Source: Phycicoccus sp. Soil802
GTDB taxonomy: Bacteria > Actinomycetota > Actinomycetes > Actinomycetales > Dermatophilaceae
Assembly (NCBI RefSeq): GCF_001429605.1
Contig: NZ_LMSS01000005.1
Location: 354,618 to 418,617, forward strand
DNA length: 64,000 nt
Direction of reading: 5' to 3'
Shown: piece by piece, positions 1 through 64,000 of the stretch
Numbering within the stretch: position 1 is the first letter of the stretch
How the letters are laid out: each line of letters starts with the position of its first letter
Translations under genes and position numbers: made by a program
The notes under the pieces: generated by a model
Databases searched by the model: none
What the model was told of the DNA's origin: nothing
Seen by the model: the letters and a program-made list of their open reading frames with translations, nothing else

Positions 1-707
1 CGGCCGTCGGTGGTGACGAGGTACTGCTTGCGCTTGGCGTTCCAGGTCAGCGTGACTCTCGAGGAGGGCCACCGGGCGGCGACCGAGGTGCCTGCCTTGC
101 CGCCGTCTGCCGCGGGGCCGTAGCGGAACCCGATATCGGCCGGCTTGACGCTGCCACCGGCGCGCGCGAGCAGCTCCTTGGGGTTGCCGATCACGTTGTA
201 GGGAGCCGGCCGGGAGTGGTCACGGTGGTAGCCGCGACCGTTCTGGTCGAAGCTGAGGTTGACCTGCTTGCCCCGGTCGAGGATCCGCTTCGTGTAGCTC
301 GACGACCCGGAGAAGGCGAGCGCGACCTTGCCGTAGTTGGCGACCAGGTCGACGTCGGACTCGCGACCGCTGCGGACCGGGCCCACCTCGGGCGGCTGGG
401 TGCGGCTGAAGATGGCGAGCAGCCGGGTGAGTCCGCCCTCGACCGGCTCGACGTAGACGACGTCGGCGACGTCGAGCCCGATCCGCGGGTGAGCAGCGGG
501 GGTGTTGTCGATCTTGACTGCGAGCACCGGGCCACCGACGAGGGGCTGCGGTCCGGCTGGGGTCGGCGCTGCCGTGGTGGTCGTGGTCGTCGTCGACGGG
601 GACGGGGTCGTGGGCGCGGCCGACGGCTTGTCGCCCGAACAGGCGGCGAGCCCCAGGGACATCACGGTCAGGGCAGCAAGGGCAGGCAGGAGCGCGGGGC
701 GGGGCAC
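1..707 (-). CDS. DUF3048 (YerB-like) lipoprotein, C-terminus beyond window edge
   Basis: About 235 codons are open on the minus strand up to the left edge, so the gene is partial. The N-terminus has a signal peptide with a lipobox ending LGLAAC, then a Thr/Ser/Pro-rich linker (about residues 27-50), then a DUF3048 domain (AVKIDNTPAAHPRIGL, GPVRSGRESD, FSGSSSYT, DQNGRGYHRDH). The protein is predicted to be membrane-anchored outside the cell; the biochemical role of the family is unknown. The GTG start at 707 has no usable Shine-Dalgarno, but TATCCT sits 7 nt upstream (715-720), which fits a leaderless transcript. It lies 60 bp after the dehydratase gene on the same strand. Confidence 0.85.
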   Translation of the reverse strand, partial: MPRPALLPALAALTVMSLGLAACSGDKPSAAPTTPSPSTTTTTTTAAPTPAGPQPLVGGPVLAVKIDNTPAAHPRIGLDVADVVYVEPVEGGLTRLLAIFSRTQPPEVGPVRSGRESDVDLVANYGKVALAFSGSSSYTKRILDRGKQVNLSFDQNGRGYHRDHSRPAPYNVIGNPKELLARAGGSVKPADIGFRYGPAADGGKAGTSVAARWPSSRVTLTWNAKRKQYLVTTDG

Positions 708-767
708 GACCTCGAGGATACGAGCCGCGGACTCGGCAACCGTCGTCCCGACGCCCGACGCGCCGGA

Positions 768-1739
768 TCAGGCGCTGGGAGTGCGTCCGGCCAGGACGGT
801 GGTGAGCAGGTCGGCGTCGCAGTTGCCGCCGGTCATCACCACACCGACGCGCTGGCCGACCTGGCCGTCACGCTCGGCGAGCAGCCCGGCGAGCGCGATG
901 GCGCCCGCGGGCTCGGGCAGCTGGTGGGTGGTGCGCAGGAGCACCCGCATCGCCTCGGCCGTGTCGTCCTCCGCGACCGTGACCACGCGGGCGGCACCGC
1001 GCACGATCTCGGCCACCGCCTCAGGCACGGGCGCCCGACAGGCCACCCCGTCGACGAACGTGTCGGCGCTGGGCGTCGTGACCACGGTCCCCGCCTCGAA
1101 GGAGAGGGCGGTGGCCGGCGCGCGGTCGGACACCACGCCCACGATCTGCGTCGACAGCCCCAGCAGGTCACGGACGCCGATCAGCCCGCAGATCCCCGAG
1201 CCCATGCCGACCGGCACGTAGACCGTGTCGAGCGGCCCGGCCTCGTCGAACAGCTCGAGCGCATAGGTCCCGACGCCGACGACCAGGTCGGGGTGGAACG
1301 GCGGCACGGCCTCGAGCCCCAGCTCGGCCTCCAGGCCCATCGCGTGCTCGCGCGCCTCCTGGTAGTCGCGACCGTGCACGACCAGCTCCGCACCGAAGCC
1401 GCGCATCGCGGCGTTCTTGTCGGGGCTGTTGCCCTCCGGCACCACGATGACGACGCGCAGCCCGGCCGCCCGACCGGCATACGCCAAGGACTGCCCGTGG
1501 TTGCCGCGGGTGGCGGACACGAAGCCCTGCACGTCCGGTCGCTCACGGCTGGCCCGGTCGGCGTAGACCAGGCCACCTCGCACCTTGAAAGCCCCTGTGG
1601 GAGTGGCGTTCTCGTGCTTGACCCACACCTGTGCGCCGACCTGCTCGCTGAGCAGGGGCCACTCGAGCTGGGGCGTGGCAGGGAAGTGACGACGCACGAC
1701 GGCGGTCGCCGCGTCGAGGTCGGCGAGGGTGAACGACAT
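768..1739 (-). CDS. PLP-dependent threonine/serine dehydratase-like enzyme
   Basis: A 323-aa fold-type II PLP enzyme. The PLP lysine lies in PTGAFKVRGG (about residue 47), an asparagine/glycine-rich cofactor loop is at ATRGNHGQSLA, and the phosphate-binding glycine loop is at VPVGMGSGICG. Family members deaminate threonine, serine or hydroxyaspartate to a 2-oxo acid and ammonia. There is no C-terminal ACT regulatory domain, so it resembles the catabolic or hydroxyaspartate/serine dehydratase group; exact substrate unknown. An in-frame upstream ATG at 1844 exists, but family alignment and a CAGACT hexamer 7 nt before the ATG at 1739 favour the shorter form. Not obviously in an operon with the lipoprotein downstream. 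Confidence 0.85.
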   Translation of the reverse strand: MSFTLADLDAATAVVRRHFPATPQLEWPLLSEQVGAQVWVKHENATPTGAFKVRGGLVYADRASRERPDVQGFVSATRGNHGQSLAYAGRAAGLRVVIVVPEGNSPDKNAAMRGFGAELVVHGRDYQEAREHAMGLEAELGLEAVPPFHPDLVVGVGTYALELFDEAGPLDTVYVPVGMGSGICGLIGVRDLLGLSTQIVGVVSDRAPATALSFEAGTVVTTPSADTFVDGVACRAPVPEAVAEIVRGAARVVTVAEDDTAEAMRVLLRTTHQLPEPAGAIALAGLLAERDGQVGQRVGVVMTGGNCDADLLTTVLAGRTPSA

Positions 1740-1859
1740 GTCCGGCAGTCTGCCCGAGCCGCGACGACACCGCGTGAACCCGCCGGTGGCCGGGATCGCG
1801 GCACCCGTGGCGTCGCGGCAGATCTGCGCTTGGCCAGAAGGCACGGCAGGATGGGCGGT

Positions 1860-2327
1860 ATGTCCAGAACCTCACCGTTGCCACTGCTCGCCGTGCTCGC
1901 TGCGGGAACGCTGTCGGCTTGTGGCGCAACGGATCCCCCGATCCCCCAGGCGTCGTCGACGACCGCGACTAGGCAGGCCAGCTTCCCCCTCACCATCCAG
2001 CGCACCGGCGGCATCGCGGGCTTCCGCGACACCATCTCGATCGACGCCGACGGGCACGTGCTGGCTGGGACGAAGCAGGGTCAGGTCAGCTGCGACCTCG
2101 ACCGCGCCAGCCTCGCCCTCCTGAACGAGGCCGCGCTGCAGGTCCACGACACCGACCAGCCGACCGGGCCACCTGCGACCCACTCCGACGCGATGACGGT
2201 GACGTTCGGGGCCGGGACCGGGGTGCTGACCATCGACGACGCCCGCCTCGTCATGGCGGCACCCGTCGTCAACCAGGTCCTCGCCGACGTGACCGGGACC
2301 GCGGCCAACCGCAAGCTCTGCACCTGA
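1860..2327 (+). CDS. emfourin-like lipoprotein, putative inhibitor of the neighbouring M4 proteases
   Basis: A 155-aa protein with a signal peptide and lipobox (AGTLSAC, Cys about residue 18). The mature part begins with IQRTGGIAGF and ends with a hydrophobic strand plus helix (VLTIDD ... VVNQVLADV). This layout, the R-S/T-G-G-x-A-G motif followed by an LxxLL-type segment and a C-terminal helix, recalls emfourin, the small protealysin inhibitor encoded beside M4 proteases. Two M4 metalloprotease genes lie directly downstream and convergent. The start at 1860 is supported by CAGGAT 7 nt upstream (leaderless type) over the in-frame ATG at 1851. Function is inference from a weak motif match and context; lipid anchoring would place it outside the membrane, where it could shield the producer. 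Confidence 0.6.
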   Translation: MSRTSPLPLLAVLAAGTLSACGATDPPIPQASSTTATRQASFPLTIQRTGGIAGFRDTISIDADGHVLAGTKQGQVSCDLDRASLALLNEAALQVHDTDQPTGPPATHSDAMTVTFGAGTGVLTIDDARLVMAAPVVNQVLADVTGTAANRKLCT

Positions 2328-2349
2328 GGGGTCGCTCCACCACGACGAC

Positions 2350-2384
2350 AGTGCGCCGCCGGCCCGAAAGGCCGACGGCGCACT
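2350..2384. terminator. bidirectional terminator between emfourin-like gene and M4 protease
   Basis: A 15-bp inverted repeat (2350-2364 and 2370-2384, one mismatch) with a CGAAA loop lies between convergent stop codons at 2327 and 2410. It could end transcription from both sides. Confidence 0.75.
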
Positions 2385-2409
2385 GGTCACTGCACGCGTC
2401 GAGTCGCGA

Positions 2410-3963
2410 TCAGCAGGTGGCCGAACCGGCCGGCACCGCGATGGCGTCGAACGCGCCCTTGACGGCGAGGCAGGTCGGCGACCCGGCGCCATACAGCTCC
2501 TTGGCGGAGGTGATCGCACCTTCGCGAGCGGCCTTGTAGTCGCTGCGCGAGGTGAGCTTGGTCGAGAGCGTGCGGTACCAGACCTTCTCGACGTTGCCGC
2601 GACCCGCACCGGTCACCGCCGCGGCGGTGCCGCAGACGGGGCTGTTGTAGCTGACCCCGTTGACCGTCTTCGCGCCGCTGCCCTCGGAGGCGAGGAAGAA
2701 CCAGTGGTTGAGCGGACCCGACGAGTAGTGCGGGTCGAGGTTCTTCAGGGTGCTGCTCCAGCAGTCCTTGGAGACACCGTCGCGGTTCGGCTTGTCCATG
2801 TAGCGCAACGGGGTTCCATTGCCACGGATGTCGATCTTCTCGCCGATCAGGTAGTCACCGGGGTCGGCGGCCGAGTTGGCGTAGAACTCCACGGCGGTGC
2901 CGAAGATGTCCGAAGTCGCCTCGTTGAGGCCACCGGCGTCGCCGCGGTAGACGAGACCAGCGGTGTTCTCGGTGACGCCGTGGCTCATCTCGTGGCCGGC
3001 CACGTCGATGGCCGTGAGGGGCTTGGCGTTGCCGGCGCCGTCCCCGTAGGTCATCTGGGCGCCGTCCCAGAAGGCGTTGTTGTAGGCGTTGCCGTAGTGG
3101 ACCCGGCTCCGTGCGCCGACGCCGGTGTCCCAGATGCCGTTCCGGCCCTGCACGTTCTTGTAGTAGTCGAACGTCTGCTCCGCGCCGTACTGCGCGTCGA
3201 CACCGGCGGTCTGGCGTGAGCTGGTGGAGCCGTTGCCCCACAGGTCGTCGGCGTCCGTGAACAGCGTGCCGGTGCCCGTGGTGGCGCCATTGAGGTCGGT
3301 GGTGAAGTTCCCGACCGTGTCCTTGAGCTGGTAGCTGCCGCCGGACAGCGTCGTCCCCAGCGCCACGGTGCCGCTGTACATCGAGTCGCCAGTGCCCTCG
3401 ACGACCTCGTCCCACGAGTCGAGGGCGGCGCCGGTCACCGCGTCGACGACCGTGTGCAGACGGCTGGGGGTCTGGTCCGCCTTGGTGCCCACGGTGAGGA
3501 CGTCGTAGGCCAGCCGCGGTCCGGTGTCGCCCGCGAAGACGACCAGGCCCGACGCTGCACGGCTGTCGGCCTTCGCGGCGTTGCGCGCCTGCCCGACGGT
3601 GAGCTTCGGCGAGGTGGACACCTCGATGGCCTTCGTGGCGTTCCAGCGGACCGACTTCGTCGCCCCCGCGGCGCTGCGCTCGACGACCAGGTCGCCACCG
3701 ATGACCTTGAGCCCCTGGAAGGTGCGCTCGTACCGAACGTGCTTGGTGCCGTCGGCGTCGGTCACGACGCTCTTGACCTGCAACCGCTGGCCCGAGCCCA
3801 GGCCCAGCGCGCGGGCGGCGTCGCCCACCCTCGACTGCTCGGCCGTGGCGGCCGGCGAACGGTGGGCGTCCGCGGTCGGCGCGGCTTGCGCTGCCGCGAG
3901 CGGGGCGGCGACCGCGGTGGCCACCGCGATGCCGAATGCGAAACCTGCTGAGAGCTTCTTCAC
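2410..3963 (-). CDS. secreted M4 (thermolysin/protealysin-type) metalloprotease
   Basis: A 517-aa pre-pro-enzyme. The signal peptide is residues 1 to about 27 (VKKLSAGFAFG... ending AAAQAA), followed by an FTP/PepSY propeptide (about 40-185), the M4 catalytic domain and the alpha-helical M4 C-domain. Zinc ligands are HEMSH (about 324-328) with the downstream Glu in GGLNEATSD (about 348); the transition-state His lies in HYSSGPLNHW. The GTG start at 3963 has a good ribosome site (GAAGGAG), unlike longer in-frame starts. It is a tandem paralogue of the next gene (4175-6238) but lacks that gene's C-terminal extension. Likely an extracellular endopeptidase for nutrient scavenging; the convergent emfourin-like gene may encode its inhibitor. 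Confidence 0.93.
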   Translation of the reverse strand: MKKLSAGFAFGIAVATAVAAPLAAAQAAPTADAHRSPAATAEQSRVGDAARALGLGSGQRLQVKSVVTDADGTKHVRYERTFQGLKVIGGDLVVERSAAGATKSVRWNATKAIEVSTSPKLTVGQARNAAKADSRAASGLVVFAGDTGPRLAYDVLTVGTKADQTPSRLHTVVDAVTGAALDSWDEVVEGTGDSMYSGTVALGTTLSGGSYQLKDTVGNFTTDLNGATTGTGTLFTDADDLWGNGSTSSRQTAGVDAQYGAEQTFDYYKNVQGRNGIWDTGVGARSRVHYGNAYNNAFWDGAQMTYGDGAGNAKPLTAIDVAGHEMSHGVTENTAGLVYRGDAGGLNEATSDIFGTAVEFYANSAADPGDYLIGEKIDIRGNGTPLRYMDKPNRDGVSKDCWSSTLKNLDPHYSSGPLNHWFFLASEGSGAKTVNGVSYNSPVCGTAAAVTGAGRGNVEKVWYRTLSTKLTSRSDYKAAREGAITSAKELYGAGSPTCLAVKGAFDAIAVPAGSATC

Positions 3964-4127
3964 GTGATCTCCTTCGTGGGACGTGCATGGTGCGGACATG
4001 CGCCCGGGGGCAGCGCGGTGGTGCCTTGCTCCTGCAGTGGTGGTGCTGTCCCCGCAGTGGTGGCGGCGGGTGCCGGGCCTGGAGGTGCCGGGACCCGCCG
4101 CCACCCGTTGGGGGGCCGCAGCGAAGG

Positions 4128-4164
4128 AACCGGGCCGGCGCTCAGGGGGAGCGCCGGCCCGGTT
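4128..4164 (-). terminator. terminator after the larger M4 protease
   Basis: A perfect 15-bp stem (4128-4142 with 4150-4164, 7-nt loop) directly follows the stop codon at 4175 on the minus strand. It separates the two tandem protease genes, which are therefore probably transcribed separately. Confidence 0.8.
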
Positions 4165-4174
4165 CGGCCGGCGA

Positions 4175-6238
4175 CTAGCTGGTCGCCAGCGCGGTGTCGT
4201 CGACGACGAACGACGTCTGCAGCGAGGAGTCCTCGTTCATGAGGAACTTCACCGTGATCGTCTTGCCCTTGTAGGCCGTGACGTTGAACGACTTCTGCGT
4301 GTACGTCGCGTTGGTGCCCACGTTGGAGTACGTGGCGAGCGTGGTCGTCGTCGCGCCGTCGACCACCTGCACCTTCATCGTGTCGTATGCCGTGCTGCCG
4401 GACTCAGCGGTGTCAGTGCGGAGCCAGAACGACAGGGTCGCGGCGGTGACGGTCGACGGGATCGCCACGCTCTGCTGCACGGTCTCGGTCGAGGTCGTGC
4501 CGTTGCCACCGAGCCAGGCCTTCCAGCTGCCGGTGCGAGCCGGACGGCCGGTGTTGTTGGTGATCGGACCCGCGGTGCCGGTCCAGCTGACCGCACCGGA
4601 CTCGAAGCCCGCGTTCAGCAGCAGGTTGCCAGCGGGCGGAGGCGTGGTGCCGCACGTGGCCGAGCCGGCGGGGACGGCGATGGCGGTGAAGGCCGCCTCG
4701 ACGGACTTGCAGGTCTGGCTGGTCGCCCCGTAGAGCTCGATGGCGGAGTTGATCGCCCCGTTGCGCGCTGCGGCGTAGTTGCTGTTGCTGGTCAGCTTGG
4801 TCGACAGCGTGCGGTACCAGACCTTCTCGATGTTGGCCCGACCCGCGCCCGTCACCGCAGGGGCGGTACCGCAGACGGGGCTGTTGTAGCTGACACCGTT
4901 GATGGTCTTGGCCCCACTGCCCTCGGAGGCGAGGTAGAACCAGTGGTTGAGCGGTCCCGACGAGTAGTGCGGGTTGAGCTGGCCGAGGGTCGAGGACCAG
5001 CAGTCCTTGGACGCGCCGTCCTTGCTGGGCTTGTCCATGTAGCGCAGCGGCGTCCCGTTGCCGTTGATGTCGATCTCCTCGCCGATGAGGTAGTCGCCGG
5101 GGTCGCTCGGGTTGTTGGCGTAGAACTCGACGGCGGTGCCGAAGATGTCCGACGTCGCCTCGTTGAGGCCGCCCGCGTCGCCGCTGTAGACCAGCCCTGC
5201 CGTGTTCTCGGTGACACCGTGCGACATCTCGTGGCCGGCGACGTCGATCTCGGTCAACGGCGCAGCGTTGCCCGCCCCGTCGCCGTACGACATCTGGGTG
5301 CCGTCCCAGAAGGCGTTCTCCATCGCGTTGGCGAAGTGCACCCGGGAGGGGGCGCCGCGGCCGTCGTTCCAGATCCCGTTGCGGCCCAGGACGTTCTTGT
5401 AGTAGTTGAACGTCGTGGTGGCGCCGTAGTGGGCGTCCACGGCGGCCGAGGCGCGGTCCGAGACTGCGCCGTTGCCCCAGACGTCGTCGGAGTCGACGAA
5501 GAGATTGCCGGCCGGGCCGACCCCGGTGTTGGGGTCGCCCTGGTTGAGGGCATCGCGGGTGTTGTTGCCGTGGGTGTCGGTGAGCTCGTAGCCACCGCCG
5601 GTGTGCGCCTTGGTCTCGAGGGAGGCGTTGTAGAAGATGCCGCCGCCGGTGCCGGTCTGCACCTCGTCGTAGCTGATCAGGGCAGCACCCGACTTGGCGT
5701 CCACGAGGGTGTGCAGCCGCGAGGGCACCTGGTCGGCCCGCACGCTCTTCACCAGCACGTCGTAGGCCAGGACGGGCTTCGCGCCACCGGCCCAGACGAC
5801 CAGCTCGCCGGTCGGGGACTGCGTGTGCTTGCCGGCGGACCTGCCCTCGGACAGCGCCCTGGCCTTCGTCACCGACGGAGTCGTCGAGGTGACGGCGACC
5901 TTGCCACTCGCGTTGTAAAGGACTTCCTTGGTCGCTCCCGCCTTGGACTTCTCGACGATGAGGTCGCCACCCACGACGCGCAGGCCCTTGAACGTGCGGT
6001 TGTAGCGGACGTGCTGCGTGCCGTCGGCGTCGGTGATGACGTTGCGCACCACCAGCTTCTCGTCCTTGGACAGGCCGAGAGCCGCGTGGTCCCGGTCGGC
6101 ATTCGCCTGTGCGGAGGCGACGCTGGTGGTGGCCTGGCTCGGCGCGGACTGGGGGGAGGCTGATGCAGCTGACAGTGGAGTGGCCACGGCCGCGGCGACT
6201 GCGACGCCAAGTGCGGCGCCGGTAGACAGTCGGATCAC
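4175..6238 (-). CDS. secreted M4 metalloprotease with C-terminal beta-sandwich extension
   Basis: A 687-aa protein. After a signal peptide it has an FTP/PepSY propeptide, an M4 catalytic domain with HEMSH (about 336-340) and the Glu in GGLNEATSD (about 360), and the M4 C-domain. A proline linker (TTPPPAG, about residue 530) leads to a roughly 150-residue domain starting NLLLNAGFESG and rich in beta strands, like carbohydrate-binding or jelly-roll modules of secreted enzymes. The GTG at 6238 follows AAGAGGA by 5 nt and is preferred over the ATG at 6259, which has no ribosome site. Strong similarity to the downstream paralogue (2410-3963) shows tandem duplication. A promoter candidate lies at 6345-6374. 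Confidence 0.93.
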   Translation of the reverse strand: MIRLSTGAALGVAVAAAVATPLSAASASPQSAPSQATTSVASAQANADRDHAALGLSKDEKLVVRNVITDADGTQHVRYNRTFKGLRVVGGDLIVEKSKAGATKEVLYNASGKVAVTSTTPSVTKARALSEGRSAGKHTQSPTGELVVWAGGAKPVLAYDVLVKSVRADQVPSRLHTLVDAKSGAALISYDEVQTGTGGGIFYNASLETKAHTGGGYELTDTHGNNTRDALNQGDPNTGVGPAGNLFVDSDDVWGNGAVSDRASAAVDAHYGATTTFNYYKNVLGRNGIWNDGRGAPSRVHFANAMENAFWDGTQMSYGDGAGNAAPLTEIDVAGHEMSHGVTENTAGLVYSGDAGGLNEATSDIFGTAVEFYANNPSDPGDYLIGEEIDINGNGTPLRYMDKPSKDGASKDCWSSTLGQLNPHYSSGPLNHWFYLASEGSGAKTINGVSYNSPVCGTAPAVTGAGRANIEKVWYRTLSTKLTSNSNYAAARNGAINSAIELYGATSQTCKSVEAAFTAIAVPAGSATCGTTPPPAGNLLLNAGFESGAVSWTGTAGPITNNTGRPARTGSWKAWLGGNGTTSTETVQQSVAIPSTVTAATLSFWLRTDTAESGSTAYDTMKVQVVDGATTTTLATYSNVGTNATYTQKSFNVTAYKGKTITVKFLMNEDSSLQTSFVVDDTALATS

Positions 6239-6623
6239 GAAAATCCTCTTCTCGGACATGCGCAGGTTTGGTTGCCTGCACGTCGGGCGGCGGGATCCCC
6301 CTCCAGGGGCGGCACAGGGTTTGCCGTGGGCTCGCGCCGTGCTGACCTAACCCGCCGCCCGAAGCGAAGGTCAACGTTTCTTGCGAAGACTTGACCAAAT
6401 GCGTGGGAACCTGCGAAATGTCACGTTCCACACCGGGTTTTCTTCTGCTGTTGCCCAAGATCGCGTCATCGCCGCGCCGTCGCCGCCTCCTGTCCGTCCA
6501 GTCGCTGGACCCAAGAACTCACCATGCGGACACCTGCGCCGAACGTAACCGCAGGGTCTCCCCCGTCGTTGTCAGTCCACTGCAGCGGCGCCATCCCGGC
6601 CCGCCCGCCACCGTGGAGGCCCG
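6239..6623. promoter_or_regulatory. divergent intergenic region between M4 protease and S15 peptidase
   Basis: A 385-bp non-coding stretch, less GC-rich than its flanks in 6355-6440. On the minus strand TTGACC (6369-6374) and TTAGGT (6345-6350) are 18 bp apart and would give a leader of about 100 nt for the protease. On the plus strand TTGACC (6391-6396) followed 17 bp later by CGAAAT is a weaker candidate for the peptidase at 6624. I saw no riboswitch or convincing small gene. Confidence 0.5.
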
Positions 6624-8531
6624 ATGTCGCGCCGCACCTCATCCCAGCCCTGGCCGGTCGCCGCCCTCGCGGTCGCCGCCCTGGCCCTGCCCCTCGTCGC
6701 CTCCGGGGCGTCCGCTGCGTCAGCGACCCCTGCCGCGTCGGCGACCGGCGCTCCGCTCGACAGCGTCGACACGTACTCCGGCTTGACCTTCACGGTGCCG
6801 GCAGGCAGGAACGACCTCGGCCAGCCGCAGACCTGCACCATCGACGCCGACCTCTACAAGCCCCACTCGGCGAGCCGCGCCGCGCGGGTGCCGGCCATCC
6901 TCACGACCAACGGCTTCGGCGGCAGCAAGGCCGACCAGGCGGGGTTGGGCGCAGCGTTTGCCAAGCGTGGCTACGCGGTGCTGTCCTACACCGGCCTCGG
7001 TTTTCCCAACAGCGGATGCAAGATCTCGCTCGACGACCCGGGCGTCGACGGAGTCGCCGCGAGCTCGTTGGTGAGCTTCCTCGGCGGCGCCGGCTCCGCG
7101 GCATACACCTCCTCGACCGTGGGCGGGACGACCGGCGGAGCGGGCAACGTAGCCGTCGACTTCACCGTCCTCGACAACGCTGCGACGCACGACCCGCGTC
7201 TCGGGATGATCGGCGGGTCCTACGGGGGCCAGATCCAGTTCGCCACTGCCGCAACGGATCCCCGAGTCGACACGCTGGTCCCCCTGATCACCTGGAACGA
7301 CCTGCGCTACTCATTGGCGCCCAACAACACCAGCTTCACGAGCGGCGTGACCTACGTCGGCTCCAACCCGGGCACCGAGAAGATCGGGTGGGCGGGCCTG
7401 TTCTTCGGGGTCGGCATCGTCGACGGGATCCAGGGAGCGGCCATCGACCCGGCCCGCAACGTCGGGTGCCCCAACTTCGTGTTGGAGGCCTGTCGTGCCA
7501 AGGCAACGCTCGACACGCTCGGCTACCCGACCGCGTCGACCACTGCGCTGACCGACCGCGTGTCCGTGGGCCACTACATCGACAAGGTGAAGGTGCCGAC
7601 CTTCCTCATCCAGGGCGAGAACGACACGTTGTTCAACCTCCAGGAGGCCACCGCCACCTACAAATCGCTGAAGGCGCGCGGCGTCCCCGTGACCATGGCC
7701 TGGCAGTCGTGGGGTCACTCCGGCGGGACCGGCGCCAACAGCGGTGCGGCTCCCGGCGAGCTCGACCTGACCGGTGAGCACATCGAAGACACCTACCTCG
7801 GCCTGCGGATCAAGAACTGGTTCGACCACTACCTCAAGCGGTCCTCGGTCTCGACCGGTCCTGCCTTCTCGTACTTCCGGGACTGGGTCCCCTACAGCGG
7901 CAGCGCTGCCCCGGCCTACGCCAGCTCAGGCAGCTACCCGGTCGGCACCCGCGCCAGCTGGTACCTGTCCGCAGCCGACCAGCTCGTCTCGTCGCGGTCC
8001 GCGATCCTGCCCGGGTCGAAGTCCTGGGCCAACCCGGGACTCGGGGCGCCCGCCTCCTACACCGAGGTCTCCGGGCTCGAGGGTCAGGTCGACCTCCCGG
8101 ACGGCCTGACCGTCCCGTTCGACACCCCGGGCACGTTCGGCGCCTGGTCGACACCCGCGCTGACCAAGCCGCTCACCGTCGTGGGGGCCCCGACCCTGGA
8201 CGTGCGGTTCGAGTCCCCGACCGTCGCGCTGACCCAGGCCGCCGGTCCCAGTGGGCAGCTCCAGGTCTTCGCCAAGCTGTACGACGTGGCTCCCGACGGC
8301 TCGGTCACGTTGGTGCACAAGCTGATCAGCCCGGTGCGCGTCGCCGACGTCACCCAACCGGTGCACATCGAGCTCCCGGCCATCGTGCACCGGGTCGAGG
8401 CCGGGCACCGCCTGCGGCTCGTCCTCGCCAGCACCGACGCGGCCTACAAGAACGCGTATGCCGTGCAGCCGGTCACGGTGCGCGCGTCACCCACCGCGCC
8501 GGCCACGCTCAGCATTCCGGTCGTGCCGTAG
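6624..8531 (+). CDS. secreted S15/CocE-type alpha/beta hydrolase (Xaa-Pro dipeptidyl-peptidase-like)
   Basis: A 635-aa protein with a Sec signal peptide (residues 1 to about 32, ending ASAASA). The catalytic alpha/beta-hydrolase domain carries the nucleophile in GGSYGG (about residue 197), an acid in GENDTLF and the histidine in WGHSGG. A C-terminal beta jelly-roll (about 480-635) is typical of the PepX/CocE family, which cleaves X-Pro dipeptides or ester/amide bonds. A GGAGG ribosome site lies 8 nt before the ATG. Its secretion and its position beside two extracellular metalloproteases suggest a joint role in breaking down external protein. Substrate not proven by sequence. Confidence 0.88.
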   Translation: MSRRTSSQPWPVAALAVAALALPLVASGASAASATPAASATGAPLDSVDTYSGLTFTVPAGRNDLGQPQTCTIDADLYKPHSASRAARVPAILTTNGFGGSKADQAGLGAAFAKRGYAVLSYTGLGFPNSGCKISLDDPGVDGVAASSLVSFLGGAGSAAYTSSTVGGTTGGAGNVAVDFTVLDNAATHDPRLGMIGGSYGGQIQFATAATDPRVDTLVPLITWNDLRYSLAPNNTSFTSGVTYVGSNPGTEKIGWAGLFFGVGIVDGIQGAAIDPARNVGCPNFVLEACRAKATLDTLGYPTASTTALTDRVSVGHYIDKVKVPTFLIQGENDTLFNLQEATATYKSLKARGVPVTMAWQSWGHSGGTGANSGAAPGELDLTGEHIEDTYLGLRIKNWFDHYLKRSSVSTGPAFSYFRDWVPYSGSAAPAYASSGSYPVGTRASWYLSAADQLVSSRSAILPGSKSWANPGLGAPASYTEVSGLEGQVDLPDGLTVPFDTPGTFGAWSTPALTKPLTVVGAPTLDVRFESPTVALTQAAGPSGQLQVFAKLYDVAPDGSVTLVHKLISPVRVADVTQPVHIELPAIVHRVEAGHRLRLVLASTDAAYKNAYAVQPVTVRASPTAPATLSIPVVP

Positions 8532-8537
8532 GGAGTT

Positions 8538-8604
8538 CTGCTCTGAGCAGCCTCGCTGCTCCGAGCAGGCTCGCTGCTCTGAGCAGCCTCGCTGCTCTGA
8601 GCAG
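8538..8604. repeat. four tandem 13-bp palindromes at exact 18-bp spacing
   Basis: CTGCTCTGAGCAG or its CTGCTCCGAGCAG variant starts at 8538, 8556, 8574 and 8592, each separated by a 5-bp spacer (CCTCG or GCTCG). Neighbouring copies can also pair as GAGCAGC/GCTGCTC stems. The array fills the gap between the S15 peptidase stop codon and the clpP-like operon. It could be a multi-site operator for the operon or a cluster of terminator hairpins; both are inference. Confidence 0.85.
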
Positions 8605-8612
8605 AAAGTGCT

Positions 8613-8645
8613 GGCCACCGTGGGACCGTCGGTCCCACGGTGGCC
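8613..8645 (+). promoter_or_regulatory. 15-bp perfect inverted repeat abutting the clpP-like start codon
   Basis: GGCCACCGTGGGACC (8613-8627) and its exact complement (8631-8645) are separated by only 3 nt and end 2 nt before the ATG at 8648. As RNA it would sequester the ribosome-binding region; as DNA it could be an operator. No separate Shine-Dalgarno is visible outside it. Confidence 0.75.
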
Positions 8646-8647
8646 GC

Positions 8648-9265
8648 ATGCGCGAAACCACCAGCTCCCCGCTCGCCCCGTCCGACCACCTCACCACCCG
8701 GCTGCTCGAGCAACGGATCATCGTCCTCGACGGCGAGCTCGACGACCACGGCGGCACCCGCCTCTGCTCGCAGCTCTTCCTGTTGTCCGCCGAGGACCCG
8801 CGGGCCGACATCAGCCTCTGGATCAACTCCCCCGGCGGCTCGGTGCCGGCCATGCTCGCGATCCACGACGCGATCCGGCTCATCCCCAACGACGTGTCGA
8901 CCCTCGCCCTCGGACTCGCCTGCAGCGCGGGCCAGTTCCTCCTCACGGCGGGGACGCACGGCAAGCGCTACGCCCTGCGGCACTCCCGGATCCTCATGCA
9001 CCAGGGGTCGGCCGGCATCGGTGGGACCGCCGTCGACATCGAGCTGCAGGCCGACGACCTGCGGCACACCGTGGAGACGGTGCTCGGGCTGATCGCCGAG
9101 TACACCGGCCAGCCGATCGAGCGGATCCGCGACGACTCCGCCCGCGACCGCTGGTACTCCGCGGAACAGGCGCTGGAGTACGGGTTCGTCGACGGCATCC
9201 TCGACTCGCTCGACAGCATCCGACCCAGACGGGTCGCCCGCACCGGGCTCGGGAGCACGCAATGA
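8648..9265 (+). CDS. clpP: ClpP-like serine protease subunit, first of an accessory pair
   Basis: A 205-aa ClpP-family protein. It has the NSPGG strand-turn motif (about residue 59), the nucleophile serine in GLACSAGQ (about 98), the catalytic His in RILMHQ and a downstream Asp in the ARDRWYSAEQAL segment, so the triad looks intact. ClpP forms tetradecameric barrels fed by Clp ATPases. There is no trigger-factor or clpX gene beside it, so this is probably not the housekeeping clpP1P2 operon but a second pair, like clpP3-clpP4 of Streptomyces. The ATG overlaps nothing upstream and is preceded by a hairpin and a palindrome array. It overlaps the next gene by 4 bp. Confidence 0.9.
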   Translation: MRETTSSPLAPSDHLTTRLLEQRIIVLDGELDDHGGTRLCSQLFLLSAEDPRADISLWINSPGGSVPAMLAIHDAIRLIPNDVSTLALGLACSAGQFLLTAGTHGKRYALRHSRILMHQGSAGIGGTAVDIELQADDLRHTVETVLGLIAEYTGQPIERIRDDSARDRWYSAEQALEYGFVDGILDSLDSIRPRRVARTGLGSTQ

Positions 9266-9864
9266 GCACCTACACGATCCCCAACGTCATCCGCAGCCAT
9301 CCCCGGGGCGACCGGGTCATGGACGTCTACAGCCACCTGCTCAGCGAGCGGATCGTCTACCTCGGCACCGAGATCGACGACGGGGTGTCCAACGCGCTGA
9401 TCGCCCAGATCCTGCACCTCGAGTCCGAGGCTGCCGACCAGCCGATCGACCTCTACATCAACTCCCCCGGTGGGTCACTCACGGCGACCTTCGCGGTCTA
9501 CGACGCGATGGAGTTCGTGCGGGCGCCGATCGCCACGACCTGCATCGGACAGGCCTGCTCCACCGCAGCGATCCTGCTCGCGGCCGGGGCTCCGGGAAAG
9601 CGCAGCATCCTGCCGCACGCCCGCGTGTTGCTGCACCAGCCCTCGGCCCGCAGCCAGGGCGCCATACCCGACCTCATCCTGGAGGCGGACGAGGTGATCA
9701 GGTTGCGCGCGGAAGCCGAGCGGGTGCTCTCCCACCACACCGGGCAACCGCTGGAGGCGCTGCGGCGCGACACGGACCGCGACCGGATCTTCACGCCCGA
9801 GGCGGCGGTGGAGTACGGGCTGGTCGACCGGCTGGTGTCCTACCGGACGCCGTCCGAGCCCTAG
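9262..9864 (+). CDS. clpP: ClpP-like serine protease subunit, second of the pair
   Basis: A 200-aa ClpP-family protein with NSPGG, nucleophile serine in GQACSTAA and catalytic His in VLLHQP; the processing of a short N-terminal propeptide is plausible. It starts within the stop codon of the previous clpP-like gene (ATGA), so the two are translationally coupled and likely form a hetero-oligomeric barrel. Its stop codon overlaps by 4 bp the stop of the convergent XRE regulator. Canonical ClpP residues are present; the longer in-frame reading frame that extends upstream to 8458 is ignored because it runs through the first subunit gene. Confidence 0.9.
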   Translation: MSTYTIPNVIRSHPRGDRVMDVYSHLLSERIVYLGTEIDDGVSNALIAQILHLESEAADQPIDLYINSPGGSLTATFAVYDAMEFVRAPIATTCIGQACSTAAILLAAGAPGKRSILPHARVLLHQPSARSQGAIPDLILEADEVIRLRAEAERVLSHHTGQPLEALRRDTDRDRIFTPEAAVEYGLVDRLVSYRTPSEP

Positions 9865-10235
9865 GCCGACAGCCGGATCTCGCCGGGAGGGGGCGCCGCC
9901 AGCCCACTGTGCTGGCGGCGCAGGTCGAGCGTGGCGAGGTGGGTGACGTCGACGAGCTGCTCGCCGAGCGCGCCGGTGATGGCCGCGAGCACCTCGGACG
10001 ACGGGTCCTTGCGGCCCCGCTCGACCTCGGAGAGGTACTGCGGGGAGATCCCCGCACGAGTGGCCGCCTCGACCAAGGTGAGCCCATGACGACGCCGCAG
10101 GTGTCGCAGCCGGGCGCCGACCACCTCACGCCACAGCGGTTCGGGACCGAGGGGCTCCCGACCGAAGGACTCGGACCGGGTGTCGGGCTCGGTCTCCGCC
10201 GGCGGCACCAGATGGAGTGACGGGGCTGCGCTCAT
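9861..10235 (-). CDS. XRE-family regulator of ClgR/PopR type
   Basis: A 124-aa protein with a helix-turn-helix domain (about residues 35-95: GLTLVEAATRAGISPQYLSE then VERGRKDPSSEVL). The recognition-helix region SPQYLSEVERGRKDPSSE closely follows the ClgR/PopR pattern known to activate clp genes in actinobacteria, and the protein ends in Ala, a feature sometimes recognised by Clp. It converges on the clpP-like pair, overlapping by 4 bp. TAGCGT lies 6 nt before the ATG (10242-10247), suggesting a leaderless message. That it regulates the adjacent clp operon is inference. Confidence 0.85.
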   Translation of the reverse strand: MSAAPSLHLVPPAETEPDTRSESFGREPLGPEPLWREVVGARLRHLRRRHGLTLVEAATRAGISPQYLSEVERGRKDPSSEVLAAITGALGEQLVDVTHLATLDLRRQHSGLAAPPPGEIRLSA

Positions 10236-10437
10236 GGAGCCACGCTAGGCGCGGGACCAGGCCGCCGGAAGGAGGGTTCGCCGACGGCAGAACGAGCGGG
10301 ACCAGCACCGGACGTGACGCGGCAGACACGGTGACGACTCTGCGACGGGACCAAGGACCCTCCTGTGCACCCCGGCTCGGTTCGAGCATGGAGGTGCAGG
10401 CAACCGGGCAACTCGGCCCACCAAGGAGGAAGTAGTC

Positions 10438-11019
10438 ATGACAACGATCCAGCGCCACCCCAAGCTCGATGTGCTCGTCGAGCACGACGTGGTGACCCAC
10501 TCCACGGCCCGCAGGGCGCTTGCGGTGCTGCGGGTCGCCTTCGGCCTCACGTTCCTGTGGGCCTTCTTCGACAAGCTGTTCGCCCTCGGCTTCCACACCG
10601 GCGTCAACGCTGACGGCGTGACCGACCGCTTCGGTCCGGCCGCGTGGATCAACGGCGGCAGCCCCACCACGGGGTTCCTGAAGTTCGGGGTCCCGGAGGA
10701 CAACCCCTTCCAGGGCTTCTTCAACGGCATGGCCGGACAGGCCTGGGCCGACTGGCTGTTCATGGCCGGACTGCTCGGCATCGGCCTCGCGCTCACGCTC
10801 GGCATCGGTATGCGGATCGCCGCAGCCACCGGCGCCCTGCTCTACGCGCTGATGTGGGCAGCCTCGCTGCCGCTGGAGAACAACCCGGTCATCGATGACC
10901 ACATGATCGGTGCCATCAGCGTGGTCGCCCTCGCGGCCCTCCTCGCAGGCGACACCTGGGGCTTCGGCCAGACGTGGGCACGCACCGGGATTGTCCGCCG
11001 CCACGGCTTCCTGCGGTAG
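10438..11019 (+). CDS. DoxX-like membrane protein
   Basis: A 193-aa integral membrane protein with about four transmembrane segments (for example ALAVLRVAFGLTFLWAFFDK near residue 27, and WLFMAGLLGIGLALTLGIGM). Overall pattern matches the DoxX/thiosulfate-quinone oxidoreductase-like family, whose members act in redox or membrane homeostasis; the specific role is unknown. The ATG has a strong ribosome site (AAGGAGGA, 9 nt spacing). The gene is divergent from the XRE regulator, with a 200-bp gap holding the promoters, and is followed by a terminator. Confidence 0.75.
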   Translation: MTTIQRHPKLDVLVEHDVVTHSTARRALAVLRVAFGLTFLWAFFDKLFALGFHTGVNADGVTDRFGPAAWINGGSPTTGFLKFGVPEDNPFQGFFNGMAGQAWADWLFMAGLLGIGLALTLGIGMRIAAATGALLYALMWAASLPLENNPVIDDHMIGAISVVALAALLAGDTWGFGQTWARTGIVRRHGFLR

Positions 11020-11030
11020 CCCGGACAGAG

Positions 11031-11062
11031 CGAGGGGTCAGACGCAGGCGTCTGGCCCCTCG
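11031..11062. terminator. terminator after the DoxX-like gene
   Basis: A 14-bp stem (11031-11044 with 11049-11062, one G-T wobble, 4-nt loop) lies 12 bp after the stop codon and before the convergent B12-binding gene. Confidence 0.75.
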
Positions 11063-11128
11063 GTTCGTGGGTGCGTGCCCCGCTCCGTGGCCGCTACCCG
11101 CTACCCCGATCGGACGGCCGCCCCGGCG

Positions 11129-11539
11129 TCAGGCGTCGTCGTCCTGGCGGACCGCTCCGCGGACCCACTCGACGATGTCGGTCGTGGTCGCACCCGGGGT
11201 GAACACCTTCGCGACGCCGATCTTCTCCAGCTCGGGGATGTCGGCCTCGGGGATGATGCCGCCACCGAAGACGACGATGTCGGTGGCGTCGCGCTCCTTG
11301 AGCAGCTCCATCACCTTGGCAAAGAGGGTCATGTGCGCGCCGGACAGCACGGACAGCCCGACGAGGTCGGCGTCCTCCTGGATGGCAGCCTCGACGATCT
11401 GCTCGGGCGTCTGGTGCAGCCCGGTGTAGACGACCTCCATGCCTGCGTCACGCAGGGCCCGGGCCACCACCTTCGCGCCACGGTCGTGGCCGTCGAGCCC
11501 GGGTTTGGCCACGACGACGCGCAGTGGGGAGTCAGTCAT
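11129..11539 (-). CDS. standalone cobalamin-binding subunit of an acyl-CoA mutase
   Basis: A 136-aa B12-binding domain with the DxHxxG cobalt-ligand motif (DGHDRG), the GLSVLSG strand and GGG near the nucleotide tail. This equals the small, free-standing C-terminal domain of methylmalonyl-, isobutyryl- or ethylmalonyl-CoA mutases. No large catalytic subunit or mutase chaperone is encoded here, so its partner must be elsewhere. TAGTCT lies 6 nt before the ATG (leaderless type). Convergent with the DoxX-like gene, divergent from the lipase-like gene. Confidence 0.88.
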
Positions 11540-11639
11540 GGCCGCAGACTAGCCACTCCGGGGCCCGGACACCGCCCCCGGGTGGCGCACGCCACGAGGG
11601 TCGCGCAACCGGACCCGCGTGTCGCTTGGGCCACAACGC

Positions 11640-11668
11640 TCGAAACTGGTCGTTTCACCCACTAGGTT
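11640..11668 (+). promoter_or_regulatory. sigma-70-type promoter, leaderless, for the lipase-like gene
   Basis: TCGAAA (11640-11645), a 17-bp spacer and TAGGTT (11663-11668) end 7 nt before the ATG at 11676, so transcription would begin at or near the start codon. Confidence 0.6.
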
Positions 11669-11675
11669 CAGTGGG

Positions 11676-12659
11676 ATGTCGCAGAGCGTCCCGCGCCCTC
11701 GCCGACCTGCCGCACCGAAGCGGCGACCGTCGGGTGAGGAGGCACGCCCGGGCCCGCTCGCCCGGGCCACTCGTGGGGTGCGGACGGCGACCGGCCTGGC
11801 CGGCGACATCGTCGGTGGGGCCGCGAAGGCCCTGGCCACCCCGACCGGAGCGCTCGGGGCCGCCGTCGAGGCAGCCTGGGTGACCACGCACCTCGCGCTC
11901 TACCCGTGGGGCCTGATCGGGCGACACGGCCGCGACAGCCAGCTCGGCTTCCGGGTCGAGCACCTGCCGCCGATCCAGCGCGGGCTGGTGATCTCCGACG
12001 TCGAGGCGGCCGGCACCCCGATCCTGCTGGTGCACGGCATGGTCGACAACCGGTCGATCTTCACCCTGCTGCGCCTCGGCCTGCGCCGACGCGGCTTCGG
12101 TCGTGTCACGAGCATGAACTACTCGCCCTTCACGGCGGACGTCCGGGTCGCCGCCGCGCAGCTCGCCGAGGAGGTCGAGGCGCTCGTCGCCGAGACCGGG
12201 TACGAGCGGATCCACGTCGTGGGCCACTCCATGGGCGGGCTCATCGCGCGCTACTACGTGACCCGGCTCGGTGGTGACGAGCGGGTCCACACCCTCGTGA
12301 CGCTGGGCACACCCCACCAGGGCACGTACACGGCATACGGATGGCACAACCAGCTGACCCGACAGCTGCGACCCGGCAGCGGACTCATGCGTGAGCTCGA
12401 CCAGCCGGTGCCGGAGTGCCGCACCCGCTTCGTCGTCTACTGGTCCGACCTCGACCAGATGGTGTTCCCGCAGCGCAACGCCGCGCTCACCCACCCTGAC
12501 CTGCAGGTCCGCAACATCGACCTGCACGGCGTGGGTCACATGTCACTGCCGATCATCGGCAGCGTGGTGCACGGCATCTCCAGCACCCTGGCCCACCTCG
12601 ACTCCGAGGGTCACACCCTCACGCCCGGAGTGACCGAGCTGCGGCGACGGACCCCGTGA
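11676..12659 (+). CDS. lipase/esterase-like alpha/beta hydrolase
   Basis: A 327-aa alpha/beta-hydrolase. The oxyanion strand is ILLVHGMVDN, the nucleophile serine lies in GHSMGG, and the terminal histidine is in GVGHMSLP; YYVTRLGGDERVHTLVTLGT is typical of triacylglycerol-lipase and PGAP1-like hydrolases. The Arg/Pro-rich N-terminus (about 40 residues) is followed by a hydrophobic stretch near residue 65 (AVEAAWVTTHLALYPWG), perhaps membrane-associated; there is no clear signal peptide. The ATG at 11676 is chosen over 11619 because of the promoter just upstream. Likely substrate is a lipid ester, not defined. Confidence 0.82.
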   Translation: MSQSVPRPRRPAAPKRRPSGEEARPGPLARATRGVRTATGLAGDIVGGAAKALATPTGALGAAVEAAWVTTHLALYPWGLIGRHGRDSQLGFRVEHLPPIQRGLVISDVEAAGTPILLVHGMVDNRSIFTLLRLGLRRRGFGRVTSMNYSPFTADVRVAAAQLAEEVEALVAETGYERIHVVGHSMGGLIARYYVTRLGGDERVHTLVTLGTPHQGTYTAYGWHNQLTRQLRPGSGLMRELDQPVPECRTRFVVYWSDLDQMVFPQRNAALTHPDLQVRNIDLHGVGHMSLPIIGSVVHGISSTLAHLDSEGHTLTPGVTELRRRTP

Positions 12660-12715
12660 CTCAGCCGTTCGGCCCATTGAGCGGACATTCAGGTAAAGAT
12701 TCACCCAAGAGCGAT

Positions 12716-12744
12716 TTTGGATAACGAAAAGATCACGCTAACCT
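12716..12744 (+). promoter_or_regulatory. promoter candidate for the M23 peptidase
   Basis: In an unusually AT-rich stretch, TTTGGA (12716-12721) and TAACCT (12739-12744) are 17 bp apart, 10 nt upstream of the GTG at 12755 and 40 nt upstream of the GTG at 12785. Confidence 0.5.
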
Positions 12745-12754
12745 CTGTGCTTCC

Positions 12755-13564
12755 GTGTCCCCCCGCACGCAAGGTTTCCATTCTGTGAGCAACGCTTCCT
12801 ACTCGGGCCGTCACCGCGCCCCGGGCCGCCACCGTGCGCCTCGAAGAGGTGTCCGCCTCGCCAAGAGCGGCTACCTGCTTCCGAGCGCTGCCGCGGCGGC
12901 TCTGGTCGTGACCGCCACGGGGGCAACCGTCGCCGAGTCGTCACCGGCGTACTTCGACCTCACGGGGGCCACGGCCAAGGCCAGGGCGAACGACGCGGCG
13001 ACCGCACGGTTCGAGCGGATCGAGGCGTCCCAGCAGCGCGAGGTGCAGGCCACCGCCGCCCAGGCGCGCGTGCTGGAGGCGGCCCGCATCGCTCGCACCG
13101 CCGAGCGCCAGGCCGTCGCGAAGAAGCGTGCGCTGGCTGCTGCCCTGAAGAAGGCCGAAGCAGAGCGCAAGGCCCGCGAGAAGTGGCTGCTCCCGATCAA
13201 GGGCGCGACCTTCACCTCCGGCTTCGGCTGGCGCTGGGGCCGGATGCACGAGGGCAACGACTTCGCCACCCCGGTCGGCACTCGCATCGGGTCGATGTCG
13301 ACCGGCACGGTGATCTTCGCCGGCGTCGAGGGCGGCTACGGCAACAAGGTCGAGATCGAGTACTGGGACGGCACCGTCTCGGTGTTCGGGCACATGAGCG
13401 AGATCGACGTCGTGGTCGGCCAGAGGCTGGCCCCGGGCGACCTGGTCGGCCTGTCCGGCAACACCGGTCACTCGACCGGGCCGCACCTGCACCTCGAGAT
13501 CCACCCCGACGGCGGCGCGGCGATCGACCCCGCCCCGTGGCTGCACAACCACGGCCTGCAGTAG
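12755..13564 (+). CDS. secreted or membrane-tethered M23 peptidoglycan endopeptidase
   Basis: A 269-aa protein. A His/Arg-rich N-terminus (SGRHRAPGRHRAPRRG) precedes a transmembrane or signal segment (about residues 45-65), then an Ala/Glu/Lys-rich coiled coil (about 80-145), then a LytM/M23 domain. Zinc-site motifs are seen: H-x8-D in MHEGNDFATPVG and HLHLE near the end, so the zinc site looks complete. Such enzymes cut peptidoglycan cross-bridges during growth or division. GTG at 12785 is an alternative start with AAGG 10 nt upstream. Ends before a terminator facing pcrA. Confidence 0.88.
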   Translation: MSPRTQGFHSVSNASYSGRHRAPGRHRAPRRGVRLAKSGYLLPSAAAAALVVTATGATVAESSPAYFDLTGATAKARANDAATARFERIEASQQREVQATAAQARVLEAARIARTAERQAVAKKRALAAALKKAEAERKAREKWLLPIKGATFTSGFGWRWGRMHEGNDFATPVGTRIGSMSTGTVIFAGVEGGYGNKVEIEYWDGTVSVFGHMSEIDVVVGQRLAPGDLVGLSGNTGHSTGPHLHLEIHPDGGAAIDPAPWLHNHGLQ

Positions 13565-13595
13565 CAGTCCCGCTCCACCACCGAGCACCGCACCC

Positions 13596-13617
13596 AAGGC
13601 GCCCTCCGGGGCGCCTT
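13596..13617. terminator. bidirectional terminator between M23 peptidase and pcrA
   Basis: AAGGCGCCC (13596-13604) pairs with GGGCGCCTT (13609-13617) around a 4-nt loop, followed by TTTCG, between convergent stop codons. Confidence 0.8.
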
Positions 13618-13646
13618 TCGGGTATGCCGCGTGGTGAGCCCTCGGG

Positions 13647-16106
13647 TCAGAGCTTCTCGAGCGGGGCGTAGCGGAGCAGGAACCGCTTGACCCCGGTGTC
13701 GCCGCCGAAGTCGACGTGGGCCTGCGTCTTGTCGCCCTCGCCCTCGGTCTTGACGACGGTGCCCATGCCGTAGCTGTCGTGGGTGACCTTGTCGCCCGGG
13801 TGGAGCGAGATGAGCGGGCGGTTGCCGGGTGACCGCACCCCGGGCCGGGCGGCCAGGGTCGCGACCGCGGGCAGTCCCGGTCGGCGGGTCGTGGTCGCCG
13901 CCTCGGCGCGCTGCCACTCGACCAGCTCGGGCGGGATCTCGTCGAGGAAGCGACTCGCCGGGTTGTACTGCGGGGCACCCCACGCCGAACGCACGGCGGC
14001 CCGCGACAGGTGGAGCCGCTCGCGAGCGCGGGTGATGCCGACGTAGGCGAGCCGGCGCTCCTCCTCGAGCTCCTTGGGGTCGCCGAGGGCGCGCAGGTGC
14101 GGGAAGGTGCCGTCCTCCAGGCCGGTGACGAAGACGACGGGGAACTCCAGGCCCTTGGCGGTGTGGAGGGTCATCAGCGTGACCACCCCGAGGTCCTCGG
14201 CCTCCTCGGAGTCGGGGATCTCGTCGGCGTCGGCCACCAGCGACACCTGCTCGAGGAAGTCCTCGAGCGAGGCCACCTCGCCGGTCGAGGCGCGGGTCTC
14301 GTCGAACTCCTGCGCCACGGCGACGAGCTCGGCGAGGTTCTCGATGCGGGTCTCGTCCTGCGGGTCGTGGCTGGCCCGCAGCTCGGCGAGGTAGCCGGAC
14401 CTGTCGATGACGGCCTCGAGCAGCGCACCGACTCCCTGCTCGTCGTCGGCGTGGATCTGGCCGAGCTGCTCGAGCAGGCCGGTGAAGCCCTTGATCGCCG
14501 CGACCGACCGGGTGGCGATGCCGGGGGCGTCCTCGGGACGACCGAGCGCCGCGATGAACGGGATCCGCTCCCGCTCGGCGAGCGCCGCCACACACGCCTC
14601 GGCCCGGTCGCCGATGCCGCGCTTGGGGGTGTTGAGGATGCGCCGCAGGTTGACGGTGTCGGTGGGGTTGGAGATGACGCGCAGGTAGGCCAGCGCGTCC
14701 TTGACCTCGCGACGCTCGTAGAACCGCGTGCCGCCGACCACCTTGTAGGGCAGGCCGACCCGCACGAAGACCTCTTCGAGCGCCCGTGACTGGGCGTTGG
14801 TGCGGTAGAAGACCGCGACATCCTTGGGCTTGACGCCGGCGGAGTCACCGAGCTCGTCGATGGTCTTGGCCACGAAGGCCGCCTCGTCGTGCTCGTTGTC
14901 GCCGACGTAGCCGATGATCGCCGCGCCGTTGCCGCTGTCGGTCCAGAGGTTCTTCTTGCGGCGCTCGGGGTTCTTGGCGATGACCGCGTTCGCGGCCTGC
15001 AGGATGGTCTGGGTGGAGCGGTAGTTCTGCTCGAGCAGGATGGTCCGCGCCGTCGGGTAGTCCTCCTCGAACTCCACGATGTTGCGGATCGTCGCGCCAC
15101 GGAACGCGTAGATCGACTGGTCGGCGTCGCCGACCACCACGAGCTCGGCCGGCTCGACCGCGGGTCCGTCGCCGACCGGCATACCGGGGCTGCCGGCTGC
15201 ACCACCCACGAGCTCGCGGACGAGCTGGTACTGGGCGTGGTTGGTGTCCTGGTACTCGTCGACGAGCACGTGGCGGAACCGGCGCCGGTAGTGCTCGGCG
15301 ACGTCGGGGAAGGCCTGGAGGATGTTGACCGTGGTCATGATGAGGTCGTCGAAGTCGAGGGCGTTGGCCTGCCGCAGGCGGCGCTGGTAGCCGGTGTAGG
15401 CCTCGGCCAGCATCCGCTCCTGGTGGGTGCCCTCCCCCACCCGCGAGGCGAAGGTCTCCTCGTCGACCAGCTCGTTCTTGAGGTTGGAGACCTGGTGGCT
15501 GAAGGACCGGGGCGGGTAGCGCTTGGGGTCGAGGTCGAGGTCGCGCATGACCATCGCCATGAGCCGTTGGCTGTCGGCGGCGTCATAGATCGAGAAGGTC
15601 GACTTGAGCCCGACCTTCGCGGCCTCGCGGCGCAGGATGCGCACGCACGCCGAGTGGAACGTCATGACCCACATGGCCTTGGCCCGCGGCCCGACCAGGG
15701 CGGCGACCCGCTCGCGCATCTCGGCGGCGGCCTTGTTGGTGAAGGTGATGGCCAGCACCTGGCCGGGCTGCACCCCGCGCGCGGCCAGCAGGTAGGCGAT
15801 CCGGTTGGTGAGGACGCGGGTCTTGCCCGACCCGGCCCCGGCGACGATGAGGAGGGGTCCGCCCTCGTGCAGGACCGCCTCGCGCTGCTGGGGGTTGAGC
15901 CCCTCGAGCAGGGTCTCGGGGTCGGCGCGGTGGGAGTCGCCGTCATCCGGACCGCGCCCCTCGGCGGCCGCCTGGGCCCAGGTGGGGACGCCTCGGTCGT
16001 CGACCGCGGTCGCGCGAGCCGCCGCAGCGCTCGGCCGTGTGCCGGAACTCGGGTCAGAAGGACGGTGCTTGTCGAAAGGCGCAAGGTCGTCGAAGAGCGT
16101 GCTCAT
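13647..16106 (-). CDS. pcrA: UvrD/PcrA-type ATP-dependent DNA helicase
   Basis: An 819-aa superfamily 1A helicase. Walker A is GAGSGKT, followed by motif Ia (ITFTNKAAAEMR), motif II (VDEYQDTN), motif III (VVGDADQSIYAFRGA), motif IV (LEQNYRSTQ) and motifs V/VI (TLHTAKGLEF, YVGITRARERL). The C-terminus (VDFGGDTGVKRFLLRYAPLE) matches the small Tudor-like domain of PcrA that contacts RNA polymerase. It unwinds 3'-5' in nucleotide excision repair and conflict resolution. The N-terminal 65 residues are low complexity. TAGGCT lies 9 nt before the ATG; the promoter region faces the GNAT gene. Confidence 0.96.
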   Translation of the reverse strand: MSTLFDDLAPFDKHRPSDPSSGTRPSAAAARATAVDDRGVPTWAQAAAEGRGPDDGDSHRADPETLLEGLNPQQREAVLHEGGPLLIVAGAGSGKTRVLTNRIAYLLAARGVQPGQVLAITFTNKAAAEMRERVAALVGPRAKAMWVMTFHSACVRILRREAAKVGLKSTFSIYDAADSQRLMAMVMRDLDLDPKRYPPRSFSHQVSNLKNELVDEETFASRVGEGTHQERMLAEAYTGYQRRLRQANALDFDDLIMTTVNILQAFPDVAEHYRRRFRHVLVDEYQDTNHAQYQLVRELVGGAAGSPGMPVGDGPAVEPAELVVVGDADQSIYAFRGATIRNIVEFEEDYPTARTILLEQNYRSTQTILQAANAVIAKNPERRKKNLWTDSGNGAAIIGYVGDNEHDEAAFVAKTIDELGDSAGVKPKDVAVFYRTNAQSRALEEVFVRVGLPYKVVGGTRFYERREVKDALAYLRVISNPTDTVNLRRILNTPKRGIGDRAEACVAALAERERIPFIAALGRPEDAPGIATRSVAAIKGFTGLLEQLGQIHADDEQGVGALLEAVIDRSGYLAELRASHDPQDETRIENLAELVAVAQEFDETRASTGEVASLEDFLEQVSLVADADEIPDSEEAEDLGVVTLMTLHTAKGLEFPVVFVTGLEDGTFPHLRALGDPKELEEERRLAYVGITRARERLHLSRAAVRSAWGAPQYNPASRFLDEIPPELVEWQRAEAATTTRRPGLPAVATLAARPGVRSPGNRPLISLHPGDKVTHDSYGMGTVVKTEGEGDKTQAHVDFGGDTGVKRFLLRYAPLEKL

Positions 16107-16187
16107 GTTGGTCCCAGCCTACGTGCCGCGGGCGACAGGACGGTTATCCCGTGGCCGGCCGTGGACAGCCCCGGCTAGCGTCGGGGC

Positions 16188-16748
16188 ATGACCCGGCTCG
16201 TCGACCCGCACGTCCGCTACCAGGCGGGCTACCTGGCCGCGTCGGACGAGTTCGCGCGGTCCGGGGAGCAACGGGACGGCGACGGCGACCTCGCCCAACC
16301 GGCCGAGCCGGGCTATGCCGGCTACCACTTCACCCGGGAGGGCCTGGCCGACCCCGAGGAGTTCGCCCGGTTCGTGGCCCAGCGGGTCGCGGCCCGGGAC
16401 GAGGACGCACCCCGCAGGTCGGGCTGGACGGCCTGCCACTTCTTCTGGGTCGTCGACGACGAGGACGACTACGTCGGCTCCCTGGCCCTGCGGCACGAGC
16501 TCACCCCGTTCCTGCTGCGCGAGGGCGGGCACATCGGCTACAGCATCCGCCCGTCGGCACGGCGGCGCGGCCACGCCCGTGAGGCCCTGCGCCTCACCCT
16601 CCCGATCGCGCGCGTGGAGCTGGGTCTCGACCGCGTCCTGGTGACCTGCCTCGAGTCCAACGAGGGCTCCCGTCGGGCCATCGAGGCCAACGGCGGCGTC
16701 TACGAGGACTCCCGCAACGGCACCCGGCGATACTGGGTCCCGACATGA
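16188..16748 (+). CDS. GNAT-family N-acetyltransferase (first of two paralogues)
   Basis: A 186-aa GNAT protein. Acetyl-CoA-binding motif A is [19 protein letters not shown] (about residues 121-139), and the C-terminal segment [15 protein letters not shown] is typical of the family. Substrate unknown. It overlaps the UDGb gene by 4 bp (ATGA) and is clearly paralogous to the gene at 17581-18150, with matching starts ([17 protein letters not shown] versus TPHVRFHRSFLAAADEF). TAGCGT lies 6 nt before the ATG, suggesting a leaderless operon transcript. Confidence 0.87.
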
Positions 16749-17578
16749 GCCTCGACGCCCACCCGGTCACGGGCCTGCTGTTCGAGTCGCCGGTGCCGCC
16801 CGGCACCGGCTGGCCCGGCGATCCTGCGACGGCCGCGACCCCGGTGGCCCGCACGTCCGGCCAGGTCGACGCCCTGGCCTGCACCTCGCCCGACATCGCC
16901 GAGCTCGACGCGCGGATCACCGTCTGCCGCGCCTGTCCACGGCTCGTCGAGTGGCGCGAAACGGTGGCGACCCAGGGCCGTCGGGCGTCGTTCGCCGACC
17001 AGCCCTACTGGGGCCGGCCGGGGCCGGGCTTCGGCGACCCCGAGGCGGAGGTGCTCGTCGTGGGGCTCGCTCCGGCTGCCAACGGCACCAACCGCACCGG
17101 CCGCATGTTCACCGGCGACCGCTCGGGCGACTGGTTGTATGCCGCGTTGCACCGCGCCGGGTACGCCAGCCAGCCGCAGTCGGTCGCCAGCGGCGACGGG
17201 CTGACGCTCCGAGGGTTGCGGATCATCGCCGCGGTCCGCTGCGCGCCCCCGGCCAACAAGCCCACGACCGTGGAGAAGGCCGCTTGCTCGCACTGGCTGG
17301 ACCGCGACCTCGAGCTCGCCGCACCACGGCTGCGGTCGATGCTGGCGCTCGGGTCGATCGCGTGGGACGCGGCGCTCGGCAGCGCGCGGCGGCTCGGCTG
17401 GGACGTCCCGCGACCCAAGCCCCGGTTCGGGCACGCAGCGGAGGCCGTGCTCACCACCCCTGAGGGACGCGTGGTCAGGCTGGTCGGCAGCTACCACGTC
17501 AGCCAGCAGAACACCTTCACCGGCAAGCTCACCGAGGCGATGCTCGACACCGCCATCGCACGGCTGGGTCGGGACTGA
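16745..17578 (+). CDS. family 5 uracil-DNA glycosylase (UDGb)
   Basis: A 277-aa protein. Motif 1 [19 protein letters not shown] (about residues 112-130) and the C-terminal [15 protein letters not shown] are diagnostic of UDGb. Cysteines in [10 protein letters not shown] (about residue 60) and in [11 protein letters not shown] plus a later Cys in KAACSHWL could hold the [4Fe-4S] cluster known in this family. The enzyme removes uracil and hypoxanthine from DNA, a repair job relevant in a very GC-rich genome. It sits between two paralogous GNAT genes, overlapping the first by 4 bp and 2 bp upstream of the second, so the three are probably one operon. Confidence 0.93.
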
Positions 17579-17580
17579 CC

Positions 17581-18150
17581 GTGGTGCTGCTGGCCACACC
17601 CCACGTCAGGTTCCACCGGTCCTTCCTCGCCGCTGCCGACGAGTTCCGGGCAGCCGGCCAGGAGGTCCACGACGGCATCGTCAACTGGCCGGCGGAACGC
17701 GACTTCCCTGGGGTGGTCTTCACCCGCGAAGGGCTGGAGGAGCCGGCGGAGTTCGCGCGGCTGGTGGCCAACCGGGTCGGCGACGCCGAGGACGGCGGGC
17801 CGCGTCCACCGGGCTGGACCTCGGCCAGCCACTGGTGGATGGCTGACCCGGACCAGCCGGACGAGTTCGTGGGCTCGATCTCGTTGCGTCACAGCATCGT
17901 CCACCCGATGCTCGCCTCCGTCGGTGGGCACGTCGGCTACGGCGTGCGCCCGAGCGCCCGGCGCCGGGGTTTCGCCAGCGACGCGCTGCGGCAGGTCGTC
18001 CCGCTGGCCGCCGCACGCGGCATACCGAGGCTGCTCGTGACCTGCGACCTCGACAACGTGGCGTCGGCACGGACCATCGAGGCGAACGGTGGGGAGCTCG
18101 AGGGCGAGCTGCGCGGCAAGCGGCGCTACTGGATCACCACCGGGGCCTGA
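17581..18150 (+). CDS. GNAT-family N-acetyltransferase (second paralogue)
   Basis: A 189-aa GNAT protein starting with GTG, 2 bp after the UDGb stop codon. The acetyl-CoA site is [19 protein letters not shown], followed by SARTIEANGGELEGE. It is a diverged copy of the gene at 16188-16748 and shares the N-terminal extension of about 75 residues with it. Substrate unknown; context offers only a loose link to DNA repair. The rare Ile codon ATA at 18022 is part of a GGCATAC word (see findings). Confidence 0.86.
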   Translation: MVLLATPHVRFHRSFLAAADEFRAAGQEVHDGIVNWPAERDFPGVVFTREGLEEPAEFARLVANRVGDAEDGGPRPPGWTSASHWWMADPDQPDEFVGSISLRHSIVHPMLASVGGHVGYGVRPSARRRGFASDALRQVVPLAAARGIPRLLVTCDLDNVASARTIEANGGELEGELRGKRRYWITTGA

Positions 18151-18188
18151 GTCGGTCGGGACGACCAGGTGGGCCTGTCGACCCGGAC

Positions 18189-19559
18189 TCAGCCGAGCGG
18201 CAGCTCGACCCGGAAGCAGGTGCCGCCCTCCGCGGGCGCCTGGTGAGCTGCGACCGTGCCGCCCAAACCGTCGACGAGGGCCTTGACGAGGGCGAGCCCG
18301 AGGCCGGTGCCGACCCGGCGCACCCCGCGGTAGCGCTGGTAGAGCTCGGACCGCTCGAAAGCCACAGCCATGTCGTCGGCCGTCAGCCCCGGGCCGCCGT
18401 CGCGCACCTCGAGCACGGCACGGTCGCCCTCGACCCGCAGGGCCAGCACCAGCGGTGCCCCGACCTCGGTGACCCGGAGGGCGTTCTCGGCCAACCCGTC
18501 GATGACCTGGCGCACCCGCACCGGGTCGGTGCGGACGAGCACCGCAGCCTCGGGGCGCTCGACGGCGAACCGGACGCCGTCCCGGCGACAGCGCTCGTCC
18601 CACACCTCGGCGGCCTGGTCGACCACGTCGCGCAGGTCGAGCGGCACCGTGTCGAACCTGAAGTCGTCGGCCCCCAGCCGGGCGAGGTCGAGCAGGTCGG
18701 CCACGAGGCGCTCGAGCCGGGCCGACTCGGCCACGATCGTGCGACCTGCGGCGGGCACGGCGGGCCCGGTGATGACGCCGTCCTGCAGGCCCTCGGCGAA
18801 CCCCCGGACCGCCCCGAGCGGCGTGCGCAGCTCGTGCGAGACCGACATCAGGAACTCACGCTGTCGTCGTTCGCTGTGCTCGAGGGCCTCCGCGAGCGCG
18901 TTGAGCGACTCCCCCGTCTCAGCGACCTCGGTCGGACCCTCGGGCACCACGCGCACCGATCGCTCACCGGATGCCATCCGGTGAGCCGCGGCGGCCGTGC
19001 TGCGCAGCGGTGCGGCCAGACGTCGGGCGAAGAGGACGGACGCGAGGACCGCGAGGACCAGCCCGATGACCAACGCCAGCAGCACGCGGTTGAGCATCCG
19101 CAGGCTCTGGCCCGTGGCGAGGCTGGTTCGTTCGGCGAACACCACCGTCGCGCCCGTGGAGAGCGGCCGCACCTCCACGAGCACCTGTCGGCCGTCGATG
19201 CGCAGCGTGTGCGAACCGCTGACCGTCCGCTCTGCCTGCGGCAGCTGGGTGTATGCCGTGCGAGCCAGCGCGTCTCCGGCGAGCCGCCCGCCCGGGCCCT
19301 CCCACGCGACCGGGGTGTCCTGCTGGCGCACCACCCTCAAGGCTGGTGCGATGTCGACAGGGCGGCTTGCCTCCAGCACCGCACTGACGAGATCTGCCTT
19401 GCTGCGCAACGCTTTTCGCGCCTCGTCCTGCGCTGCGCCACGAACGAGGCCGACCGACACCAAGCCGGCGACGACGACCGCGATGGTGACGACCACCGCC
19501 ATCAGGGCGGCAGTACGCCGCTCCAGCGAGCCCCGGCCGACCGGGCCTGCGACACTCAC
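18189..19559 (-). CDS. two-component sensor histidine kinase (OmpR-partner type)
   Basis: A 456-aa membrane kinase. Two transmembrane segments (about 17-38 and 160-182) flank an extracellular sensor of about 120 residues; then HAMP (about 184-235), HisKA with the phospho-accepting His in MSVSHELRTPLG (about 249) and HATPase_c with GLAENALRVT, DGGPGL and VGTGLGLALVKAL. The GTG start overlaps the response-regulator stop by 4 bp, so they are translationally coupled. Signal unknown; the divergent His-rich membrane protein could be a target. Confidence 0.93.
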   Translation of the reverse strand: MSVAGPVGRGSLERRTAALMAVVVTIAVVVAGLVSVGLVRGAAQDEARKALRSKADLVSAVLEASRPVDIAPALRVVRQQDTPVAWEGPGGRLAGDALARTAYTQLPQAERTVSGSHTLRIDGRQVLVEVRPLSTGATVVFAERTSLATGQSLRMLNRVLLALVIGLVLAVLASVLFARRLAAPLRSTAAAAHRMASGERSVRVVPEGPTEVAETGESLNALAEALEHSERRQREFLMSVSHELRTPLGAVRGFAEGLQDGVITGPAVPAAGRTIVAESARLERLVADLLDLARLGADDFRFDTVPLDLRDVVDQAAEVWDERCRRDGVRFAVERPEAAVLVRTDPVRVRQVIDGLAENALRVTEVGAPLVLALRVEGDRAVLEVRDGGPGLTADDMAVAFERSELYQRYRGVRRVGTGLGLALVKALVDGLGGTVAAHQAPAEGGTCFRVELPLG

Positions 19560-20263
19560 GGTCGCTCGACGCTGTAGCCGACGCCGCGCACGGTGCGGAT
19601 CGGGCTGTCGTCACCGAGCTTGGCGCGCAGCTGGGCGATGTGGACGTCGACCGTGCGGGTCGGGTCGTCAGCCGGGTAGTCCCAGACGGCCATCAACAGC
19701 TCGCCCCGCGTGTAGACCCGGCCGGGCCTGGCCATGAGATGGGCGAGCAGGTCGAACTCCGTTGTCGTCAAAGGCACTGGGCGGTCGTGGAGCCGGCCAC
19801 GTCGGGTGTCCGTGTCCAGGACCAGCGCTCCGACCGCCAGCGTTCGCGGCCGCTCCGCCGCCGACTGGATGGCGCGCTGCTGTCGGCGCAGCAGGGCGCG
19901 CACGCGGGAGGCGAGCTCTCGCGGCGAGTAGGGCTTGGTGACGTAGTCGTCCGCGCCGAGCTCGAGGCCGATGATCCGGTCGACCTCGTCGTCGCGGGCG
20001 GTCACGAAGATGACCGGGGTCCAGTCGTCACCGGCGCGCATGCGGCGGCACACCTCGATCCCGTCGACGCTGCCGGGCAGGCCGATGTCGAGCAGCACCA
20101 GGTCGTGGGTGCGGCGGTCGAGTGCGGCCAGCGCCGCGTCGGAGTCGCCCACGACGTCCACGTGGTGGCCGTCGCGCTCGAGGTAGAGGCGGGCGAGCTC
20201 GGCCAGCGCGGGCTCGTCCTCCACGAGCAGCACGCGCGAGGTCGCGCCCGGCGGTGTGGTCAT
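19556..20263 (-). CDS. OmpR-family response regulator
   Basis: A 235-aa regulator. The receiver domain has the acidic pair (VEDEPAL), the phospho-acceptor Asp in LVLLDIGLPG (about residue 57), the Thr in FVTARDD and the Lys in YVTKPYSP. A winged-helix Trans_reg_C domain follows (LTTTEFDLLAHLMARPGRVY ... DVHIAQLRAKLGD). It is cotranscribed with the kinase downstream. Three CCGAAC direct repeats at 20341-20363 in the divergent promoter region could be its binding site. Confidence 0.94.
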   Translation of the reverse strand: MTTPPGATSRVLLVEDEPALAELARLYLERDGHHVDVVGDSDAALAALDRRTHDLVLLDIGLPGSVDGIEVCRRMRAGDDWTPVIFVTARDDEVDRIIGLELGADDYVTKPYSPRELASRVRALLRRQQRAIQSAAERPRTLAVGALVLDTDTRRGRLHDRPVPLTTTEFDLLAHLMARPGRVYTRGELLMAVWDYPADDPTRTVDVHIAQLRAKLGDDSPIRTVRGVGYSVERP

Positions 20264-20340
20264 GGCGCAACGGTCGCGGACCCGGGGGTGCGACGGCAAG
20301 CGGCCCCGCGGCATACCGGGCAATCGGTGCTCGGTCGTGG

Positions 20341-20363
20341 CCGAACCCGAACATTCCCCGAAC
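20341..20363. promoter_or_regulatory. CCGAAC direct repeats, candidate response-regulator site
   Basis: CCGAAC occurs at 20341, 20347 and 20358; the last two are 11 bp apart, one helical turn, as usual for tandem binding by OmpR-type regulators. The site lies between the divergent regulator gene and the His-rich membrane protein gene. Confidence 0.5.
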
Positions 20364-20407
20364 ACTGCGGTCACGCCGCTCGCACATCGACGGGCCATGG
20401 TCGGCGC

Positions 20408-21598
20408 ATGGACACACGAACTCTCCTCATCCGCTGCGCGGCAGTGCTCACTGTGGGCGCCGCGCTCATCCACGTCGGGGTCAGCGCCGACCACTTCCGG
20501 GAGTGGTGGGCCGCGGGCCTGTTCTTCCTCGTCTCAGCGGCTGCCCAGCTCGGGTGGGCGCTGTGGTGCTGGTCGCGACCGTCGTCGCGGCGCGTCCTCC
20601 TGGCGGGGGCCGGGGGTTCGGTGGCGCTGGCGCTGGTCTGGGCGGTGTCGCGCACCAGCGGCCTGCCATTCGGTCCGGGCGCCGGCGTCGCCGAGCCGGT
20701 GGGTGTCGCCGACACCGTCTGCGTCGCGCTGGAGGTGCTCAGTGCAGGACTGGCCGTCGTCGGAGCCACCGCCTGGGCACCGATCCGGCTCAAGGGTCCG
20801 TCGACCCCGCGCCGGGCCGCCGCGCTCACCGGCGCCGTCGCCGCCCTCACGCTGGTCGCGAGCGGTGCCGCGATCGCCGCTCCGGGCCACGACCACGGCG
20901 CTGCGGAGGTCGCCGGCGCATCGGCAGGGCACAGCCACGCCGACGGCACGGACGGCGAGGGCGACGACACCGACGGCGACGACACGGGGGCCACCGCGCA
21001 CGACCATTCCGACGTGCCGAACCTGCCAGACGCCGCGTCGGCCACGCCGGCCCAGACCGCGGCGGCCAAGGACCTGCTGGAGAAGACCATCGCGGCGACC
21101 ACGGCCTACCGAGACCCTGCCGCCGCGACGAAGGCGGGGTTCGACGTGCAGGCCGCGTGGGACCGCAAGCAGAAGAAGCTCGCCGCCCTCGGCACGGAGG
21201 CCAGGCGCAAGTCACCACGGACTGGCGCCGTCCACGTGCCCAACGAGGCCAACCGGACCGACGGCAAGGTCCTCGACCCGAGCGCCCCGGAGACCCTCGT
21301 CTACCGCCGCAACACCGACGGGAAGTTCACCCTCATCGGCGTCATGTTCACGGCGGAGAAGAAGGCCCCGCCGACGAGCTACCAGCCCTACGTCCGCTGG
21401 CACACCCACGAGGCCTGTATCGGCGGGGGGCTGAAGAAGCTCAAGCCGGTCAACGGGGTGTGCGCCGATGGCACCACGCTGCGGACCTCAGGAGCGATGA
21501 CCCACCTGTGGTTCGTGGACTCCGGGCAGCTGGCCCAGGCCTACGCGGTCAAGCCGCCGGTCAAGGCCATGGTCGCCTACCAGAAGTCACTCCCCTAG
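20408..21598 (+). CDS. membrane protein with His-rich linker and conserved C-terminal extracellular domain
   Basis: A 396-aa protein of unknown function. About four transmembrane segments (residues 5 to about 160) are followed by a His/Asp/Gly-rich stretch of about 45 residues (APGHDHGAAEVAG, AGHSHADGTDGEGDD, AHDHSD), then a domain of about 180 residues with two Cys (HEACIGGG, NGVCADG) and a conserved-looking WHTHEACIGGG. The His/Asp-rich linker could bind metal ions; this is inference. It is divergent from an OmpR-type two-component system and probably regulated by it. No ribosome site stands out before the ATG. Confidence 0.7.
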   Translation: MDTRTLLIRCAAVLTVGAALIHVGVSADHFREWWAAGLFFLVSAAAQLGWALWCWSRPSSRRVLLAGAGGSVALALVWAVSRTSGLPFGPGAGVAEPVGVADTVCVALEVLSAGLAVVGATAWAPIRLKGPSTPRRAAALTGAVAALTLVASGAAIAAPGHDHGAAEVAGASAGHSHADGTDGEGDDTDGDDTGATAHDHSDVPNLPDAASATPAQTAAAKDLLEKTIAATTAYRDPAAATKAGFDVQAAWDRKQKKLAALGTEARRKSPRTGAVHVPNEANRTDGKVLDPSAPETLVYRRNTDGKFTLIGVMFTAEKKAPPTSYQPYVRWHTHEACIGGGLKKLKPVNGVCADGTTLRTSGAMTHLWFVDSGQLAQAYAVKPPVKAMVAYQKSLP

Positions 21599-21616
21599 GC
21601 GCTGCCCGTGGTCCTC

Positions 21617-21650
21617 GTCCTGCCTCTCGGCCTCGGCCGGGAGGCAGGAC
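21617..21650 (+). terminator. terminator before the quinone oxidoreductase
   Basis: GTCCTGCCTC (21617-21626) pairs with GAGGCAGGAC (21641-21650); an inner CGGCC/GGCCG stem extends it. It lies 18 bp after the upstream stop codon and just before a TAGGGT -10 element. Confidence 0.75.
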
Positions 21651-21663
21651 GTAGGGTCGGAGC

Positions 21664-22668
21664 ATGGCTTCCGACACCACCACTGCCGACGCTTCCGCCC
21701 GCGCCCTGGTCGTCCCCCGCACCGGCGACTCCTCGGTCCTCGAGGTCCGCGACGTCGAGGTCGCACCCCCCGGTTCGGGTGAGGTCCAGGTCGAGGTCGC
21801 TGCCGTCGGCGTCAACTTCATGGACGTCTACCAGCGCCAGGGTGTCTACCCCCTCTCGACGCCGTTCGTGTCCTGCTCCGAGGGGGCCGGCACGGTGACG
21901 GCCGTCGGGTCCGGGGTCAGCGACCTGGCCGTCGGCGACCGGGTCGCGTGGGGCTCCGGCCTCGGCGCGGGCGCCTCCGTGGTGAACCGGGCTGCCGACA
22001 GCCTCGTCCCCGTGCCCGAGGGCGTCGAGCTCGACGTCGCCGCCGCGGCGATGCTCCAGGGCATGACGGCGCACTACCTCGTCAACTCCACGTATGCCGT
22101 GGGGCCGGGCACCACGGCGCTCGTCCACGCCGCGGCGGGCGGCGTCGGCCAGCTGCTCGTCCAGATGGTCAAGGCCAAGGGCGGCCGGGTCATCGCCACC
22201 GCGGGTTCGGCCGACAAGCTGGAGATCGCCCGCGGACTCGGCGCCGACGCGGTGATCAACTACCGCGAGGCCGACGACCTCGCCGGCCAGGTGCGGTCGG
22301 CCAATGGTGGCAACGGAGTTGACGTCGCCTACGACGGCGTCGGCAAGGCGACCTTCGACGCCTCGCTGTCGTCGCTGCGGCCGCGCGGCATGCTGGTGCT
22401 GTTCGGCGGGGCCAGCGGACAGGTGCCGCCGTTCGACATCCAGCGGCTCAACGCCGCCGGGTCGCTCTTCCTCACCCGCCCCACCCTCGGCAGCTACACC
22501 GCCACCCGCGAGGAGCTGCTCGAGCGCGGCACCTCGGTGCTCGCCGACATCGCGGCCGGACGGCTCGTCGTCGAGGTGGGCGGGCGCTACCCGCTCACTG
22601 ACGCGGCCGCGGCATACGACGACCTCGAAGCCCGCCGCACCACCGGCAAGCTGCTGCTCATCCCCTGA
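21664..22668 (+). CDS. zinc-independent NADPH:quinone oxidoreductase (MDR family)
   Basis: A 334-aa medium-chain reductase. The N-terminal GroES-like domain holds VNFMDVYQRQGVYPLSTPFV, and the Rossmann domain carries the nucleotide motif AAAGGVGQLLVQMVKAKG. There are no structural or catalytic zinc cysteines, as in quinone oxidoreductases. Family members reduce quinones or enones with NADPH. TAGGGT (21652-21657) sits 6 nt before the ATG and just after a terminator, so it likely has its own leaderless promoter. Confidence 0.9.
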   Translation: MASDTTTADASARALVVPRTGDSSVLEVRDVEVAPPGSGEVQVEVAAVGVNFMDVYQRQGVYPLSTPFVSCSEGAGTVTAVGSGVSDLAVGDRVAWGSGLGAGASVVNRAADSLVPVPEGVELDVAAAAMLQGMTAHYLVNSTYAVGPGTTALVHAAAGGVGQLLVQMVKAKGGRVIATAGSADKLEIARGLGADAVINYREADDLAGQVRSANGGNGVDVAYDGVGKATFDASLSSLRPRGMLVLFGGASGQVPPFDIQRLNAAGSLFLTRPTLGSYTATREELLERGTSVLADIAAGRLVVEVGGRYPLTDAAAAYDDLEARRTTGKLLLIP

Positions 22669-22730
22669 GCCTGCCCTCGCCGAGGCACTGATCCGCGCAC
22701 GCTGACACCGGCACGCGGCAGGATGGGCCC

Positions 22731-23888
22731 GTGACGTCGGAGCCGACCGGGGACCAGGCGCCTGTGGCCAGGCCGTGGGTGCTGCACGTCGACATGGACC
22801 AGTTCATCGCTGCTGTCGAGATCCTGCGCCACCCGGAGCTGGCCGGGGTGCCCCTGGTCGTCGGGGGCCGCGGCGACCCGACCGAGCGCGCCGTGGTGTC
22901 GACCGCGTCCTACGAGGCACGCGAGTTCGGGGTGCGGTCGGGTATGCCGCTCAAGGTGGCCGTGCGGCGGTGTCCGGAGGCGGTCTTCCTGCCGGTCGAC
23001 GGGCCTGCCTACGAGGAGGCGTCCGCCCGGGTCATGGAGACCCTGCGCAGCATGCCCGGCGCGGTCGTCGAGGTGCTCGGCTGGGACGAGGCGTTCGTCG
23101 GCGTGACCACGGACGACCCGGTCGGCTACGCCCAGGCGATCCGGGCGGCGGTGCTGGAGGCGACCGACCTGCACTGCTCCGTCGGCGTCGGTGACACCAA
23201 GGTGCGCGCCAAGATCGCCACCGACTTCGGCAAGCCCCGCGGGGTCTACGTCCTCACCCGCGACAACTGGTTCGAGGTGATGGGCGACCGGCCGACGATC
23301 GCGCTCTGGGGCGTCGGGTCGAAGATCTCGCAGCGGCTGGCCTCCCACGGCTACCAGACGGTGCGCGACCTTGCCTCGGCTGACGAGGCGACCCTTGTGG
23401 CGGAGTTCGGGCCGTCGATGGGCCCGCACTACGGCCGGCTCGGCCGCGGCGTGAGCTCCGCGACCGTCGACGACACCCCGTGGGTCGCGCGGGCGCACGG
23501 TCGGGAGACGACCTACCAGACCAACCTCGTCGACCCTGCCGAGATCGCAGAGGCGATCCGGCTGCTCGCGACCCAGGTGGTCGAGGACATCCGGCGGGAG
23601 GAGCGACCGTGCCAGCGGGTCTTCCTCAAGGTGCGGTTCGCGCCGTTCTTCACCACGAACCGGGTGCGCAAGCTGGGTGAGCCGACGTTCGACGCCGAGG
23701 TCGTCGCGCAGACCGCCCTCGACCTGCTCGCCGCTCTCGAGGACGACCGGCCGATCCGCCTCCTGGGGGTGCGGGCCGAGATGGTGCCGCCCGAGGGTGG
23801 CTACGTCGACCCCCGCACGACCGGTCGCGGCGGTCCGAGCGCGCGGGCCGCCGGCACCGGTGGCGGCACCGAAGACATCGCCCCCTAG
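22731..23888 (+). CDS. dinB: DinB2/DinP-like Y-family DNA polymerase
   Basis: A 385-aa Y-family polymerase. Catalytic acids are in HVDMDQF (Asp21, Asp23) and in GWDEAF; SYEAREFGVRSGMPL is the finger segment; the little-finger domain covers about residues 240-350. HVDMDQFIAAVE and EVLGWDEAF match mycobacterial DinP/DinB2 rather than the canonical DinB sequence (DMDAFFA, SIDEAY). The steric-gate position, usually Phe or Tyr, is Ile26. No obvious beta-clamp-binding peptide at the Gly-rich C-terminus. GTG start with CAGGAT 6 nt upstream (leaderless type). Confidence 0.92.
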   Translation: MTSEPTGDQAPVARPWVLHVDMDQFIAAVEILRHPELAGVPLVVGGRGDPTERAVVSTASYEAREFGVRSGMPLKVAVRRCPEAVFLPVDGPAYEEASARVMETLRSMPGAVVEVLGWDEAFVGVTTDDPVGYAQAIRAAVLEATDLHCSVGVGDTKVRAKIATDFGKPRGVYVLTRDNWFEVMGDRPTIALWGVGSKISQRLASHGYQTVRDLASADEATLVAEFGPSMGPHYGRLGRGVSSATVDDTPWVARAHGRETTYQTNLVDPAEIAEAIRLLATQVVEDIRREERPCQRVFLKVRFAPFFTTNRVRKLGEPTFDAEVVAQTALDLLAALEDDRPIRLLGVRAEMVPPEGGYVDPRTTGRGGPSARAAGTGGGTEDIAP

Positions 23889-23895
23889 CCGACCA

Positions 23896-23913
23896 GGGCC
23901 AGGCGGCTGGCCC
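23896..23913. terminator. short hairpin between dinB and convergent response regulator
   Basis: GGGCCAG (23896-23902) pairs with CTGGCCC (23907-23913) around GCGG, between convergent stop codons at 23888 and 23924. Weak but well placed. Confidence 0.45.
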
Positions 23914-23923
23914 CGGCAGGAGC

Positions 23924-24604
23924 TCAGAGGAGGCGGCGGCCCATGGCCCAGGCGGTCAGCTCGTGCCGCGAAGACAGCTGGAGCTTGCGCAGCACCGACG
24001 ACACGTGGGTCTCGACGGTCTTGACCGAGATGAACAGCTCCTTGGCGACTTCCTTGTACTGGTAGCCGCGAGCGATCAGCCGCATCACCTCGCGTTCCCG
24101 GGCCGACAGCCGGTCGAGCTCCTCGTCGACCTGGGCGACCTCACCGGCGGCGGCGCCGAACGCGTCGAGGACGAAGCCGGCCAGCCGGGGGGAGAACACC
24201 GCGTCGCCATCGGCCACCCGCTGGATGGCGCGGGTCAGGTCGGTGGCGCTGATGGTCTTGGTGACGTAGCCGCGGGCACCGGCCCGGATGACGGCGATGA
24301 CGTCCTCCGCCGCGTCCGAGACCGAGAGCGCCAGGAACCGCACCGGTTGGCCGTCGACGGTCTCCAGGCCCTTGCAGCCGTGGATGACGTCGATGCCACC
24401 GTTCCCGTTGCCGCCGGGCAGGTGGACGTCGAGCAGCACGACCGGCGGCTTGGCCTGCCGGATCACCGCGATGGCCGCGTCGACGTCAGGCGCCTCGCCG
24501 ACGATCGACACCGCTTGCCCGAGCTCGGCCCTGACCCCCGACCGGAACATGCGGTGGTCATCGACGAGGACGACCTCGACGGGCTTCTTCTCAGGCGTGT
24601 TCAC
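23924..24604 (-). CDS. NarL/LuxR-family response regulator
   Basis: A 226-aa regulator with a receiver domain (VVLVDDHRMFRSGVRAELG, phospho-acceptor Asp in VVLLDVHLPGG, Lys in YVTKTIS) and a LuxR helix-turn-helix (LSAREREVMRLIARGYQYKE ... SVKTVETHVSSVLRKL). The GTG start has an excellent ribosome site (GGAGGAAACCC) and overlaps the end of the kinase gene by 14 bp, so the two are coupled. It is the output of the PspC-domain kinase; probable targets are the divergent PspC/LiaF-like genes. Confidence 0.94.
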   Translation of the reverse strand: MNTPEKKPVEVVLVDDHRMFRSGVRAELGQAVSIVGEAPDVDAAIAVIRQAKPPVVLLDVHLPGGNGNGGIDVIHGCKGLETVDGQPVRFLALSVSDAAEDVIAVIRAGARGYVTKTISATDLTRAIQRVADGDAVFSPRLAGFVLDAFGAAAGEVAQVDEELDRLSAREREVMRLIARGYQYKEVAKELFISVKTVETHVSSVLRKLQLSSRHELTAWAMGRRLL

Positions 24605-26000
24605 GGGTTTCCTCCGCTGCGGGTTGGACGTTAGTGGGCGGTGTGGTGGGCGGCTGGGCGTTCGTGGTGTGGTCGTTCTCGGCCACGGGCTGGGGCGGAC
24701 GCAGGTCGGGCGGCAGGCTGAGGCTGACCTCGGTGCCGTGCTCGAGCCGGCGGACCTTGGCTGCGCCACCGTGGCGCTCCATCCGGCCCAGGATCGACTG
24801 ACGTACACCGAGCCGGTCCTCCGGGATCTCGCCGACCTCGAACCCCGGGCCGTGGTCGCGCACGAACGCCTCGACGCCCGACGGGCCGACCTCGAGGTAG
24901 AGCGACACCGGCGGCGCACCGTGGCGGACCGCGTTGAGCAGCGACTCCCGCACGGCGCGGACGAGCGCCTGGCCACCGTCGTCGAGCGGCCGGTCGCCGG
25001 TCGAGACGACTTCGATGGGCGTGCCGTGCAGGTCCTCCACCTCGTGCGCAGCCTCGACCACAGCGGTGGCGAGCGTCGCATCGGAGTCGGAGGGACCGGC
25101 ATACAACCACGAGCGCAGCTCGCGCTCCTGGGCGCGGGCGAGCTGGGTCACGGCGCCCGGGTCACCGGCCTTGCGCTGGATCAGGGCCAGCGTCTGGAGC
25201 ACGGAGTCGTGCAGGTGCGCGGCGATGTCGGCGCGCTCGGTCGCCCGGGCCAGCTCGGCCTGCTCGTGGCGCAGGTCGGACCAGAAGCGCAGCGCCCAGG
25301 GAGCGGCGATCAGCGCGACGCCCGCGAGGACGGCGAGCACGGCGGCGCCGATGTCCCAGATCGCGGCGAGCGACCGGCCACGAGTCGCCATGATGACGAG
25401 GCCAGTGAGCGCCAGCACGCCACCGAACGCGAGACGCGCAACACTGAATCGCCTAGTGCCAGTTTCGGATCCGAGCCAGCGACCGCGTTGGGAGTCGTCG
25501 AGCTGGGACCACGCGAGGACCGCACCGGCGGCCACGACGAGGAGGGGCACGAGGATGCCGAGGCGCGCGTTCAGGCCGGCGTTCTGGGCCACCACGACGA
25601 GTCCGATGCCCAGCATCAGCCCACCGACCAGCAGCACCCTCGTGGCGTCACGCTCGCCCGCACCGGTGACCGGCTCGGGGACACCTCCGGCCTTGGCGAG
25701 GGCGTCGGCGTCGGCCGGGTCGACCGCACGACGACCCCGACCGACCACCCCGCCCCGCGACTGCGGCGTGAGCGCCCAGAGGAAGACGTAGGCGACCAGA
25801 CCAGCACCCGTGGGGATCGAGATCAGCACGAACGCCAACCGGATCCAGCGCACCGGCCAGCCCAGGTGGTGGGCCAGCCCGATCGCGACCCCCGCGATCA
25901 CCTTGCCCTCAGCGGGGCGGGTGAGCTGCGGACGCGCGGCACGGCGTTCTGCGGCCCTCGCCTCCGCTGGGGGGACGGGCCGCTCGTAGGGAGTCGGCAT
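24591..26000 (-). CDS. PspC-domain sensor histidine kinase (DesK/LiaS-like)
   Basis: A 469-aa membrane kinase. An N-terminal PspC domain (about residues 35-85: VIAGVAIGLAHHLGWPVRWI) is followed by about five transmembrane helices, an HisKA_3 region with the phospho-His in AAHLHDSVLQTL, and an HATPase_c domain (LLNAVRHG, VRDHGPGFE, LGVRQSILGRMERHGG). The ATG at 26000 is preceded by GGATGAGGTC and is preferred over 26090. It pairs with the response regulator downstream and is divergent from a PspC/LiaF-like membrane protein, giving a LiaFSR-like envelope-stress module. Confidence 0.92.
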   Translation of the reverse strand: MPTPYERPVPPAEARAAERRAARPQLTRPAEGKVIAGVAIGLAHHLGWPVRWIRLAFVLISIPTGAGLVAYVFLWALTPQSRGGVVGRGRRAVDPADADALAKAGGVPEPVTGAGERDATRVLLVGGLMLGIGLVVVAQNAGLNARLGILVPLLVVAAGAVLAWSQLDDSQRGRWLGSETGTRRFSVARLAFGGVLALTGLVIMATRGRSLAAIWDIGAAVLAVLAGVALIAAPWALRFWSDLRHEQAELARATERADIAAHLHDSVLQTLALIQRKAGDPGAVTQLARAQERELRSWLYAGPSDSDATLATAVVEAAHEVEDLHGTPIEVVSTGDRPLDDGGQALVRAVRESLLNAVRHGAPPVSLYLEVGPSGVEAFVRDHGPGFEVGEIPEDRLGVRQSILGRMERHGGAAKVRRLEHGTEVSLSLPPDLRPPQPVAENDHTTNAQPPTTPPTNVQPAAEETREHA

Positions 26001-26116
26001 GACCTCATCCTGACGCACGAACGCGTGGATACCGAACCTATTCAGGGTGGTCTCGGCACCCTTCAGGGTCGGTTCAGGGTCGACCCTCATGGCAGCGACC
26101 TCCCGGCACGGACACC

Positions 26117-27604
26117 ATGGATGACATGACGCAGAACCCTGGGCCGACCGCAGGCCCGACCAACCAGACCAGCTCCGACGGCCACGTCAACGGGCTCGAC
26201 CGCTTCTTCGGCTGGATCCGCTCCGTGGACCTGCGCCGCGACGGCGACGACAAGTGGCTCGCGGGTGTGTGCTCCGGCATCGCCACCCGCCTGGGCGTCG
26301 ACCCGATCGTGATCCGCGCGGTCCTGGTCCTCCTGGTCGTGCTCGCCGGCGTCGGCATCACCGTCTACCTCATCGCGTGGGCGTTCCTGCCCAACAACCG
26401 CGAGGAGATCATCGCCGAGAAGGCGCTGCGCGACGGTGACGTGCTCGGCATCATCCTGCTGGTCGTGATCGGGCTGTCGCTCATCGGCGCCAACGGCCTG
26501 ACCGGCGACTCGTCCGGGCTCGGCTGGATCTGGTGGGTGGTCGTCCCGATCGGGCTCGTCGTGTGGCTGGTCACCCGGAACCGCGACGGCCGCAAGGCCC
26601 GCGCCGGCCAGCCCGCCTACGGTCCCCCGCCCGCCTCGTACACCCCACCATCAGCCCCGTATGCCGCACCGGCCCCCTACGCCGCCGCACCAGCTGCGTA
26701 TGCCGCCCCCGGCGCCACTCCACCCGGCGTCACCTCGCCCGCTGACCAGACGCAGACGAGTCCCGTTCCCGAGTCCACCGCTTCCCCGACGCAGGAGTAT
26801 GCCGCCGTGTCCACCACCACGTACGCCCCCGCCCCCGGAGCCACGGCTCCCGTGGCCACACCCCCCGGCGGGGTCTACGGACCGCCGCCCACCCCGGTCG
26901 CACCGCGGCCCAGGCCGCCCAAGGTCCCCCGGCGTCGTAGCGGAGGCTTCGTCGCCACCCTGCTCGTCGGCGGCCTGGCCCTGGCGGCCTACGGCGCGAC
27001 GCTCTCGATCCACGACGCGGCCAACTGGCCGGGCAGCGACGAGACGGTGGCTCTCGCAGCCGCCCTCGGCGTGCTCGGCCTCGGCACCCTCGTCCTCGGC
27101 CTGCTCGGTCGGCGCGCCGGGTTCACCGGCTTCCTGGCGATCGTGCTGGCCCTGGTCACCTGGACCGCGTCCGTGGTCCCCGACGTGACCTTCGGCGGGG
27201 GGATCGGCGAACGCACCTGGCGTCCGTCGGCCACCGACACGTCCGAGCGCTACCGGCTGAGCATCGGGTCGGCAGAGCTCGACCTCGCGAACGCTCCGGA
27301 CAACCCCGGCACCGCCCGCGAGATCGAGGCCCGGGTCGGCATCGGTGAGCTCCGGATCTACATCCCGGAGAACCTCACGGTCGAGGTGCGCAGCTCCGTC
27401 GGCGCCGGCGACATCTCGCGGATCGACACGGCCGACCTCGGCCCCATCGCCCCGCGCGGGACCAACGGAGACGGCGACCCGATCCAGCTCGACGGCCGCG
27501 ACGGGCGCAACATCAGCACCGTCGAGACCTTCGGCACCGGCACGCCCGACGTCGTCGTCGACGCCCACGTGGGTCTCGGCCAGATCCTGATCGGCAAGGA
27601 GTGA
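26117..27604 (+). CDS. PspC-domain membrane protein with LiaF-like C-terminal domain
   Basis: A 495-aa protein. A PspC domain (about residues 40-100: WLAGVCSGIATRLGVDPIVI) and two or three transmembrane helices are followed by a 115-residue Pro/Ala/Tyr-rich linker, two more helices (about 275-350) and a C-terminal beta domain (ARVGIGELRIYIPENLTVEV ... VGLGQILIG) resembling the LiaF/DUF2154 stress-sensor fold. It is divergent from the PspC kinase/regulator pair and likely acts as its sensor partner or target. ATG at 26126 is an alternative start. The linker carries three GTATGCCGC words. Confidence 0.87.
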   Translation: MDDMTQNPGPTAGPTNQTSSDGHVNGLDRFFGWIRSVDLRRDGDDKWLAGVCSGIATRLGVDPIVIRAVLVLLVVLAGVGITVYLIAWAFLPNNREEIIAEKALRDGDVLGIILLVVIGLSLIGANGLTGDSSGLGWIWWVVVPIGLVVWLVTRNRDGRKARAGQPAYGPPPASYTPPSAPYAAPAPYAAAPAAYAAPGATPPGVTSPADQTQTSPVPESTASPTQEYAAVSTTTYAPAPGATAPVATPPGGVYGPPPTPVAPRPRPPKVPRRRSGGFVATLLVGGLALAAYGATLSIHDAANWPGSDETVALAAALGVLGLGTLVLGLLGRRAGFTGFLAIVLALVTWTASVVPDVTFGGGIGERTWRPSATDTSERYRLSIGSAELDLANAPDNPGTAREIEARVGIGELRIYIPENLTVEVRSSVGAGDISRIDTADLGPIAPRGTNGDGDPIQLDGRDGRNISTVETFGTGTPDVVVDAHVGLGQILIGKE

Positions 27605-27609
27605 GTCCC

Positions 27610-28122
27610 ATGACCAAGCCCGACGCGACCCAGCCCGGCGACCCGCAGGACGACACGACGTTCGCCACCACGGCAGACAACACCACGGCAGACAACACGG
27701 CAGACAACACGGCCGACGACACGGCCGACGACACCACCGACGAGACGACCGCCGACGACACCACGCAGTTGGAGCAGACCGTGCACAGCGACACCACGGA
27801 GCAGTTCGACCGGACCGAGCAGCTCGACACCACCGAGGGCAACCAGGTGCAGCGAGCCGACACCCCGGCCACGGCTGCCCGTGCGGACGAGCACGGCATC
27901 GCTCCCCTGCCGGAGCGGCCGAGTGGACCGCACGCCCCGGCCATCGTGCTGGGACTGGTCTGCCTCGCCGTCGCGGGGATCATCCTCGCCCAGGAGCTCG
28001 GCGAGCTCACCGTCGACTGGGGCGACGTCGGCCCGGTCGGCATCGTGCTCACCGGTGCGGTGCTGGTGCTCTTCGGCCTGGTCGGCCTGGTCACCTCACG
28101 CCGCAACAGCAAGACCAGCTGA
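27610..28122 (+). CDS. small membrane protein with acidic Thr/Asp-rich N-terminus
   Basis: A 170-aa protein of unknown function. Residues 15-80 are extremely rich in Thr, Asp and Ala with near-repeats (ADNTADNTADDTADD) and are probably disordered; two transmembrane helices follow (AIVLGLVCLAVAGIILAQEL and VGIVLTGAVLVLFGLVGLV) with a short basic tail. It starts 5 bp after the PspC/LiaF-like gene with a GGAG ribosome site, so it belongs to the same operon and perhaps the same envelope-stress complex. Confidence 0.75.
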   Translation: MTKPDATQPGDPQDDTTFATTADNTTADNTADNTADDTADDTTDETTADDTTQLEQTVHSDTTEQFDRTEQLDTTEGNQVQRADTPATAARADEHGIAPLPERPSGPHAPAIVLGLVCLAVAGIILAQELGELTVDWGDVGPVGIVLTGAVLVLFGLVGLVTSRRNSKTS

Positions 28123-28140
28123 CCCCGCGGCATACCCCAC

Positions 28141-28225
28141 CTTTATCGGGTCTAGCAGGAACGTTGACCCTCACCCCGGAAGCGAAGTCGTGTGAGGGTC
28201 AACGTTGTCCCTAGACCCGATAAAG
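28141..28225. repeat. long interrupted inverted repeat between convergent genes
   Basis: Two 34-nt arms (28141-28174 and 28192-28225) face each other around a 17-nt loop. The outer 15 bp (CTTTATCGGGTCTAG) and inner 14-15 bp (ACGTTGACCCTCAC) pair perfectly; the 4-5 nt between them do not. It lies between convergent stop codons (28122, 28243) and could act as a bidirectional terminator, but its size and symmetric interior bulge also fit a small mobile repeat. Both are inference. Confidence 0.85.
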
Positions 28226-28242
28226 CTGTGAAGAGGCGCGCG

Positions 28243-28971
28243 TCAGGAAGCGAGCCAGCGTCGCATGTGGGGCGCGAACGAGCGGCTCAGGTGGTAGCGC
28301 TCCAGCTCGTCGCGAGGCACCCAGCGCACGTCGGCGGTGGAGCCGCCCACGTCGTGGACGACCGGGTCGGACGGCTGGGGGCACCACGCGGCATACACGA
28401 TCCGGACGGCGTGGAAGTCCTCAAGGCGACCGCTGGGGGCCCGGCCGATCCAGTGCGAGGTGTGCGCTTCGAGCAGGCGCACGGACTCGACCGACTGACC
28501 GCTCTCCTCCCAGACCTCGCGGTGCAGCCCAGCCACCGGTTGCTCGCCGGGGTCCAGGCCACCACCAGGAAGGGTCCACCGACCGGGGGCGGAGGTGAGC
28601 TCGGAGAGCTCGGTGAGCAGCACTCCGCGGGCGCTGGTGACGACGCCGTATGCCGCGGTGCGCTGGTAGGGGCTCGCCTCCTCCCCGGGTGCGAGCACCA
28701 GACCGGGGTCGGTGGGCACCGGCGCCTGCGTCGGCGCGACGGCCGAGGCAGGCGTCACCGTGAAGTGCAGGACGAGTGAGCCGTCGTCGTCACGGCGTGC
28801 GTCGTCGAGGTGGGGACGCGACCAGCCGAGACTCGCGAGCTCGCGCACGGGGTCGGCGCCGTGGGCCAGGACGAACTCGGCCACCCGCCGCCCGGGGGCT
28901 GCGTCAGCACGAACGACGATCGGATCGCTCTGGGGGCCAAGGGAACTCGGTGGGCCAACGGATTCGGTCAC
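28243..28971 (-). CDS. Nudix hydrolase
   Basis: A 242-aa protein. The Nudix box is GGGLDPGEQPVAGLHREVWE followed by ESG (about residues 136-158), matching GX5EX7REUXEEXGU. The N-terminal 95 residues form an extra domain of unknown role with a helical segment (GRRVAEFVLAHGADPVRELA). Substrate unknown; Nudix enzymes cut nucleoside diphosphates linked to another moiety, including nucleotide sugars. GTG start overlaps the glycosyltransferase stop by 4 bp, so the pair is coupled and a role in nucleotide-sugar turnover is conceivable. Confidence 0.9.
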   Translation of the reverse strand: MTESVGPPSSLGPQSDPIVVRADAAPGRRVAEFVLAHGADPVRELASLGWSRPHLDDARRDDDGSLVLHFTVTPASAVAPTQAPVPTDPGLVLAPGEEASPYQRTAAYGVVTSARGVLLTELSELTSAPGRWTLPGGGLDPGEQPVAGLHREVWEESGQSVESVRLLEAHTSHWIGRAPSGRLEDFHAVRIVYAAWCPQPSDPVVHDVGGSTADVRWVPRDELERYHLSRSFAPHMRRWLAS

Positions 28972-30095
28972 GACGCGCCCGCTCTGCGGTACTCGTCCTC
29001 TGCCAGGGCCGCCACCGAGGGCCAGTCCTGGTCGGGCCCGACCTCACGGTTGTGCGTGGCGATTCGCAGGCGCAGCGCGGGATCGGTGACCAGTCGGGCC
29101 AGCCCTTCCGCGAGCGCCACGTCGTCCGCGCCGAGGAGGCCGTTCACGCCGTCGACGACGAAGTCCCCCACCCCGGTGTCGAGCCGGGCGACGACCGGCA
29201 GGCCAGCCGTGCGAGCCTCAAGCGCCGCGATCCCAAAGGCCTCGAGCCGGGCGGGGGTGAGGTAGATGTCGCTGTGCCAGTAGCGATCTCGCAGCGCGGC
29301 ACGCCCGACCCGGCCGGGCATCGATACCCAGTCCGTCATGTCGTGCCGCTCGGCGAACCGCTCGAGCCGCCTCCGCTCCGGCCCCTCGCCGAACAACGTC
29401 AGCCGCATCGGCAGGTCACCCCCCGCGACGTCGCGCGCGCGGGCAGCGACCTCCAGCACGGCCAGGGGGCGTTTGCGGGCGGCGAAGCGCATCGCGGCCA
29501 CGACCTCGACCGGTGCATCGTGCGACCGTGCGCTCCGGGGCGGCGGTCGCCACAGCGCGGTGTCGATGCCGTTGGGGAAGACCCGCACCTCGGTGCCGCG
29601 CCCCACGACCGACTGCACCGACGTCGCCGCCACCCCGGACACGGCCGACAGGGCAGCACCGCGCGCACCCCACCGCCGGGCGTGGCCGAGCGCCCGGAAG
29701 ACGGGCTGCGAGCGCTCCATGAGGCAGTGCCACGTGATCGCGGTGGGCATCCCCAACCCGAGGGCGACCCGAGCCAGGTCGGTGGCGAAGGGGCTCACCA
29801 CCCCCATGTGCACGTGCGCCACGTCGAACCCTCCCGCGGTGAGCCGCCGCCGCACCTCGGGTGGCGCGAAGGGGTTCACGGGCAGCTGCCACGGGAGCTG
29901 GATCGCCATCCGGTGGACCGGCACACCGTCGACGTCCTCGACGAAACCGTGCCGCTCCCCGTGCTCACCCAGCGTGGCGGTGAACACCTCGACCTCGTGA
30001 CCGCGCGCCTGCAGCTGGGCTGCGAGGTCATGCGTCTGGACCTCGATCCCGCCCAGCCTGGGCAGGTAACAGTCCGTCAGCAGGGCCACCTTCAC
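28968..30095 (-). CDS. GT4-family glycosyltransferase
   Basis: A 375-aa GT-B enzyme. The acceptor domain begins KVALLTDCYLPRLGGIEVQT, and the donor domain has the E-x7-E motif in ARLEAFGIAALEARTAGLP. GT4 enzymes transfer sugars from activated donors to lipids or glycans; donor and acceptor are not readable here. The GTG at 30095 is preceded by CAGGCT at 7 nt (leaderless type) and is preferred over a TTG at 30101. It is divergent from the PIG-L deacetylase gene with only 35 bp between the start codons, which suggests a shared glycolipid or glycan pathway. Confidence 0.9.
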   Translation of the reverse strand: MKVALLTDCYLPRLGGIEVQTHDLAAQLQARGHEVEVFTATLGEHGERHGFVEDVDGVPVHRMAIQLPWQLPVNPFAPPEVRRRLTAGGFDVAHVHMGVVSPFATDLARVALGLGMPTAITWHCLMERSQPVFRALGHARRWGARGAALSAVSGVAATSVQSVVGRGTEVRVFPNGIDTALWRPPPRSARSHDAPVEVVAAMRFAARKRPLAVLEVAARARDVAGGDLPMRLTLFGEGPERRRLERFAERHDMTDWVSMPGRVGRAALRDRYWHSDIYLTPARLEAFGIAALEARTAGLPVVARLDTGVGDFVVDGVNGLLGADDVALAEGLARLVTDPALRLRIATHNREVGPDQDWPSVAALAEDEYRRAGAS

Positions 30096-30130
30096 AGGCA
30101 AGAGCCTGCCATGCGACAGGATGGCCGGTG

Positions 30131-30952
30131 ATGACCCACACGCTCGTGGCCTTCCACGCCCACCCCGACGACGAGGCCCTGTTGACCTCGGGCACGTTGG
30201 CGCGCGCGGCAGCAGAGGGCCATCGCGTGGTCGTGGTCGTGGCCACCGACGGCGACCTCGGGCTCGCCGCCGATGCCTACGCGGCCGACGGCGGGCTCGG
30301 TGCGCGCCGGCTCGAGGAGCTGCGTCGCTCGGCCTCGGCCCTGGGCGTCGCCCGCGTCGTCTACCTCGGCTACGCCGACAGCGGGCTGGGCCCCGAGCTC
30401 CTCCCCGACCCCCCGGACCGCGTCCGCTTCGTGCGCGCTCCCGTCGACGAGGCGGCCGGCCGACTGGCCGAGGTCCTGCGCGAAGAGGGTGCCGACGTCC
30501 TGCTCAGCTATGACCGCAACGGTGGTTACGGACACCGCGACCACGTCCGCGTGCACGAGGTCGGTGAGCGGGCGGCATACCTCGCGGGGACGCCACGCGT
30601 GCTCGAGGCCACGGTGCCTCGCGACACCATCGCGCGTGCGGTCGGCCTGGCCGCGAAGGTCTACCGCTTCCCACCCGAGTTCGACCGCGCGGCGTTCGGC
30701 CGCGCGTTCAGCGCCCGCTCCGAGATCACCCACCGCATCGACGTGCGTCGGTATGCCGCCGCGAAGCGGGCTTCCATGCGCGCCCACGCCTCCCAGGCGA
30801 GTGCGGAGGACGGCGCCGACCGGACGCTCGCGGCGTTCCTGCGGATCCCGAGGCCGCTCTACGACCTGGTGTTCGGGCGCGAGTGGTTCGTCGACCGCGC
30901 GCGTCCCGTGGGTCTGCCGGTGTCGCACGACGTCTTCGAAGGGTTGTCGTGA
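30131..30952 (+). CDS. PIG-L/LmbE-family deacetylase
   Basis: A 273-aa zinc-dependent amidase fold. The metal-binding AHPDDE motif (residues 10-15) and the second motif YGHRDHVRVHE (about 134-144) are intact. Family members remove acetyl groups from GlcNAc-containing molecules, such as GlcNAc-inositol in mycothiol biosynthesis or GlcNAc-PI. Its context (GT4 glycosyltransferase, LPG-synthase-like flippase) suggests glycan or glycolipid processing, but this need not be MshB. CAGGAT lies 8 nt before the ATG. It overlaps the next gene by 4 bp. Confidence 0.91.
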   Translation: MTHTLVAFHAHPDDEALLTSGTLARAAAEGHRVVVVVATDGDLGLAADAYAADGGLGARRLEELRRSASALGVARVVYLGYADSGLGPELLPDPPDRVRFVRAPVDEAAGRLAEVLREEGADVLLSYDRNGGYGHRDHVRVHEVGERAAYLAGTPRVLEATVPRDTIARAVGLAAKVYRFPPEFDRAAFGRAFSARSEITHRIDVRRYAAAKRASMRAHASQASAEDGADRTLAAFLRIPRPLYDLVFGREWFVDRARPVGLPVSHDVFEGLS

Positions 30953-32049
30953 CCGTCGAGGCCGCCGACGGCCGCGCGGACGGTCCGGGCACCCGCCCGC
31001 CCCGCTCTCGGCTCCGGACTGTCGTGCAGGGCGCATTCGGACTGGGGCTGGCGGCCTTCCTGCTGGCCTGGGGTGTGCCGCACTTCGCCAAGACCTCGTG
31101 GTCGAAGATCTGGGACGTCCTGACCCAGGTCCCCACCGGCACCGCACTGGTGCTGCTCAGCGGGGTCGTCGTGGGACTCTACTGCTACACGTTCACCCTC
31201 ACCGGGTCGATGCGAGGCCTGCGGCACTGGCAGGCCCTGATCGTCAACGTCGCCGGGTCGTCGGTGGGCAACCTCCTGCCCGGTGGTGGCGCGGCCGGGC
31301 TGGCTGCCACCTACACGATCTGCCGCTCGTGGGGCTTCTCGCGCCGCGACATCTCCACGTCGGCGATCGTCACCGGCGTCTGGAACGTCCTGGCCCGGAT
31401 CGCCCTGCCGGTCCTGGCCATCCTCGGGCTGCTGGCCGGCAACGACCAGGACGTCCCGAACAAGCTGGAGGACCTCGCCGTCGCAGGGGCGCTCACCGGG
31501 TCGGTCATCCTCCTCGTCTTCGTCTCCATCCTCGCCTCGGAGCGCGCAGCCATCGCCATCGGTCAGGGCCTCGACAAGGTGATCGGGCGCCTGTGGAAGC
31601 GACGCAGCATGGGCGTGCGCACCCTGGTCGTCGACCTGCGCGCCCGCATCAACGACGTGGTCCGCACCGGCTGGCTCAGCATGACCTTGGGGTTGTCCGG
31701 CTTCTTCGGGGTCTACTACCTGCTCTTCCTGCTGTGTGCGCACACCACCGGGGTCGACCTGCCCTACGGCCAGCTGTTCGCGGCCTACGCGATCGGCCGG
31801 CTGCTCACGGCGGTCGGCGTGACCCCCGGCGGACTGGGCGTCACCGAGGCCGCGACGACCGTGGCGCTGGTCGGGTGGGGTGCCGGGAGTGCCGAGGCCG
31901 GCGCTACCGTCGTGCTGTTCTCCCTCTTCACGCACTTCATGGAGATCCCCCTCGGCGCACTCGGCTGGCTGGCGTGGTCGATGAGCCCCAAGAAGGCACC
32001 GGTCGAGGAGACCGCAGCGCCCGCAGAGGAGGAGTCCCTCGATGGCTGA
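30949..32049 (+). CDS. lysylphosphatidylglycerol-synthase-TM/UPF0104 family membrane protein
   Basis: A 366-aa membrane protein with about eight transmembrane helices. The conserved NLLPGGGAAGLAATY and VGVTPGGLGVTEAAT segments match the flippase-like domain (UPF0104). There is no synthetase domain, so it probably moves a lipid or lipid-linked sugar rather than aminoacylating lipids. The GTG start overlaps the PIG-L stop codon (GTGA) and its end overlaps the next gene by 8 bp, so a three-gene operon is likely. Confidence 0.87.
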   Translation: MTVEAADGRADGPGTRPPRSRLRTVVQGAFGLGLAAFLLAWGVPHFAKTSWSKIWDVLTQVPTGTALVLLSGVVVGLYCYTFTLTGSMRGLRHWQALIVNVAGSSVGNLLPGGGAAGLAATYTICRSWGFSRRDISTSAIVTGVWNVLARIALPVLAILGLLAGNDQDVPNKLEDLAVAGALTGSVILLVFVSILASERAAIAIGQGLDKVIGRLWKRRSMGVRTLVVDLRARINDVVRTGWLSMTLGLSGFFGVYYLLFLLCAHTTGVDLPYGQLFAAYAIGRLLTAVGVTPGGLGVTEAATTVALVGWGAGSAEAGATVVLFSLFTHFMEIPLGALGWLAWSMSPKKAPVEETAAPAEEESLDG

Positions 32050-32479
32050 CCCGGAGGACGTCGAACGCGAGAAGGCCGAACGTGCCGAGCGCGCCGCCTA
32101 CCACGTCGACGCGGACCGCAAGCGGCGCGAACGCGAGTCGGCGAAGGCCCAGGTCCTGGTCGACGCGTTCGTGGCGAGCGCCCGCGAGGCGGGGTTCCCC
32201 ACCGAGGAGCTGACCGCGAAGCCGTGGTCCGGAAGTGGCCGCTACCGCACCGGCGTGCAGGGCTGGTACCTGCGGCGCGACCTCTCTATCGGTGTCGGGA
32301 CCGACGGCGGCTACTACGTGCTCGTGACCGCTCCGCAGCGGTTCGGGCGGTGGCGCACCGTGGGGCTCGAGCCGAGCCCGCCCCCGCTACAGGTCGGTGC
32401 CGGCGCCCGGGACGGTGAGTCGATCGCCCTCGACGCCCTGTTGAAGCTCCGGCTCGACGCCGGCCCCACCTTCATCTGA
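32042..32479 (+). CDS. hypothetical protein, end of the PIG-L/flippase operon
   Basis: A 145-aa soluble protein of unknown function. The N-terminal third is highly charged and helical (EREKAERAERAAYHVDADRK), the rest is probably a beta-rich domain (GWYLRRDLSIGVGTDGGYYV). It overlaps the flippase-like gene by 8 bp, indicating coupled translation. No known motif recognised. Confidence 0.75.
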   Translation: MADPEDVEREKAERAERAAYHVDADRKRRERESAKAQVLVDAFVASAREAGFPTEELTAKPWSGSGRYRTGVQGWYLRRDLSIGVGTDGGYYVLVTAPQRFGRWRTVGLEPSPPPLQVGAGARDGESIALDALLKLRLDAGPTFI

Positions 32480-32653
32480 GCGGTGTGGCTGGCGGGGCTC
32501 CGGGGGGTCGACGGTGAGCACCGCCGCGTCCTCGCGTGCCACCTCGTGGCGGCTCTCGGCTGTCAGACCCTCCTGCCATGATTGGTACACCAGTTCGAAG
32601 CGGCTGCCCCGGTTCATCGCAGGGGGGACCGACGGGGCGTTGGGGGGTGTGCG

Positions 32654-34077
32654 ATGACAGTGTCAGTGGCTGACCGACGAGCCGTGCCGTCCGCCTTGAC
32701 CACTGCCGACCTGCGTGAGGTCCTGGGGCGCCTCCCCTTCCTCGACACCGAGGTGGACGACTCCGAGCGGATCGACCAGATCGGTCTGCTGGAGTCGATC
32801 AAGGCCGCCGCTGCGGGCGCCCAGGCGCGAGCGGCAGCGGCCTTCGCCGGGTCCCAGCGCGAGTCGCAGGCAGCCGCGGGCGTGCCGGCTCGCGAGCGAG
32901 GCAGGGGTGTCGCGGCGCAGATTGCCTTGGCGCGCAAGGACTCTCCCGCTCGTGGCTCCCGGCACCTCGGCCTGGCCGAAGCCTTGGTCCGCGAGCTTCC
33001 GCACACGACGGAGCACCTCGAGACGGGATCGGTCAGCGAGTGGCGGGCCACCATCGTCTGCCGTGAGACCGCCTGCCTCAGTCCGGAAGACCGCGCCACG
33101 GTCGACGCGGCACTTGCCGCCGACCTCCCGCAGCTCGGCGACCGTCAGGTCGAGGCCAGAGCCAAGGCGCTCGCCTGTCGGCTCGATGCGGCCGCGATGG
33201 CCAAGCGCGCGGCGAGGGCTCACAGCGAGCGCCGCGTGACCTGCGCCCGGCTCCCGACACGATGACCCACCTGACGGCACTGCTGCCGGTCGCCCAAGGC
33301 GTAGCGGTGCTCGCCGCATTGGAGCGGGCCGCCGGATCGGCGCGGGCCGAGGGTGACGAGCGCGGGCGCGGCCAGGTGATGGCCGACACCCTCGTCGAGC
33401 GGCTGACCGGTCAGACAACCGCAGCCGCGGTTCCGGTCGAGGTCCAGCTGGTCATGCCTGCAGCGCTCGGCGATGAGCCGTCCCGGCTGGGCGGGCACGT
33501 GCTGCCGGCGCAGACCGCACGCGACATCGTGTCCAGCGCAAGGCGGGCAGGCGCCCGCCTGACGATGCGCCGGGTGTTCACCAGCCCCGAGGGAGTCGAC
33601 CTGGATCGCATCTCGTCACGCCGAGAGCCACTCCCGGATCACGTCGCCGAGCCCCCGCTCGACCAGCCAGACCGGCCCGGCGCGCCCGAGCCACCAGGCA
33701 CCGACGTCAGCGCGTCAGGTCGACGGTTCACCGGCACGGTGCGGCGCTTCATCCTGCTGCGCGACCAGGCCTGCCGCACGCCGTGGTGCGACGCGCCCAT
33801 CAGGCACGTCGACCACGCCATCGCCACCCGTGCCGACGGCGCCACGACCACGACGAACGGGCAGGGGCTCTGCGAGGCGTGCAACTACGCCAAGGAGGCG
33901 CCCGGCTGGCGGGCCAGGACGGTGCGGGCCGGACCCGGCCACACGGTGCGCACGACGACACCCACCGGTCACAGCTACGACTCGACTGCTCCGCCCCTGT
34001 TGCCTGCGCGGGTCCGCGCGGGGCCCATGGTCAGCGCACTGGAGAGTCATTACGGCGCGCTGCTGCTCACCGCCTGA
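32654..34077 (+). pseudogene. DUF222/HNH endonuclease gene split by a frameshift
   Basis: The first frame (32654-33265) encodes a DUF222 (13E12-type) N-terminal region ending abruptly after SERRVTCARLPTR. The second frame, continuing to 34077, resumes with APDTMTHLTALLPVAQGVAV and holds the HNH motif (CRTPWCDAPIRHVDHAIA ... NGQGLCEACN). Members of this family read through with a sequence like VTCRPAPDTMT, so one missing C near 33243 explains the break. Either a true single-base deletion, a sequencing error, or less likely two coupled proteins (the second ATG at 33262 overlaps the stop). These genes are often multicopy in actinobacteria with unknown function. Confidence 0.8.
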
Positions 34078-34160
34078 GGCGGCTCAGGACGCAGTCTGCT
34101 CAGCGCCTGAGTCCACTCGGCGCCTGAGTCCACTCGGCGCCTGAGCCTGCTCAGCGCTTG
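34066..34160. repeat. 17-bp tandem repeat array between convergent genes
   Basis: Units of the form CTCRGCGCCTGAGTCCA start at 34099, 34116, 34133 and 34150, with more diverged units at 34066 and 34083. The array begins inside the last codons of the HNH gene and ends in the stop codon of gatD, so it fills the whole gap. Each unit has an imperfect palindrome around GGCGCC. It may act as a terminator for both sides. Confidence 0.8.
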
Positions 34161-34960
34161 ACGAGGCGGCGGACCTGGCGCGAGCGCGCCTCATCAGCGA
34201 TGGCGTCGTCCTGCGGCGCGGGCTCGAACGGCCTGCCGGTGGCCTGCTCCGCCGCGAGCCCGATCAGCGCGTCGGCGAGCCGAGGGTTGGCCGGGAGGAT
34301 CGGGCCGTGCAGGTAGGACCCGAAGACGTTGCCGGTGCGGGCGCCCTCCGTGCCGTCGGTGCCGTTGTTGCCGAACCCGGACCGCACCCGCCCGAACGGC
34401 GCCTGCCCGTCACCGAGGGTGGTCGAGCCGGAGTGGTTCTCGTAGCCCACGACGTCGCCGAAGTCGGTCGAGAGCACCACCGGCCCGATCATCCGCTTGG
34501 CGTTGCCCTGGGTGGTGACGTCGAGGATGCCGAGACCGGGCAGGCGCTTGCCGTCGACGGTGATGAACGCGTTGCCGAGCAGCTGGTACATCCCGCAGAT
34601 CATCAGCATCGGCGTGCCGCCATCGGCGAGGGAGCGCAGCCGGTCAGCGATCTGCTCGAGGTCGGCCTCGACACGCACCTGACCCGAGTCCTGGCCGCCG
34701 CCACCGACGACGAGGTGGGCCTGCTCCGGGAACTCGCCACCGGGGTGGTGCTGGTGGACGACCGGGCTGTAGCCGTGGCGCCGGATCCGGGCCGCAAGCG
34801 TGCGGGTGTTGCCGAGGTCGCCGTAGATACTCATCTCGCGGGGGTACAGGTGCACCACGTGGATGACGCCCTTGCCGGCGCGGTCGGCGTCCGGGACCAG
34901 CGCCGATTCCGCGGGCTCGCCGGGGATCGCGACGTCGGGTATGCCGCCGGGCCGGCTCAT
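34151..34960 (-). CDS. gatD: GatD, glutamine amidotransferase subunit of lipid II isoglutaminyl synthase
   Basis: A 269-aa class I-like (CobB/CobQ) glutamine amidotransferase. The nucleophile Cys lies in MLMICGMYQLLG and the catalytic His in GSYLHGPILP. With MurT it amidates the D-Glu of lipid II stem peptides in the cytoplasm. The start overlaps the murT stop by 4 bp, matching the conserved murT-gatD order. The N-terminal 25 residues before the domain are low complexity; ATG at 34960 is kept because of the overlap. Confidence 0.94.
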   Translation of the reverse strand: MSRPGGIPDVAIPGEPAESALVPDADRAGKGVIHVVHLYPREMSIYGDLGNTRTLAARIRRHGYSPVVHQHHPGGEFPEQAHLVVGGGGQDSGQVRVEADLEQIADRLRSLADGGTPMLMICGMYQLLGNAFITVDGKRLPGLGILDVTTQGNAKRMIGPVVLSTDFGDVVGYENHSGSTTLGDGQAPFGRVRSGFGNNGTDGTEGARTGNVFGSYLHGPILPANPRLADALIGLAAEQATGRPFEPAPQDDAIADEARSRQVRRLVKR

Positions 34961-36288
34961 GACGCCTCCTCACCGATGTCGGGCAGGTCGTAGCGGGCGG
35001 CCAGCGTGCGACGCAATGCCATCATCGCGGTGTAGGTGCAGAAGATCCGCTTGGGCTCGTCGGGGTGCTCGGCGAGGAAGGCGTCGAGGGCCTGGTCGAG
35101 GTCGGGCTGCACGCCGGCCACCGGCACGTCGTCGTACTGCAGCCGCAACGCCATGTCGTAGCCGCGGACGCCGCTCGTCGTCGTGACGCCGCGCTCGCGG
35201 AGGGAGTCGAAGCTGACGTCGTAGAGCCACGAGACGTCGCGCCCGTCGGCGTAGTTGTCGTTGATGGCGATCATCGTCGCGACAGGGGTCGAGCCGTAGG
35301 TGCCGAGGGCCACGGTGAACCCGGCGGGGTTCTTCACGAGCACCAGCTCGAGGGGCTGACCGTCGACCATGACCACCTCGCCGCGACCGAACGGTGGCGT
35401 CACCGCCCGCAGGGCGGTCGCCGCCGCGGCCGGGTCGAACGCGTCACCGAGGAGCAGCCGGGCAGTGGCGGTTGCCGCCGTGGCGTTGATCATCGCGGCG
35501 AGCCCACGCTGCTGGAGCTCCAGCGGGCCGACGGTGCCGGAGCCCGCGCCACCGTCGCCGCCACCACCATCACCGAAGAGCACCTCGAAGGTGCGCTCGT
35601 CGCTCGGCTTGAGCAGGCCGTCCTCAGGTCCCGCGACCGGCGGGACGAAGTCGTCCTCGAACCGCACGTCCTGCTCCTGGAGCTCGGGCAGCCGATCGGC
35701 GATCGACGCGTCGACACCGAAGTAGCGCACCACGACCCCCTCGCCGACCTTGTCCCGGATCCGTGCGACGAAGGAGTCGTCGAGGTTGAGCACGACGCCG
35801 GTCGTCGCCTGCTCGGCCAGCGAGGCGAGCAGCTTGGCGGTGTGGTCGATCTCGGCGAACCGGTCGAGCTGGTCGCGAGCGACGTTGAGCAGCAGGGCAT
35901 GCGTGGGCCGCACCGCCGCGGCGAACTTCAGGGCGTGTGCCTCGTCGAGCTCGAGCACCGCCAGGTCCGCCGTGAGACGCCCGCGCAGGGGCAGCTCGCC
36001 GAGCATCGACGAGATGACCCCGCGGGTGAAGTTGGAGCCGGTGGGGTTGGTGAAGACCGTGCGACCGTGCGCCCGCAGCACGGCGACCAGCATCTTCGTG
36101 GTCGTGGTCTTGCCGTTCGTGCCGGTGACGACCACGATCCCGCCCGGGACGTCGGCCAGGGCGTGCGCGAGGAACCCGGGGTCGACCCGTTCGGCGACCA
36201 GGCCGGGGAGGGCGGAGCCGCCTCCACGCAGCCGCGAGGCAGCCCTCGCCGCCTTGCCCGCGACCACCGCCGCCGTCGTCCTCAGCAC
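34957..36288 (-). CDS. murT: MurT, Mur-ligase-like subunit of lipid II isoglutaminyl synthase
   Basis: A 443-aa Mur-ligase homologue. The ATP site is VVTGTNGKTTTTK, NVARDQLDRFAEIDH is the MurT-type ligase segment, and a DUF1727 C-terminal domain follows (DVSWLYDVSFDSL ... GYDMALRLQYDDV). It activates the substrate while GatD supplies ammonia. The expected cysteine ribbon of many MurT proteins is not seen in the middle domain. The GTG at 36288 is chosen: TAGGGT is 7 nt upstream (36296-36301) and the longer in-frame extension is unlike the family. Confidence 0.94.
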   Translation of the reverse strand: MLRTTAAVVAGKAARAASRLRGGGSALPGLVAERVDPGFLAHALADVPGGIVVVTGTNGKTTTTKMLVAVLRAHGRTVFTNPTGSNFTRGVISSMLGELPLRGRLTADLAVLELDEAHALKFAAAVRPTHALLLNVARDQLDRFAEIDHTAKLLASLAEQATTGVVLNLDDSFVARIRDKVGEGVVVRYFGVDASIADRLPELQEQDVRFEDDFVPPVAGPEDGLLKPSDERTFEVLFGDGGGGDGGAGSGTVGPLELQQRGLAAMINATAATATARLLLGDAFDPAAAATALRAVTPPFGRGEVVMVDGQPLELVLVKNPAGFTVALGTYGSTPVATMIAINDNYADGRDVSWLYDVSFDSLRERGVTTTSGVRGYDMALRLQYDDVPVAGVQPDLDQALDAFLAEHPDEPKRIFCTYTAMMALRRTLAARYDLPDIGEEAS

Positions 36289-36295
36289 GCCCCAA

Positions 36296-36347
36296 ACCCT
36301 AGTGCGTGGTGGGACGCGCGCCTTCACCCGACCACGCGGCATACGAT
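36296..36347. promoter_or_regulatory. divergent leaderless promoter pair for murT-gatD and AGE isomerase
   Basis: On the minus strand TAGGGT (36296-36301) lies 7 nt before the murT GTG; on the plus strand TACGAT (36342-36347) lies 6 nt before the ATG at 36354. Only 65 bp separate the two start codons. The plus -10 element is part of a GGCATAC word. Confidence 0.6.
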
Positions 36348-36353
36348 CCACGC

Positions 36354-37607
36354 ATGTCGTCAGCGCCCTCGCCGCCATCGCCCCCAAATACCGCGCCCGA
36401 CGAGACCTGGCTGGCGGGCGAGCGCCAGCGGCTGTGGAGCTTCGCGCGCGGCGCGGTGCACCCGTCCGGCGGCTTCGCGTGGCTCGACGACAGTGGGGTG
36501 CCGGAGCTCGAGCGACCGGTGCACGCCTGGCTGACCTGCCGGATGACGCATGTCGCTGCGCTCGAGGTGCTCCAGGGCAACACCGAGGCCCAGTCCGCGC
36601 TCGACCACGGCGTACGCGCCTTGCGGGAGGTGCTGCGCGACGCTGGGCACGGCGGCTGGTTCAGCGCCGTCGACCCGTCCACCCACGAGCCGGTGTCCTC
36701 GGTCAAGGGCTGCTACGACCACGCCTTCGTGCTGCTGGCCGCGTCCAGCGCCACCGCCGCCGGCCACCCCGACGGCCAGGCCGTGCTCGACCTCGCCCGC
36801 GAGGTCTTCGCGACGCACTTCTGGGACGAGACCGACGGGTTGGCCGTCGAGAGCTGGGACCGTGCTTGGCGCACCCCGGAGGACTACCGTGGCGCCAACG
36901 CCAACATGCACACCGTCGAGGCCCTGCTGGCCGTCCACGAGGTGACCGGTGATCCGGTGCCACGGGCGCAGGCCGCCCGGATCGTCGAGCACGTGGTGCA
37001 CGGGTTCGCGCGCGGCAACGACTGGCGGCTCCCTGAGCACTTCACCGCCGACTGGCTGCCGCTGCTCGACTACAACCGGGACCACCCGGCCGACCAGTTC
37101 CGGCCCTACGGGGTCACCATCGGCCACCTCCTCGAGTGGTCGCGCCTGACGCTGCACCTGCGCACCGCCCTCGGCGCCGCGGCGCCGTCGTGGCTGCTCG
37201 ACGACGCAGTGGCGCTGTTCGACACCGCTGTCGGGATCGGGTGGCACGCCGACGGCCAGGACGGGTTCGTCTACACGACCGACTTCGATGCCACGCCGGT
37301 CGTGCGCAACCGGCTCCACTGGGTGCTCGCCGAGGGGATCGGCGCGGCCTGGGCCCTCGGGCGAGCAGTGGACGACCCGTCCTACGGCGACTGGTATGCC
37401 GCGTGGTGGGCTCAGGCGGAGCGGTACTTCATCGACCGCGAGAACGGCTCGTGGCGGCACGAGCTCGACCAGTCGAACCGGCCGGCAGCAACCGTGTGGG
37501 CCGGCAAGCCCGACGTCTACCACGCCTACCAGGCCGCACTGCTGCCCTCGCTGGAGCCCGCTGCGTCCTTCGCCGGCGCCCTCAGAGCTGCAGGATCCGC
37601 GCGCTGA
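36354..37607 (+). CDS. AGE-family sugar isomerase/epimerase
   Basis: A 417-aa (alpha/alpha)6-barrel protein of the N-acylglucosamine 2-epimerase family. Recognisable segments are GGWFSAVDP, SSVKGCYDHAFVLLA, RGANANMHTVEALLA, FRPYGVTIGHLLEW and KPDVYHAYQAALLP, including the conserved His residues of the active site. The pattern resembles the YihS/mannose isomerase branch; the sugar is not identifiable. No signal peptide. Its 3' end overlaps the convergent small gene by 26 bp. Confidence 0.88.
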   Translation: MSSAPSPPSPPNTAPDETWLAGERQRLWSFARGAVHPSGGFAWLDDSGVPELERPVHAWLTCRMTHVAALEVLQGNTEAQSALDHGVRALREVLRDAGHGGWFSAVDPSTHEPVSSVKGCYDHAFVLLAASSATAAGHPDGQAVLDLAREVFATHFWDETDGLAVESWDRAWRTPEDYRGANANMHTVEALLAVHEVTGDPVPRAQAARIVEHVVHGFARGNDWRLPEHFTADWLPLLDYNRDHPADQFRPYGVTIGHLLEWSRLTLHLRTALGAAAPSWLLDDAVALFDTAVGIGWHADGQDGFVYTTDFDATPVVRNRLHWVLAEGIGAAWALGRAVDDPSYGDWYAAWWAQAERYFIDRENGSWRHELDQSNRPAATVWAGKPDVYHAYQAALLPSLEPAASFAGALRAAGSAR

Positions 37608-37914
37608 TCTCGTAGGCCGCCGCGACGCCCCTCGGGTCGTGCAGCCCACCGGGGTCGTCGAGGACGGCCTGGGGGCGACGGCGAACTGCTGCGCTCGGGT
37701 CGCCGGACACGAGGTCGTCGCACAGGCCTGCGACGACCAGGTGGGCGTCGTGGTCGTCCAGCCCTTCCAGGGCGAGGCCGTTGTACAGCAAGGTCGCTGC
37801 CTCCTCGAACACCTCCCGCGCGAGGTCGAGGTCGACCTCTGGCCGCTCGGCTGCCACCCGCTCGGCGGTGGCGAGCAGCTGGTCGTAGGGCGGGTCGAAA
37901 GCGGGCGTGGTCAT
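37582..37914 (-). CDS. small hypothetical protein
   Basis: A 110-aa soluble, mostly helical acidic protein (ATERVAAERPEVDLDLAREV) of unknown function. It overlaps the convergent AGE-isomerase gene by 26 bp at the 3' ends. ATG at 37914 is used; TTG at 37929 is an alternative. Codon use on this strand is normal for the genome, which favours a real gene, but there is no motif or operon context. Confidence 0.6.
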   Translation of the reverse strand: MTTPAFDPPYDQLLATAERVAAERPEVDLDLAREVFEEAATLLYNGLALEGLDDHDAHLVVAGLCDDLVSGDPSAAVRRRPQAVLDDPGGLHDPRGVAAAYEISARILQL

Positions 37915-38059
37915 GCGCTGAGGGTCCAACGCCGAACGTTGACAGGCAAGCGAATATGCCCGGGCCGCGTCCGATTGCCCCGATTTGGAAGGCCTGTCAC
38001 CGCAGATGTTCTAGGAGGAGTCACCGTGCCGGTGGAGGCGCGGGGCGGTCGGCCGGTCC

Positions 38060-38093
38060 TAGCGTCAAGTGACGCCCTGCGCTGGGCAGGGCG
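38060..38093 (+). promoter_or_regulatory. -10 element and 5' hairpin upstream of a secreted protein gene
   Basis: TAGCGT (38060-38065) could start a transcript near 38072, which would begin with a perfect 8-bp hairpin (38073-38080 with 38086-38093). Such 5' stems often stabilise messages. Confidence 0.4.
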
Positions 38094-38117
38094 GTCATCC
38101 GCTATCGAAGGAGCACC

Positions 38118-38468
38118 ATGCGCCTCACTCGTCTGCTCATCGTCCCGGCGGCAGCCGGGGCGCTCGTTCTCGTCGGCATGTCAGCCGCAAGCGCCGGTGA
38201 GATCACCGGCAACGGCAAGCCACCTGGTGGCGAAGGCCTCGGCTCCGCGCACGCCAACTCCATCTGCGCCTTCTCAGGGCTGGAGGACGGCGACGGAGCC
38301 GGCTTCCCCGGGCCCGGCGGAGCACCGCCCCAGAACTGGGGACACGTCCAGCAGGTCGAGCGCGCCAACGGCGCCACCGTCCAGGACCTGAAGGCGTCCG
38401 GCTTCCAGCCCGGCGACTCCTGCAACGGTCACCGCGGCTTCCTGGCCGGCGGCGGCGAAGAGCCGTAA
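38118..38468 (+). CDS. small secreted protein with two cysteines
   Basis: A 116-aa protein with a signal peptide (about residues 1-26, ending SAASA) and a Gly/Pro/Asn-rich mature part (GEITGNGKPPGGEG, FPGPGGAPPQNWGHVQ) containing two Cys (SICAF and DSCNG) that could form one disulfide. It resembles small exported proteins common in actinobacteria, but I know no function. The ribosome site is GAAGGAG, 7 nt before the ATG. Confidence 0.72.
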   Translation: MRLTRLLIVPAAAGALVLVGMSAASAGEITGNGKPPGGEGLGSAHANSICAFSGLEDGDGAGFPGPGGAPPQNWGHVQQVERANGATVQDLKASGFQPGDSCNGHRGFLAGGGEEP

Positions 38469-38518
38469 GCCCTTCAGGGACAACGAACCTCGCAGGACAA
38501 CGGACTCGCGTCCGCTCA

Positions 38519-38551
38519 CCTCCGCCTCGCTCGTCAGAAGCGAGGCGGAGG
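38519..38551. terminator. bidirectional terminator between secreted protein gene and hcp remnant
   Basis: A perfect 13-bp stem (38519-38531 with 38539-38551, loop CGTCAGA) lies between convergent ends at 38468 and 38553. Confidence 0.85.
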
Positions 38552-38552
38552 C

Positions 38553-38944
38553 CTATCCCTCCTTGTTCGCCTTCAGGTCGTACGTGAAGTGCACGCCGAC
38601 ATCGAGTGAGCCATCCGGCTTCTGCGGCTTGTACTCGAGGTCGACCTTCGCGAACGCGAGGCCGACACTCTCGACCGTGGTGTCCCCCTCGTCGGAGACG
38701 CTTCCTTGAGGTGCGTGCCCGTGGCGCAGGCCTTCATCAGGCTCGGCGAGGACTTGTCGAGGTGGTGGGTGAAGGTCAGGTCCTGGAAGCTGACCTTGCC
38801 GGATCCGCCTCCACCCCCGTGGCCGAGGTTGCCCGCCTGGGACAGGCCCCACGCCCAGGACAGCACGTCGATCTCGTCCTTGTGCCTGGCATCCCGCGAC
38901 TCGCCCTTGATCGTGCCGATCCGGGCGAAGATCGAGCTGGCCAT
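38553..38944 (-). pseudogene. hcp: hcp-like gene with internal deletion and frameshift
   Basis: The first about 82 codons encode an Hcp (type VI tube protein-like) N-terminus (MASSIFARIGTIKGESRD, HHLDKSSPSLMKACATGTHL then KEA). The C-terminal part SVGLAFAKVDLEYKPQKPDG to FTYDLKANKEG* follows in another frame. The central segment of roughly 25-30 residues expected between KEA and SVS is missing. The total of 392 nt is not a multiple of three. Expression signals look intact (TTGACA at 39005-39010, 17-bp spacer, GACCTT; GGAGGA before the ATG), so decay may be recent. No other secretion-system genes are nearby. Confidence 0.8.
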
Positions 38945-38981
38945 GATGCGTCCTCCCCTGGGCTGACTCGTGGACTCCCCC

Positions 38982-39010
38982 AAGGTCGACCCGGCGCCAG
39001 CCGGTGTCAA
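38982..39010 (-). promoter_or_regulatory. promoter of the hcp remnant
   Basis: Minus-strand TTGACA (39010-39005), a 17-bp spacer and GACCTT (38987-38982), about 38 nt before the ATG at 38944. Confidence 0.5.
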
Positions 39011-39104
39011 TCCCCCTGTCGCAGCGGCTCGGCTCGGGACATGCCGATGCCGGCCTTCATGACGAGGACGTGTTCTCCCCGAGGCTGTCCGCGCGCGCGG
39101 CACA

Positions 39105-40139
39105 ATGTCGCTCGTGGAGCAGCAGCTCGGCGTGACCACGCTGTCGGACGGCACCGGCATCCGCTTCGCGGTCTCCGGCCGGGGCCCGGTGGCGATCTAC
39201 GTGCCGGGCTGGGTGTCGCACCTCGAGCTCGGGTGGGCGGTCCCGGCCGAGCGCCAGTTCTACGAGGAGCTGGGCGACGGCCGCACCCTGGTGCGCTACG
39301 ACCGGCCGGGGTGCGGGTTGTCGGAGCCCACCACCCGCACCGATGTCGTGGAGCTGGAGCTCGAGGTCCTGGCGGCGGTCGCTGCCGCAGTGGGGGCCGA
39401 GCGCTTCGACCTCGTCGGCGCCTCCTTCGGCGCACCCCTCGCCGTGCGGTGGGCCGCCCGTCATCCCGAGTCGGTGACGCGTCTGGTCCTGTATGGCGGG
39501 TGGGTCGACGGTGACGGTGTGGCCGCACCCGACGTGCGGGAGCACGTGCTGGGCCTCGTCGCGCAGCACTGGGGCTTCGCGTCGGACGTGCTGACGGAGA
39601 TCTTCGCCCCGGACGCGGACGCCGGGTTCCGCGCTATGTTCTCGCGGTACCAACGGGACTCGGCTCCCTCGGCCTGGGCGCACCACCTGTTGGCGGCGTG
39701 CTATGCCATCGACGTCGCCGACGACCTCGGTCGGATCACGGCGCCCACGTCGGTCATCCACCGCCGCGAGGACCGGGCCGTGCCGCTGGCCGAGGGTGAG
39801 CGGTTGGCCGCAGGCATCGAGGGCGCGACGCTGACCGTGCTGCCGGGTCGCACCCACATCCCCTTCGCCGGAGATGCGCACACCCTGGTGAGCGCCATCC
39901 GCGGAGGGCTCGGGTTGCCGTCGCTGGACCGCGAGTCTCCACGGCCGTTGCTGACGCCACGCCAGCTGGAGGTGGCGGGGCTGGTGGCGCAGGGCTGGTC
40001 GAACCGACAGATCGCCGAGGGGCTGGTGATCACCGAGCGCTCGGCCGAGTCGCACGTCGAACGGATCCGCGCGCGGCTGGGGTTCCGGTCCCGGGCCCAG
40101 ATCGCCGCCTGGTACGTCGCGTCCAACCTCGCGGGCTGA
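39105..40139 (+). CDS. alpha/beta-hydrolase fused to a LuxR helix-turn-helix
   Basis: A 344-aa two-domain protein. Residues 10 to about 270 are an alpha/beta hydrolase with nucleophile in VGASFGAPL, acid in HRREDRAVP and His in GRTHIPFAG, so the triad seems intact. Residues about 280-344 are a LuxR-type DNA-binding domain (LTPRQLEVAGLVAQGWSNRQ ... SHVERIRARLGF). This layout suggests a regulator whose hydrolase part senses, or still processes, a small ligand. GTG at 39114 with CACAAT 7 nt before it is an alternative start. Targets unknown; the methyltransferase downstream is a candidate. Confidence 0.88.
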   Translation: MSLVEQQLGVTTLSDGTGIRFAVSGRGPVAIYVPGWVSHLELGWAVPAERQFYEELGDGRTLVRYDRPGCGLSEPTTRTDVVELELEVLAAVAAAVGAERFDLVGASFGAPLAVRWAARHPESVTRLVLYGGWVDGDGVAAPDVREHVLGLVAQHWGFASDVLTEIFAPDADAGFRAMFSRYQRDSAPSAWAHHLLAACYAIDVADDLGRITAPTSVIHRREDRAVPLAEGERLAAGIEGATLTVLPGRTHIPFAGDAHTLVSAIRGGLGLPSLDRESPRPLLTPRQLEVAGLVAQGWSNRQIAEGLVITERSAESHVERIRARLGFRSRAQIAAWYVASNLAG

Positions 40140-40235
40140 CCTCGCCGGCTCAACGCGCGGACCGCGCGGGCTGACCTCGCAAGTGCGGTATTTCCACTGC
40201 TGACGGGGCCCGTCCGCCCCCGGCAGGCTCGACCC

Positions 40236-40895
40236 ATGACCACTCAGACCGCGCCCGATCACCTGACGTTCCAACCACATCCGTTCCTCGGCCGCTTCAA
40301 CTCCGCCTTCTTCTCGGCGATGGGCGGCTACATCAACTGGCACCTGCGACAGCACAAGGCCGCGGCCTTCGCCGACCTGCCGTCGACCGTGGTCGAGCTG
40401 GGATCGGGAGTCGGAGCGAACCTGCGCTACCTGCCGGCCGGTGCTCGCCTGATCGCGATCGAGCCCAACCCCTACATGCACCACCGGTTGCGGCGTGCGG
40501 CCCGCTCCCGTGGGGTCGACCTCGAGCTCCGCAGCGTCGTCGCCGAACGCATCGACCTGCCTGACGCCAGCACCGATGCAGTCATCTCGAGCCTGGTGCT
40601 GTGCAGCGTCCGCGATCCGGAGGCCGTCCTCGCCGAGATCCGTCGGATCCTGCGGCCGGGGGGACGCTTCAGCTTTGCCGAGCACGTTGCGGCGAAGCCC
40701 GGGACGGTGACGCGCTGGTCGCAGCGCGTCCTGCGCCGGCCGTGGGCCTGGACCTTCGAAGGCTGCTCGTGCGAGCGCGACCTGGCGGGGTCGATCCGGT
40801 CAGCCGGGTTCACGAAGGTGGAGCTGACTCGCTACCGGATCCACTCGCCGTTCCTGCCGTTCAACACCCACATCGCCGGCACGGCCACCACCTAG
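40236..40895 (+). CDS. class I SAM-dependent methyltransferase
   Basis: A 219-aa methyltransferase. The SAM-binding motif I is VVELGSGVGANLRYLP, motif II region IAIEPNPYM, and the post-motif RILRPGGRFSFAEHV is conserved; FEGCSCERDLAGSIRSAGF resembles METTL7-like thiol or small-molecule methyltransferases. Substrate unknown. CAGGCT lies 6 nt before the ATG (leaderless type). It follows the hydrolase-LuxR fusion by 96 bp. Confidence 0.88.
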   Translation: MTTQTAPDHLTFQPHPFLGRFNSAFFSAMGGYINWHLRQHKAAAFADLPSTVVELGSGVGANLRYLPAGARLIAIEPNPYMHHRLRRAARSRGVDLELRSVVAERIDLPDASTDAVISSLVLCSVRDPEAVLAEIRRILRPGGRFSFAEHVAAKPGTVTRWSQRVLRRPWAWTFEGCSCERDLAGSIRSAGFTKVELTRYRIHSPFLPFNTHIAGTATT

Positions 40896-40945
40896 CCACC
40901 CGAGCAAACTCACGGGGCGCGAGGAGCCAGCCACGCGGCATACCG

Positions 40946-41737
40946 TCAGGCGGGGACGGACAGCCCTTGCAGGAAGGCCTGCCACCCGGGCTGCTCCCGC
41001 TGCACGTAAGCAGCAGCGTCTGCGGAGAACAGGTAGGCGCGCACCCCCGCGGTCGAGGTCCCTTCGCCTGCGCCGTGCGCGAAGGCGGTGAACATCCCGG
41101 GCACGGGTCCGGTGAGCCGGACCAGCGCCTGCCGCTCGCCGACCCGCTCGACGGTGCCGGTGGCGCCGCGGACCTCGACGGCCGACCCCTCGGCGCCCAG
41201 CCCGAGCGCGTCGCGGAGCGCCGACCAGACCGAACCCGCCTCACCGGGGTGGACCGCGCTGACCTCAAGCTGGGTGGCTTCCTGCCCGGGGAAGTGCGAC
41301 AGGTAGAGGCGCAGGTTGTCGAAGAACGGCATCCAGCTGGCGCCCATGTCGTCCCAGAACTCCGACTCCCAGTCGGCGCCGGTCCCGAAGCCGCTGCTGG
41401 TGACGCGCACGACGCAGGTGCCACCGGACTGCGCCTCGACGAGGAACTCCGACGTGAGCGGGCTCAGGGCATCCGGGTCCTGCCCCATGAGGGCGGCCCA
41501 GTCCTCTTCGTACACGATGCGGCGGGGCGGGTCCCACTCGGTGACGTGGCCTTCGGAGCCCATCTCGGGACCCATCTCGAAGTGCAGGGCACCGCCCTGG
41601 CGCTCCTCCAGCTCGGTCGGCAGGAACCAGGCGCTCATGCCTTTCGCCGTGGCGATGGCCTGCCAGACCTGTTCCGGGGTGCCGGGCACCTCGACGCTGA
41701 ACTCCAGGCGGTACGGGACGTTCGGGATGGTGCTCAT
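40946..41737 (-). CDS. SRPBCC/AHSA1-domain protein
   Basis: A 263-aa protein. The N-terminal AHSA1-like domain (residues 1 to about 150) includes VPGTPEQVWQAIATAKGMSA and WDPPRRIVYEEDW; the C-terminal part looks like a second, diverged START-like domain. Such proteins bind small hydrophobic ligands; the role here is unknown. Its ATG overlaps the ArsR-type regulator stop (ATGA), an arrangement common for ArsR-AHSA1 pairs. Ribosome site GGAGAG. Confidence 0.87.
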   Translation of the reverse strand: MSTIPNVPYRLEFSVEVPGTPEQVWQAIATAKGMSAWFLPTELEERQGGALHFEMGPEMGSEGHVTEWDPPRRIVYEEDWAALMGQDPDALSPLTSEFLVEAQSGGTCVVRVTSSGFGTGADWESEFWDDMGASWMPFFDNLRLYLSHFPGQEATQLEVSAVHPGEAGSVWSALRDALGLGAEGSAVEVRGATGTVERVGERQALVRLTGPVPGMFTAFAHGAGEGTSTAGVRAYLFSADAAAYVQREQPGWQAFLQGLSVPA

Positions 41738-42312
41738 CAGCTCTCCTCGGGAAGTGGGTGGGCGGCGACGACGAGCCGGTGCGGACGCCCGTCGTCATGG
41801 TGGTAGCGAGCGGCCAGGTCGAGCACCGCGGCGGTCAGGTCGTCGGCGAAGGCGGCGCGATCAGCGGCCGACCGGAAGCCGATCTGGGTGTCGATGGTCA
41901 GGGTGGGGAGGCGCTTGCCGGTGGCGCCCGCGCGGCGGGACAGCGCGCCGACCTCCCGCACCAGCCGACCGGCCAAGGCGACGAGGTATGCCGCCGAGAG
42001 GTGGTCGTCGTTGGCGTCCGGGTCGGCCGCTGACGCGGACACGGCGGCCGGCGACACGACGTACGAGGCCGCGGAAGCCTGCAACACACGCTCGGTGATG
42101 CCCCCGTGGCGGCGCTCCTCGGACAGGGTCACCAGGCCGTGCCCCTCGAGCGCCTTGAGGTGGTAGTTGACCTTCTGGCGGGCGATGCCGACCTTGGCCG
42201 CGAGGCCGGCCGCAGAGGCTGGGACGGCCAGCTCGCCGAGCAGCCGGGCCCGGACCGGGTCCAGCGCGGCGGCGGCTGCGTCCGCGCTCTCGATGACTTC
42301 GACGTCGTGCAT
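41737..42312 (-). CDS. ArsR-type winged-helix regulator
   Basis: A 191-aa regulator. The helix-turn-helix is in residues about 15-80 (DPVRARLLGELAVPASAAGL ... RQKVNYHLKALEGHGLVTLS). No metal-binding Cys pair is seen, so it probably senses something other than a soft metal. It is cotranscribed with the AHSA1 gene and faces a medium-chain dehydrogenase gene across a perfect palindrome (42327-42352), which is likely its operator. ATG at 42312 is preferred over 42336. Confidence 0.88.
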   Translation of the reverse strand: MHDVEVIESADAAAAALDPVRARLLGELAVPASAAGLAAKVGIARQKVNYHLKALEGHGLVTLSEERRHGGITERVLQASAASYVVSPAAVSASAADPDANDDHLSAAYLVALAGRLVREVGALSRRAGATGKRLPTLTIDTQIGFRSAADRAAFADDLTAAVLDLAARYHHDDGRPHRLVVAAHPLPEES

Positions 42313-42326
42313 GGTGTCGATGGTGC

Positions 42327-42352
42327 CCCTTGACAATTATTCTTGTCAAGGG
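42327..42352. promoter_or_regulatory. perfect 10-bp-arm palindrome, likely ArsR-type operator
   Basis: CCCTTGACAA (42327-42336) and TTGTCAAGGG (42343-42352) flank TTATTC. The arms contain TTGACA on both strands and would overlap the -35 regions of both divergent genes, so binding could repress both. Confidence 0.75.
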
Positions 42353-42374
42353 ATCCGTCTGACAGGATCTGGGC

Positions 42375-43352
42375 ATGCGCGGCGCCGGAGGACAGATGAG
42401 AGCCGTCGTCCACGACCGGTACGGGGGCCCGGACGTGTTGCGGGTCGAGGACGTCCCCACCCCGTCCCCTGCGGGTGGGCAGGTCTTGCTGAAGGTCGCA
42501 GCGACATCGATCAACCTCAGCGACTGGGAGGGCCTGCGCGGGTCACCGTTCTATGCGCGCCTGGGCGGGCTCCGCTCGCCCCGACGCCCCACCCTCGGCT
42601 CGGACATCGCCGGACTCGTCGAGGCCGTCGGCACCGGCGTGACGCGGTTCCGGCCGGGCGACGAGGTCTACGGAGACAACCTGCAGCTCATGGGCGGGTT
42701 CGCCGAGTATGCGGTCGCACCCGAGTCGGCCCTGGCCCGCAAGCCGACGGAGCTGACCTTCGTCGAGGCGTCGACGATCCCGCAGGCCGGCGCGATCGCC
42801 CTCCAGGGCACGGCCCGTGCCTCGGCGGGATGCCGAGTCCTCATCAACGGCGCGGGTGGCGGATCCGGATCGTTCGCCATCCAGCTGGCCAAGCGCCGGG
42901 GCGCGCACGTCACCGCCGTCGACAACGCAGCCAAGCTGGACTACCTGCGAAGCCTCGGGGCCGATGAGGTCATCGACTACCGCCGTGACGACTTCACCCG
43001 GGGCCCCGACCGGTACGACCTCATCCTGGACCTGGTCGCCCACCGGTCGGTGTTCGCCTACCGTCGCGCGCTCGCTCCCGGTGGCCGGTACCAGTGCGTC
43101 GGAGGGTCGGTCCGAGCGCTGTTGCGGGTGCTCACGATCGGAGCGACCGCGGGCCTGCTCACCGGTCGCCGCCTGGGGGTGTTGGCCGTGAAGCCGGGCC
43201 CGGCCCACTTCCAGCCCCTGACTGAGCTGTGCGTCGCTGGTGAGGTGGGGATCCACGTCGATCGCACCTGCACGCTCGACGAGGTGCCGGAGGCGCTGGC
43301 CCACGTCGGCGAGGGCCGCGCCCTCGGCAAGGTCGTCATCGTCCCGACGTGA
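42375..43352 (+). CDS. medium-chain dehydrogenase/reductase (quinone oxidoreductase-like)
   Basis: A 325-aa MDR protein with a GroES-like N-terminal domain (VLLKVAATSINLSDWEGLRG, TLGSDIAGLVEAVGTGV) and a Rossmann domain (VLINGAGGGSGSFAIQLAKR). No zinc ligands are seen. It reduces carbonyl or enone compounds with NAD(P)H; substrate unknown. CAGGAT is 6 nt before the ATG. It is divergent from the ArsR-AHSA1 pair and probably controlled by the palindrome between them. Confidence 0.88.
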   Translation: MRGAGGQMRAVVHDRYGGPDVLRVEDVPTPSPAGGQVLLKVAATSINLSDWEGLRGSPFYARLGGLRSPRRPTLGSDIAGLVEAVGTGVTRFRPGDEVYGDNLQLMGGFAEYAVAPESALARKPTELTFVEASTIPQAGAIALQGTARASAGCRVLINGAGGGSGSFAIQLAKRRGAHVTAVDNAAKLDYLRSLGADEVIDYRRDDFTRGPDRYDLILDLVAHRSVFAYRRALAPGGRYQCVGGSVRALLRVLTIGATAGLLTGRRLGVLAVKPGPAHFQPLTELCVAGEVGIHVDRTCTLDEVPEALAHVGEGRALGKVVIVPT

Positions 43353-43367
43353 ACCGGTGCCAGAAGG

Positions 43368-43655
43368 TCAGTCGACCAGGTCGATCAACCGGCGCAGCGC
43401 CGCGACGTGGTCGCGCAACGCCTTCCGGCCAGTGGAGGTCAGTGTGATCCACGTCGTGCGGCGTCCCGCCAGGACACCCTTGCGCACACGCACGTAGCCG
43501 GCGTCTGCCAGCGCCGAGATGTGCTTGGAGAGCACCGAGTCGCTGACCTCGAGGGCCGTGCGCAGCGTGGCGAACTCGGCCTCGGAGACCGCAGAGAGGA
43601 TCGTCATCGCCTGAAGCCGCGCTGGCGCGTGGATCAGCTGGTCGAGCTCGGGCAT
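43368..43655 (-). CDS. winged-helix transcriptional regulator
   Basis: A 95-aa single-domain winged helix of the MarR/ArsR-like transcriptional-repressor type (ARLQAMTILSAVSEAEFATL, VSDSVLSKHISALADAGYVR, VRKGVLAGRRTTWITLT). Its ATG overlaps the stop of the upstream membrane-protein gene. Two AT-rich palindromes before that gene (44211-44260) are plausible operators for autoregulation. Confidence 0.88.
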   Translation of the reverse strand: MPELDQLIHAPARLQAMTILSAVSEAEFATLRTALEVSDSVLSKHISALADAGYVRVRKGVLAGRRTTWITLTSTGRKALRDHVAALRRLIDLVD

Positions 43656-44230
43656 CAGCTGCCGACCACCAGCACGGCGAAACCCACGAGCGCAGCCACG
43701 GCGAGAAGGGCAAGGACCCGAGGAGAGGCGCCGCCCGCGCGCTCGACAGGGTCGCGCCGGTAGGCCCGCCACCAACGCCAGGCACCCAGCGAGTAGCCGG
43801 CCCCACCCACGGCTGCCGCGGTCACGACGAGCCACCAGCGCGACTCGAAGGCGGCCCAGGTCGCGGCCACGAAGGCGCCCAGGTAGACCAGCGTAGACAG
43901 CGTCCCCGTGCCGAGGATGATCGTGCTGGCCAGGCCGTCGACCCTGACGCCGTTGATCCGCCGGAACCGGACGACGACGAGCGCAGCAACGCCCAGGAAG
44001 GCCGCCGCCCCGGCCAGGGCGACCGCCAGCCCGGTGGTCGTCTGGGCGGCAACCCCGTAGGCAGCCGCGCCCATCTGGCTCGCGATCGCGACGGCCAACA
44101 CGGGGAACAGCCCGCTGGGCAAGCGGAGGCTGGTGGCCAGCCGGTCACGGGCGCGGTCTGCCGCCGCGAGGGCGGACAGCGGGTCGTCCGGGCGCTGGGG
44201 CAGCGGCATACTTTCCATGTTGGAAAGCAT
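43655..44230 (-). CDS. membrane protein cotranscribed with a winged-helix regulator
   Basis: A 191-aa protein of unknown function with about five transmembrane helices (for example LFPVLAVAIASQMGAAAYGV and TIILGTGTLSTLVYLGAFVA). It is coupled to the small regulator downstream (4-bp overlap), the usual arrangement for regulator/membrane-protein pairs. ATG at 44230 with GGAAAG 8 nt upstream is chosen; 44218 and 44209 are alternatives. The start lies inside the operator region. Confidence 0.75.
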   Translation of the reverse strand: MLSNMESMPLPQRPDDPLSALAAADRARDRLATSLRLPSGLFPVLAVAIASQMGAAAYGVAAQTTTGLAVALAGAAAFLGVAALVVVRFRRINGVRVDGLASTIILGTGTLSTLVYLGAFVAATWAAFESRWWLVVTAAAVGGAGYSLGAWRWWRAYRRDPVERAGGASPRVLALLAVAALVGFAVLVVGS

Positions 44231-44260
44231 GCCCGCTACTTTCCAATTTGGCAAGTAGCG
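44211..44260. promoter_or_regulatory. paired palindromic operators at the membrane-protein/regulator operon
   Basis: CTTTCCA-TGT-TGGAAAG (44211-44227) and a 27-bp palindrome with CGCTACTT/AAGTAGCG ends around TCCAATTTGGC (44234-44260). Both share a TTTCCA/TGGAAA core and lie at the start of the operon, in DNA distinctly richer in A+T than its surroundings. Confidence 0.7.
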
Positions 44261-44363
44261 GTTGGGCCCGTCTCCGCGTGCATGCGACGGTGGGCACCTC
44301 TTTCGCACCCAGCCTCCGCGGCCTACCGTCAGGGATGAGGGATCCGTCGTTGCGGAGAGTGCC

Positions 44364-45146
44364 ATGAGGAAAGCCTGGGAGCTCCTGACCTCGGGACCGG
44401 AGGATGCGGACCGGTCCGTCCTGCTCCTCCCGGGCGGAGCCAACGCAGCCCGCTCGTTCGACCTCGTGATGGCCGAGCCGGTCCTGTCCGGGGTGCGCCT
44501 GATCGCCACGACCCTGCCTGGCATGGCCGGTGCGCCGTTGGGCGAGGACGGGTCCGTCCCCGCCATGGCCCGTCGGGTCGGCGAGCTGGCTACGGTGCAC
44601 CGCTGCGACGTGCTCGTGGGGTTCTCCCACGGCGCCACCGTGGCGCTGGAGGCGCTGCTGTCCGGTCACTTCCGCGGGCCGGTGGTGCTGCTCGGGATCA
44701 GCCTGACCCCCGAGGACGAAGCGTGGTTCTTCCGCGCCGTCGTGCGGGCCTCGCAGAAGGTGGGCCCGTGGCCGATGGCCACATTGCTGCGCCTCCTGCC
44801 CCTGATGGTCCGGTCCGCCAAGCTGCCCGAACCGCACAAGCGCGAGCTGGTCGCGGACCTCAGACAGAACAAGGCACGGGACTCGGTCCGCGTCAGCGGC
44901 GACTACCTCGACTACATCGCCGCGGACGCCGACTACGCCACCCGGCTGGCCGCGGCCGGCACACCGGTCTGGGTGGTCCACGCCGAGAAGGGGGATGGCG
45001 GTCTCACCGACGCCGAGCGTGCCACTCTCCAGACGGCTGCCCAGGTGACGCTCGTGACGATCCCGGGTGCGGTGTTCCTCCTCCCTGACGAGGCGCCGCA
45101 GCAGACGGCGGCGGTGATCGCCAGCGCCCTTTCGCACGCGGTCTGA
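44364..45146 (+). CDS. alpha/beta-hydrolase family protein
   Basis: A 260-aa hydrolase-fold protein. The oxyanion strand VLLLPGGANAA and the nucleophile segment VGFSHGATVAL are clear; the acid and His are less certain (VVHAEKGDGG, VFLLPDEAP), and the usual terminal His is not obvious, so catalysis is uncertain. Ribosome site GGAGAG before the ATG. It is divergent from the membrane-protein operon and is followed by a terminator. Confidence 0.75.
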   Translation: MRKAWELLTSGPEDADRSVLLLPGGANAARSFDLVMAEPVLSGVRLIATTLPGMAGAPLGEDGSVPAMARRVGELATVHRCDVLVGFSHGATVALEALLSGHFRGPVVLLGISLTPEDEAWFFRAVVRASQKVGPWPMATLLRLLPLMVRSAKLPEPHKRELVADLRQNKARDSVRVSGDYLDYIAADADYATRLAAAGTPVWVVHAEKGDGGLTDAERATLQTAAQVTLVTIPGAVFLLPDEAPQQTAAVIASALSHAV

Positions 45147-45155
45147 TCGGCTTCC

Positions 45156-45191
45156 GCAGCACCCACCCGAGGTCGAGCTGGTGGGTGCTGC
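45156..45191. terminator. bidirectional terminator between two hydrolase genes
   Basis: A perfect 12-bp stem (45156-45167 with 45180-45191, 12-nt loop) between convergent stop codons at 45146 and 45204. Confidence 0.8.
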
Positions 45192-45203
45192 CCTCGAGCG
45201 GGC

Positions 45204-46037
45204 CTAGCGTGCTGCAGAGAGGATCAGCGCGACCACCGCATCCGGGTGGCTCATCATCGCGACGTGCGAGCTGCCGATCTCGACGGTCGTGGCTCCTGCG
45301 CGGTGTGCCATGGCCCGCTCTGCCTCGGGCGGGATCGTGTGATCCTGCGAGGCCACGAGGTACCAGCTCGGGATCTGCTTCCAAGCGGGCGCACCCGACG
45401 GAGTGAAGAGGACGGAGAGGGCGACCGGACGTTGCGACGCGGCCAGGGTGGACACCCGCTTCGGGGACAGGTCGGCCGCGAACAAGCTGCCGAAGAACGC
45501 CGGATCGATGTATCCGTCCGCGTCGCCTGGAGGGCCGCCCGGGTAGGGGCGGATGACGAGGTGTTCGGCCAGGGAGGAGTGGCCACCTCCCAGCTCGTTC
45601 GCCTCGATGACGCGTTCCCCCTCGTCCAGCGCGTAGCCGGCCACGTAGACCAGCGACTTGACGTTCGGGTTGCCGGTCGCCGCGTTGGTGATCACTGCCC
45701 CGCCGTAGGAGTGCCCCACAAGGACGATCGGACCCTGGACCGTCGCGAGGATGGAGCGGACGTACTCGGCATCCGAGTTGAGACCGCGCAGAGGGTTGGC
45801 CACGGCGAGCACCGTGACACCCCGCTTCTGCAGGCTGGTGGTCACGTCGTTCCAGCCGGAGGCGTCGGCGAACGCCCCGTGCACGAGCACGACGGTGGGC
45901 TGTGGCCCCGTGGGTGCTTGTCTCGGCTGGGCGTCAGCCGAACCGGTGAGCGACAGAGCCGTGAGAGCGGCCGCGGCCGCGAGCGCCAGTGCCATGCGGA
46001 ACGTGGGTCTACGGCCCCCACTGTTGACGATGTGCAT
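45204..46037 (-). CDS. secreted alpha/beta hydrolase
   Basis: A 277-aa protein with a signal peptide (residues 1 to about 36, ending GSADA). The hydrolase domain has VVLVHGAFADASGW, nucleophile in VGHSYGGAV, acid in ASQDHTIP and His in GSSHVAMM, matching the esterase/salicylate-esterase-like group. Substrate unknown. The ribosome site TGAGGAGAG precedes the ATG. It ends a run of four same-strand genes headed by an MmyB-like regulator (48633 to 45204). Confidence 0.88.
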   Translation of the reverse strand: MHIVNSGGRRPTFRMALALAAAAALTALSLTGSADAQPRQAPTGPQPTVVLVHGAFADASGWNDVTTSLQKRGVTVLAVANPLRGLNSDAEYVRSILATVQGPIVLVGHSYGGAVITNAATGNPNVKSLVYVAGYALDEGERVIEANELGGGHSSLAEHLVIRPYPGGPPGDADGYIDPAFFGSLFAADLSPKRVSTLAASQRPVALSVLFTPSGAPAWKQIPSWYLVASQDHTIPPEAERAMAHRAGATTVEIGSSHVAMMSHPDAVVALILSAAR

Positions 46038-46086
46038 GTGTCTCTCCTCAGACCTAAGTCGTGCTGCGACGTATGGGGGTCAGCGC

Positions 46087-46911
46087 CTAGCTGTTGTTCG
46101 CGGGGGCAGCTGCACCGAGCCGCTTCGAGGCGAGCCACTCGAGCGTGACGTCGGCGACGCTGCGCCAGCCGCTGTCGATGGTCAGCGAGTGCCCGCGGCC
46201 GTCGAACTCGTGGTACTCGGTGATCGACGACGGGTTGTCCGCGTACATCCCCAGCACCTCAAGCGTCACGGCCTTCGGCACGGTGTGGTCTTCGCTGCCA
46301 GAGATCAGCAGGAGGGGGCCGCGCACCGCTGCGTGGGTGTCCACGGCTGCTGGTGAGTTGCGCCGGAAGTTCGCCGTCGCATCCTCGAACAGTGGGCGAC
46401 CCGGACCGGGGATGGTCCAGGCTGCGTGCAGGGCGTCGGACTCCTCTTCCGAGACGGCGTTGCCGAAGCTGTAGCGGAACTGTTTGGCGGTCAGCGAAAC
46501 GGTGCGCTTCTTGTTCGCGGGGTTGCCCAGCACCGGGAAGCCAGAGCGCAGCTGCGAGAAGGGCAGCGTCTTGACTCCCTTGATGGGGGCCGGGTCGATC
46601 GCGACCGCAGCGACCGCAAGGTCGTTCGCGAGGAGCTCCTGGGCGATGAGTCCGCCGAAGGAGTGCCCCACGACGATCGGCTTGGCGTCAAGCGACTCGA
46701 TGTGGTCGGCGTAGTGGTGGCAGATCTCCAGGATTCCCACGCCATCAAGCGCCTCGGGGTTGGCCCGCGTGGCCTCGACCGTGTCGGCGTCGCCCGGCCA
46801 CCCCGGCGCGCTCGGTTCGTAGCCCTCCGAGGCGAACAGCTCGATCCATGGCGCCCAGGCCGTCGAGTGGATCCATAGACCGTGGATGAAGACAACCGGT
46901 GTTCCCGACAT
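46087..46911 (-). CDS. cytoplasmic alpha/beta hydrolase
   Basis: A 274-aa alpha/beta hydrolase without signal peptide: VVFIHGLWIHSTAW, nucleophile in VGHSFGGLI, acid in GSEDHTVP, His in GRGHSLTID. Probably an esterase of small molecules. Ribosome site GAAGGGG, 7 nt before the ATG. It lies 49 bp upstream of the secreted hydrolase gene in the same direction and 69 bp after the SDR gene. Confidence 0.88.
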   Translation of the reverse strand: MSGTPVVFIHGLWIHSTAWAPWIELFASEGYEPSAPGWPGDADTVEATRANPEALDGVGILEICHHYADHIESLDAKPIVVGHSFGGLIAQELLANDLAVAAVAIDPAPIKGVKTLPFSQLRSGFPVLGNPANKKRTVSLTAKQFRYSFGNAVSEEESDALHAAWTIPGPGRPLFEDATANFRRNSPAAVDTHAAVRGPLLLISGSEDHTVPKAVTLEVLGMYADNPSSITEYHEFDGRGHSLTIDSGWRSVADVTLEWLASKRLGAAAPANNS

Positions 46912-46980
46912 GACTAGCCCCTTCGTGGTGATGACTGTCTGGTTGTGGATTGGTCCTCCGGTCCCGCGGGTACGCGGGCC

Positions 46981-47775
46981 CTAGAGGTCTTTCGTGAGTC
47001 CGCCGTCGATGAGGAAGTCAGCGCCGGTCACGTTGCCGGCGCGATTGCTCGCCAGGAGGAGGACCAGGTCCGCGACCTCTTCTGGTTCGGTGAACCGCCC
47101 GGTCGAGAAGCCCCCACCGGCCGCGATGATCCGGGTCCTGGCCTCGTCGAACGAGATGCCGGAGCTCTTCGCCACCGTCGCTGCCACGCCGGTCTCTCCG
47201 AGCCAGAGCGGGGTCGAGACGGGTCCCGGGCTGATCGTGTTGAACCGCAGGCCTTGGGGGCCGAACTCCTTGGAGAGGGACTTGGAGAGGTTCCAGACGG
47301 CCGCCTTCGCAGCGGAGTAGTCGATCACGCCCGGGTCCGGCAGGAACGCGTTGACGGAGGCAATGGTGACCACGTTGCCCGAACCGCGTTCGAGGAGGTG
47401 CGGGATGGCCGCACGGGTGGTGCGCACCGTGGCCATGAGGTCGAGGTTCAGGGTGCTGTGCCAGTCCTCGTCGGTGACGGAGAGGAATCCTCCCGTGCGG
47501 GGGACCACGGCACCGACGTTGTTCACGACGATGTCGAGTCCGCCGAAGTGCTCGACGCGGGCTACGAGCTCCGCAACACCGTCGGCCGTGGAGAGGTCAA
47601 CTGCCACGGCCATGACCTGACCGGTGTCCGCGAGGGCAACGAGCTCGTTGCTGATCGTGCGCGAACCCGCGACGACGCGGACGCCCTCCGCCACGAGGGC
47701 TCGCGTGACGGCGAGGCCGATCCCCTTGCTGGCGCCGGTGACCACGGCGACCTTGTCAGCCAGGTTGAGGTCCAC
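46981..47775 (-). CDS. short-chain dehydrogenase/reductase
   Basis: A 264-aa classical SDR. Cofactor motif is TGASKGIG (residues 14-21), NNVG corresponds to the NNAG motif, and the catalytic Tyr-Lys is in YSAAKAAV. Substrate unknown. GTG start with TACCGT 6 nt upstream (leaderless type), so it probably has its own promoter after the regulator gene. Part of the same-strand run with two hydrolases. Confidence 0.9.
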   Translation of the reverse strand: MDLNLADKVAVVTGASKGIGLAVTRALVAEGVRVVAGSRTISNELVALADTGQVMAVAVDLSTADGVAELVARVEHFGGLDIVVNNVGAVVPRTGGFLSVTDEDWHSTLNLDLMATVRTTRAAIPHLLERGSGNVVTIASVNAFLPDPGVIDYSAAKAAVWNLSKSLSKEFGPQGLRFNTISPGPVSTPLWLGETGVAATVAKSSGISFDEARTRIIAAGGGFSTGRFTEPEEVADLVLLLASNRAGNVTGADFLIDGGLTKDL

Positions 47776-47820
47776 GTGCCGACGGTAGGCCAGCCACCGG
47801 TCGCGAGCCTGTCCCTGCTA

Positions 47821-48633
47821 CTACCCCCTAGCGGCGAGGGTCGCGAGTGCGTCGGCGGAGGGAGTCCCCGGCTCGGCGTGGTAGATGAAGATCGACTGGC
47901 CGTCCGTGCCCGTCAGCGGCAGGCGGGCGAAGTGCAGCGTGAGCCGGCCGACCTCCGGATGCCGCAAGACGTGCGTTCCGTCGGAGACCTGGACGACGTC
48001 GTTGCGGTCCCACAGCTCACGGAAGCGACTGCTCTGTTTCGAGAGCTCGGCAACCAGCGACTGCAGTTGCGGATCGGTGCTGCGTTGGGCAGACATCGAT
48101 CGCAGGAGGCCTACCGACCTCGCGCTGAGACCTTCCCAGCCTTCGTGCAGGGCCCGCTCGCGCGGGTCGGTCAGGAGCGACACAAGGCTGTTCACACCCA
48201 CCCGAAACGTCGGGCTGATCGCCCTGGCCAGGGCATTGGTCGCCAGCACGTCGATGCGTCGGTTGTGGACCACAGCCGCGGTGAGCGGCCACGCGTCGAT
48301 CAGCCACCGCACTCCGTCGGACACCTCATCACCCACCTCCGCGCGCTGCGGCAGCGGCGTCCTCGCCAGCTCGTGCAGGTATGCCGTGGCGACCTCGTCG
48401 AGCAGCAGGGCTCGAGCAAGCGCATCGAGGACCTGGTCGGACGGGTGCGACTCCCGCCCCTGTTCAAGCCGCAGGTAGTACTCGGTGCTGATCCCGGCAC
48501 GGATCGCCACCTCGTCACGGCGCAGACCCGGGACGCGTCGCCGCTCGTAGCCGACGGGGAACCCCACGTCCTCCGGATGGACGAGCTCGCGCCGCGCCCT
48601 GAGGTAGTCGCCCAGCTGGCTGCGGGTTGCCAT
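47821..48633 (-). CDS. XRE/MmyB-like regulator
   Basis: A 270-aa regulator. The helix-turn-helix (VPGLRRDEVAIRAGISTEYY followed by LRLEQGRESHPS) and the C-terminal MmyB-like ligand-binding domain (VDVLATNALARAISP, VGVNSLVSLLTDPRERALHE) are typical of a large actinobacterial family that often controls an adjacent SDR or reductase. It lies just upstream of the SDR gene. CAGAAT is 5 nt before the ATG. Confidence 0.92.
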   Translation of the reverse strand: MATRSQLGDYLRARRELVHPEDVGFPVGYERRRVPGLRRDEVAIRAGISTEYYLRLEQGRESHPSDQVLDALARALLLDEVATAYLHELARTPLPQRAEVGDEVSDGVRWLIDAWPLTAAVVHNRRIDVLATNALARAISPTFRVGVNSLVSLLTDPRERALHEGWEGLSARSVGLLRSMSAQRSTDPQLQSLVAELSKQSSRFRELWDRNDVVQVSDGTHVLRHPEVGRLTLHFARLPLTGTDGQSIFIYHAEPGTPSADALATLAARG

Positions 48634-48772
48634 GACTCATTCTGGCTCACGCGTGGCGCGTGCCTCGGAGCCTCGGCGCCTCGGCGCCTCGAAAGAGGGA
48701 CTTCCGAGCGGCTCCGCGCCGTCGCCGGACTGGGCACTTGCCTGCCCCACGGCGGGTGGCGGAGGATGCGTG

Positions 48773-49330
48773 ATGGTCCGGCAGGAAGGGGCGACCTTGA
48801 GACTCGAGCGCTTGCACCGGGTCAGGCTCGTCCCGGCCACCGTGCCGTTGCTGGACGCGCTGACCGCGCGAAACGACGACCCGACGCGGTTCGAGGAGCT
48901 GATCGGCTCGCCGGCGCCAGACGGGTGGCCCGAGTTCCCCGAGTCCATCGACTTCACCTTGACGCATCTGCAGAAGGCGTCGGAGGCGGAGCGCCCGTGG
49001 TCGATGCAGTTCTTCGTCGACCAGGCCACCGGGCAGCTCGTCGGCTCAGGTGGGTTCGCCGCCCCACCCGTCGAGCGCACTGTCGAGATCGGCTACGAGG
49101 TGGCCCCCGAGTTCCGGGGCCAGGGGTTCGGCGTGGCCGCCGCGCGGGCACTGGTCGAGTCGGCCGTGTCCACCGGTGAGGTCGATCACGTCACAGCACA
49201 CACCCTGCCAGGACCAAACCCGTCAACCGGCGTCCTCGCGTCGCTCGGCTTCCAGCACATCGCCGACCAAGAGGATCCTGAGGTCGGCGCGGTGTGGGAG
49301 TGGCGGTGGAGCCGGCCGTCGGGCACCTGA
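48773..49330 (+). CDS. GNAT-family N-acetyltransferase
   Basis: A 185-aa GNAT protein with the acetyl-CoA motif VAPEFRGQGFGVAAARAL and the family's TLPGPNPSTGVLASLGFQHI end. It resembles RimJ/RimL-like ribosomal-protein or small-molecule acetyltransferases; substrate unknown. The ATG at 48773 has GGAGG 7 nt upstream and is preferred over longer in-frame starts back to 48632. Its end lies 16 bp from the convergent small membrane-protein gene. Confidence 0.86.
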   Translation: MVRQEGATLRLERLHRVRLVPATVPLLDALTARNDDPTRFEELIGSPAPDGWPEFPESIDFTLTHLQKASEAERPWSMQFFVDQATGQLVGSGGFAAPPVERTVEIGYEVAPEFRGQGFGVAAARALVESAVSTGEVDHVTAHTLPGPNPSTGVLASLGFQHIADQEDPEVGAVWEWRWSRPSGT

Positions 49331-49346
49331 AGGAGCCCCACAGCGG

Positions 49347-49664
49347 TCACGAGGCCCGTGCTGCTGGCCTTGATCGCATCGCCGCTTGCCCTGCGCGGAT
49401 GGTCCTTCCCTGCAGCGGGCCGCCGAGGGACGCACTGATCCAGCAGATGTCGAAGAGGCCTGCCGTGAGGGGGAGGAGGCCCCAGGCCCCTGCCGCAATC
49501 CCCCACCAGTGGTCGCGGGCGACCCAGGCGAAGCAGAGCCAGGCCACGCCGGCGGCGAGTCGGAACGCCCGGCCACTCGGCCCGTTGACCCACTGCGAGA
49601 ACGCGGTCGCGTTGAACCGATCGGCCCTGGACATCAGAGCCTCCCATCCGGGTTGTGCGTCCAT
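49347..49664 (-). CDS. small DUF2892-like membrane protein
   Basis: A 105-aa protein with two transmembrane helices. The segment NGPSGRAFRLAAGVAWLCFA and GLLPLTAGLFDICWISASL resemble the DUF2892/YgaP-type membrane module, including the aromatic and Cys near the second helix. Role unknown. The ribosome site AGGAGAAA precedes the ATG. It is divergent from an AraC-type regulator (start codons 46 bp apart), which may control it. Confidence 0.75.
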   Translation of the reverse strand: MDAQPGWEALMSRADRFNATAFSQWVNGPSGRAFRLAAGVAWLCFAWVARDHWWGIAAGAWGLLPLTAGLFDICWISASLGGPLQGRTIRAGQAAMRSRPAARAS

Positions 49665-49710
49665 CGCTTTCTCCTGACTCCGCGTGCTTCCTGCTGACAG
49701 ACTCAGTCTC

Positions 49711-50712
49711 ATGACGAGCGGTGGGCCCCACCATGACCGGGAAGCCGCGGCAGCTGATCGATCCACCGCCCTCGCGGATGCCCTGGCACGGGTCAAGCTG
49801 TCCGGCGCGATCTTCCTGCACAGCGAGTACACCGAGGCGTGGGCCTACGAGTCCTTGGCGTCGCAGGACCTGGCCGCGGTGTTGGCCCCCGACGCGGCGC
49901 AGATCGTGATCTTCCACGTCGTGGTCTCCGGCAGCTGCTGGATCGAGGCCGGGTCCCACATGGTCTGGGCCCACGAGGGCGACGTGATCGTGCTGCCCTA
50001 CAACGACCAGCACCGAATGGGCGGACACGAGACGGCTGAGATCGTCCCCGTGATGCAGCTCATCGACCCGCCACCGTGGAATGCCTTGCCGCACATCGTC
50101 CATGGCCTCGGAGGTGCGCGCAGCGAGCTCGTGTGTGGCTTCCTCGCGTGTGACGACCGGTTGTTCGACCGTGGCCTCGGCGTCTTCCCTCCGGTGTTCG
50201 TCGTCACGCCGCCGGAGGGGCCGATCCGTTCGTGGGTCAAGGCCAGCAGCGACCTGGTCCTCCAGCAGACGAGCCAGGTCGCCGACGACCGCATCGCGGC
50301 GCCGACCGACATCCCGCAGCTCCTGCTGCGCGAGGTGCTCAAGCTGCACTTGGCCAACGCGCCGGCGACGGACACGGGCTGGCTCGCCGCCCTGCGCGAT
50401 CCCGTGGTTGCACCGGCCCTCGCCGCCATGCACCGCGACCCCGGTCGCAAGTGGACCCTGGCGGACCTCGCCCGCGCGGCGACCACGTCGTCGAGCGTGC
50501 TCGACGAACGATTCCGTGCGGCGCTCGGGCTGGCGCCCATCCGCTACCTCACCGGCTGGCGGATGCACGTGGCTGAGGACCTGCTCCGCACGACGACGTT
50601 GCCGGTCGCCGCGATCGCCCCGCGGGTCGGGTACGAGTCCGAAGAGGCCTTCAGCCGCGCCTTCAAGCGCGACCACGGGACAGCGCCCAGCGTCTGGCGA
50701 GCCGTGCCCTGA
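49711..50712 (+). CDS. AraC-family regulator with cupin sensor domain
   Basis: A 333-aa regulator. The N-terminal cupin-like AraC_binding_2 domain (about residues 25-205: SGSCWIEAGSHMVWAHEGDV then VLPYNDQHRMGG) and a C-terminal double helix-turn-helix (WTLADLARAATTSSSVLDER, VGYESEEAFSRAFKRDHG) are clear. It resembles actinobacterial regulators controlling adjacent reductases or transport genes. CAGACT is 7 nt before the ATG (leaderless type). Confidence 0.91.
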   Translation: MTSGGPHHDREAAAADRSTALADALARVKLSGAIFLHSEYTEAWAYESLASQDLAAVLAPDAAQIVIFHVVVSGSCWIEAGSHMVWAHEGDVIVLPYNDQHRMGGHETAEIVPVMQLIDPPPWNALPHIVHGLGGARSELVCGFLACDDRLFDRGLGVFPPVFVVTPPEGPIRSWVKASSDLVLQQTSQVADDRIAAPTDIPQLLLREVLKLHLANAPATDTGWLAALRDPVVAPALAAMHRDPGRKWTLADLARAATTSSSVLDERFRAALGLAPIRYLTGWRMHVAEDLLRTTTLPVAAIAPRVGYESEEAFSRAFKRDHGTAPSVWRAVP

Positions 50713-50747
50713 CGGCATCTGGGCGGCTGTTCATTACCGCCGGTGGC

Positions 50748-50776
50748 GTCGCCGCGGAGAGTGAGGGCGCGGCGAC
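50748..50776. terminator. hairpin after the AraC-type regulator
   Basis: GTCGCCGCG (50748-50756) pairs with CGCGGCGAC (50768-50776) around an 11-nt loop between convergent stop codons at 50712 and 50838. Confidence 0.6.
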
Positions 50777-50837
50777 TGAAACTGATCATGCGGGGCGCCG
50801 GCAGCCTGCGACTCGCGACTGGATGGGACGCGCAACT

Positions 50838-51584
50838 TCAGGCGGTGGGTTTGCCTGCCTCCATGGCGGCTTTCACGTCCGATGCATAGAGACCCGAGCG
50901 CTCCTGCCCCGACAGCTCACCGATCGCGTCCATCGTCGCGTCCGTGATCGCCCGCAACAGAGCAGCCTTCTGGAAGCGAGCCGAGAGACCGGCGACGTCG
51001 ACCGGCACACCGAACCTGACGGTGACCTTCGCGGGGCGGAAACCGTTGGAACCAGAGGGCTGCACGTGGTCGGTGCCGATCACGGCACACGGCAACAAGG
51101 TGGCTCCGGTGGAGAGCGCCATGCGGGCCACGCCCGTGCGGCCGCGGTGCAGCCGCCCGTCGGGTGACCTGGTGCCCTCGGGGTAGACGCCGAACGCCTC
51201 CCCCTGGCGCAGCACGTCCTCCGACAGCTCCAGCGACGCAGCCGCAGCCCGCGGGTCGGAACGGTCCACCGGGATGGTGCCGGCCGTCGAGTGGAACCAG
51301 CGCACGGCAGCCCCACGGAGGCCCGAGCCCTGGAAGTACTCGGCCTTGCCGAGGAAGTGCACCTGCCGCCCGCAGGCCAGGGGAATGACGATCGAGTCGA
51401 TGAACGAGAGGTGGTTCGACGCCACGATGAGCGAGCCCTCGCGCGGCACGTTCTCACGGCCCTCGACATGCAGCCCGGTGAGCAGCTTCAAGGGCGGCCC
51501 GATGAGGACGTAGCGCATCACCGCCCGGCTCACGGCGTCGTTGACGCTGGCCGTGCTGAGGCCGCGCGCCCTACCTGGCCGCAC
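50838..51584 (-). CDS. 1-acylglycerol-3-phosphate acyltransferase (PlsC-like)
   Basis: A 248-aa acyltransferase. The catalytic HX4D motif is NHLSFID, and the substrate-binding YPEGTRSPDG motif follows; VPREGSLIVASNH and CAVIGTDHV fit the family. It acylates lysophosphatidate in phospholipid synthesis, or a related lipid. It lies 3 bp after guaA on the same strand, so transcription with guaA is likely. The start codon is uncertain (ATG at 51584, or nearer to the domain at MRYVLIG). Confidence 0.9.
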   Translation of the reverse strand: MRPGRARGLSTASVNDAVSRAVMRYVLIGPPLKLLTGLHVEGRENVPREGSLIVASNHLSFIDSIVIPLACGRQVHFLGKAEYFQGSGLRGAAVRWFHSTAGTIPVDRSDPRAAAASLELSEDVLRQGEAFGVYPEGTRSPDGRLHRGRTGVARMALSTGATLLPCAVIGTDHVQPSGSNGFRPAKVTVRFGVPVDVAGLSARFQKAALLRAITDATMDAIGELSGQERSGLYASDVKAAMEAGKPTA

Positions 51585-51587
51585 GCA

Positions 51588-53252
51588 CTACTCCCACTCG
51601 ATGGTGCCTGGCGGCTTGCTGGTCACGTCGAGCACGACCCGGTTGACCTCACGCACCTCGTTGGTGATGCGCGTCGAGATCTTGGCGAGCACGTCGTAGG
51701 GCACGCGGGTCCAGTCGGCCGTCATCGCGTCCTCGGACGACACCGGGCGCAGCACGACAGGGTGACCGTAGGTGCGCCCGTCACCCTGGACGCCCACCGA
51801 ACGCACGTCGGCGAGCAGCACGACCGGGCACTGCCAGATGGCGCGGTCGAGGCCAGCAGCCGAGAGCTCGTGCCGCGCGATGGCGTCAGCGGCCCGGAGG
51901 ATCTCCAGCCGTTCGGCCGTCACCGAGCCGACGATGCGGATGCCGAGCCCGGGGCCCGGGAACGGCTGGCGCCACACGATCGCCTCGGGCACACCCAGCT
52001 CGAGCCCGACCTGACGCACCTCGTCCTTGAAGAGCGAGCGCAGCGGCTCGACCAGCTTGAACTGGAGGTCCTCGGGGAGCCCGCCCACGTTGTGGTGCGA
52101 CTTGATGTTGGCCGCCCCGGTGCCACCACCCGACTCGACGACGTCGGGGTAGAGCGTGCCCTGCACGAGGAACTCGACGGGGTGGTCGGAGTCGCCGCGG
52201 GACCCGACGACGTCGCGGGCGGCCTGCTCGAAGACGCGGATGAACTCGCGCCCGATGATCTTGCGCTTCTCCTCGGGGTCCGAGACGCCTTCCAGCGCGG
52301 ACAGGAACCGCTCGCGCGCGTCGACCACCACCAGGTCCACCCCGGTCGCCGCCACGAACTCCTTCTCGACCTGCTCTGCCTCCCCCGCGCGCAGCAGGCC
52401 GTGGTCGACGAAGACACAGGTCAGCTGGTCGCCGACGGCCTTCTGCACGAGCGCCGCCGCGACGGACGAGTCGACGCCACCGGACAGGGCGCACAGCACC
52501 CGCGAGTCGCCGACCTTCTCGCGGATCGCGTCGACCAGCTCGTCGACCACGTTGGCGGCCGTCCAGTCGGGCTCCAGCCTCGCCCCGCGGTAGAGGAAGT
52601 TCTCCAGCACCCGCTGCCCGAAGGTCGAGTGCATCACCTCCGGATGCCACTGCACGCCGTAGAGACGGCGCTCGTCGTCCTCGATCGCTGCGACGGGCGC
52701 ACCGGCCGTGGCCGCCGTGACCGTCATGCCCGCGGGTGCCTCGGTGACCGAGTCGCCGTGGCTCATCCAGACCGACTGGTCGGTGGGCTGTCCGTTGAAG
52801 AGCGTCGACTCGGTGTCGGAGACGGTGGCCGGCGTCGCGCCGTACTCACCGAGCCCGGTGTGGGCGACGGTGCCACCGAGCGCCTGCGACATCGCCTGGA
52901 AGCCGTAACACATCCCGAACACGGGCACGCCCGCCTCCAGGACGGCGGGGTCCAACGAGGGCGCCCCCTCCTCGTAGACCGACGACGGGCCACCGGAGAG
53001 CACGATCGCGGCCGGGTCCTTCTCGAGCATCTCGGCCACCGACATCGTGTGCGGCACGACCTCGCTGTAGATCTTCGCCTCACGCACGCGTCGCGCGATG
53101 AGCTGCGCGTACTGCGCCCCGAAGTCGACGACCAGCACCGGCCGAGCCTGGAGAGGGGTGGCCGGCTCGTCCGAACGCTCGGCGTCGGGGGCCTCCACCC
53201 GATCGTCGTCCTGGGCCTGGGTCACCACGTCGGCGGCTGCGGGGTCGCTCAC
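51588..53252 (-). CDS. guaA: GMP synthase (glutamine-hydrolysing)
   Basis: A 554-aa protein. The N-terminal class I amidotransferase has Cys in [10 protein letters not shown] and the His-Glu in [11 protein letters not shown]; the ATP pyrophosphatase domain has [11 protein letters not shown]; the C-terminal dimerisation domain ends KPPGTIEWE. It converts XMP to GMP. The GTG at 53252 is chosen because TAGCCT (53259-53264, overlapping the stop codon of the upstream gene) lies 6 nt before it; GTG at 53258 is an alternative. A leading stretch of about 35 Asp/Ala-rich residues precedes the first domain ([15 protein letters not shown]). Confidence 0.97.
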
Positions 53253-53261
53253 GCGCACAGG

Positions 53262-53612
53262 CTACCGGCGCGCCCCAGCCAGCCGCGCCTCGGTCTCACT
53301 CGCGACCCTGCGCTCGGCCCAGAAGGACAGGAACGGCACGACCCCCGCCAGCATGACCAGCACCATCTTCCCGAGCGGCCAGCCCACCTTGAACCCGAGG
53401 TTGGCGGTGGCCACCAGGTAGACGATGTAGATGAACCCGTGCGGCTGCGGCCACCAGTCCAGCACGTGGTTGTCGAACCCGTAGCGCAGCACCATCTCCG
53501 CCACGAGGATCAACAGCCCCACGCCGACGACGAACGCCATCACCTTGAAGAAGCCGAGCGCCTTGCGGGCCGCGTCGACGTCCTTGATCTCACTCACACC
53601 GGTCTCAGTCAC
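53262..53612 (-). CDS. DUF3817 membrane protein
   Basis: A 116-aa protein with three transmembrane helices (MAFVVGVGLLILVAEMVLRY, HGFIYIVYLVATANLGFKV, VLVMLAGVVPFLSFWAERR), matching DUF3817, often next to guaA in actinobacteria. Function unknown. The GTG at 53612 has GAGG 8-9 nt upstream; ATG at 53621 is an alternative. It overlaps the SURF1 gene by 8 bp and runs into guaA, so SURF1-DUF3817 form a coupled pair. Confidence 0.88.
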   Translation of the reverse strand: MTETGVSEIKDVDAARKALGFFKVMAFVVGVGLLILVAEMVLRYGFDNHVLDWWPQPHGFIYIVYLVATANLGFKVGWPLGKMVLVMLAGVVPFLSFWAERRVASETEARLAGARR

Positions 53613-54348
53613 GCTGGGCATCCTCTCGCACCATCCTGAACCACATGAACGCGGCAAAGCCGCCGAAGATCCACCACTGCAGTGCGTATGCCGCGTTGCG
53701 CCACTTCAGCCCGCCCGTCACCTCGGGCGGCGGCACCCTCGTCACCCCGTCCGGTGCGGGGATCCCGACCCCCGCACCGGTCTTCTCCCCCTGCGCGAAG
53801 ACGAACGCGTTGTACAGCTCTCCCGGCCACTCGTTGACCAGCAGCGAGAAGTCGATCGAGCCACGAGCCTGCTGCGGCCAGGCGGGCAGACCGGCCGGCG
53901 GGTCGGCCGGCGCCTCTCCCGGCGCGAGCGTGCCGTCCACCGACACCACCCCGGGGGGCGGGTCGATGGGAGTCGTGGTGTCGGTGACGAAGCCGCGGAC
54001 GACGGCGAGCCGCGCGCCCGTCTCCGTCACGTCCAGCGGCGTGACGACCCAGTAGCCGGTGGCCCCGCCGAGGCGGCGCGGCCCGACGAGGAACTGGTCC
54101 GACGCGGCATACGTGCCGATGGCGGTGACGGCCCGGTTGGACTGCGGGTTCGGGAACGCCTGGTGCGGTCGGATGACCGTGTCGAGCAGCGCGGGACGCG
54201 CCTCGTGCGCCTGGCGCAGCGCATCGGCGAGGCCCTTGTCCTGCGCGACGTGCAGCTGCCACAGCCCGAGCTGCGCGCAGGCCGCCATGATCGCGAGCAG
54301 CAGGGCGAACAGGCCCAGCCAGCGAGGCTTCAGGGCGGTTCGCAGCAC
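53605..54348 (-). CDS. SURF1-family protein (cytochrome oxidase assembly)
   Basis: A 247-aa protein with two transmembrane helices (about residues 10-32 and 218-238) around an extracytoplasmic domain. LGLWQLHVAQDKG and NAAYALQWWIFGGFAAFMWF are typical of SURF1, which helps assemble the haem a3 centre of cytochrome c oxidase. GTG start with TAGCCT 6 nt upstream (54355-54360), overlapping the upstream stop codon: a promoter within the end of the preceding gene. A following DUF3817 gene overlaps it. Confidence 0.9.
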   Translation of the reverse strand: MLRTALKPRWLGLFALLLAIMAACAQLGLWQLHVAQDKGLADALRQAHEARPALLDTVIRPHQAFPNPQSNRAVTAIGTYAASDQFLVGPRRLGGATGYWVVTPLDVTETGARLAVVRGFVTDTTTPIDPPPGVVSVDGTLAPGEAPADPPAGLPAWPQQARGSIDFSLLVNEWPGELYNAFVFAQGEKTGAGVGIPAPDGVTRVPPPEVTGGLKWRNAAYALQWWIFGGFAAFMWFRMVREDAQRD

Positions 54349-54352
54349 CGGG

Positions 54353-55606
54353 TCAGGCTACGGGAAGCCTCGAGTCGTCGAAGACGAGGATGCTGCCGCC
54401 GTAACAGGCGACCCACACCATCTTCCTGGTCGGCTCGTAGGTGATGCCGATCGGGTGGTAGTCGGTCTTGACCTCGTCGACGACCGCGAGGTCCGAGGTG
54501 CGCAGCTTGGTGACCGTCGAGGACTCGTAGTTCACCGAGTAGATCGCGGCGCCGTCAGGCGAGATCGCCATCGAGCGCGGCTCCTTGCCGGTGTGCACCC
54601 ACTTGATGACCTTGCCGCTGCGGCGGTCGAGCTTGCTGACGGTGCCGTCGCCGTTGTTGGTGACGTAGAGGTACTTGCCGTCCGGGCTCTCGACGATGTG
54701 CCGCGGGCCGTCGCCGGTCTGCGCGTAGGGGTGCACCGTCCGGGCGGCCAGGTCGACCCGGACCACCCGGTCCGAACCCATCAGCGCGATGTAGGCGGTG
54801 CGGCTGTCGGGAGAGACCGCGATGCCGCGAGGGTACTTGCCCCCCAAGGGGATCCGGGCCGCCTCCTTGCCGGTTGAGGCGCTGATCAGGGACAGGTCCC
54901 ACGAGCACCAGTTGGTGACGAGCACCGTCTTCCCGTCGGGCGTCAGCGCGACGTACTTGGGCACCGACCCGACCGCCACCACCTTGTCGATGGCGAAGGT
55001 GCGCGTGTCGACCCGGTAGACCGTGCTGGGCGACGTGCCGTCGCCCTTGGTGCACGTGTCGAGCCCCTCGGAGCCGTAGCCCTTGCCGGACATCGAGTAG
55101 TTGGACACCCACGCGTAGCGCCCACCCGGGGTGAAGGCGGCCTCGACGGGCGACCCCTTCGCCGGGCCCTCGTGGCCCTTGACGCGGAACTTCGCGAGGT
55201 CGACGGAGTCGTCGATGGTCCTGAGCCGCGCGCCGTCGGCCCGGAAGGCCGTGATGGTGTGCCGGTACATCATGTTCTGGGCGAAGACGAGGCCTTGCTT
55301 CGACGCCACCACCGACTTCGGCGTCAGGTCGCCACTCAGGCGCAGCACCCGCACCATGGCCGTCTTGGCCGACGGTCCGGCGGCGCCCTGGGGCTCGACC
55401 GGGTGGGGCGTGGGCACGGGGATGGTGGGCTCGGGAGCCACCGGCTTGGTGGCAACGGGCTGGGGAGCGGCGGCCTCCGCGGTGCCGCCGGAGAGGAAGC
55501 CGACCAGCCGGCTGACCCCGAGGACGCTGAGCGCGACGAAGGCCACGACGACGAGGAGCGCAACGCGCCTGCGGCGCACGTAGACGGCTTCCTTGCGCAC
55601 CACCAT
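54353..55606 (-). CDS. membrane-anchored YVTN/NHL-type beta-propeller protein
   Basis: A 417-aa protein. One N-terminal transmembrane helix (about residues 15-37) and a Pro/Thr linker precede repeated blades (PKYVALTPDGKTVLVTN, PRGIAVSPDSRTAYIAL, PRHIVESPDGKYLYVTN, PRSMAISPDGAAIYSVN), i.e. a seven-bladed YVTN propeller outside the cell. The ligand is unknown; such proteins bind proteins or glycans. ATG at 55606 (GAAGGGG about 9 nt upstream) is preferred over GTG at 55612. Confidence 0.87.
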   Translation of the reverse strand: MVVRKEAVYVRRRRVALLVVVAFVALSVLGVSRLVGFLSGGTAEAAAPQPVATKPVAPEPTIPVPTPHPVEPQGAAGPSAKTAMVRVLRLSGDLTPKSVVASKQGLVFAQNMMYRHTITAFRADGARLRTIDDSVDLAKFRVKGHEGPAKGSPVEAAFTPGGRYAWVSNYSMSGKGYGSEGLDTCTKGDGTSPSTVYRVDTRTFAIDKVVAVGSVPKYVALTPDGKTVLVTNWCSWDLSLISASTGKEAARIPLGGKYPRGIAVSPDSRTAYIALMGSDRVVRVDLAARTVHPYAQTGDGPRHIVESPDGKYLYVTNNGDGTVSKLDRRSGKVIKWVHTGKEPRSMAISPDGAAIYSVNYESSTVTKLRTSDLAVVDEVKTDYHPIGITYEPTRKMVWVACYGGSILVFDDSRLPVA

Positions 55607-55728
55607 CCCCACTCACCCCTTCCGCTCGTCACGGTATGCCGCGTGCTCGCGGCCACTCGGAAGGCTCACCGGGCGGGCGGAAAATCGGTGTCGGGGTGTC
55701 GTCGCCGCGGCATACGGTGGGGATCCTG

Positions 55729-57480
55729 ATGCAGACGATCCCGTTCCCCGACCCCGGCCGACCCGACACCCGTAGCACCACCCGGTTCATGCTCTGGGTC
55801 GGTCGGCAGCAGTGGCGCACCCAGGTGCTCGGGATGCTCGCGGGGATGGCATGGATGCTGGCGATCGCGCTCGTGCCGGCCGCCGTGGGCAAGGGCGTCG
55901 ACGACGGCATCGTCCCCGGCGACCTGGGTGGCCTGGTCCGCTGGGCCCTGGTGCTGATCGGGCTGGGTGCGATCTGCGCGGTCACGGCTGCCATCCGGCA
56001 CTACTTCGCCGTCTACAACTGGCTGTTCGCCTCCTACCGCGGCGCACAGCTCACCGCCCAGGGAGCCGAGCGCGCCGGGCCGGCACTGACGCGCACCATG
56101 CCGTCGGGCGAGGTCGTCGCCGTCTTCGCCAACGACGTGATGCGGCTCGGCGGCCTGTACGACGTGATGGGCCGGTTCTCCGGCGCCGTCGTGAGCTACG
56201 CGGTCGTCGGCGCCATCCTGCTCGCCGCGTCGCCGGCCCTCGGGTGGCTCGTGCTGCTCGGTGGCCCGGTCATGCTGGCCAGCCTGAGCCTCATCGTGCG
56301 GCCGCTCCAGCGCCGCCAGGCGAGGCAGCGCGAGGAGGCCGGGCGCCTGACCACGCTCGGGGCCGACACGGTCGCGGGGCTGCGCGTGCTGCGCGGCATC
56401 GGCGGGGAGCAGACCTTCCTGCGCCGCTACGAGCAGCAGTCGGCCAGGGTCCGCGAACGCGGGTTTCAGGTGGCCGGCATCCAGGCGGCGCTGGACTCCG
56501 CCGAGGTGCTCATCCCCGGCATCTTCGTGGTCCTGGTGACCTGGCTCGGCGCGCGCGAGGCGGTGACCGGTGACATCACCGCCGGTCAGCTGGTGGCCTT
56601 CTACGGCTACACGGCGTTCCTCACCATGCCGCTGCAGACCGCGATCGAGGTCGTCGACCGGGGCATCCGGGCGCAGATCGCGGCGGGCAAGATGCTCCGC
56701 GTCATGGCAGTCCAGCCCGACCACGACGCCGCCAGGCCGAGCACCGTCCCCGTGCCGCCCGCCGACGCCGACCTGGTCGACCCGTTGTCCGGCACGGTGA
56801 TCCGCGGCGGCCTCCTGACGGCCATCGTGTCGGCGCGGCCCGAGGAGTCGTCCGCCGTGGCCGACCGACTGGGTCGACACGGACCCGGCCCGCACCAGAC
56901 CACTTGGGGTGGAGTGCGACTCGACGACCTGTCGATCGCCGACGTCCGCCGGCACGTCGTGGTCAGCGAGCCCGACCCGCGACTGTTCACCGGGGTGCTG
57001 CGCGAGCAGCTCAGCGGCCACGCCAACGGGCGCCCATCGGCCGACGGCACCGGAGGTGGCCACGCCGACCGCGAGGTGCTGGCCGCGCTGACCACCGCGA
57101 GCGCCCTCGACGTCCTCGACGCCGTCGCCGACGGCCTCGACGGCACGGTCGAGGAGCGCGGACGGTCCTACTCGGGCGGTCAGCGCCAGCGCCTCGCCCT
57201 GTCGCGGGCGCTGCTCACCGAAGCCCCCGTGCTCGTCCTGGTCGAGCCGACCAGCGCGGTGGACGCCCACACCGAGGCCCGCATCGCCGGCCGGCTCGCC
57301 GAGCACCGCCGCGGCCGCACGACCGTGGTCACGACAGTCAGCCCGCTGCTGCTCGGCCAGGCCGACGAGGTCGTGGTGCTCGAGGACGGGCTGGTCACGC
57401 TCACGGGCACGCACCGCGAGCTGCTGGACCACCCGGCATACCGACACATCGTGATCCGCGGAGAGGAGGACGACCAGTGA
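55729..57480 (+). CDS. ABC exporter half-transporter with degenerate ATP-binding site
   Basis: A 583-aa protein: six transmembrane helices (about residues 25-310), then a nucleotide-binding domain. The Walker A position reads IVSARPEESSAVADRLG instead of GxxGxGKS/T, the Walker B Asp is Val (VLVLVEPTSAVD), and the H-loop His is Ser (TTVSPLLLG). The signature motif is intact (YSGGQRQRLALSRAL, about residue 481). It must work with the downstream half-transporter, whose Walker motifs are intact. The ATG at 55729 follows GGGGATCCTG. Substrate unknown. Confidence 0.92.
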   Translation: MQTIPFPDPGRPDTRSTTRFMLWVGRQQWRTQVLGMLAGMAWMLAIALVPAAVGKGVDDGIVPGDLGGLVRWALVLIGLGAICAVTAAIRHYFAVYNWLFASYRGAQLTAQGAERAGPALTRTMPSGEVVAVFANDVMRLGGLYDVMGRFSGAVVSYAVVGAILLAASPALGWLVLLGGPVMLASLSLIVRPLQRRQARQREEAGRLTTLGADTVAGLRVLRGIGGEQTFLRRYEQQSARVRERGFQVAGIQAALDSAEVLIPGIFVVLVTWLGAREAVTGDITAGQLVAFYGYTAFLTMPLQTAIEVVDRGIRAQIAAGKMLRVMAVQPDHDAARPSTVPVPPADADLVDPLSGTVIRGGLLTAIVSARPEESSAVADRLGRHGPGPHQTTWGGVRLDDLSIADVRRHVVVSEPDPRLFTGVLREQLSGHANGRPSADGTGGGHADREVLAALTTASALDVLDAVADGLDGTVEERGRSYSGGQRQRLALSRALLTEAPVLVLVEPTSAVDAHTEARIAGRLAEHRRGRTTVVTTVSPLLLGQADEVVVLEDGLVTLTGTHRELLDHPAYRHIVIRGEEDDQ

Positions 57481-59282
57481 TCACCGACCACGCCCGTCGC
57501 ACCCTGCCGATCGCCGACATGGCTGGGGTCTGGCAGCACACCCGCGGGCTCGTGCGCGAGCACCGCGGCCTCGTGGCGCGGGTGCTGGGGCTGCACGCGC
57601 TGGCGGCGCTCGCGGCGCTGGCCGCCCCGTGGCTGGTCGGCCGGCTCGTCGACGTCGTCAGCGGCCACCGCGGAGACACCGGCACCGTCGACAAGATCGC
57701 GATCGGCCTGGCCGTGGCCGTCGTCGCGCAGACGGCGCTGACCTGGGCTGCGCGACGGTGGTCGTTCATCCTCGGGGAGACCGTGTTCGCCGAGCTGCGG
57801 GAGCAGTTCGTCGGCCGCGCGGTCAACCTGCCGCTGTCGACGGTCGAGCGAGCCGGCACGGGTGACCTCGTGGCCCGCACCACCAACGACGTCGAGGCCC
57901 TGTCGCACGTGGTGCGGTTCGGCATCCCGTCGCTGTTCGTCGCGTCGATGACGGTGCTGATGACGACCGTGGCGGCGCTGTTCACCTCGCCGCTGGCCAC
58001 CCTGCCGATCCTGCTCGGAGTGCCGTTCTACTGGTTCTCGACGAGGCGCTACCTGCGGCACGCGTCCGACGGCTACCTCTGGGAACGCGCGACCTACGCC
58101 CAGCTCAACGGCGTCGTCGCCGAGACCGTCGACGGGGCGCGCACGATCGACGCCCTCTCGCTCGGCGACGCGCGGCGGACCCGGTTCCACGACGCCCTGC
58201 GCGAGTGCTTCCAAGCCGAGCGCTACACCCTCAACCTGCGGCTGCACTGGTTCCCGGCGGTGGTCTTCGGCTACTACGTGCCGACGGCCGGCGCGGTGCT
58301 CTGGGGCGGCTGGCTGGCGATCAACGGCCACATCAGCGCCGGGGCGGCCACCGCCGTCACCCTCTACATCCACCAGATGACCAACCCGCTCGACGAGGTG
58401 CTCGGCTGGCTCGACGAGATCCAGGTCGGCGCGACCTCCCTGGCGCGCGTCATCGGGGTGGGCGACGTGCCGCCCGACCGTGTCGCGACCGGGGAGGAGC
58501 CGGACGGTTCCGACCTGGCGGTCGACGACGTGCGCTACGCCTACCGCCCCGGGCACGACGTCCTGCGCGGCGTCTCGCTCGACCTGCGACCCGGCGAACG
58601 GCTCGCCATCGTCGGCCCGTCCGGCGCGGGCAAGTCCACGCTCGGCCGCCTGATGGCCGGCATCGACGGCCCTCGCGAGGGCAGCGTCGAGGTCGGAGGC
58701 GTGCCGCTGGTCGACCTCACCCTCAGCCGGCTGCGCGGAGAGGTGGCCCTGGTGACCCAGGAGCACCACGTCTTCGTCGGCACGCTGGCCGACAACCTGC
58801 TGCTCGCCCGACCGGGTGCGTCGCGCGACGAGCTCGACGACGCCCTGCGGGCGGTCGACGCCCACGAGTGGGTCGCCGGGCTGCCCGACGGCCTCGACAC
58901 CCAGGTGGGCAGTGGTGGCCACACCCTCAGCGAGGCGCAGTCGCAGCAGGTCGCGCTCGCCCGGTTGGTGCTCGCCGACCCACACACGCTCGTCCTCGAC
59001 GAGGCCACCTCGCTGCTCGACCCCCGCGCCGCGCGGCACCTCGAGCGCTCGCTCGCCGCCGTGGTCGAGGGGCGCACCGTGGTCGCGATCGCCCACCGGC
59101 TGCACACCGCGCACGACGCCGACCGGGTGGCAGTGGTCGAGGACGGCGTGGTGACCGAGATCGGCACGCACGACGAGCTGGTCGCCGCCGACGGCCCGTA
59201 TGCCGCGTTGTGGGCCTCCTGGCGCGACCAGCCCGGTGCGGCGTCGGGGGCCACCGGGAGAAATGTTTCAGGGGCGCCGTAA
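57477..59282 (+). CDS. ABC exporter half-transporter with intact Walker motifs but degenerate signature
   Basis: A 601-aa partner of the previous gene, starting at a GTG inside its stop codon (GTGA). Six transmembrane helices, then an NBD with Walker A GPSGAGKST (about residue 378), Walker B LVLDEATSLLD (about 504) and H-loop AIAHR (about 536). The signature motif is LSEAQSQQ instead of LSGGQ. The heterodimer therefore has one good ATP site (this protein's Walker A/B plus the partner's SGGQ) and one site degenerate on both faces. Such heterodimers export drugs, lipids or peptides. Confidence 0.93.
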   Translation: MITDHARRTLPIADMAGVWQHTRGLVREHRGLVARVLGLHALAALAALAAPWLVGRLVDVVSGHRGDTGTVDKIAIGLAVAVVAQTALTWAARRWSFILGETVFAELREQFVGRAVNLPLSTVERAGTGDLVARTTNDVEALSHVVRFGIPSLFVASMTVLMTTVAALFTSPLATLPILLGVPFYWFSTRRYLRHASDGYLWERATYAQLNGVVAETVDGARTIDALSLGDARRTRFHDALRECFQAERYTLNLRLHWFPAVVFGYYVPTAGAVLWGGWLAINGHISAGAATAVTLYIHQMTNPLDEVLGWLDEIQVGATSLARVIGVGDVPPDRVATGEEPDGSDLAVDDVRYAYRPGHDVLRGVSLDLRPGERLAIVGPSGAGKSTLGRLMAGIDGPREGSVEVGGVPLVDLTLSRLRGEVALVTQEHHVFVGTLADNLLLARPGASRDELDDALRAVDAHEWVAGLPDGLDTQVGSGGHTLSEAQSQQVALARLVLADPHTLVLDEATSLLDPRAARHLERSLAAVVEGRTVVAIAHRLHTAHDADRVAVVEDGVVTEIGTHDELVAADGPYAALWASWRDQPGAASGATGRNVSGAP

Positions 59283-59312
59283 CCCCCGCTCACCAGCGTC
59301 GTTGTCTGGGTG

Positions 59313-59356
59313 GTGTGGCTGGAGACCCACCCCCCGGCTCGTCTCCAGCCACACCG
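59313..59356. terminator. first of two strong hairpins between ABC exporter and GMC oxidoreductase
   Basis: A perfect 15-bp stem, GGTGTGGCTGGAGAC (59313-59327) with its complement (59342-59356), 14-nt loop, between convergent stop codons. Confidence 0.85.
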
Positions 59357-59361
59357 CTGAG

Positions 59362-59404
59362 GCGGTGGTCGACGCAACGCAGGGGCGTGCGTCGCCCACC
59401 GCCT
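59362..59404. terminator. second hairpin between ABC exporter and GMC oxidoreductase
   Basis: A stem of 8 + 7 bp with one mismatch (59362-59377 with 59389-59404, 11-nt loop), followed by TTT on the plus strand. It ends 13 bp before the stop codon of the oxidoreductase at 59417. Confidence 0.8.
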
Positions 59405-59416
59405 TTCGCGGTGGGG

Positions 59417-61135
59417 TCAGACCCTGGCGCTCTCGTGGGTGTACCGCGTGACGGCCGGGTGGCCGGCCTTGACCGCCTCGAGCCGGCGGTAGGCCGCACC
59501 CTGAGCCGGACGAGGGTCGGCCTCCCCCTTGTTCGGCCACAGCGACATGGCTCGCTCGGCCTGGGCCGTGATGGTCAGCGAGGGGTTGACGCCGAGGTTC
59601 GCCGAGACGGCCGAACCGTCGACGACGTGCAGGTCGGGGTAGCCCCAGACCCGTTGGTAGGGGTCGAGCACCCCGCGCTCGGGACTCGAGCCGATCGTCA
59701 CGCCACCGAGGAAGTGGGCGGTCAAGGGGATGTTGGCGATCTCGCTGACGCTGCTGCCCGCGAACGCCCTCAGCCCGGTCGCCGCGCTGAGCCGCACCGC
59801 CAGTGCCTTCATCGCCTCCTGGCCGGCCGGGATGTAGGTCGGGTTGGGCTCACCGTGGCCCTGCCGCGAGGTCAGGCCTCGCCCGCCGAAGAGCCCGCTC
59901 GTGCCGTTCACGTGCAGGGAGTTGTCGCGCGACTGCATGATCAGGCCGATGACGGTCCGCTCGCTCCAGCGGTACTGCGAGAGCGACCGGAGGAAGACCA
60001 CGGGGTGCCGCACCACCTCGACGACGAACTGGGCCGGCCGCGGCAGCTCGCCACCCGGCACCAGGATCGTCGCGAGCAGGCCCATCGCGTTGGAGCCCCT
60101 GCCGTACCGCACGTTCTCGACGTGGGTGTCGGCGTCGGGGTGGAACGACGACGTGATGGCGACCCCGTGAGAGAGGTCCAGACCCGGCTTGACCTTCTCC
60201 AGCATCACGCCGTTGACGGCTTCGGAGTTGGTCCGGGTGAGGTGGCCGAGCCGGGCCGACAGCCCTGGCAGCACGCCCGTCTGCCGCATCGAGTGCAGCA
60301 GCTTCTGGGTGCCCCACGTCCCCGCCGCGAACACCACCTGGTCCGCGGTGACGGTATGCCGCGCCCGCCGGAACCACGCGCCGCTCGCCTCGTGCGTCAC
60401 GGCATACCCACCACTGCGCCGGGGGGCCACGCGGACGACGGTGCGCATCGGCTCGATGGTGACCCCGAGCTTCTCCGCGAGGGCCAGGTAGTTCTTGACC
60501 AGGGTGTTCTTCGCGCCGACCCGGCAGCCCACCATGCAGTTGCCGCACTCGGTGCAGCCGGTGCGGTCCGGGCCGGCGCCACCGAAGTAGGGGTCGGGGA
60601 CGCGCTTGCCGGGCATGCCGTAGAAGACACCGGTCGGGGCCTTCCGGAACGTGTCGCCGACCCCGAGGTCCTCGGCGGTCTGGCGCATGACGTCCTCGAC
60701 GACGCCCTCGCAGGGGTTGGTGACGACGCCGAGCATGGTCGAGGCGGTGTCGTAGTGGGGCGCCAGCTCCGCCTGCCAGTCGGTGATGTCACCCCACTGG
60801 CGGTCGGCGAAGAACGCCGCGGGCGGGACGTAGAGGGTGTTGGCGTAGTTGAGCGAGCCGCCACCGACGCCCGCCCCGGCCAGGATCATCACGTCGGGCA
60901 GGCGGTGCACCCGTTGCACGCCAAAGCATTTCAGCTTGGGCGCCCACAGGTAGCTGCGCAGGTCCCACGAGGTCTTCGCGAAGTCCTCGTCGCGGAACCG
61001 GCGGCCGGACTCGACGACGTGCACGCGGTAGCCCTTCTCGGCCAACCGCAGCGCCGTGACCGAGCCGCCGAACCCCGACCCGACGACCAGGACGTCGTAG
61101 TCGCTGCCCGAGCCGCCCGGAGGCGCACCCGTCAC
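59417..61135 (-). CDS. GMC-family FAD oxidoreductase (cholesterol-oxidase-like) with Cys cluster
   Basis: A 572-aa flavoprotein. The FAD Rossmann motif is VVGSGFGGSVTALRLAE (about residue 16), followed by GAGVGGGSLNYAN. A cysteine cluster GCTECGNCMVGCRVGAKNTL (about residues 197-216) resembles an iron-sulfur motif seen in ChoD-like proteins. The C-terminal HxxxD/N-type signature lies in DLHVVDGSAVSANLGVNPSL. The arrangement near guaB3 matches ChoD of mycobacteria; true activity on sterols is uncertain. The GTG start overlaps the aldehyde dehydrogenase stop (GTGA). Confidence 0.88.
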   Translation of the reverse strand: MTGAPPGGSGSDYDVLVVGSGFGGSVTALRLAEKGYRVHVVESGRRFRDEDFAKTSWDLRSYLWAPKLKCFGVQRVHRLPDVMILAGAGVGGGSLNYANTLYVPPAAFFADRQWGDITDWQAELAPHYDTASTMLGVVTNPCEGVVEDVMRQTAEDLGVGDTFRKAPTGVFYGMPGKRVPDPYFGGAGPDRTGCTECGNCMVGCRVGAKNTLVKNYLALAEKLGVTIEPMRTVVRVAPRRSGGYAVTHEASGAWFRRARHTVTADQVVFAAGTWGTQKLLHSMRQTGVLPGLSARLGHLTRTNSEAVNGVMLEKVKPGLDLSHGVAITSSFHPDADTHVENVRYGRGSNAMGLLATILVPGGELPRPAQFVVEVVRHPVVFLRSLSQYRWSERTVIGLIMQSRDNSLHVNGTSGLFGGRGLTSRQGHGEPNPTYIPAGQEAMKALAVRLSAATGLRAFAGSSVSEIANIPLTAHFLGGVTIGSSPERGVLDPYQRVWGYPDLHVVDGSAVSANLGVNPSLTITAQAERAMSLWPNKGEADPRPAQGAAYRRLEAVKAGHPAVTRYTHESARV

Positions 61136-62724
61136 GCGCGCCCCACGGACTTGAGCACCCGCAGTGCGGCGGTCATCAGGCGCGCATAGGTCTCCTCGCT
61201 CATCCCGGCGACCGGAGCGATGGGCAGGAGGTACTGCGCGGTGACGTTCTGCGACTCGGTGTACTTGAGGATGCCCTCGCTGCCGTGCCGCCGCCCCACG
61301 CCGGACTGCTTCATGCCACCCATCGGGGCCGCGACGCTCCCCCACGCCGCGGCATACCCCTCGTTGACGTTGACGGTGCCGGCCTTGATGGCGTTCGCGA
61401 TCCGGCGGCCACGGGCCACGTCGCGGGTGTAGACCGCGGCGTTGAGGCCGTAGTCGGTGTCGTTGGCGAAGCGGATCGCCTCCTCGTCGCTGTGCACGCG
61501 GTAGATCGCGACGACCGGGCCGAAGGTCTCGTCGTCACGCAGTGCCATCGCGGCGGTCACGCCCTCGAGGACGGTGGGCTCGTAGAAGTACGGGCCGACG
61601 TCGGGGCGGGCGCGCCCACCGGTGAGCACCCGCGCGCCCTTGGAGCGGGCGTCGTCGACGTGGGCTGCGACGCGCTCCAGCTGGTGGGCGGAGACCAGCG
61701 AACCCATGTCGGTGCCGTAGGCCAGCTCCGCGCCGAGGCTCAGCTGATCGACGGCGGCCACGAACCGCCGGGTGAACTCGTCGGCCACGGCTCCGTGCAC
61801 GAGCAGCCGCTCGATCGAGATGCACAGCTGGCCGGCCGACGAGAAGCAGGCCCGCACCGCACCCTCGACCGCCTTGTCGAGGTCCGCGTCGTCGGCGACG
61901 TACATCGAGTTCTTGCCGCCGAGCTCGAGTGAGTAGCCGACCAGGCGTCCGGCGACCGAGGTGGCGACGCGTCGCCCGGTGTCGGTCGAGCCGGTGTAAC
62001 AGACGTAGTCGGTCAGGTCGACGACCGCCTGCCCCACCGACGGCCCGTCACCCAGGACGACCTGCAGCACCGACTCGGGGAGCCCGGCCTCGGTGAGCAG
62101 CTGCACGGCCTGCAGGGCGGTCAGCGACGCTTGCAGGTCCGGGCGCAGCACGACGGCGTTGCCGGCCATCAGGGCCGGGATCGCGTCGGTGATCGCGAGC
62201 GAGAGGGGGTAGTTCCAGGGGCTGACGATGCCGACGACCCCTCGGGCGTGGTGGTGCACCGTGCTCTGCGTCAGCACCGGGAACAGCCCCGCGCGACGGC
62301 GCGGACGCAGGTATGCCGCGGCGGAGCGGGCGTAGTGCCGCGCCACGATCGCGACGTCGGCGACCTCCTCGAACGCCTGGCGGCGGGTCTTGCCCGACTC
62401 CAGCTGCACGATGTCGAGCAGCTCGACCTGCCGCTCGAGCACGAGGTCGTGGTAGCGCAGGAAGATCCGCTCACGCAGCTCCATCGGCGTGCGCGCCCAC
62501 TCGCGCTGGGCCGCGCGGGCGGCGTCGACCGCGACGGCGACGTCCTCACGGGTCGACAGCGGCAGCGACCCGAGCGGTGCTCCGGTGAGCGGGGTGTGGC
62601 TGACGTGGTGCCCGGCCCGGGGCGCCGCCACCACCCGTCGGGCCAGCCGTCGGACCAGGGCCGGGTCCACGGCATACGTGGCGGTGGGGTCGGTCTCGGG
62701 GTCGGCGACGACATCGTGGGCCAT
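61132..62724 (-). CDS. NAD(P)-dependent aldehyde dehydrogenase (succinate-semialdehyde type)
   Basis: A 530-aa aldehyde dehydrogenase. The catalytic Cys is in FSSAGQLCISIERL, the general-base Glu in LELGGKNSMYV, and the cofactor loop in YTGSTDTGRRVA. Overall it resembles the GabD2-type succinate-semialdehyde dehydrogenases of actinobacteria. TAGGCT lies 7 nt before the ATG (leaderless type). It is coupled to the GMC oxidoreductase, so an oxidase/dehydrogenase pair converting an alcohol to an acid is possible. Confidence 0.92.
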   Translation of the reverse strand: MAHDVVADPETDPTATYAVDPALVRRLARRVVAAPRAGHHVSHTPLTGAPLGSLPLSTREDVAVAVDAARAAQREWARTPMELRERIFLRYHDLVLERQVELLDIVQLESGKTRRQAFEEVADVAIVARHYARSAAAYLRPRRRAGLFPVLTQSTVHHHARGVVGIVSPWNYPLSLAITDAIPALMAGNAVVLRPDLQASLTALQAVQLLTEAGLPESVLQVVLGDGPSVGQAVVDLTDYVCYTGSTDTGRRVATSVAGRLVGYSLELGGKNSMYVADDADLDKAVEGAVRACFSSAGQLCISIERLLVHGAVADEFTRRFVAAVDQLSLGAELAYGTDMGSLVSAHQLERVAAHVDDARSKGARVLTGGRARPDVGPYFYEPTVLEGVTAAMALRDDETFGPVVAIYRVHSDEEAIRFANDTDYGLNAAVYTRDVARGRRIANAIKAGTVNVNEGYAAAWGSVAAPMGGMKQSGVGRRHGSEGILKYTESQNVTAQYLLPIAPVAGMSEETYARLMTAALRVLKSVGRA

Positions 62725-62843
62725 GCCTCGCAGCCTAGGTCCGGCGACCGCTTCTTACCAGTAGTAAGTTAGCGACCTTGCCCACACCGCCCGTCCTGCG
62801 ACCTGGGCGCCCCCCCGGGTGCTCAGGCTGCGGAGACGGGTCC

Positions 62844-63965
62844 TCAGCTGCGCTGGTAGGGAGCGACGACGACCTCGACCCGCTGGAACTCCTTGAGGTC
62901 GGAGTAGCCGGTCGTGGCCATCGCCCGGCGCAGCGCACCGATGAGGTTGCTCTTGCCGTCGGCCGTGCGACCGGGGCCGAAGAGGATCTGCTCGAGCGGC
63001 GCGAGCGCCCCGACCTCGACCCGCTCGCCGCGCGGCAGCTCGGGGTGGTGTGCCTCGGAGCCCCAGTGCAGCCCGCGACCGGGCGCGTCGGTGGCCCGGG
63101 CGAGCGCCGCACCCAGCATGACGGCGTCGGCCCCACAGGCCACGGCCTTGACGATGTCGCCGCTGTCCCCCATGCCGCCGTCGGCGATGACGTGGACGTA
63201 GCGGCCGCCGGACTCGTCGAGGTAGTCGCGGCGGGCAGCGGCGACGTCGGCGATGGCGCTGGCCATCGGGGCGTGGATGCCCAGGGTGCGACGGGTCGTG
63301 TGGGCCGCTCCCCCGCCGAACCCGACCAGCACGCCGGCCGCACCGGTGCGCATGAGGTGCAGGGCAGCCGTGTAGGACGCGGCGCCACCGACGATGACCG
63401 GCACGTCGAGCTCGTAGATGAACCGCTTGAGGTTGAGCGGCTCGGCGCGCCCGGACACGTGCTCGGCGCTGACGGTCGTGCCACGGATGACGAACAGGTC
63501 GACCCCCGCGTCGACGACGGTCTTCCAGAACTGCTGCGTGCGCTGCGGGCTGAGCGCCCCCGCCGCCGTCACACCGGCCTCGCGCACCTGGCGCAGCCGC
63601 TCGGTGATGAGCTCGGGCTGGATCTCGGCGGCGTAGATCTCCTGCATCCGCGCAGTCGCCAGCGCCGGGTCGAGCGTGGCGATCTCGGCGAGCAGTGGCG
63701 TCGGGTCCTCGTAGCGGGTCCAGAGCCCTTCGAGGTCGAGCACGGGCAACCCACCCAGCCGGCCGAGGGCGATCGCGGACTCGGGCGACATCACCGAGTC
63801 CATCGGTGCCGCGATCACGGGGATGTCGAAGTGGTAGGCATCGATCTGCCAGCCCACCGACACGTCCTCGGGGTCGCGGGTGCGGCGCGACGGCACCACG
63901 GCGATGTCGTCGAAGGAGTACGCGCGGCGACCGCGCTTGCCTCGGCCGATTTCGATCTCAGTCAC
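62844..63965 (-). CDS. guaB3: GuaB3-family IMP dehydrogenase-related protein
   Basis: A 373-aa IMPDH/GMPR-fold TIM barrel without CBS domains. Conserved parts are FDIPVIAAPMDSVMSPESAI, VIADGGMGDSGDIVKAVACG and CGADAVMLGAALARA. The loop that in IMPDH holds the catalytic Cys (GxGSICTT) reads GFGGGAAHTTR here, so the Cys is absent. Its biochemical role is not settled in actinobacteria; conserved neighbours are guaB2 and a GMC oxidoreductase, and guaB2 probably lies beyond the right edge. GTG start with TAGCCT 6 nt upstream (63972-63977). Confidence 0.92.
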   Translation of the reverse strand: MTEIEIGRGKRGRRAYSFDDIAVVPSRRTRDPEDVSVGWQIDAYHFDIPVIAAPMDSVMSPESAIALGRLGGLPVLDLEGLWTRYEDPTPLLAEIATLDPALATARMQEIYAAEIQPELITERLRQVREAGVTAAGALSPQRTQQFWKTVVDAGVDLFVIRGTTVSAEHVSGRAEPLNLKRFIYELDVPVIVGGAASYTAALHLMRTGAAGVLVGFGGGAAHTTRRTLGIHAPMASAIADVAAARRDYLDESGGRYVHVIADGGMGDSGDIVKAVACGADAVMLGAALARATDAPGRGLHWGSEAHHPELPRGERVEVGALAPLEQILFGPGRTADGKSNLIGALRRAMATTGYSDLKEFQRVEVVVAPYQRS

Positions 63966-64000
63966 CGCGCAAGGCTATCGGCAGCCGACCGGTGCGACGC

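Follow-up and report, generated by a model that had tools for sequence, protein, structure and literature searches.

A family-specific, non-palindromic octamer of the Dermatophilaceae with uptake-signal-like anatomy

What accounts for the recurrence of one octamer, GTATGCCG, throughout this segment of the Phycicoccus sp. Soil802 genome? The exact count in the window (the whole 64-kb stretch of DNA that was analysed) is 41, with 21 copies on the plus strand and 20 on the minus strand, in agreement with the preliminary description, whose 13 example coordinates were all correct within 7 bases; 100 dinucleotide shuffles gave a mean of 0.81 and a maximum of 3, the third-order Markov expectation is 1.9, and among octamers ranked by z-score this word is the most over-represented. 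Plus-strand copies lie at 4385..4392, 8456..8463, 17137..17144, 19251..19258, 22092..22099, 22942..22949, 26659..26666, 26698..26705, 26797..26804, 28648..28655, 30751..30758, 34939..34946, 37394..37401, 41986..41993, 48379..48386, 53686..53693, 59198..59205 and 62311..62318, and minus-strand copies at 1475..1482, 7099..7106, 12331..12338, 15177..15184, 18018..18025, 20309..20316, 22610..22617, 25097..25104, 28389..28396, 30573..30580, 44204..44211, 54105..54112, 57434..57441, 61350..61357 and 62670..62677. Gene calls place further copies between genes, at 13622..13629 (plus) and at 28128..28135, 36337..36344 and 40936..40943 (minus), together with an intergenic inverted pair at 55634..55641 (plus) and 55708..55715 (minus); another inverted pair, 60354..60361 (plus) and 60400..60407 (minus), lies within a gene. 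Four of the five sites previously called intergenic kept that status, and the fifth, at 20309, falls inside a gene as called by a rough gene caller.

The excess is not restricted to the window, since the 4.29-Mb genome holds 2241 copies (1143 + 1098) versus 51 (25 + 26) of the same word read backwards, and the genome count is not near the Markov level; in 464 kb of this genome, the word is again the top octamer by z-score (224 vs. 10.3). It is also family-specific: across 149 counted genomes of the Dermatophilaceae (in the GTDB sense), 79 carry at least 200 copies per Mb and 57 fewer than 50 per Mb, and no sampled genome outside the family attains 100 per Mb. All 11 genomes of the organism's own genus are rich in the word, as are 30 genera of the family; the word is dispensable and labile, because 20 of the 53 sampled genera are poor in it and two genera (g26 and g35) each contain both rich and poor species.

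The view that the pressure acts on the DNA and not on codons is borne out by the placement of the copies. All six frame and strand settings are used as well as intergenic sites; the latter are enriched twofold (53 of 224 sites in the 464 kb, against a non-coding share of 11.4%), and flank preferences are common to most frames and to intergenic sites. These preferences amount to a weaker extension of the word, about gGTATGCCGYGnnG, which was recovered, in an analysis with a control, in five of the six contexts having at least 14 sites; it is absent in one reading frame (14 sites). The word is non-polar, as had been proposed: besides the even split in the window, the strands divide 118/106 in the 464 kb and 83,524 vs. 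83,722 over the 79 rich genomes, and 20-kb stretches of the 464 kb have no marked local strand bias, relative to the stretches and not to the origin. Chi and KOPS are orientation-biased; a polar motif of this type was rejected on the strand counts of the window and of the 464 kb. Copies are spaced only slightly more regularly than at random, and 12 of the 18 neighbouring pairs within 100 nt of each other have the '+-' orientation. Eight intergenic '+-' pairs in the 464 kb, with members 21–33 nt apart, fold as hairpins located 13–32 nt past a stop codon; they have no obvious T-run, and such terminator-like inverted pairs are also a feature of uptake signals.

Conservation was assessed in congeners by comparing intact aligned sites with the identity of flanking 8-mers. 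In word-rich relatives, the sites are clearly better conserved than the sequence beside them (27 of 33 sites kept vs. 41% flank identity in G004, 25 of 33 vs. 35% in G003, 20 of 27 vs. 35% in G002, and 14 of 18 vs. 19% in G005); in the low-copy congener G007, their conservation equals that of the flanks (5 of 19, or 26%, vs. 24%). TAT codons inside the word mostly remain TAT whereas other TAT codons mostly change to TAC; in G007, four of eight TAT codons within the word remain. Non-intact aligned alleles from seven congeners (n = 63) include 35 single-letter differences and six with gaps, and most aligned pairs of empty and filled sites lack indels. This pattern does not suit a dispersed mobile repeat of REP or MITE type, whose remnants would carry the word; near-identical intergenic hairpins in L048 are compatible with such an element, but most sites are single, lie within genes and share no longer sequence, and an origin of this kind appears very improbable.

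Copies are also scarce in a defence island. This low-GC stretch of 60 kb (BREX, GmrSD, transposase) contains 7 sites vs. 31 expected, with a nominal P of 2e-7 for a single island chosen after its low count had been noticed; scarcity in foreign islands is likewise known from uptake signals. Within the window, non-syntenic segments carry 9 copies in 24.75 kb and syntenic segments 32 in 39.25 kb, less than half the density. This difference tells against a non-polar architectural or recombination motif, bound by a nucleoid protein or by a recombination enzyme dependent on numerous copies; so do the lability of the word across genera and the orientation bias of Chi and KOPS. Conservation at the DNA level, the spread of copies along the sampled chromosome and the lack of marked local strand bias speak for such a motif, which we consider distinctly unlikely. 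Among the candidates in the preliminary description it came nearest, but DNA uptake signals, the best fit to the anatomy, were not considered there.

Mutation had been proposed as another source of the copies, either through deamination of a methylated GTACGCC or through Vsr-like biased mismatch repair. The genome does carry two Vsr genes, each adjoining a C5 methylase; yet Vsr-like repair is unsupported, because no more than 18 of the 59 family genomes contain Vsr, and it is missing from the word-rich genomes G013, G014, G017, G021, G032, G056 and G061. Deamination fares no better, because the precursor GTACGCCG is undepleted (30 vs. 28.7 in the 464 kb) and precursor and product together number 254, far over the ~33 expected for both; a mutational origin is exceedingly improbable. 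The shortage of GTACGCC noted earlier proves non-specific, both by the same counts and in the window itself, where GTACGCCG occurs 3 times vs. 3.6 by shuffle; words containing GTAC are generally low there (CGTAC 44 vs. 116, GGTAC 43 vs. 119). Words separated from GTATGCCG by a single G>A or C>T change, five in number, occur 9 times in total (8.3 expected), compared with 224 intact copies. The 24 words with one mismatch are jointly a little commoner than expected (294 vs. 267), with the largest excess in GGATGCCG (67 vs. 41.7), and some turnover is therefore visible.

In some related genera, one-letter "dialects" stand in for GTATGCCG: GGATGCCG (47 vs. 3.5 expected), GTATGCGG (25 vs. 1.4 expected) and GAATGCCG (14 copies in 22 kb). 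Lineage dialects one or two letters apart are a further property shared with uptake signals. Two putative dialects, GTACGCCG and GTACGGCG, have no more than 2–3 times their density in other actinobacteria; the uncertain dialect GTACGCCG in G089 lacks intergenic enrichment (3/55), and the short '-+' pairs of GTACGGCG for the most part represent a single overlapping palindrome. Janibacter and such relatives may use an unrelated word, CGAAGGGG. An in-place switch of dialect between G036 and its sister G048 was not borne out: of nine aligned G036 sites, one reads GTATGCCG in G048, two read GGATGCCG in both and six are other words, and the switch is therefore not demonstrated site by site.

Dialects and few decay products would also fit a conversion process, and the main rival explanation is a methylation motif like HIP1, the cyanobacterial word GCGATCGC. 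GTATGCCG would then be the site of a modification enzyme, methylation-dependent repair or conversion would create and keep the copies, as proposed for GCGATCGC, and dialects would track changed methylase specificity. HIP1 is likewise a genome-wide, very frequently iterated octamer, and in some cyanobacteria alternate words with matching methylases take its place (PMC4390886). HIPs, however, are palindromes linked to cognate methylases; GTATGCCG differs from its reverse complement, and the two methylase families tested yielded no common enzyme. C5 methylases (PF00145) occur in 6 of 11 genomes of the genus and are absent from the word-rich G002, G003, G006, G008 and G009; N6/N4 methylases (PF01555) occur in 3 of 11, the genome under study not among them. 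A common C5 or N6/N4 methylase behind the word is thus not supported, in a survey limited to PF00145 and PF01555. Island scarcity and the '+-' hairpins behind genes would also go unexplained, and a HIP1-like origin seems rather unlikely.

Genes for natural competence are widespread in the family. ComEC was found in 145 of 149 genomes and T2SSE-family ATPases in 59 of 59 (58 above the cut-off); the genome under study has a ComEA-ComEC locus and two tad clusters, with TadA and TadE/TadG-like pilins, and in this respect agrees with bacteria that use uptake signals. The com and tad genes occur in word-poor genomes as well and therefore do not track the word; ComEC and T2SSE, being near-universal, are uninformative as its correlates. 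Type IVa pili were rejected as the uptake machine, PilM, their marker, being present in 5 of 149 genomes; as to a ComP-like T4a minor-pilin receptor, the observations are this PilM count and the presence of Tad pilins, none of them tied to the word. When all genes of tad locus C in 21 genomes were screened for presence in five or more loci of word-rich or dialect genomes and in no more than one of word-poor genomes, none qualified, and no gene confined to word-rich genomes was seen in tad loci B and C (one of these searches covered the organism's own genes only). Two of the three dialect genomes in which locus C was read (G036 and G030) have no Flp or TadE gene after tadABC, which may be a local rearrangement.

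As we read it, the anatomy of GTATGCCG is the signature of the Neisseria DUS and the Haemophilus USS: a short, non-palindromic, strand-balanced word in hundreds to thousands of copies. It is probable that the word is an uptake-signal-like self-recognition motif of the Dermatophilaceae, independently evolved, with a Flp-pilus competence machine as its reader. With slightly more reserve, we lean towards the view that species-specific DNA uptake has been invented independently a third time, and for the first time among Gram-positive bacteria: the family would mark its genomes with GTATGCCG or a dialect and the Flp (Tad) pilus machine would read the mark. The duplex word would be bound by one of the machine's surface proteins, for which a Flp/Tad minor pilin (TadE/F/G-like) or a ComEA partner is the likeliest candidate, and this binding would favour uptake of same-lineage DNA via the Tad pilus and ComEC; we infer from this reading that the organism is competent and its uptake biased. 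Fragments with the word would be taken up and recombined more often, copies born by point mutation would be spread and mutated copies overwritten, and intergenic inverted pairs would serve also as hairpins behind genes. Biased uptake with recombination, as proposed, would explain why copies number in the thousands, why decay products are nearly absent, why foreign DNA has few copies and why lineages differ in dialect. If confirmed, it would give the Gram-positive bacteria their first known tagging system of this kind; finding one in the Actinomycetota, with another type of pilus, would mean that self-tagging of genomes arises again and again in evolution and can do without T4a pili and without an outer membrane. 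How such systems originate could then be studied in the 30 word-rich genera, in which gain, loss and dialect change are graded; these bacteria would recombine with their relatives to a greater extent than is now appreciated, and the word would offer a means of transforming them.

Selection of DNA by means of short enriched words is known, by one account, only from the Neisseriaceae and Pasteurellaceae (PMC12616744), and inverted-repeat hairpins, dialects and island depletion are reported for DUS and USS (PMC12616744, PMC3630211, PMC7371117). The Neisseriaceae DUS, with its receptor ComP, resembles GTATGCCG in being a short non-palindromic word with very many copies, coding and intergenic, with inverted hairpin pairs behind genes, lineage dialects and scarcity in islands (PMC3630211, PMC7371117, PMC12616744); GTATGCCG differs in being another word in another phylum, with PilM so rare and no counterpart of ComP identified. 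The Pasteurellaceae USS likewise combines a core word with weaker flanks, many copies and lineage types; its flanks are AT-rich (PMC12616744), whereas the flank of GTATGCCG is YGnnG, and the machinery differs. The candidate machine has its closest parallel in the Flp/Tad transformation of Micrococcus luteus, which requires two tad clusters (PMC4322843); the term "uptake sequence" is absent from the main text of that paper, in contrast to the motif found here, and the combination of comEA/comEC with two tad clusters is common to both.

The window contains 41 copies of the octamer GTATGCCG, 21 on the forward and 20 on the reverse strand, exactly as the preliminary description had counted by eye; dinucleotide-shuffled windows contain 0.81 copies on average and at most 3 (100 shuffles), a third-order Markov model predicts 1.9, and no other octamer surpasses its z-score. 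In a 464-kb sample of the genome (the window plus 20 further stretches), the word ranks first among all octamers, with 224 copies vs. 10.3 expected. The complete genome contains 1143 + 1098 copies on the two strands vs. 25 + 26 of the reversed word (the same letters read backwards), so that the suspected genome-wide excess holds beyond the window.

All 11 genomes examined from the genus of Phycicoccus sp. Soil802 are rich in the word (at least 200 copies/Mb), with 625 to 3986 copies. Across the family (Dermatophilaceae sensu GTDB, the NCBI family of this name being narrower; 149 genomes, 53 genera), density is bimodal: 79 genomes reach at least 200/Mb, 13 fall between 50 and 200/Mb, and 57 are poor, with fewer than 50/Mb. 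At the genus level, 30 are rich, 20 poor and 3 in between; genera g26 and g35 are tallied as rich, yet each includes one poor species. Summed over the 79 rich genomes, strand counts are balanced (83,524 vs. 83,722), which fits poorly with a polar Chi- or KOPS-like role. Outside the family, each of 273 genomes in an order sample (297 genomes, 24 of them family members) has at most 177 copies, and among 293 genomes in a phylum sample (296 genomes, 3 in the family; 5 of the 293 overlap with the order sample) the top count is 386, in 7.5 Mb with 176 reversed words; the non-family genome G692 (1.8 Mb) carries 161 copies vs. 30 of the reversed word, about 89/Mb. In stretches of 12–22 kb from named relatives, the word was frequent in Phycicoccus elongatus (22), a Tetrasphaera MAG (18), Humibacillus (13), Terrabacter (12), Knoellia remsis (11) and Intrasporangium oryzae (10), and likewise in three of four Ornithinimicrobium (7, 8 and 16; the fourth 3); no copy was present in those of Dermacoccus abyssi, Intrasporangium flavum, Janibacter indicus and one uncultured Phycicoccus.

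The 224 sites of the 464-kb sample comprise 169 coding, 53 intergenic and 2 partial sites, where a rough gene caller assigns 88.6% of the sequence as coding; 93 of the 169 coding sites share the frame xxG-TAT-GCC-G. The flanking consensus consists of G before the word, C or T at position 9, and G at positions 10 and 13. Position 10 is G in 66–88% of sites in five of the six contexts with at least 14 sites (two antisense frames, the main sense frame, single intergenic and paired intergenic sites); the remaining context, one of the sense frames (14 sites), shows no such preference (21%) and has mostly G at position 9. In the main sense frame, G occupies position 10 in 68% and position 13 in 62% of sites, vs. 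37% and 41% in 4507 comparable codon contexts outside the word. Adjacent copies at most 100 nt apart are mostly arranged as '+-' (12 pairs, vs. 3 '-+', 2 '++' and 1 '--'); eight intergenic '+-' pairs, spaced 21 to 33 nt, form strong hairpins 13–32 nt past a stop codon. Since none of the eight has an obvious T-run, we only infer transcript termination at these hairpins. The sequence CGATAAAG, with nine copies in the same sample, all intergenic by the rough gene caller, is perhaps a regulatory site. Once GTATGCCG sites within 60 nt of each other are merged, they are distributed slightly more evenly than at random (coefficient of variation 0.86; variance/mean of 10-kb counts 0.90).

Conservation was assessed by comparing the window with syntenic stretches of seven congeners, using the identity of flanking 8-mers as control and leaving out unaligned sites (8 to 23 of 41 per congener). 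The word is intact at 27 of 33 aligned sites in G004 (flanking 8-mers identical in 41%), 25 of 33 in G003 (35%), 20 of 27 in G002 (35%), 14 of 18 in G005 (19%), 13 of 26 in G006 (25%) and 7 of 18 in G001 (24%); the lowest-copy species, G007, shows no conservation above its flanks (5 of 19; 24%). The 63 non-intact aligned alleles include 35 one-letter changes and 6 with gaps. Within window genes, 16 of 27 TAT codons fall inside the word, and these are mostly kept (12/12 in G002, 13/15 in G004, just 4/8 in G007); TAT codons outside it mostly correspond to TAC in relatives, with only 4–7 of them available for each relative. The five words that differ from GTATGCCG by a single C>T or G>A change number 9 vs. 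8.3 expected beside 224 intact copies; therefore, a pool of copies decayed in this way is absent. All 24 one-mismatch words together show a slight excess (294 vs. 267 expected).

Vsr-like repair, proposed earlier as a cause, does not account for the word; Vsr was found in 18 of 59 genomes, with rich genomes among those lacking it. The genome of Soil802 itself has two Vsr genes, each adjoining a C5 methylase (contig C2:269822-272370 and contig C3:323058-324637). A simple methylation-linked cause, as proposed for the cyanobacterial iterated palindrome HIP1 (PMC4390886), is opposed by the methylase distribution: of the two families surveyed, C5 methylases occur in 6 and N6/N4 methylases in 3 of the 11 genus genomes. 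The word may alternatively play an architectural role.

The word occurs 32 times in the 39.25 kb of the window that are syntenic and 9 times in the 24.75 kb that are not. Positions 1-60000 of contig C1 (stretches L045-L047; GC 65% vs. about 71%) are a defence island, with genes for BREX BrxL, an Eco57I-type methylase, GmrSD, an AbiV-like protein and a Mu-type transposase. The island has 7 sites vs. 31 expected from other stretches; the nominal P of 2e-7 does not come from a blind test, because the segment was singled out for its site-free first 20 kb, and its own base composition predicts about 1 site.

Octamer ranking in 40–80 kb samples of 25 other genomes placed a near variant first or second in six: GGATGCCG in G036 (47 vs. 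3.5 expected), GTATGCGG in G030 (25 vs. 1.4), GTACGCCG in G089 (55 vs. 9.5) and G033 (28 vs. 3.7), GTACGGCG in G078, and GTACGACG in G049. A 22-kb stretch of a Phycicoccus MAG combines 14 copies of GAATGCCG with 8 of GTATGCCG. Relative to 58 loci (1.13 Mb) judged by title to lie outside the family, GGATGCCG is enriched about 7-fold and GTATGCGG about 15-fold; GTACGCCG and GTACGGCG are uncertain as dialects (variants replacing the word), because they exceed these loci only 2–3-fold. Intergenic excess was found for GGATGCCG (22/75 sites where 14.1% is non-coding) and GTATGCGG (6/30 where 10.0% is), each with one intergenic '+-' hairpin in the samples, and not for GTACGCCG in G089 (3/55). Samples from 14 poor genera contain no prominent near variant (best z 5.2). 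Genera g37/g38 (L114-L115 of G082; L076-L079 of G131) show an excess of a distinct octamer, CGAAGGGG, with 41 vs. 3.6 copies in 40 kb and 33 vs. 7.7 in 80 kb (intergenic 12/41 and 3/33), which also has six copies in a 12-kb stretch of Janibacter indicus (L175); it may be another word of this kind, unrelated to GTATGCCG. In G030 (L072-L075), the palindrome GGCATGCC is mostly intergenic (14/16 counting both strands, i.e., 7/8 places), and in G067 of genus g10 (L090-L091), ATGACGGTG has 11 copies in 40 kb vs. 0.5 expected.

ComEC was found in 145 of 149 family genomes, the four without a match being assemblies of 330–760 contigs, and T2SSE-family ATPases in all 59 genomes surveyed, one scoring below cut-off. 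In the genome of Soil802, comEA adjoins comEC, and two tad loci encode TadA, TadB/C-like proteins, a short Flp-like protein and TadE/TadG-like pilins; transformation of M. luteus is described as requiring both tad clusters (PMC4322843). This machinery is compatible with reading the word as an uptake signal and not diagnostic, because ComEC, T2SSE and tad genes occur in word-poor genomes too; the compared tad loci yielded no reader gene. In a TadA-B-C tree of 20 genomes, G036 adjoins the word-rich G048. In tad locus C of G036 and G030 (L257, L258), tadABC is followed by no Flp or TadE match, unlike in most relatives; G036 keeps a short TadG-like match.

Among the literature matches listed, searches for the word and for over-represented octamers gave no description of this motif; those for uptake sequences or signals in Actinobacteria, Actinomycetota or Gram-positives gave no such motif, and those joining uptake sequences with the family and genus names gave no 'DNA uptake sequence'. 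By the sequence tests made, GTATGCCG looks like an uptake signal, resembling the DUS of Neisseriaceae and the USS of Pasteurellaceae (PMC12616744, PMC3630211, PMC7371117).
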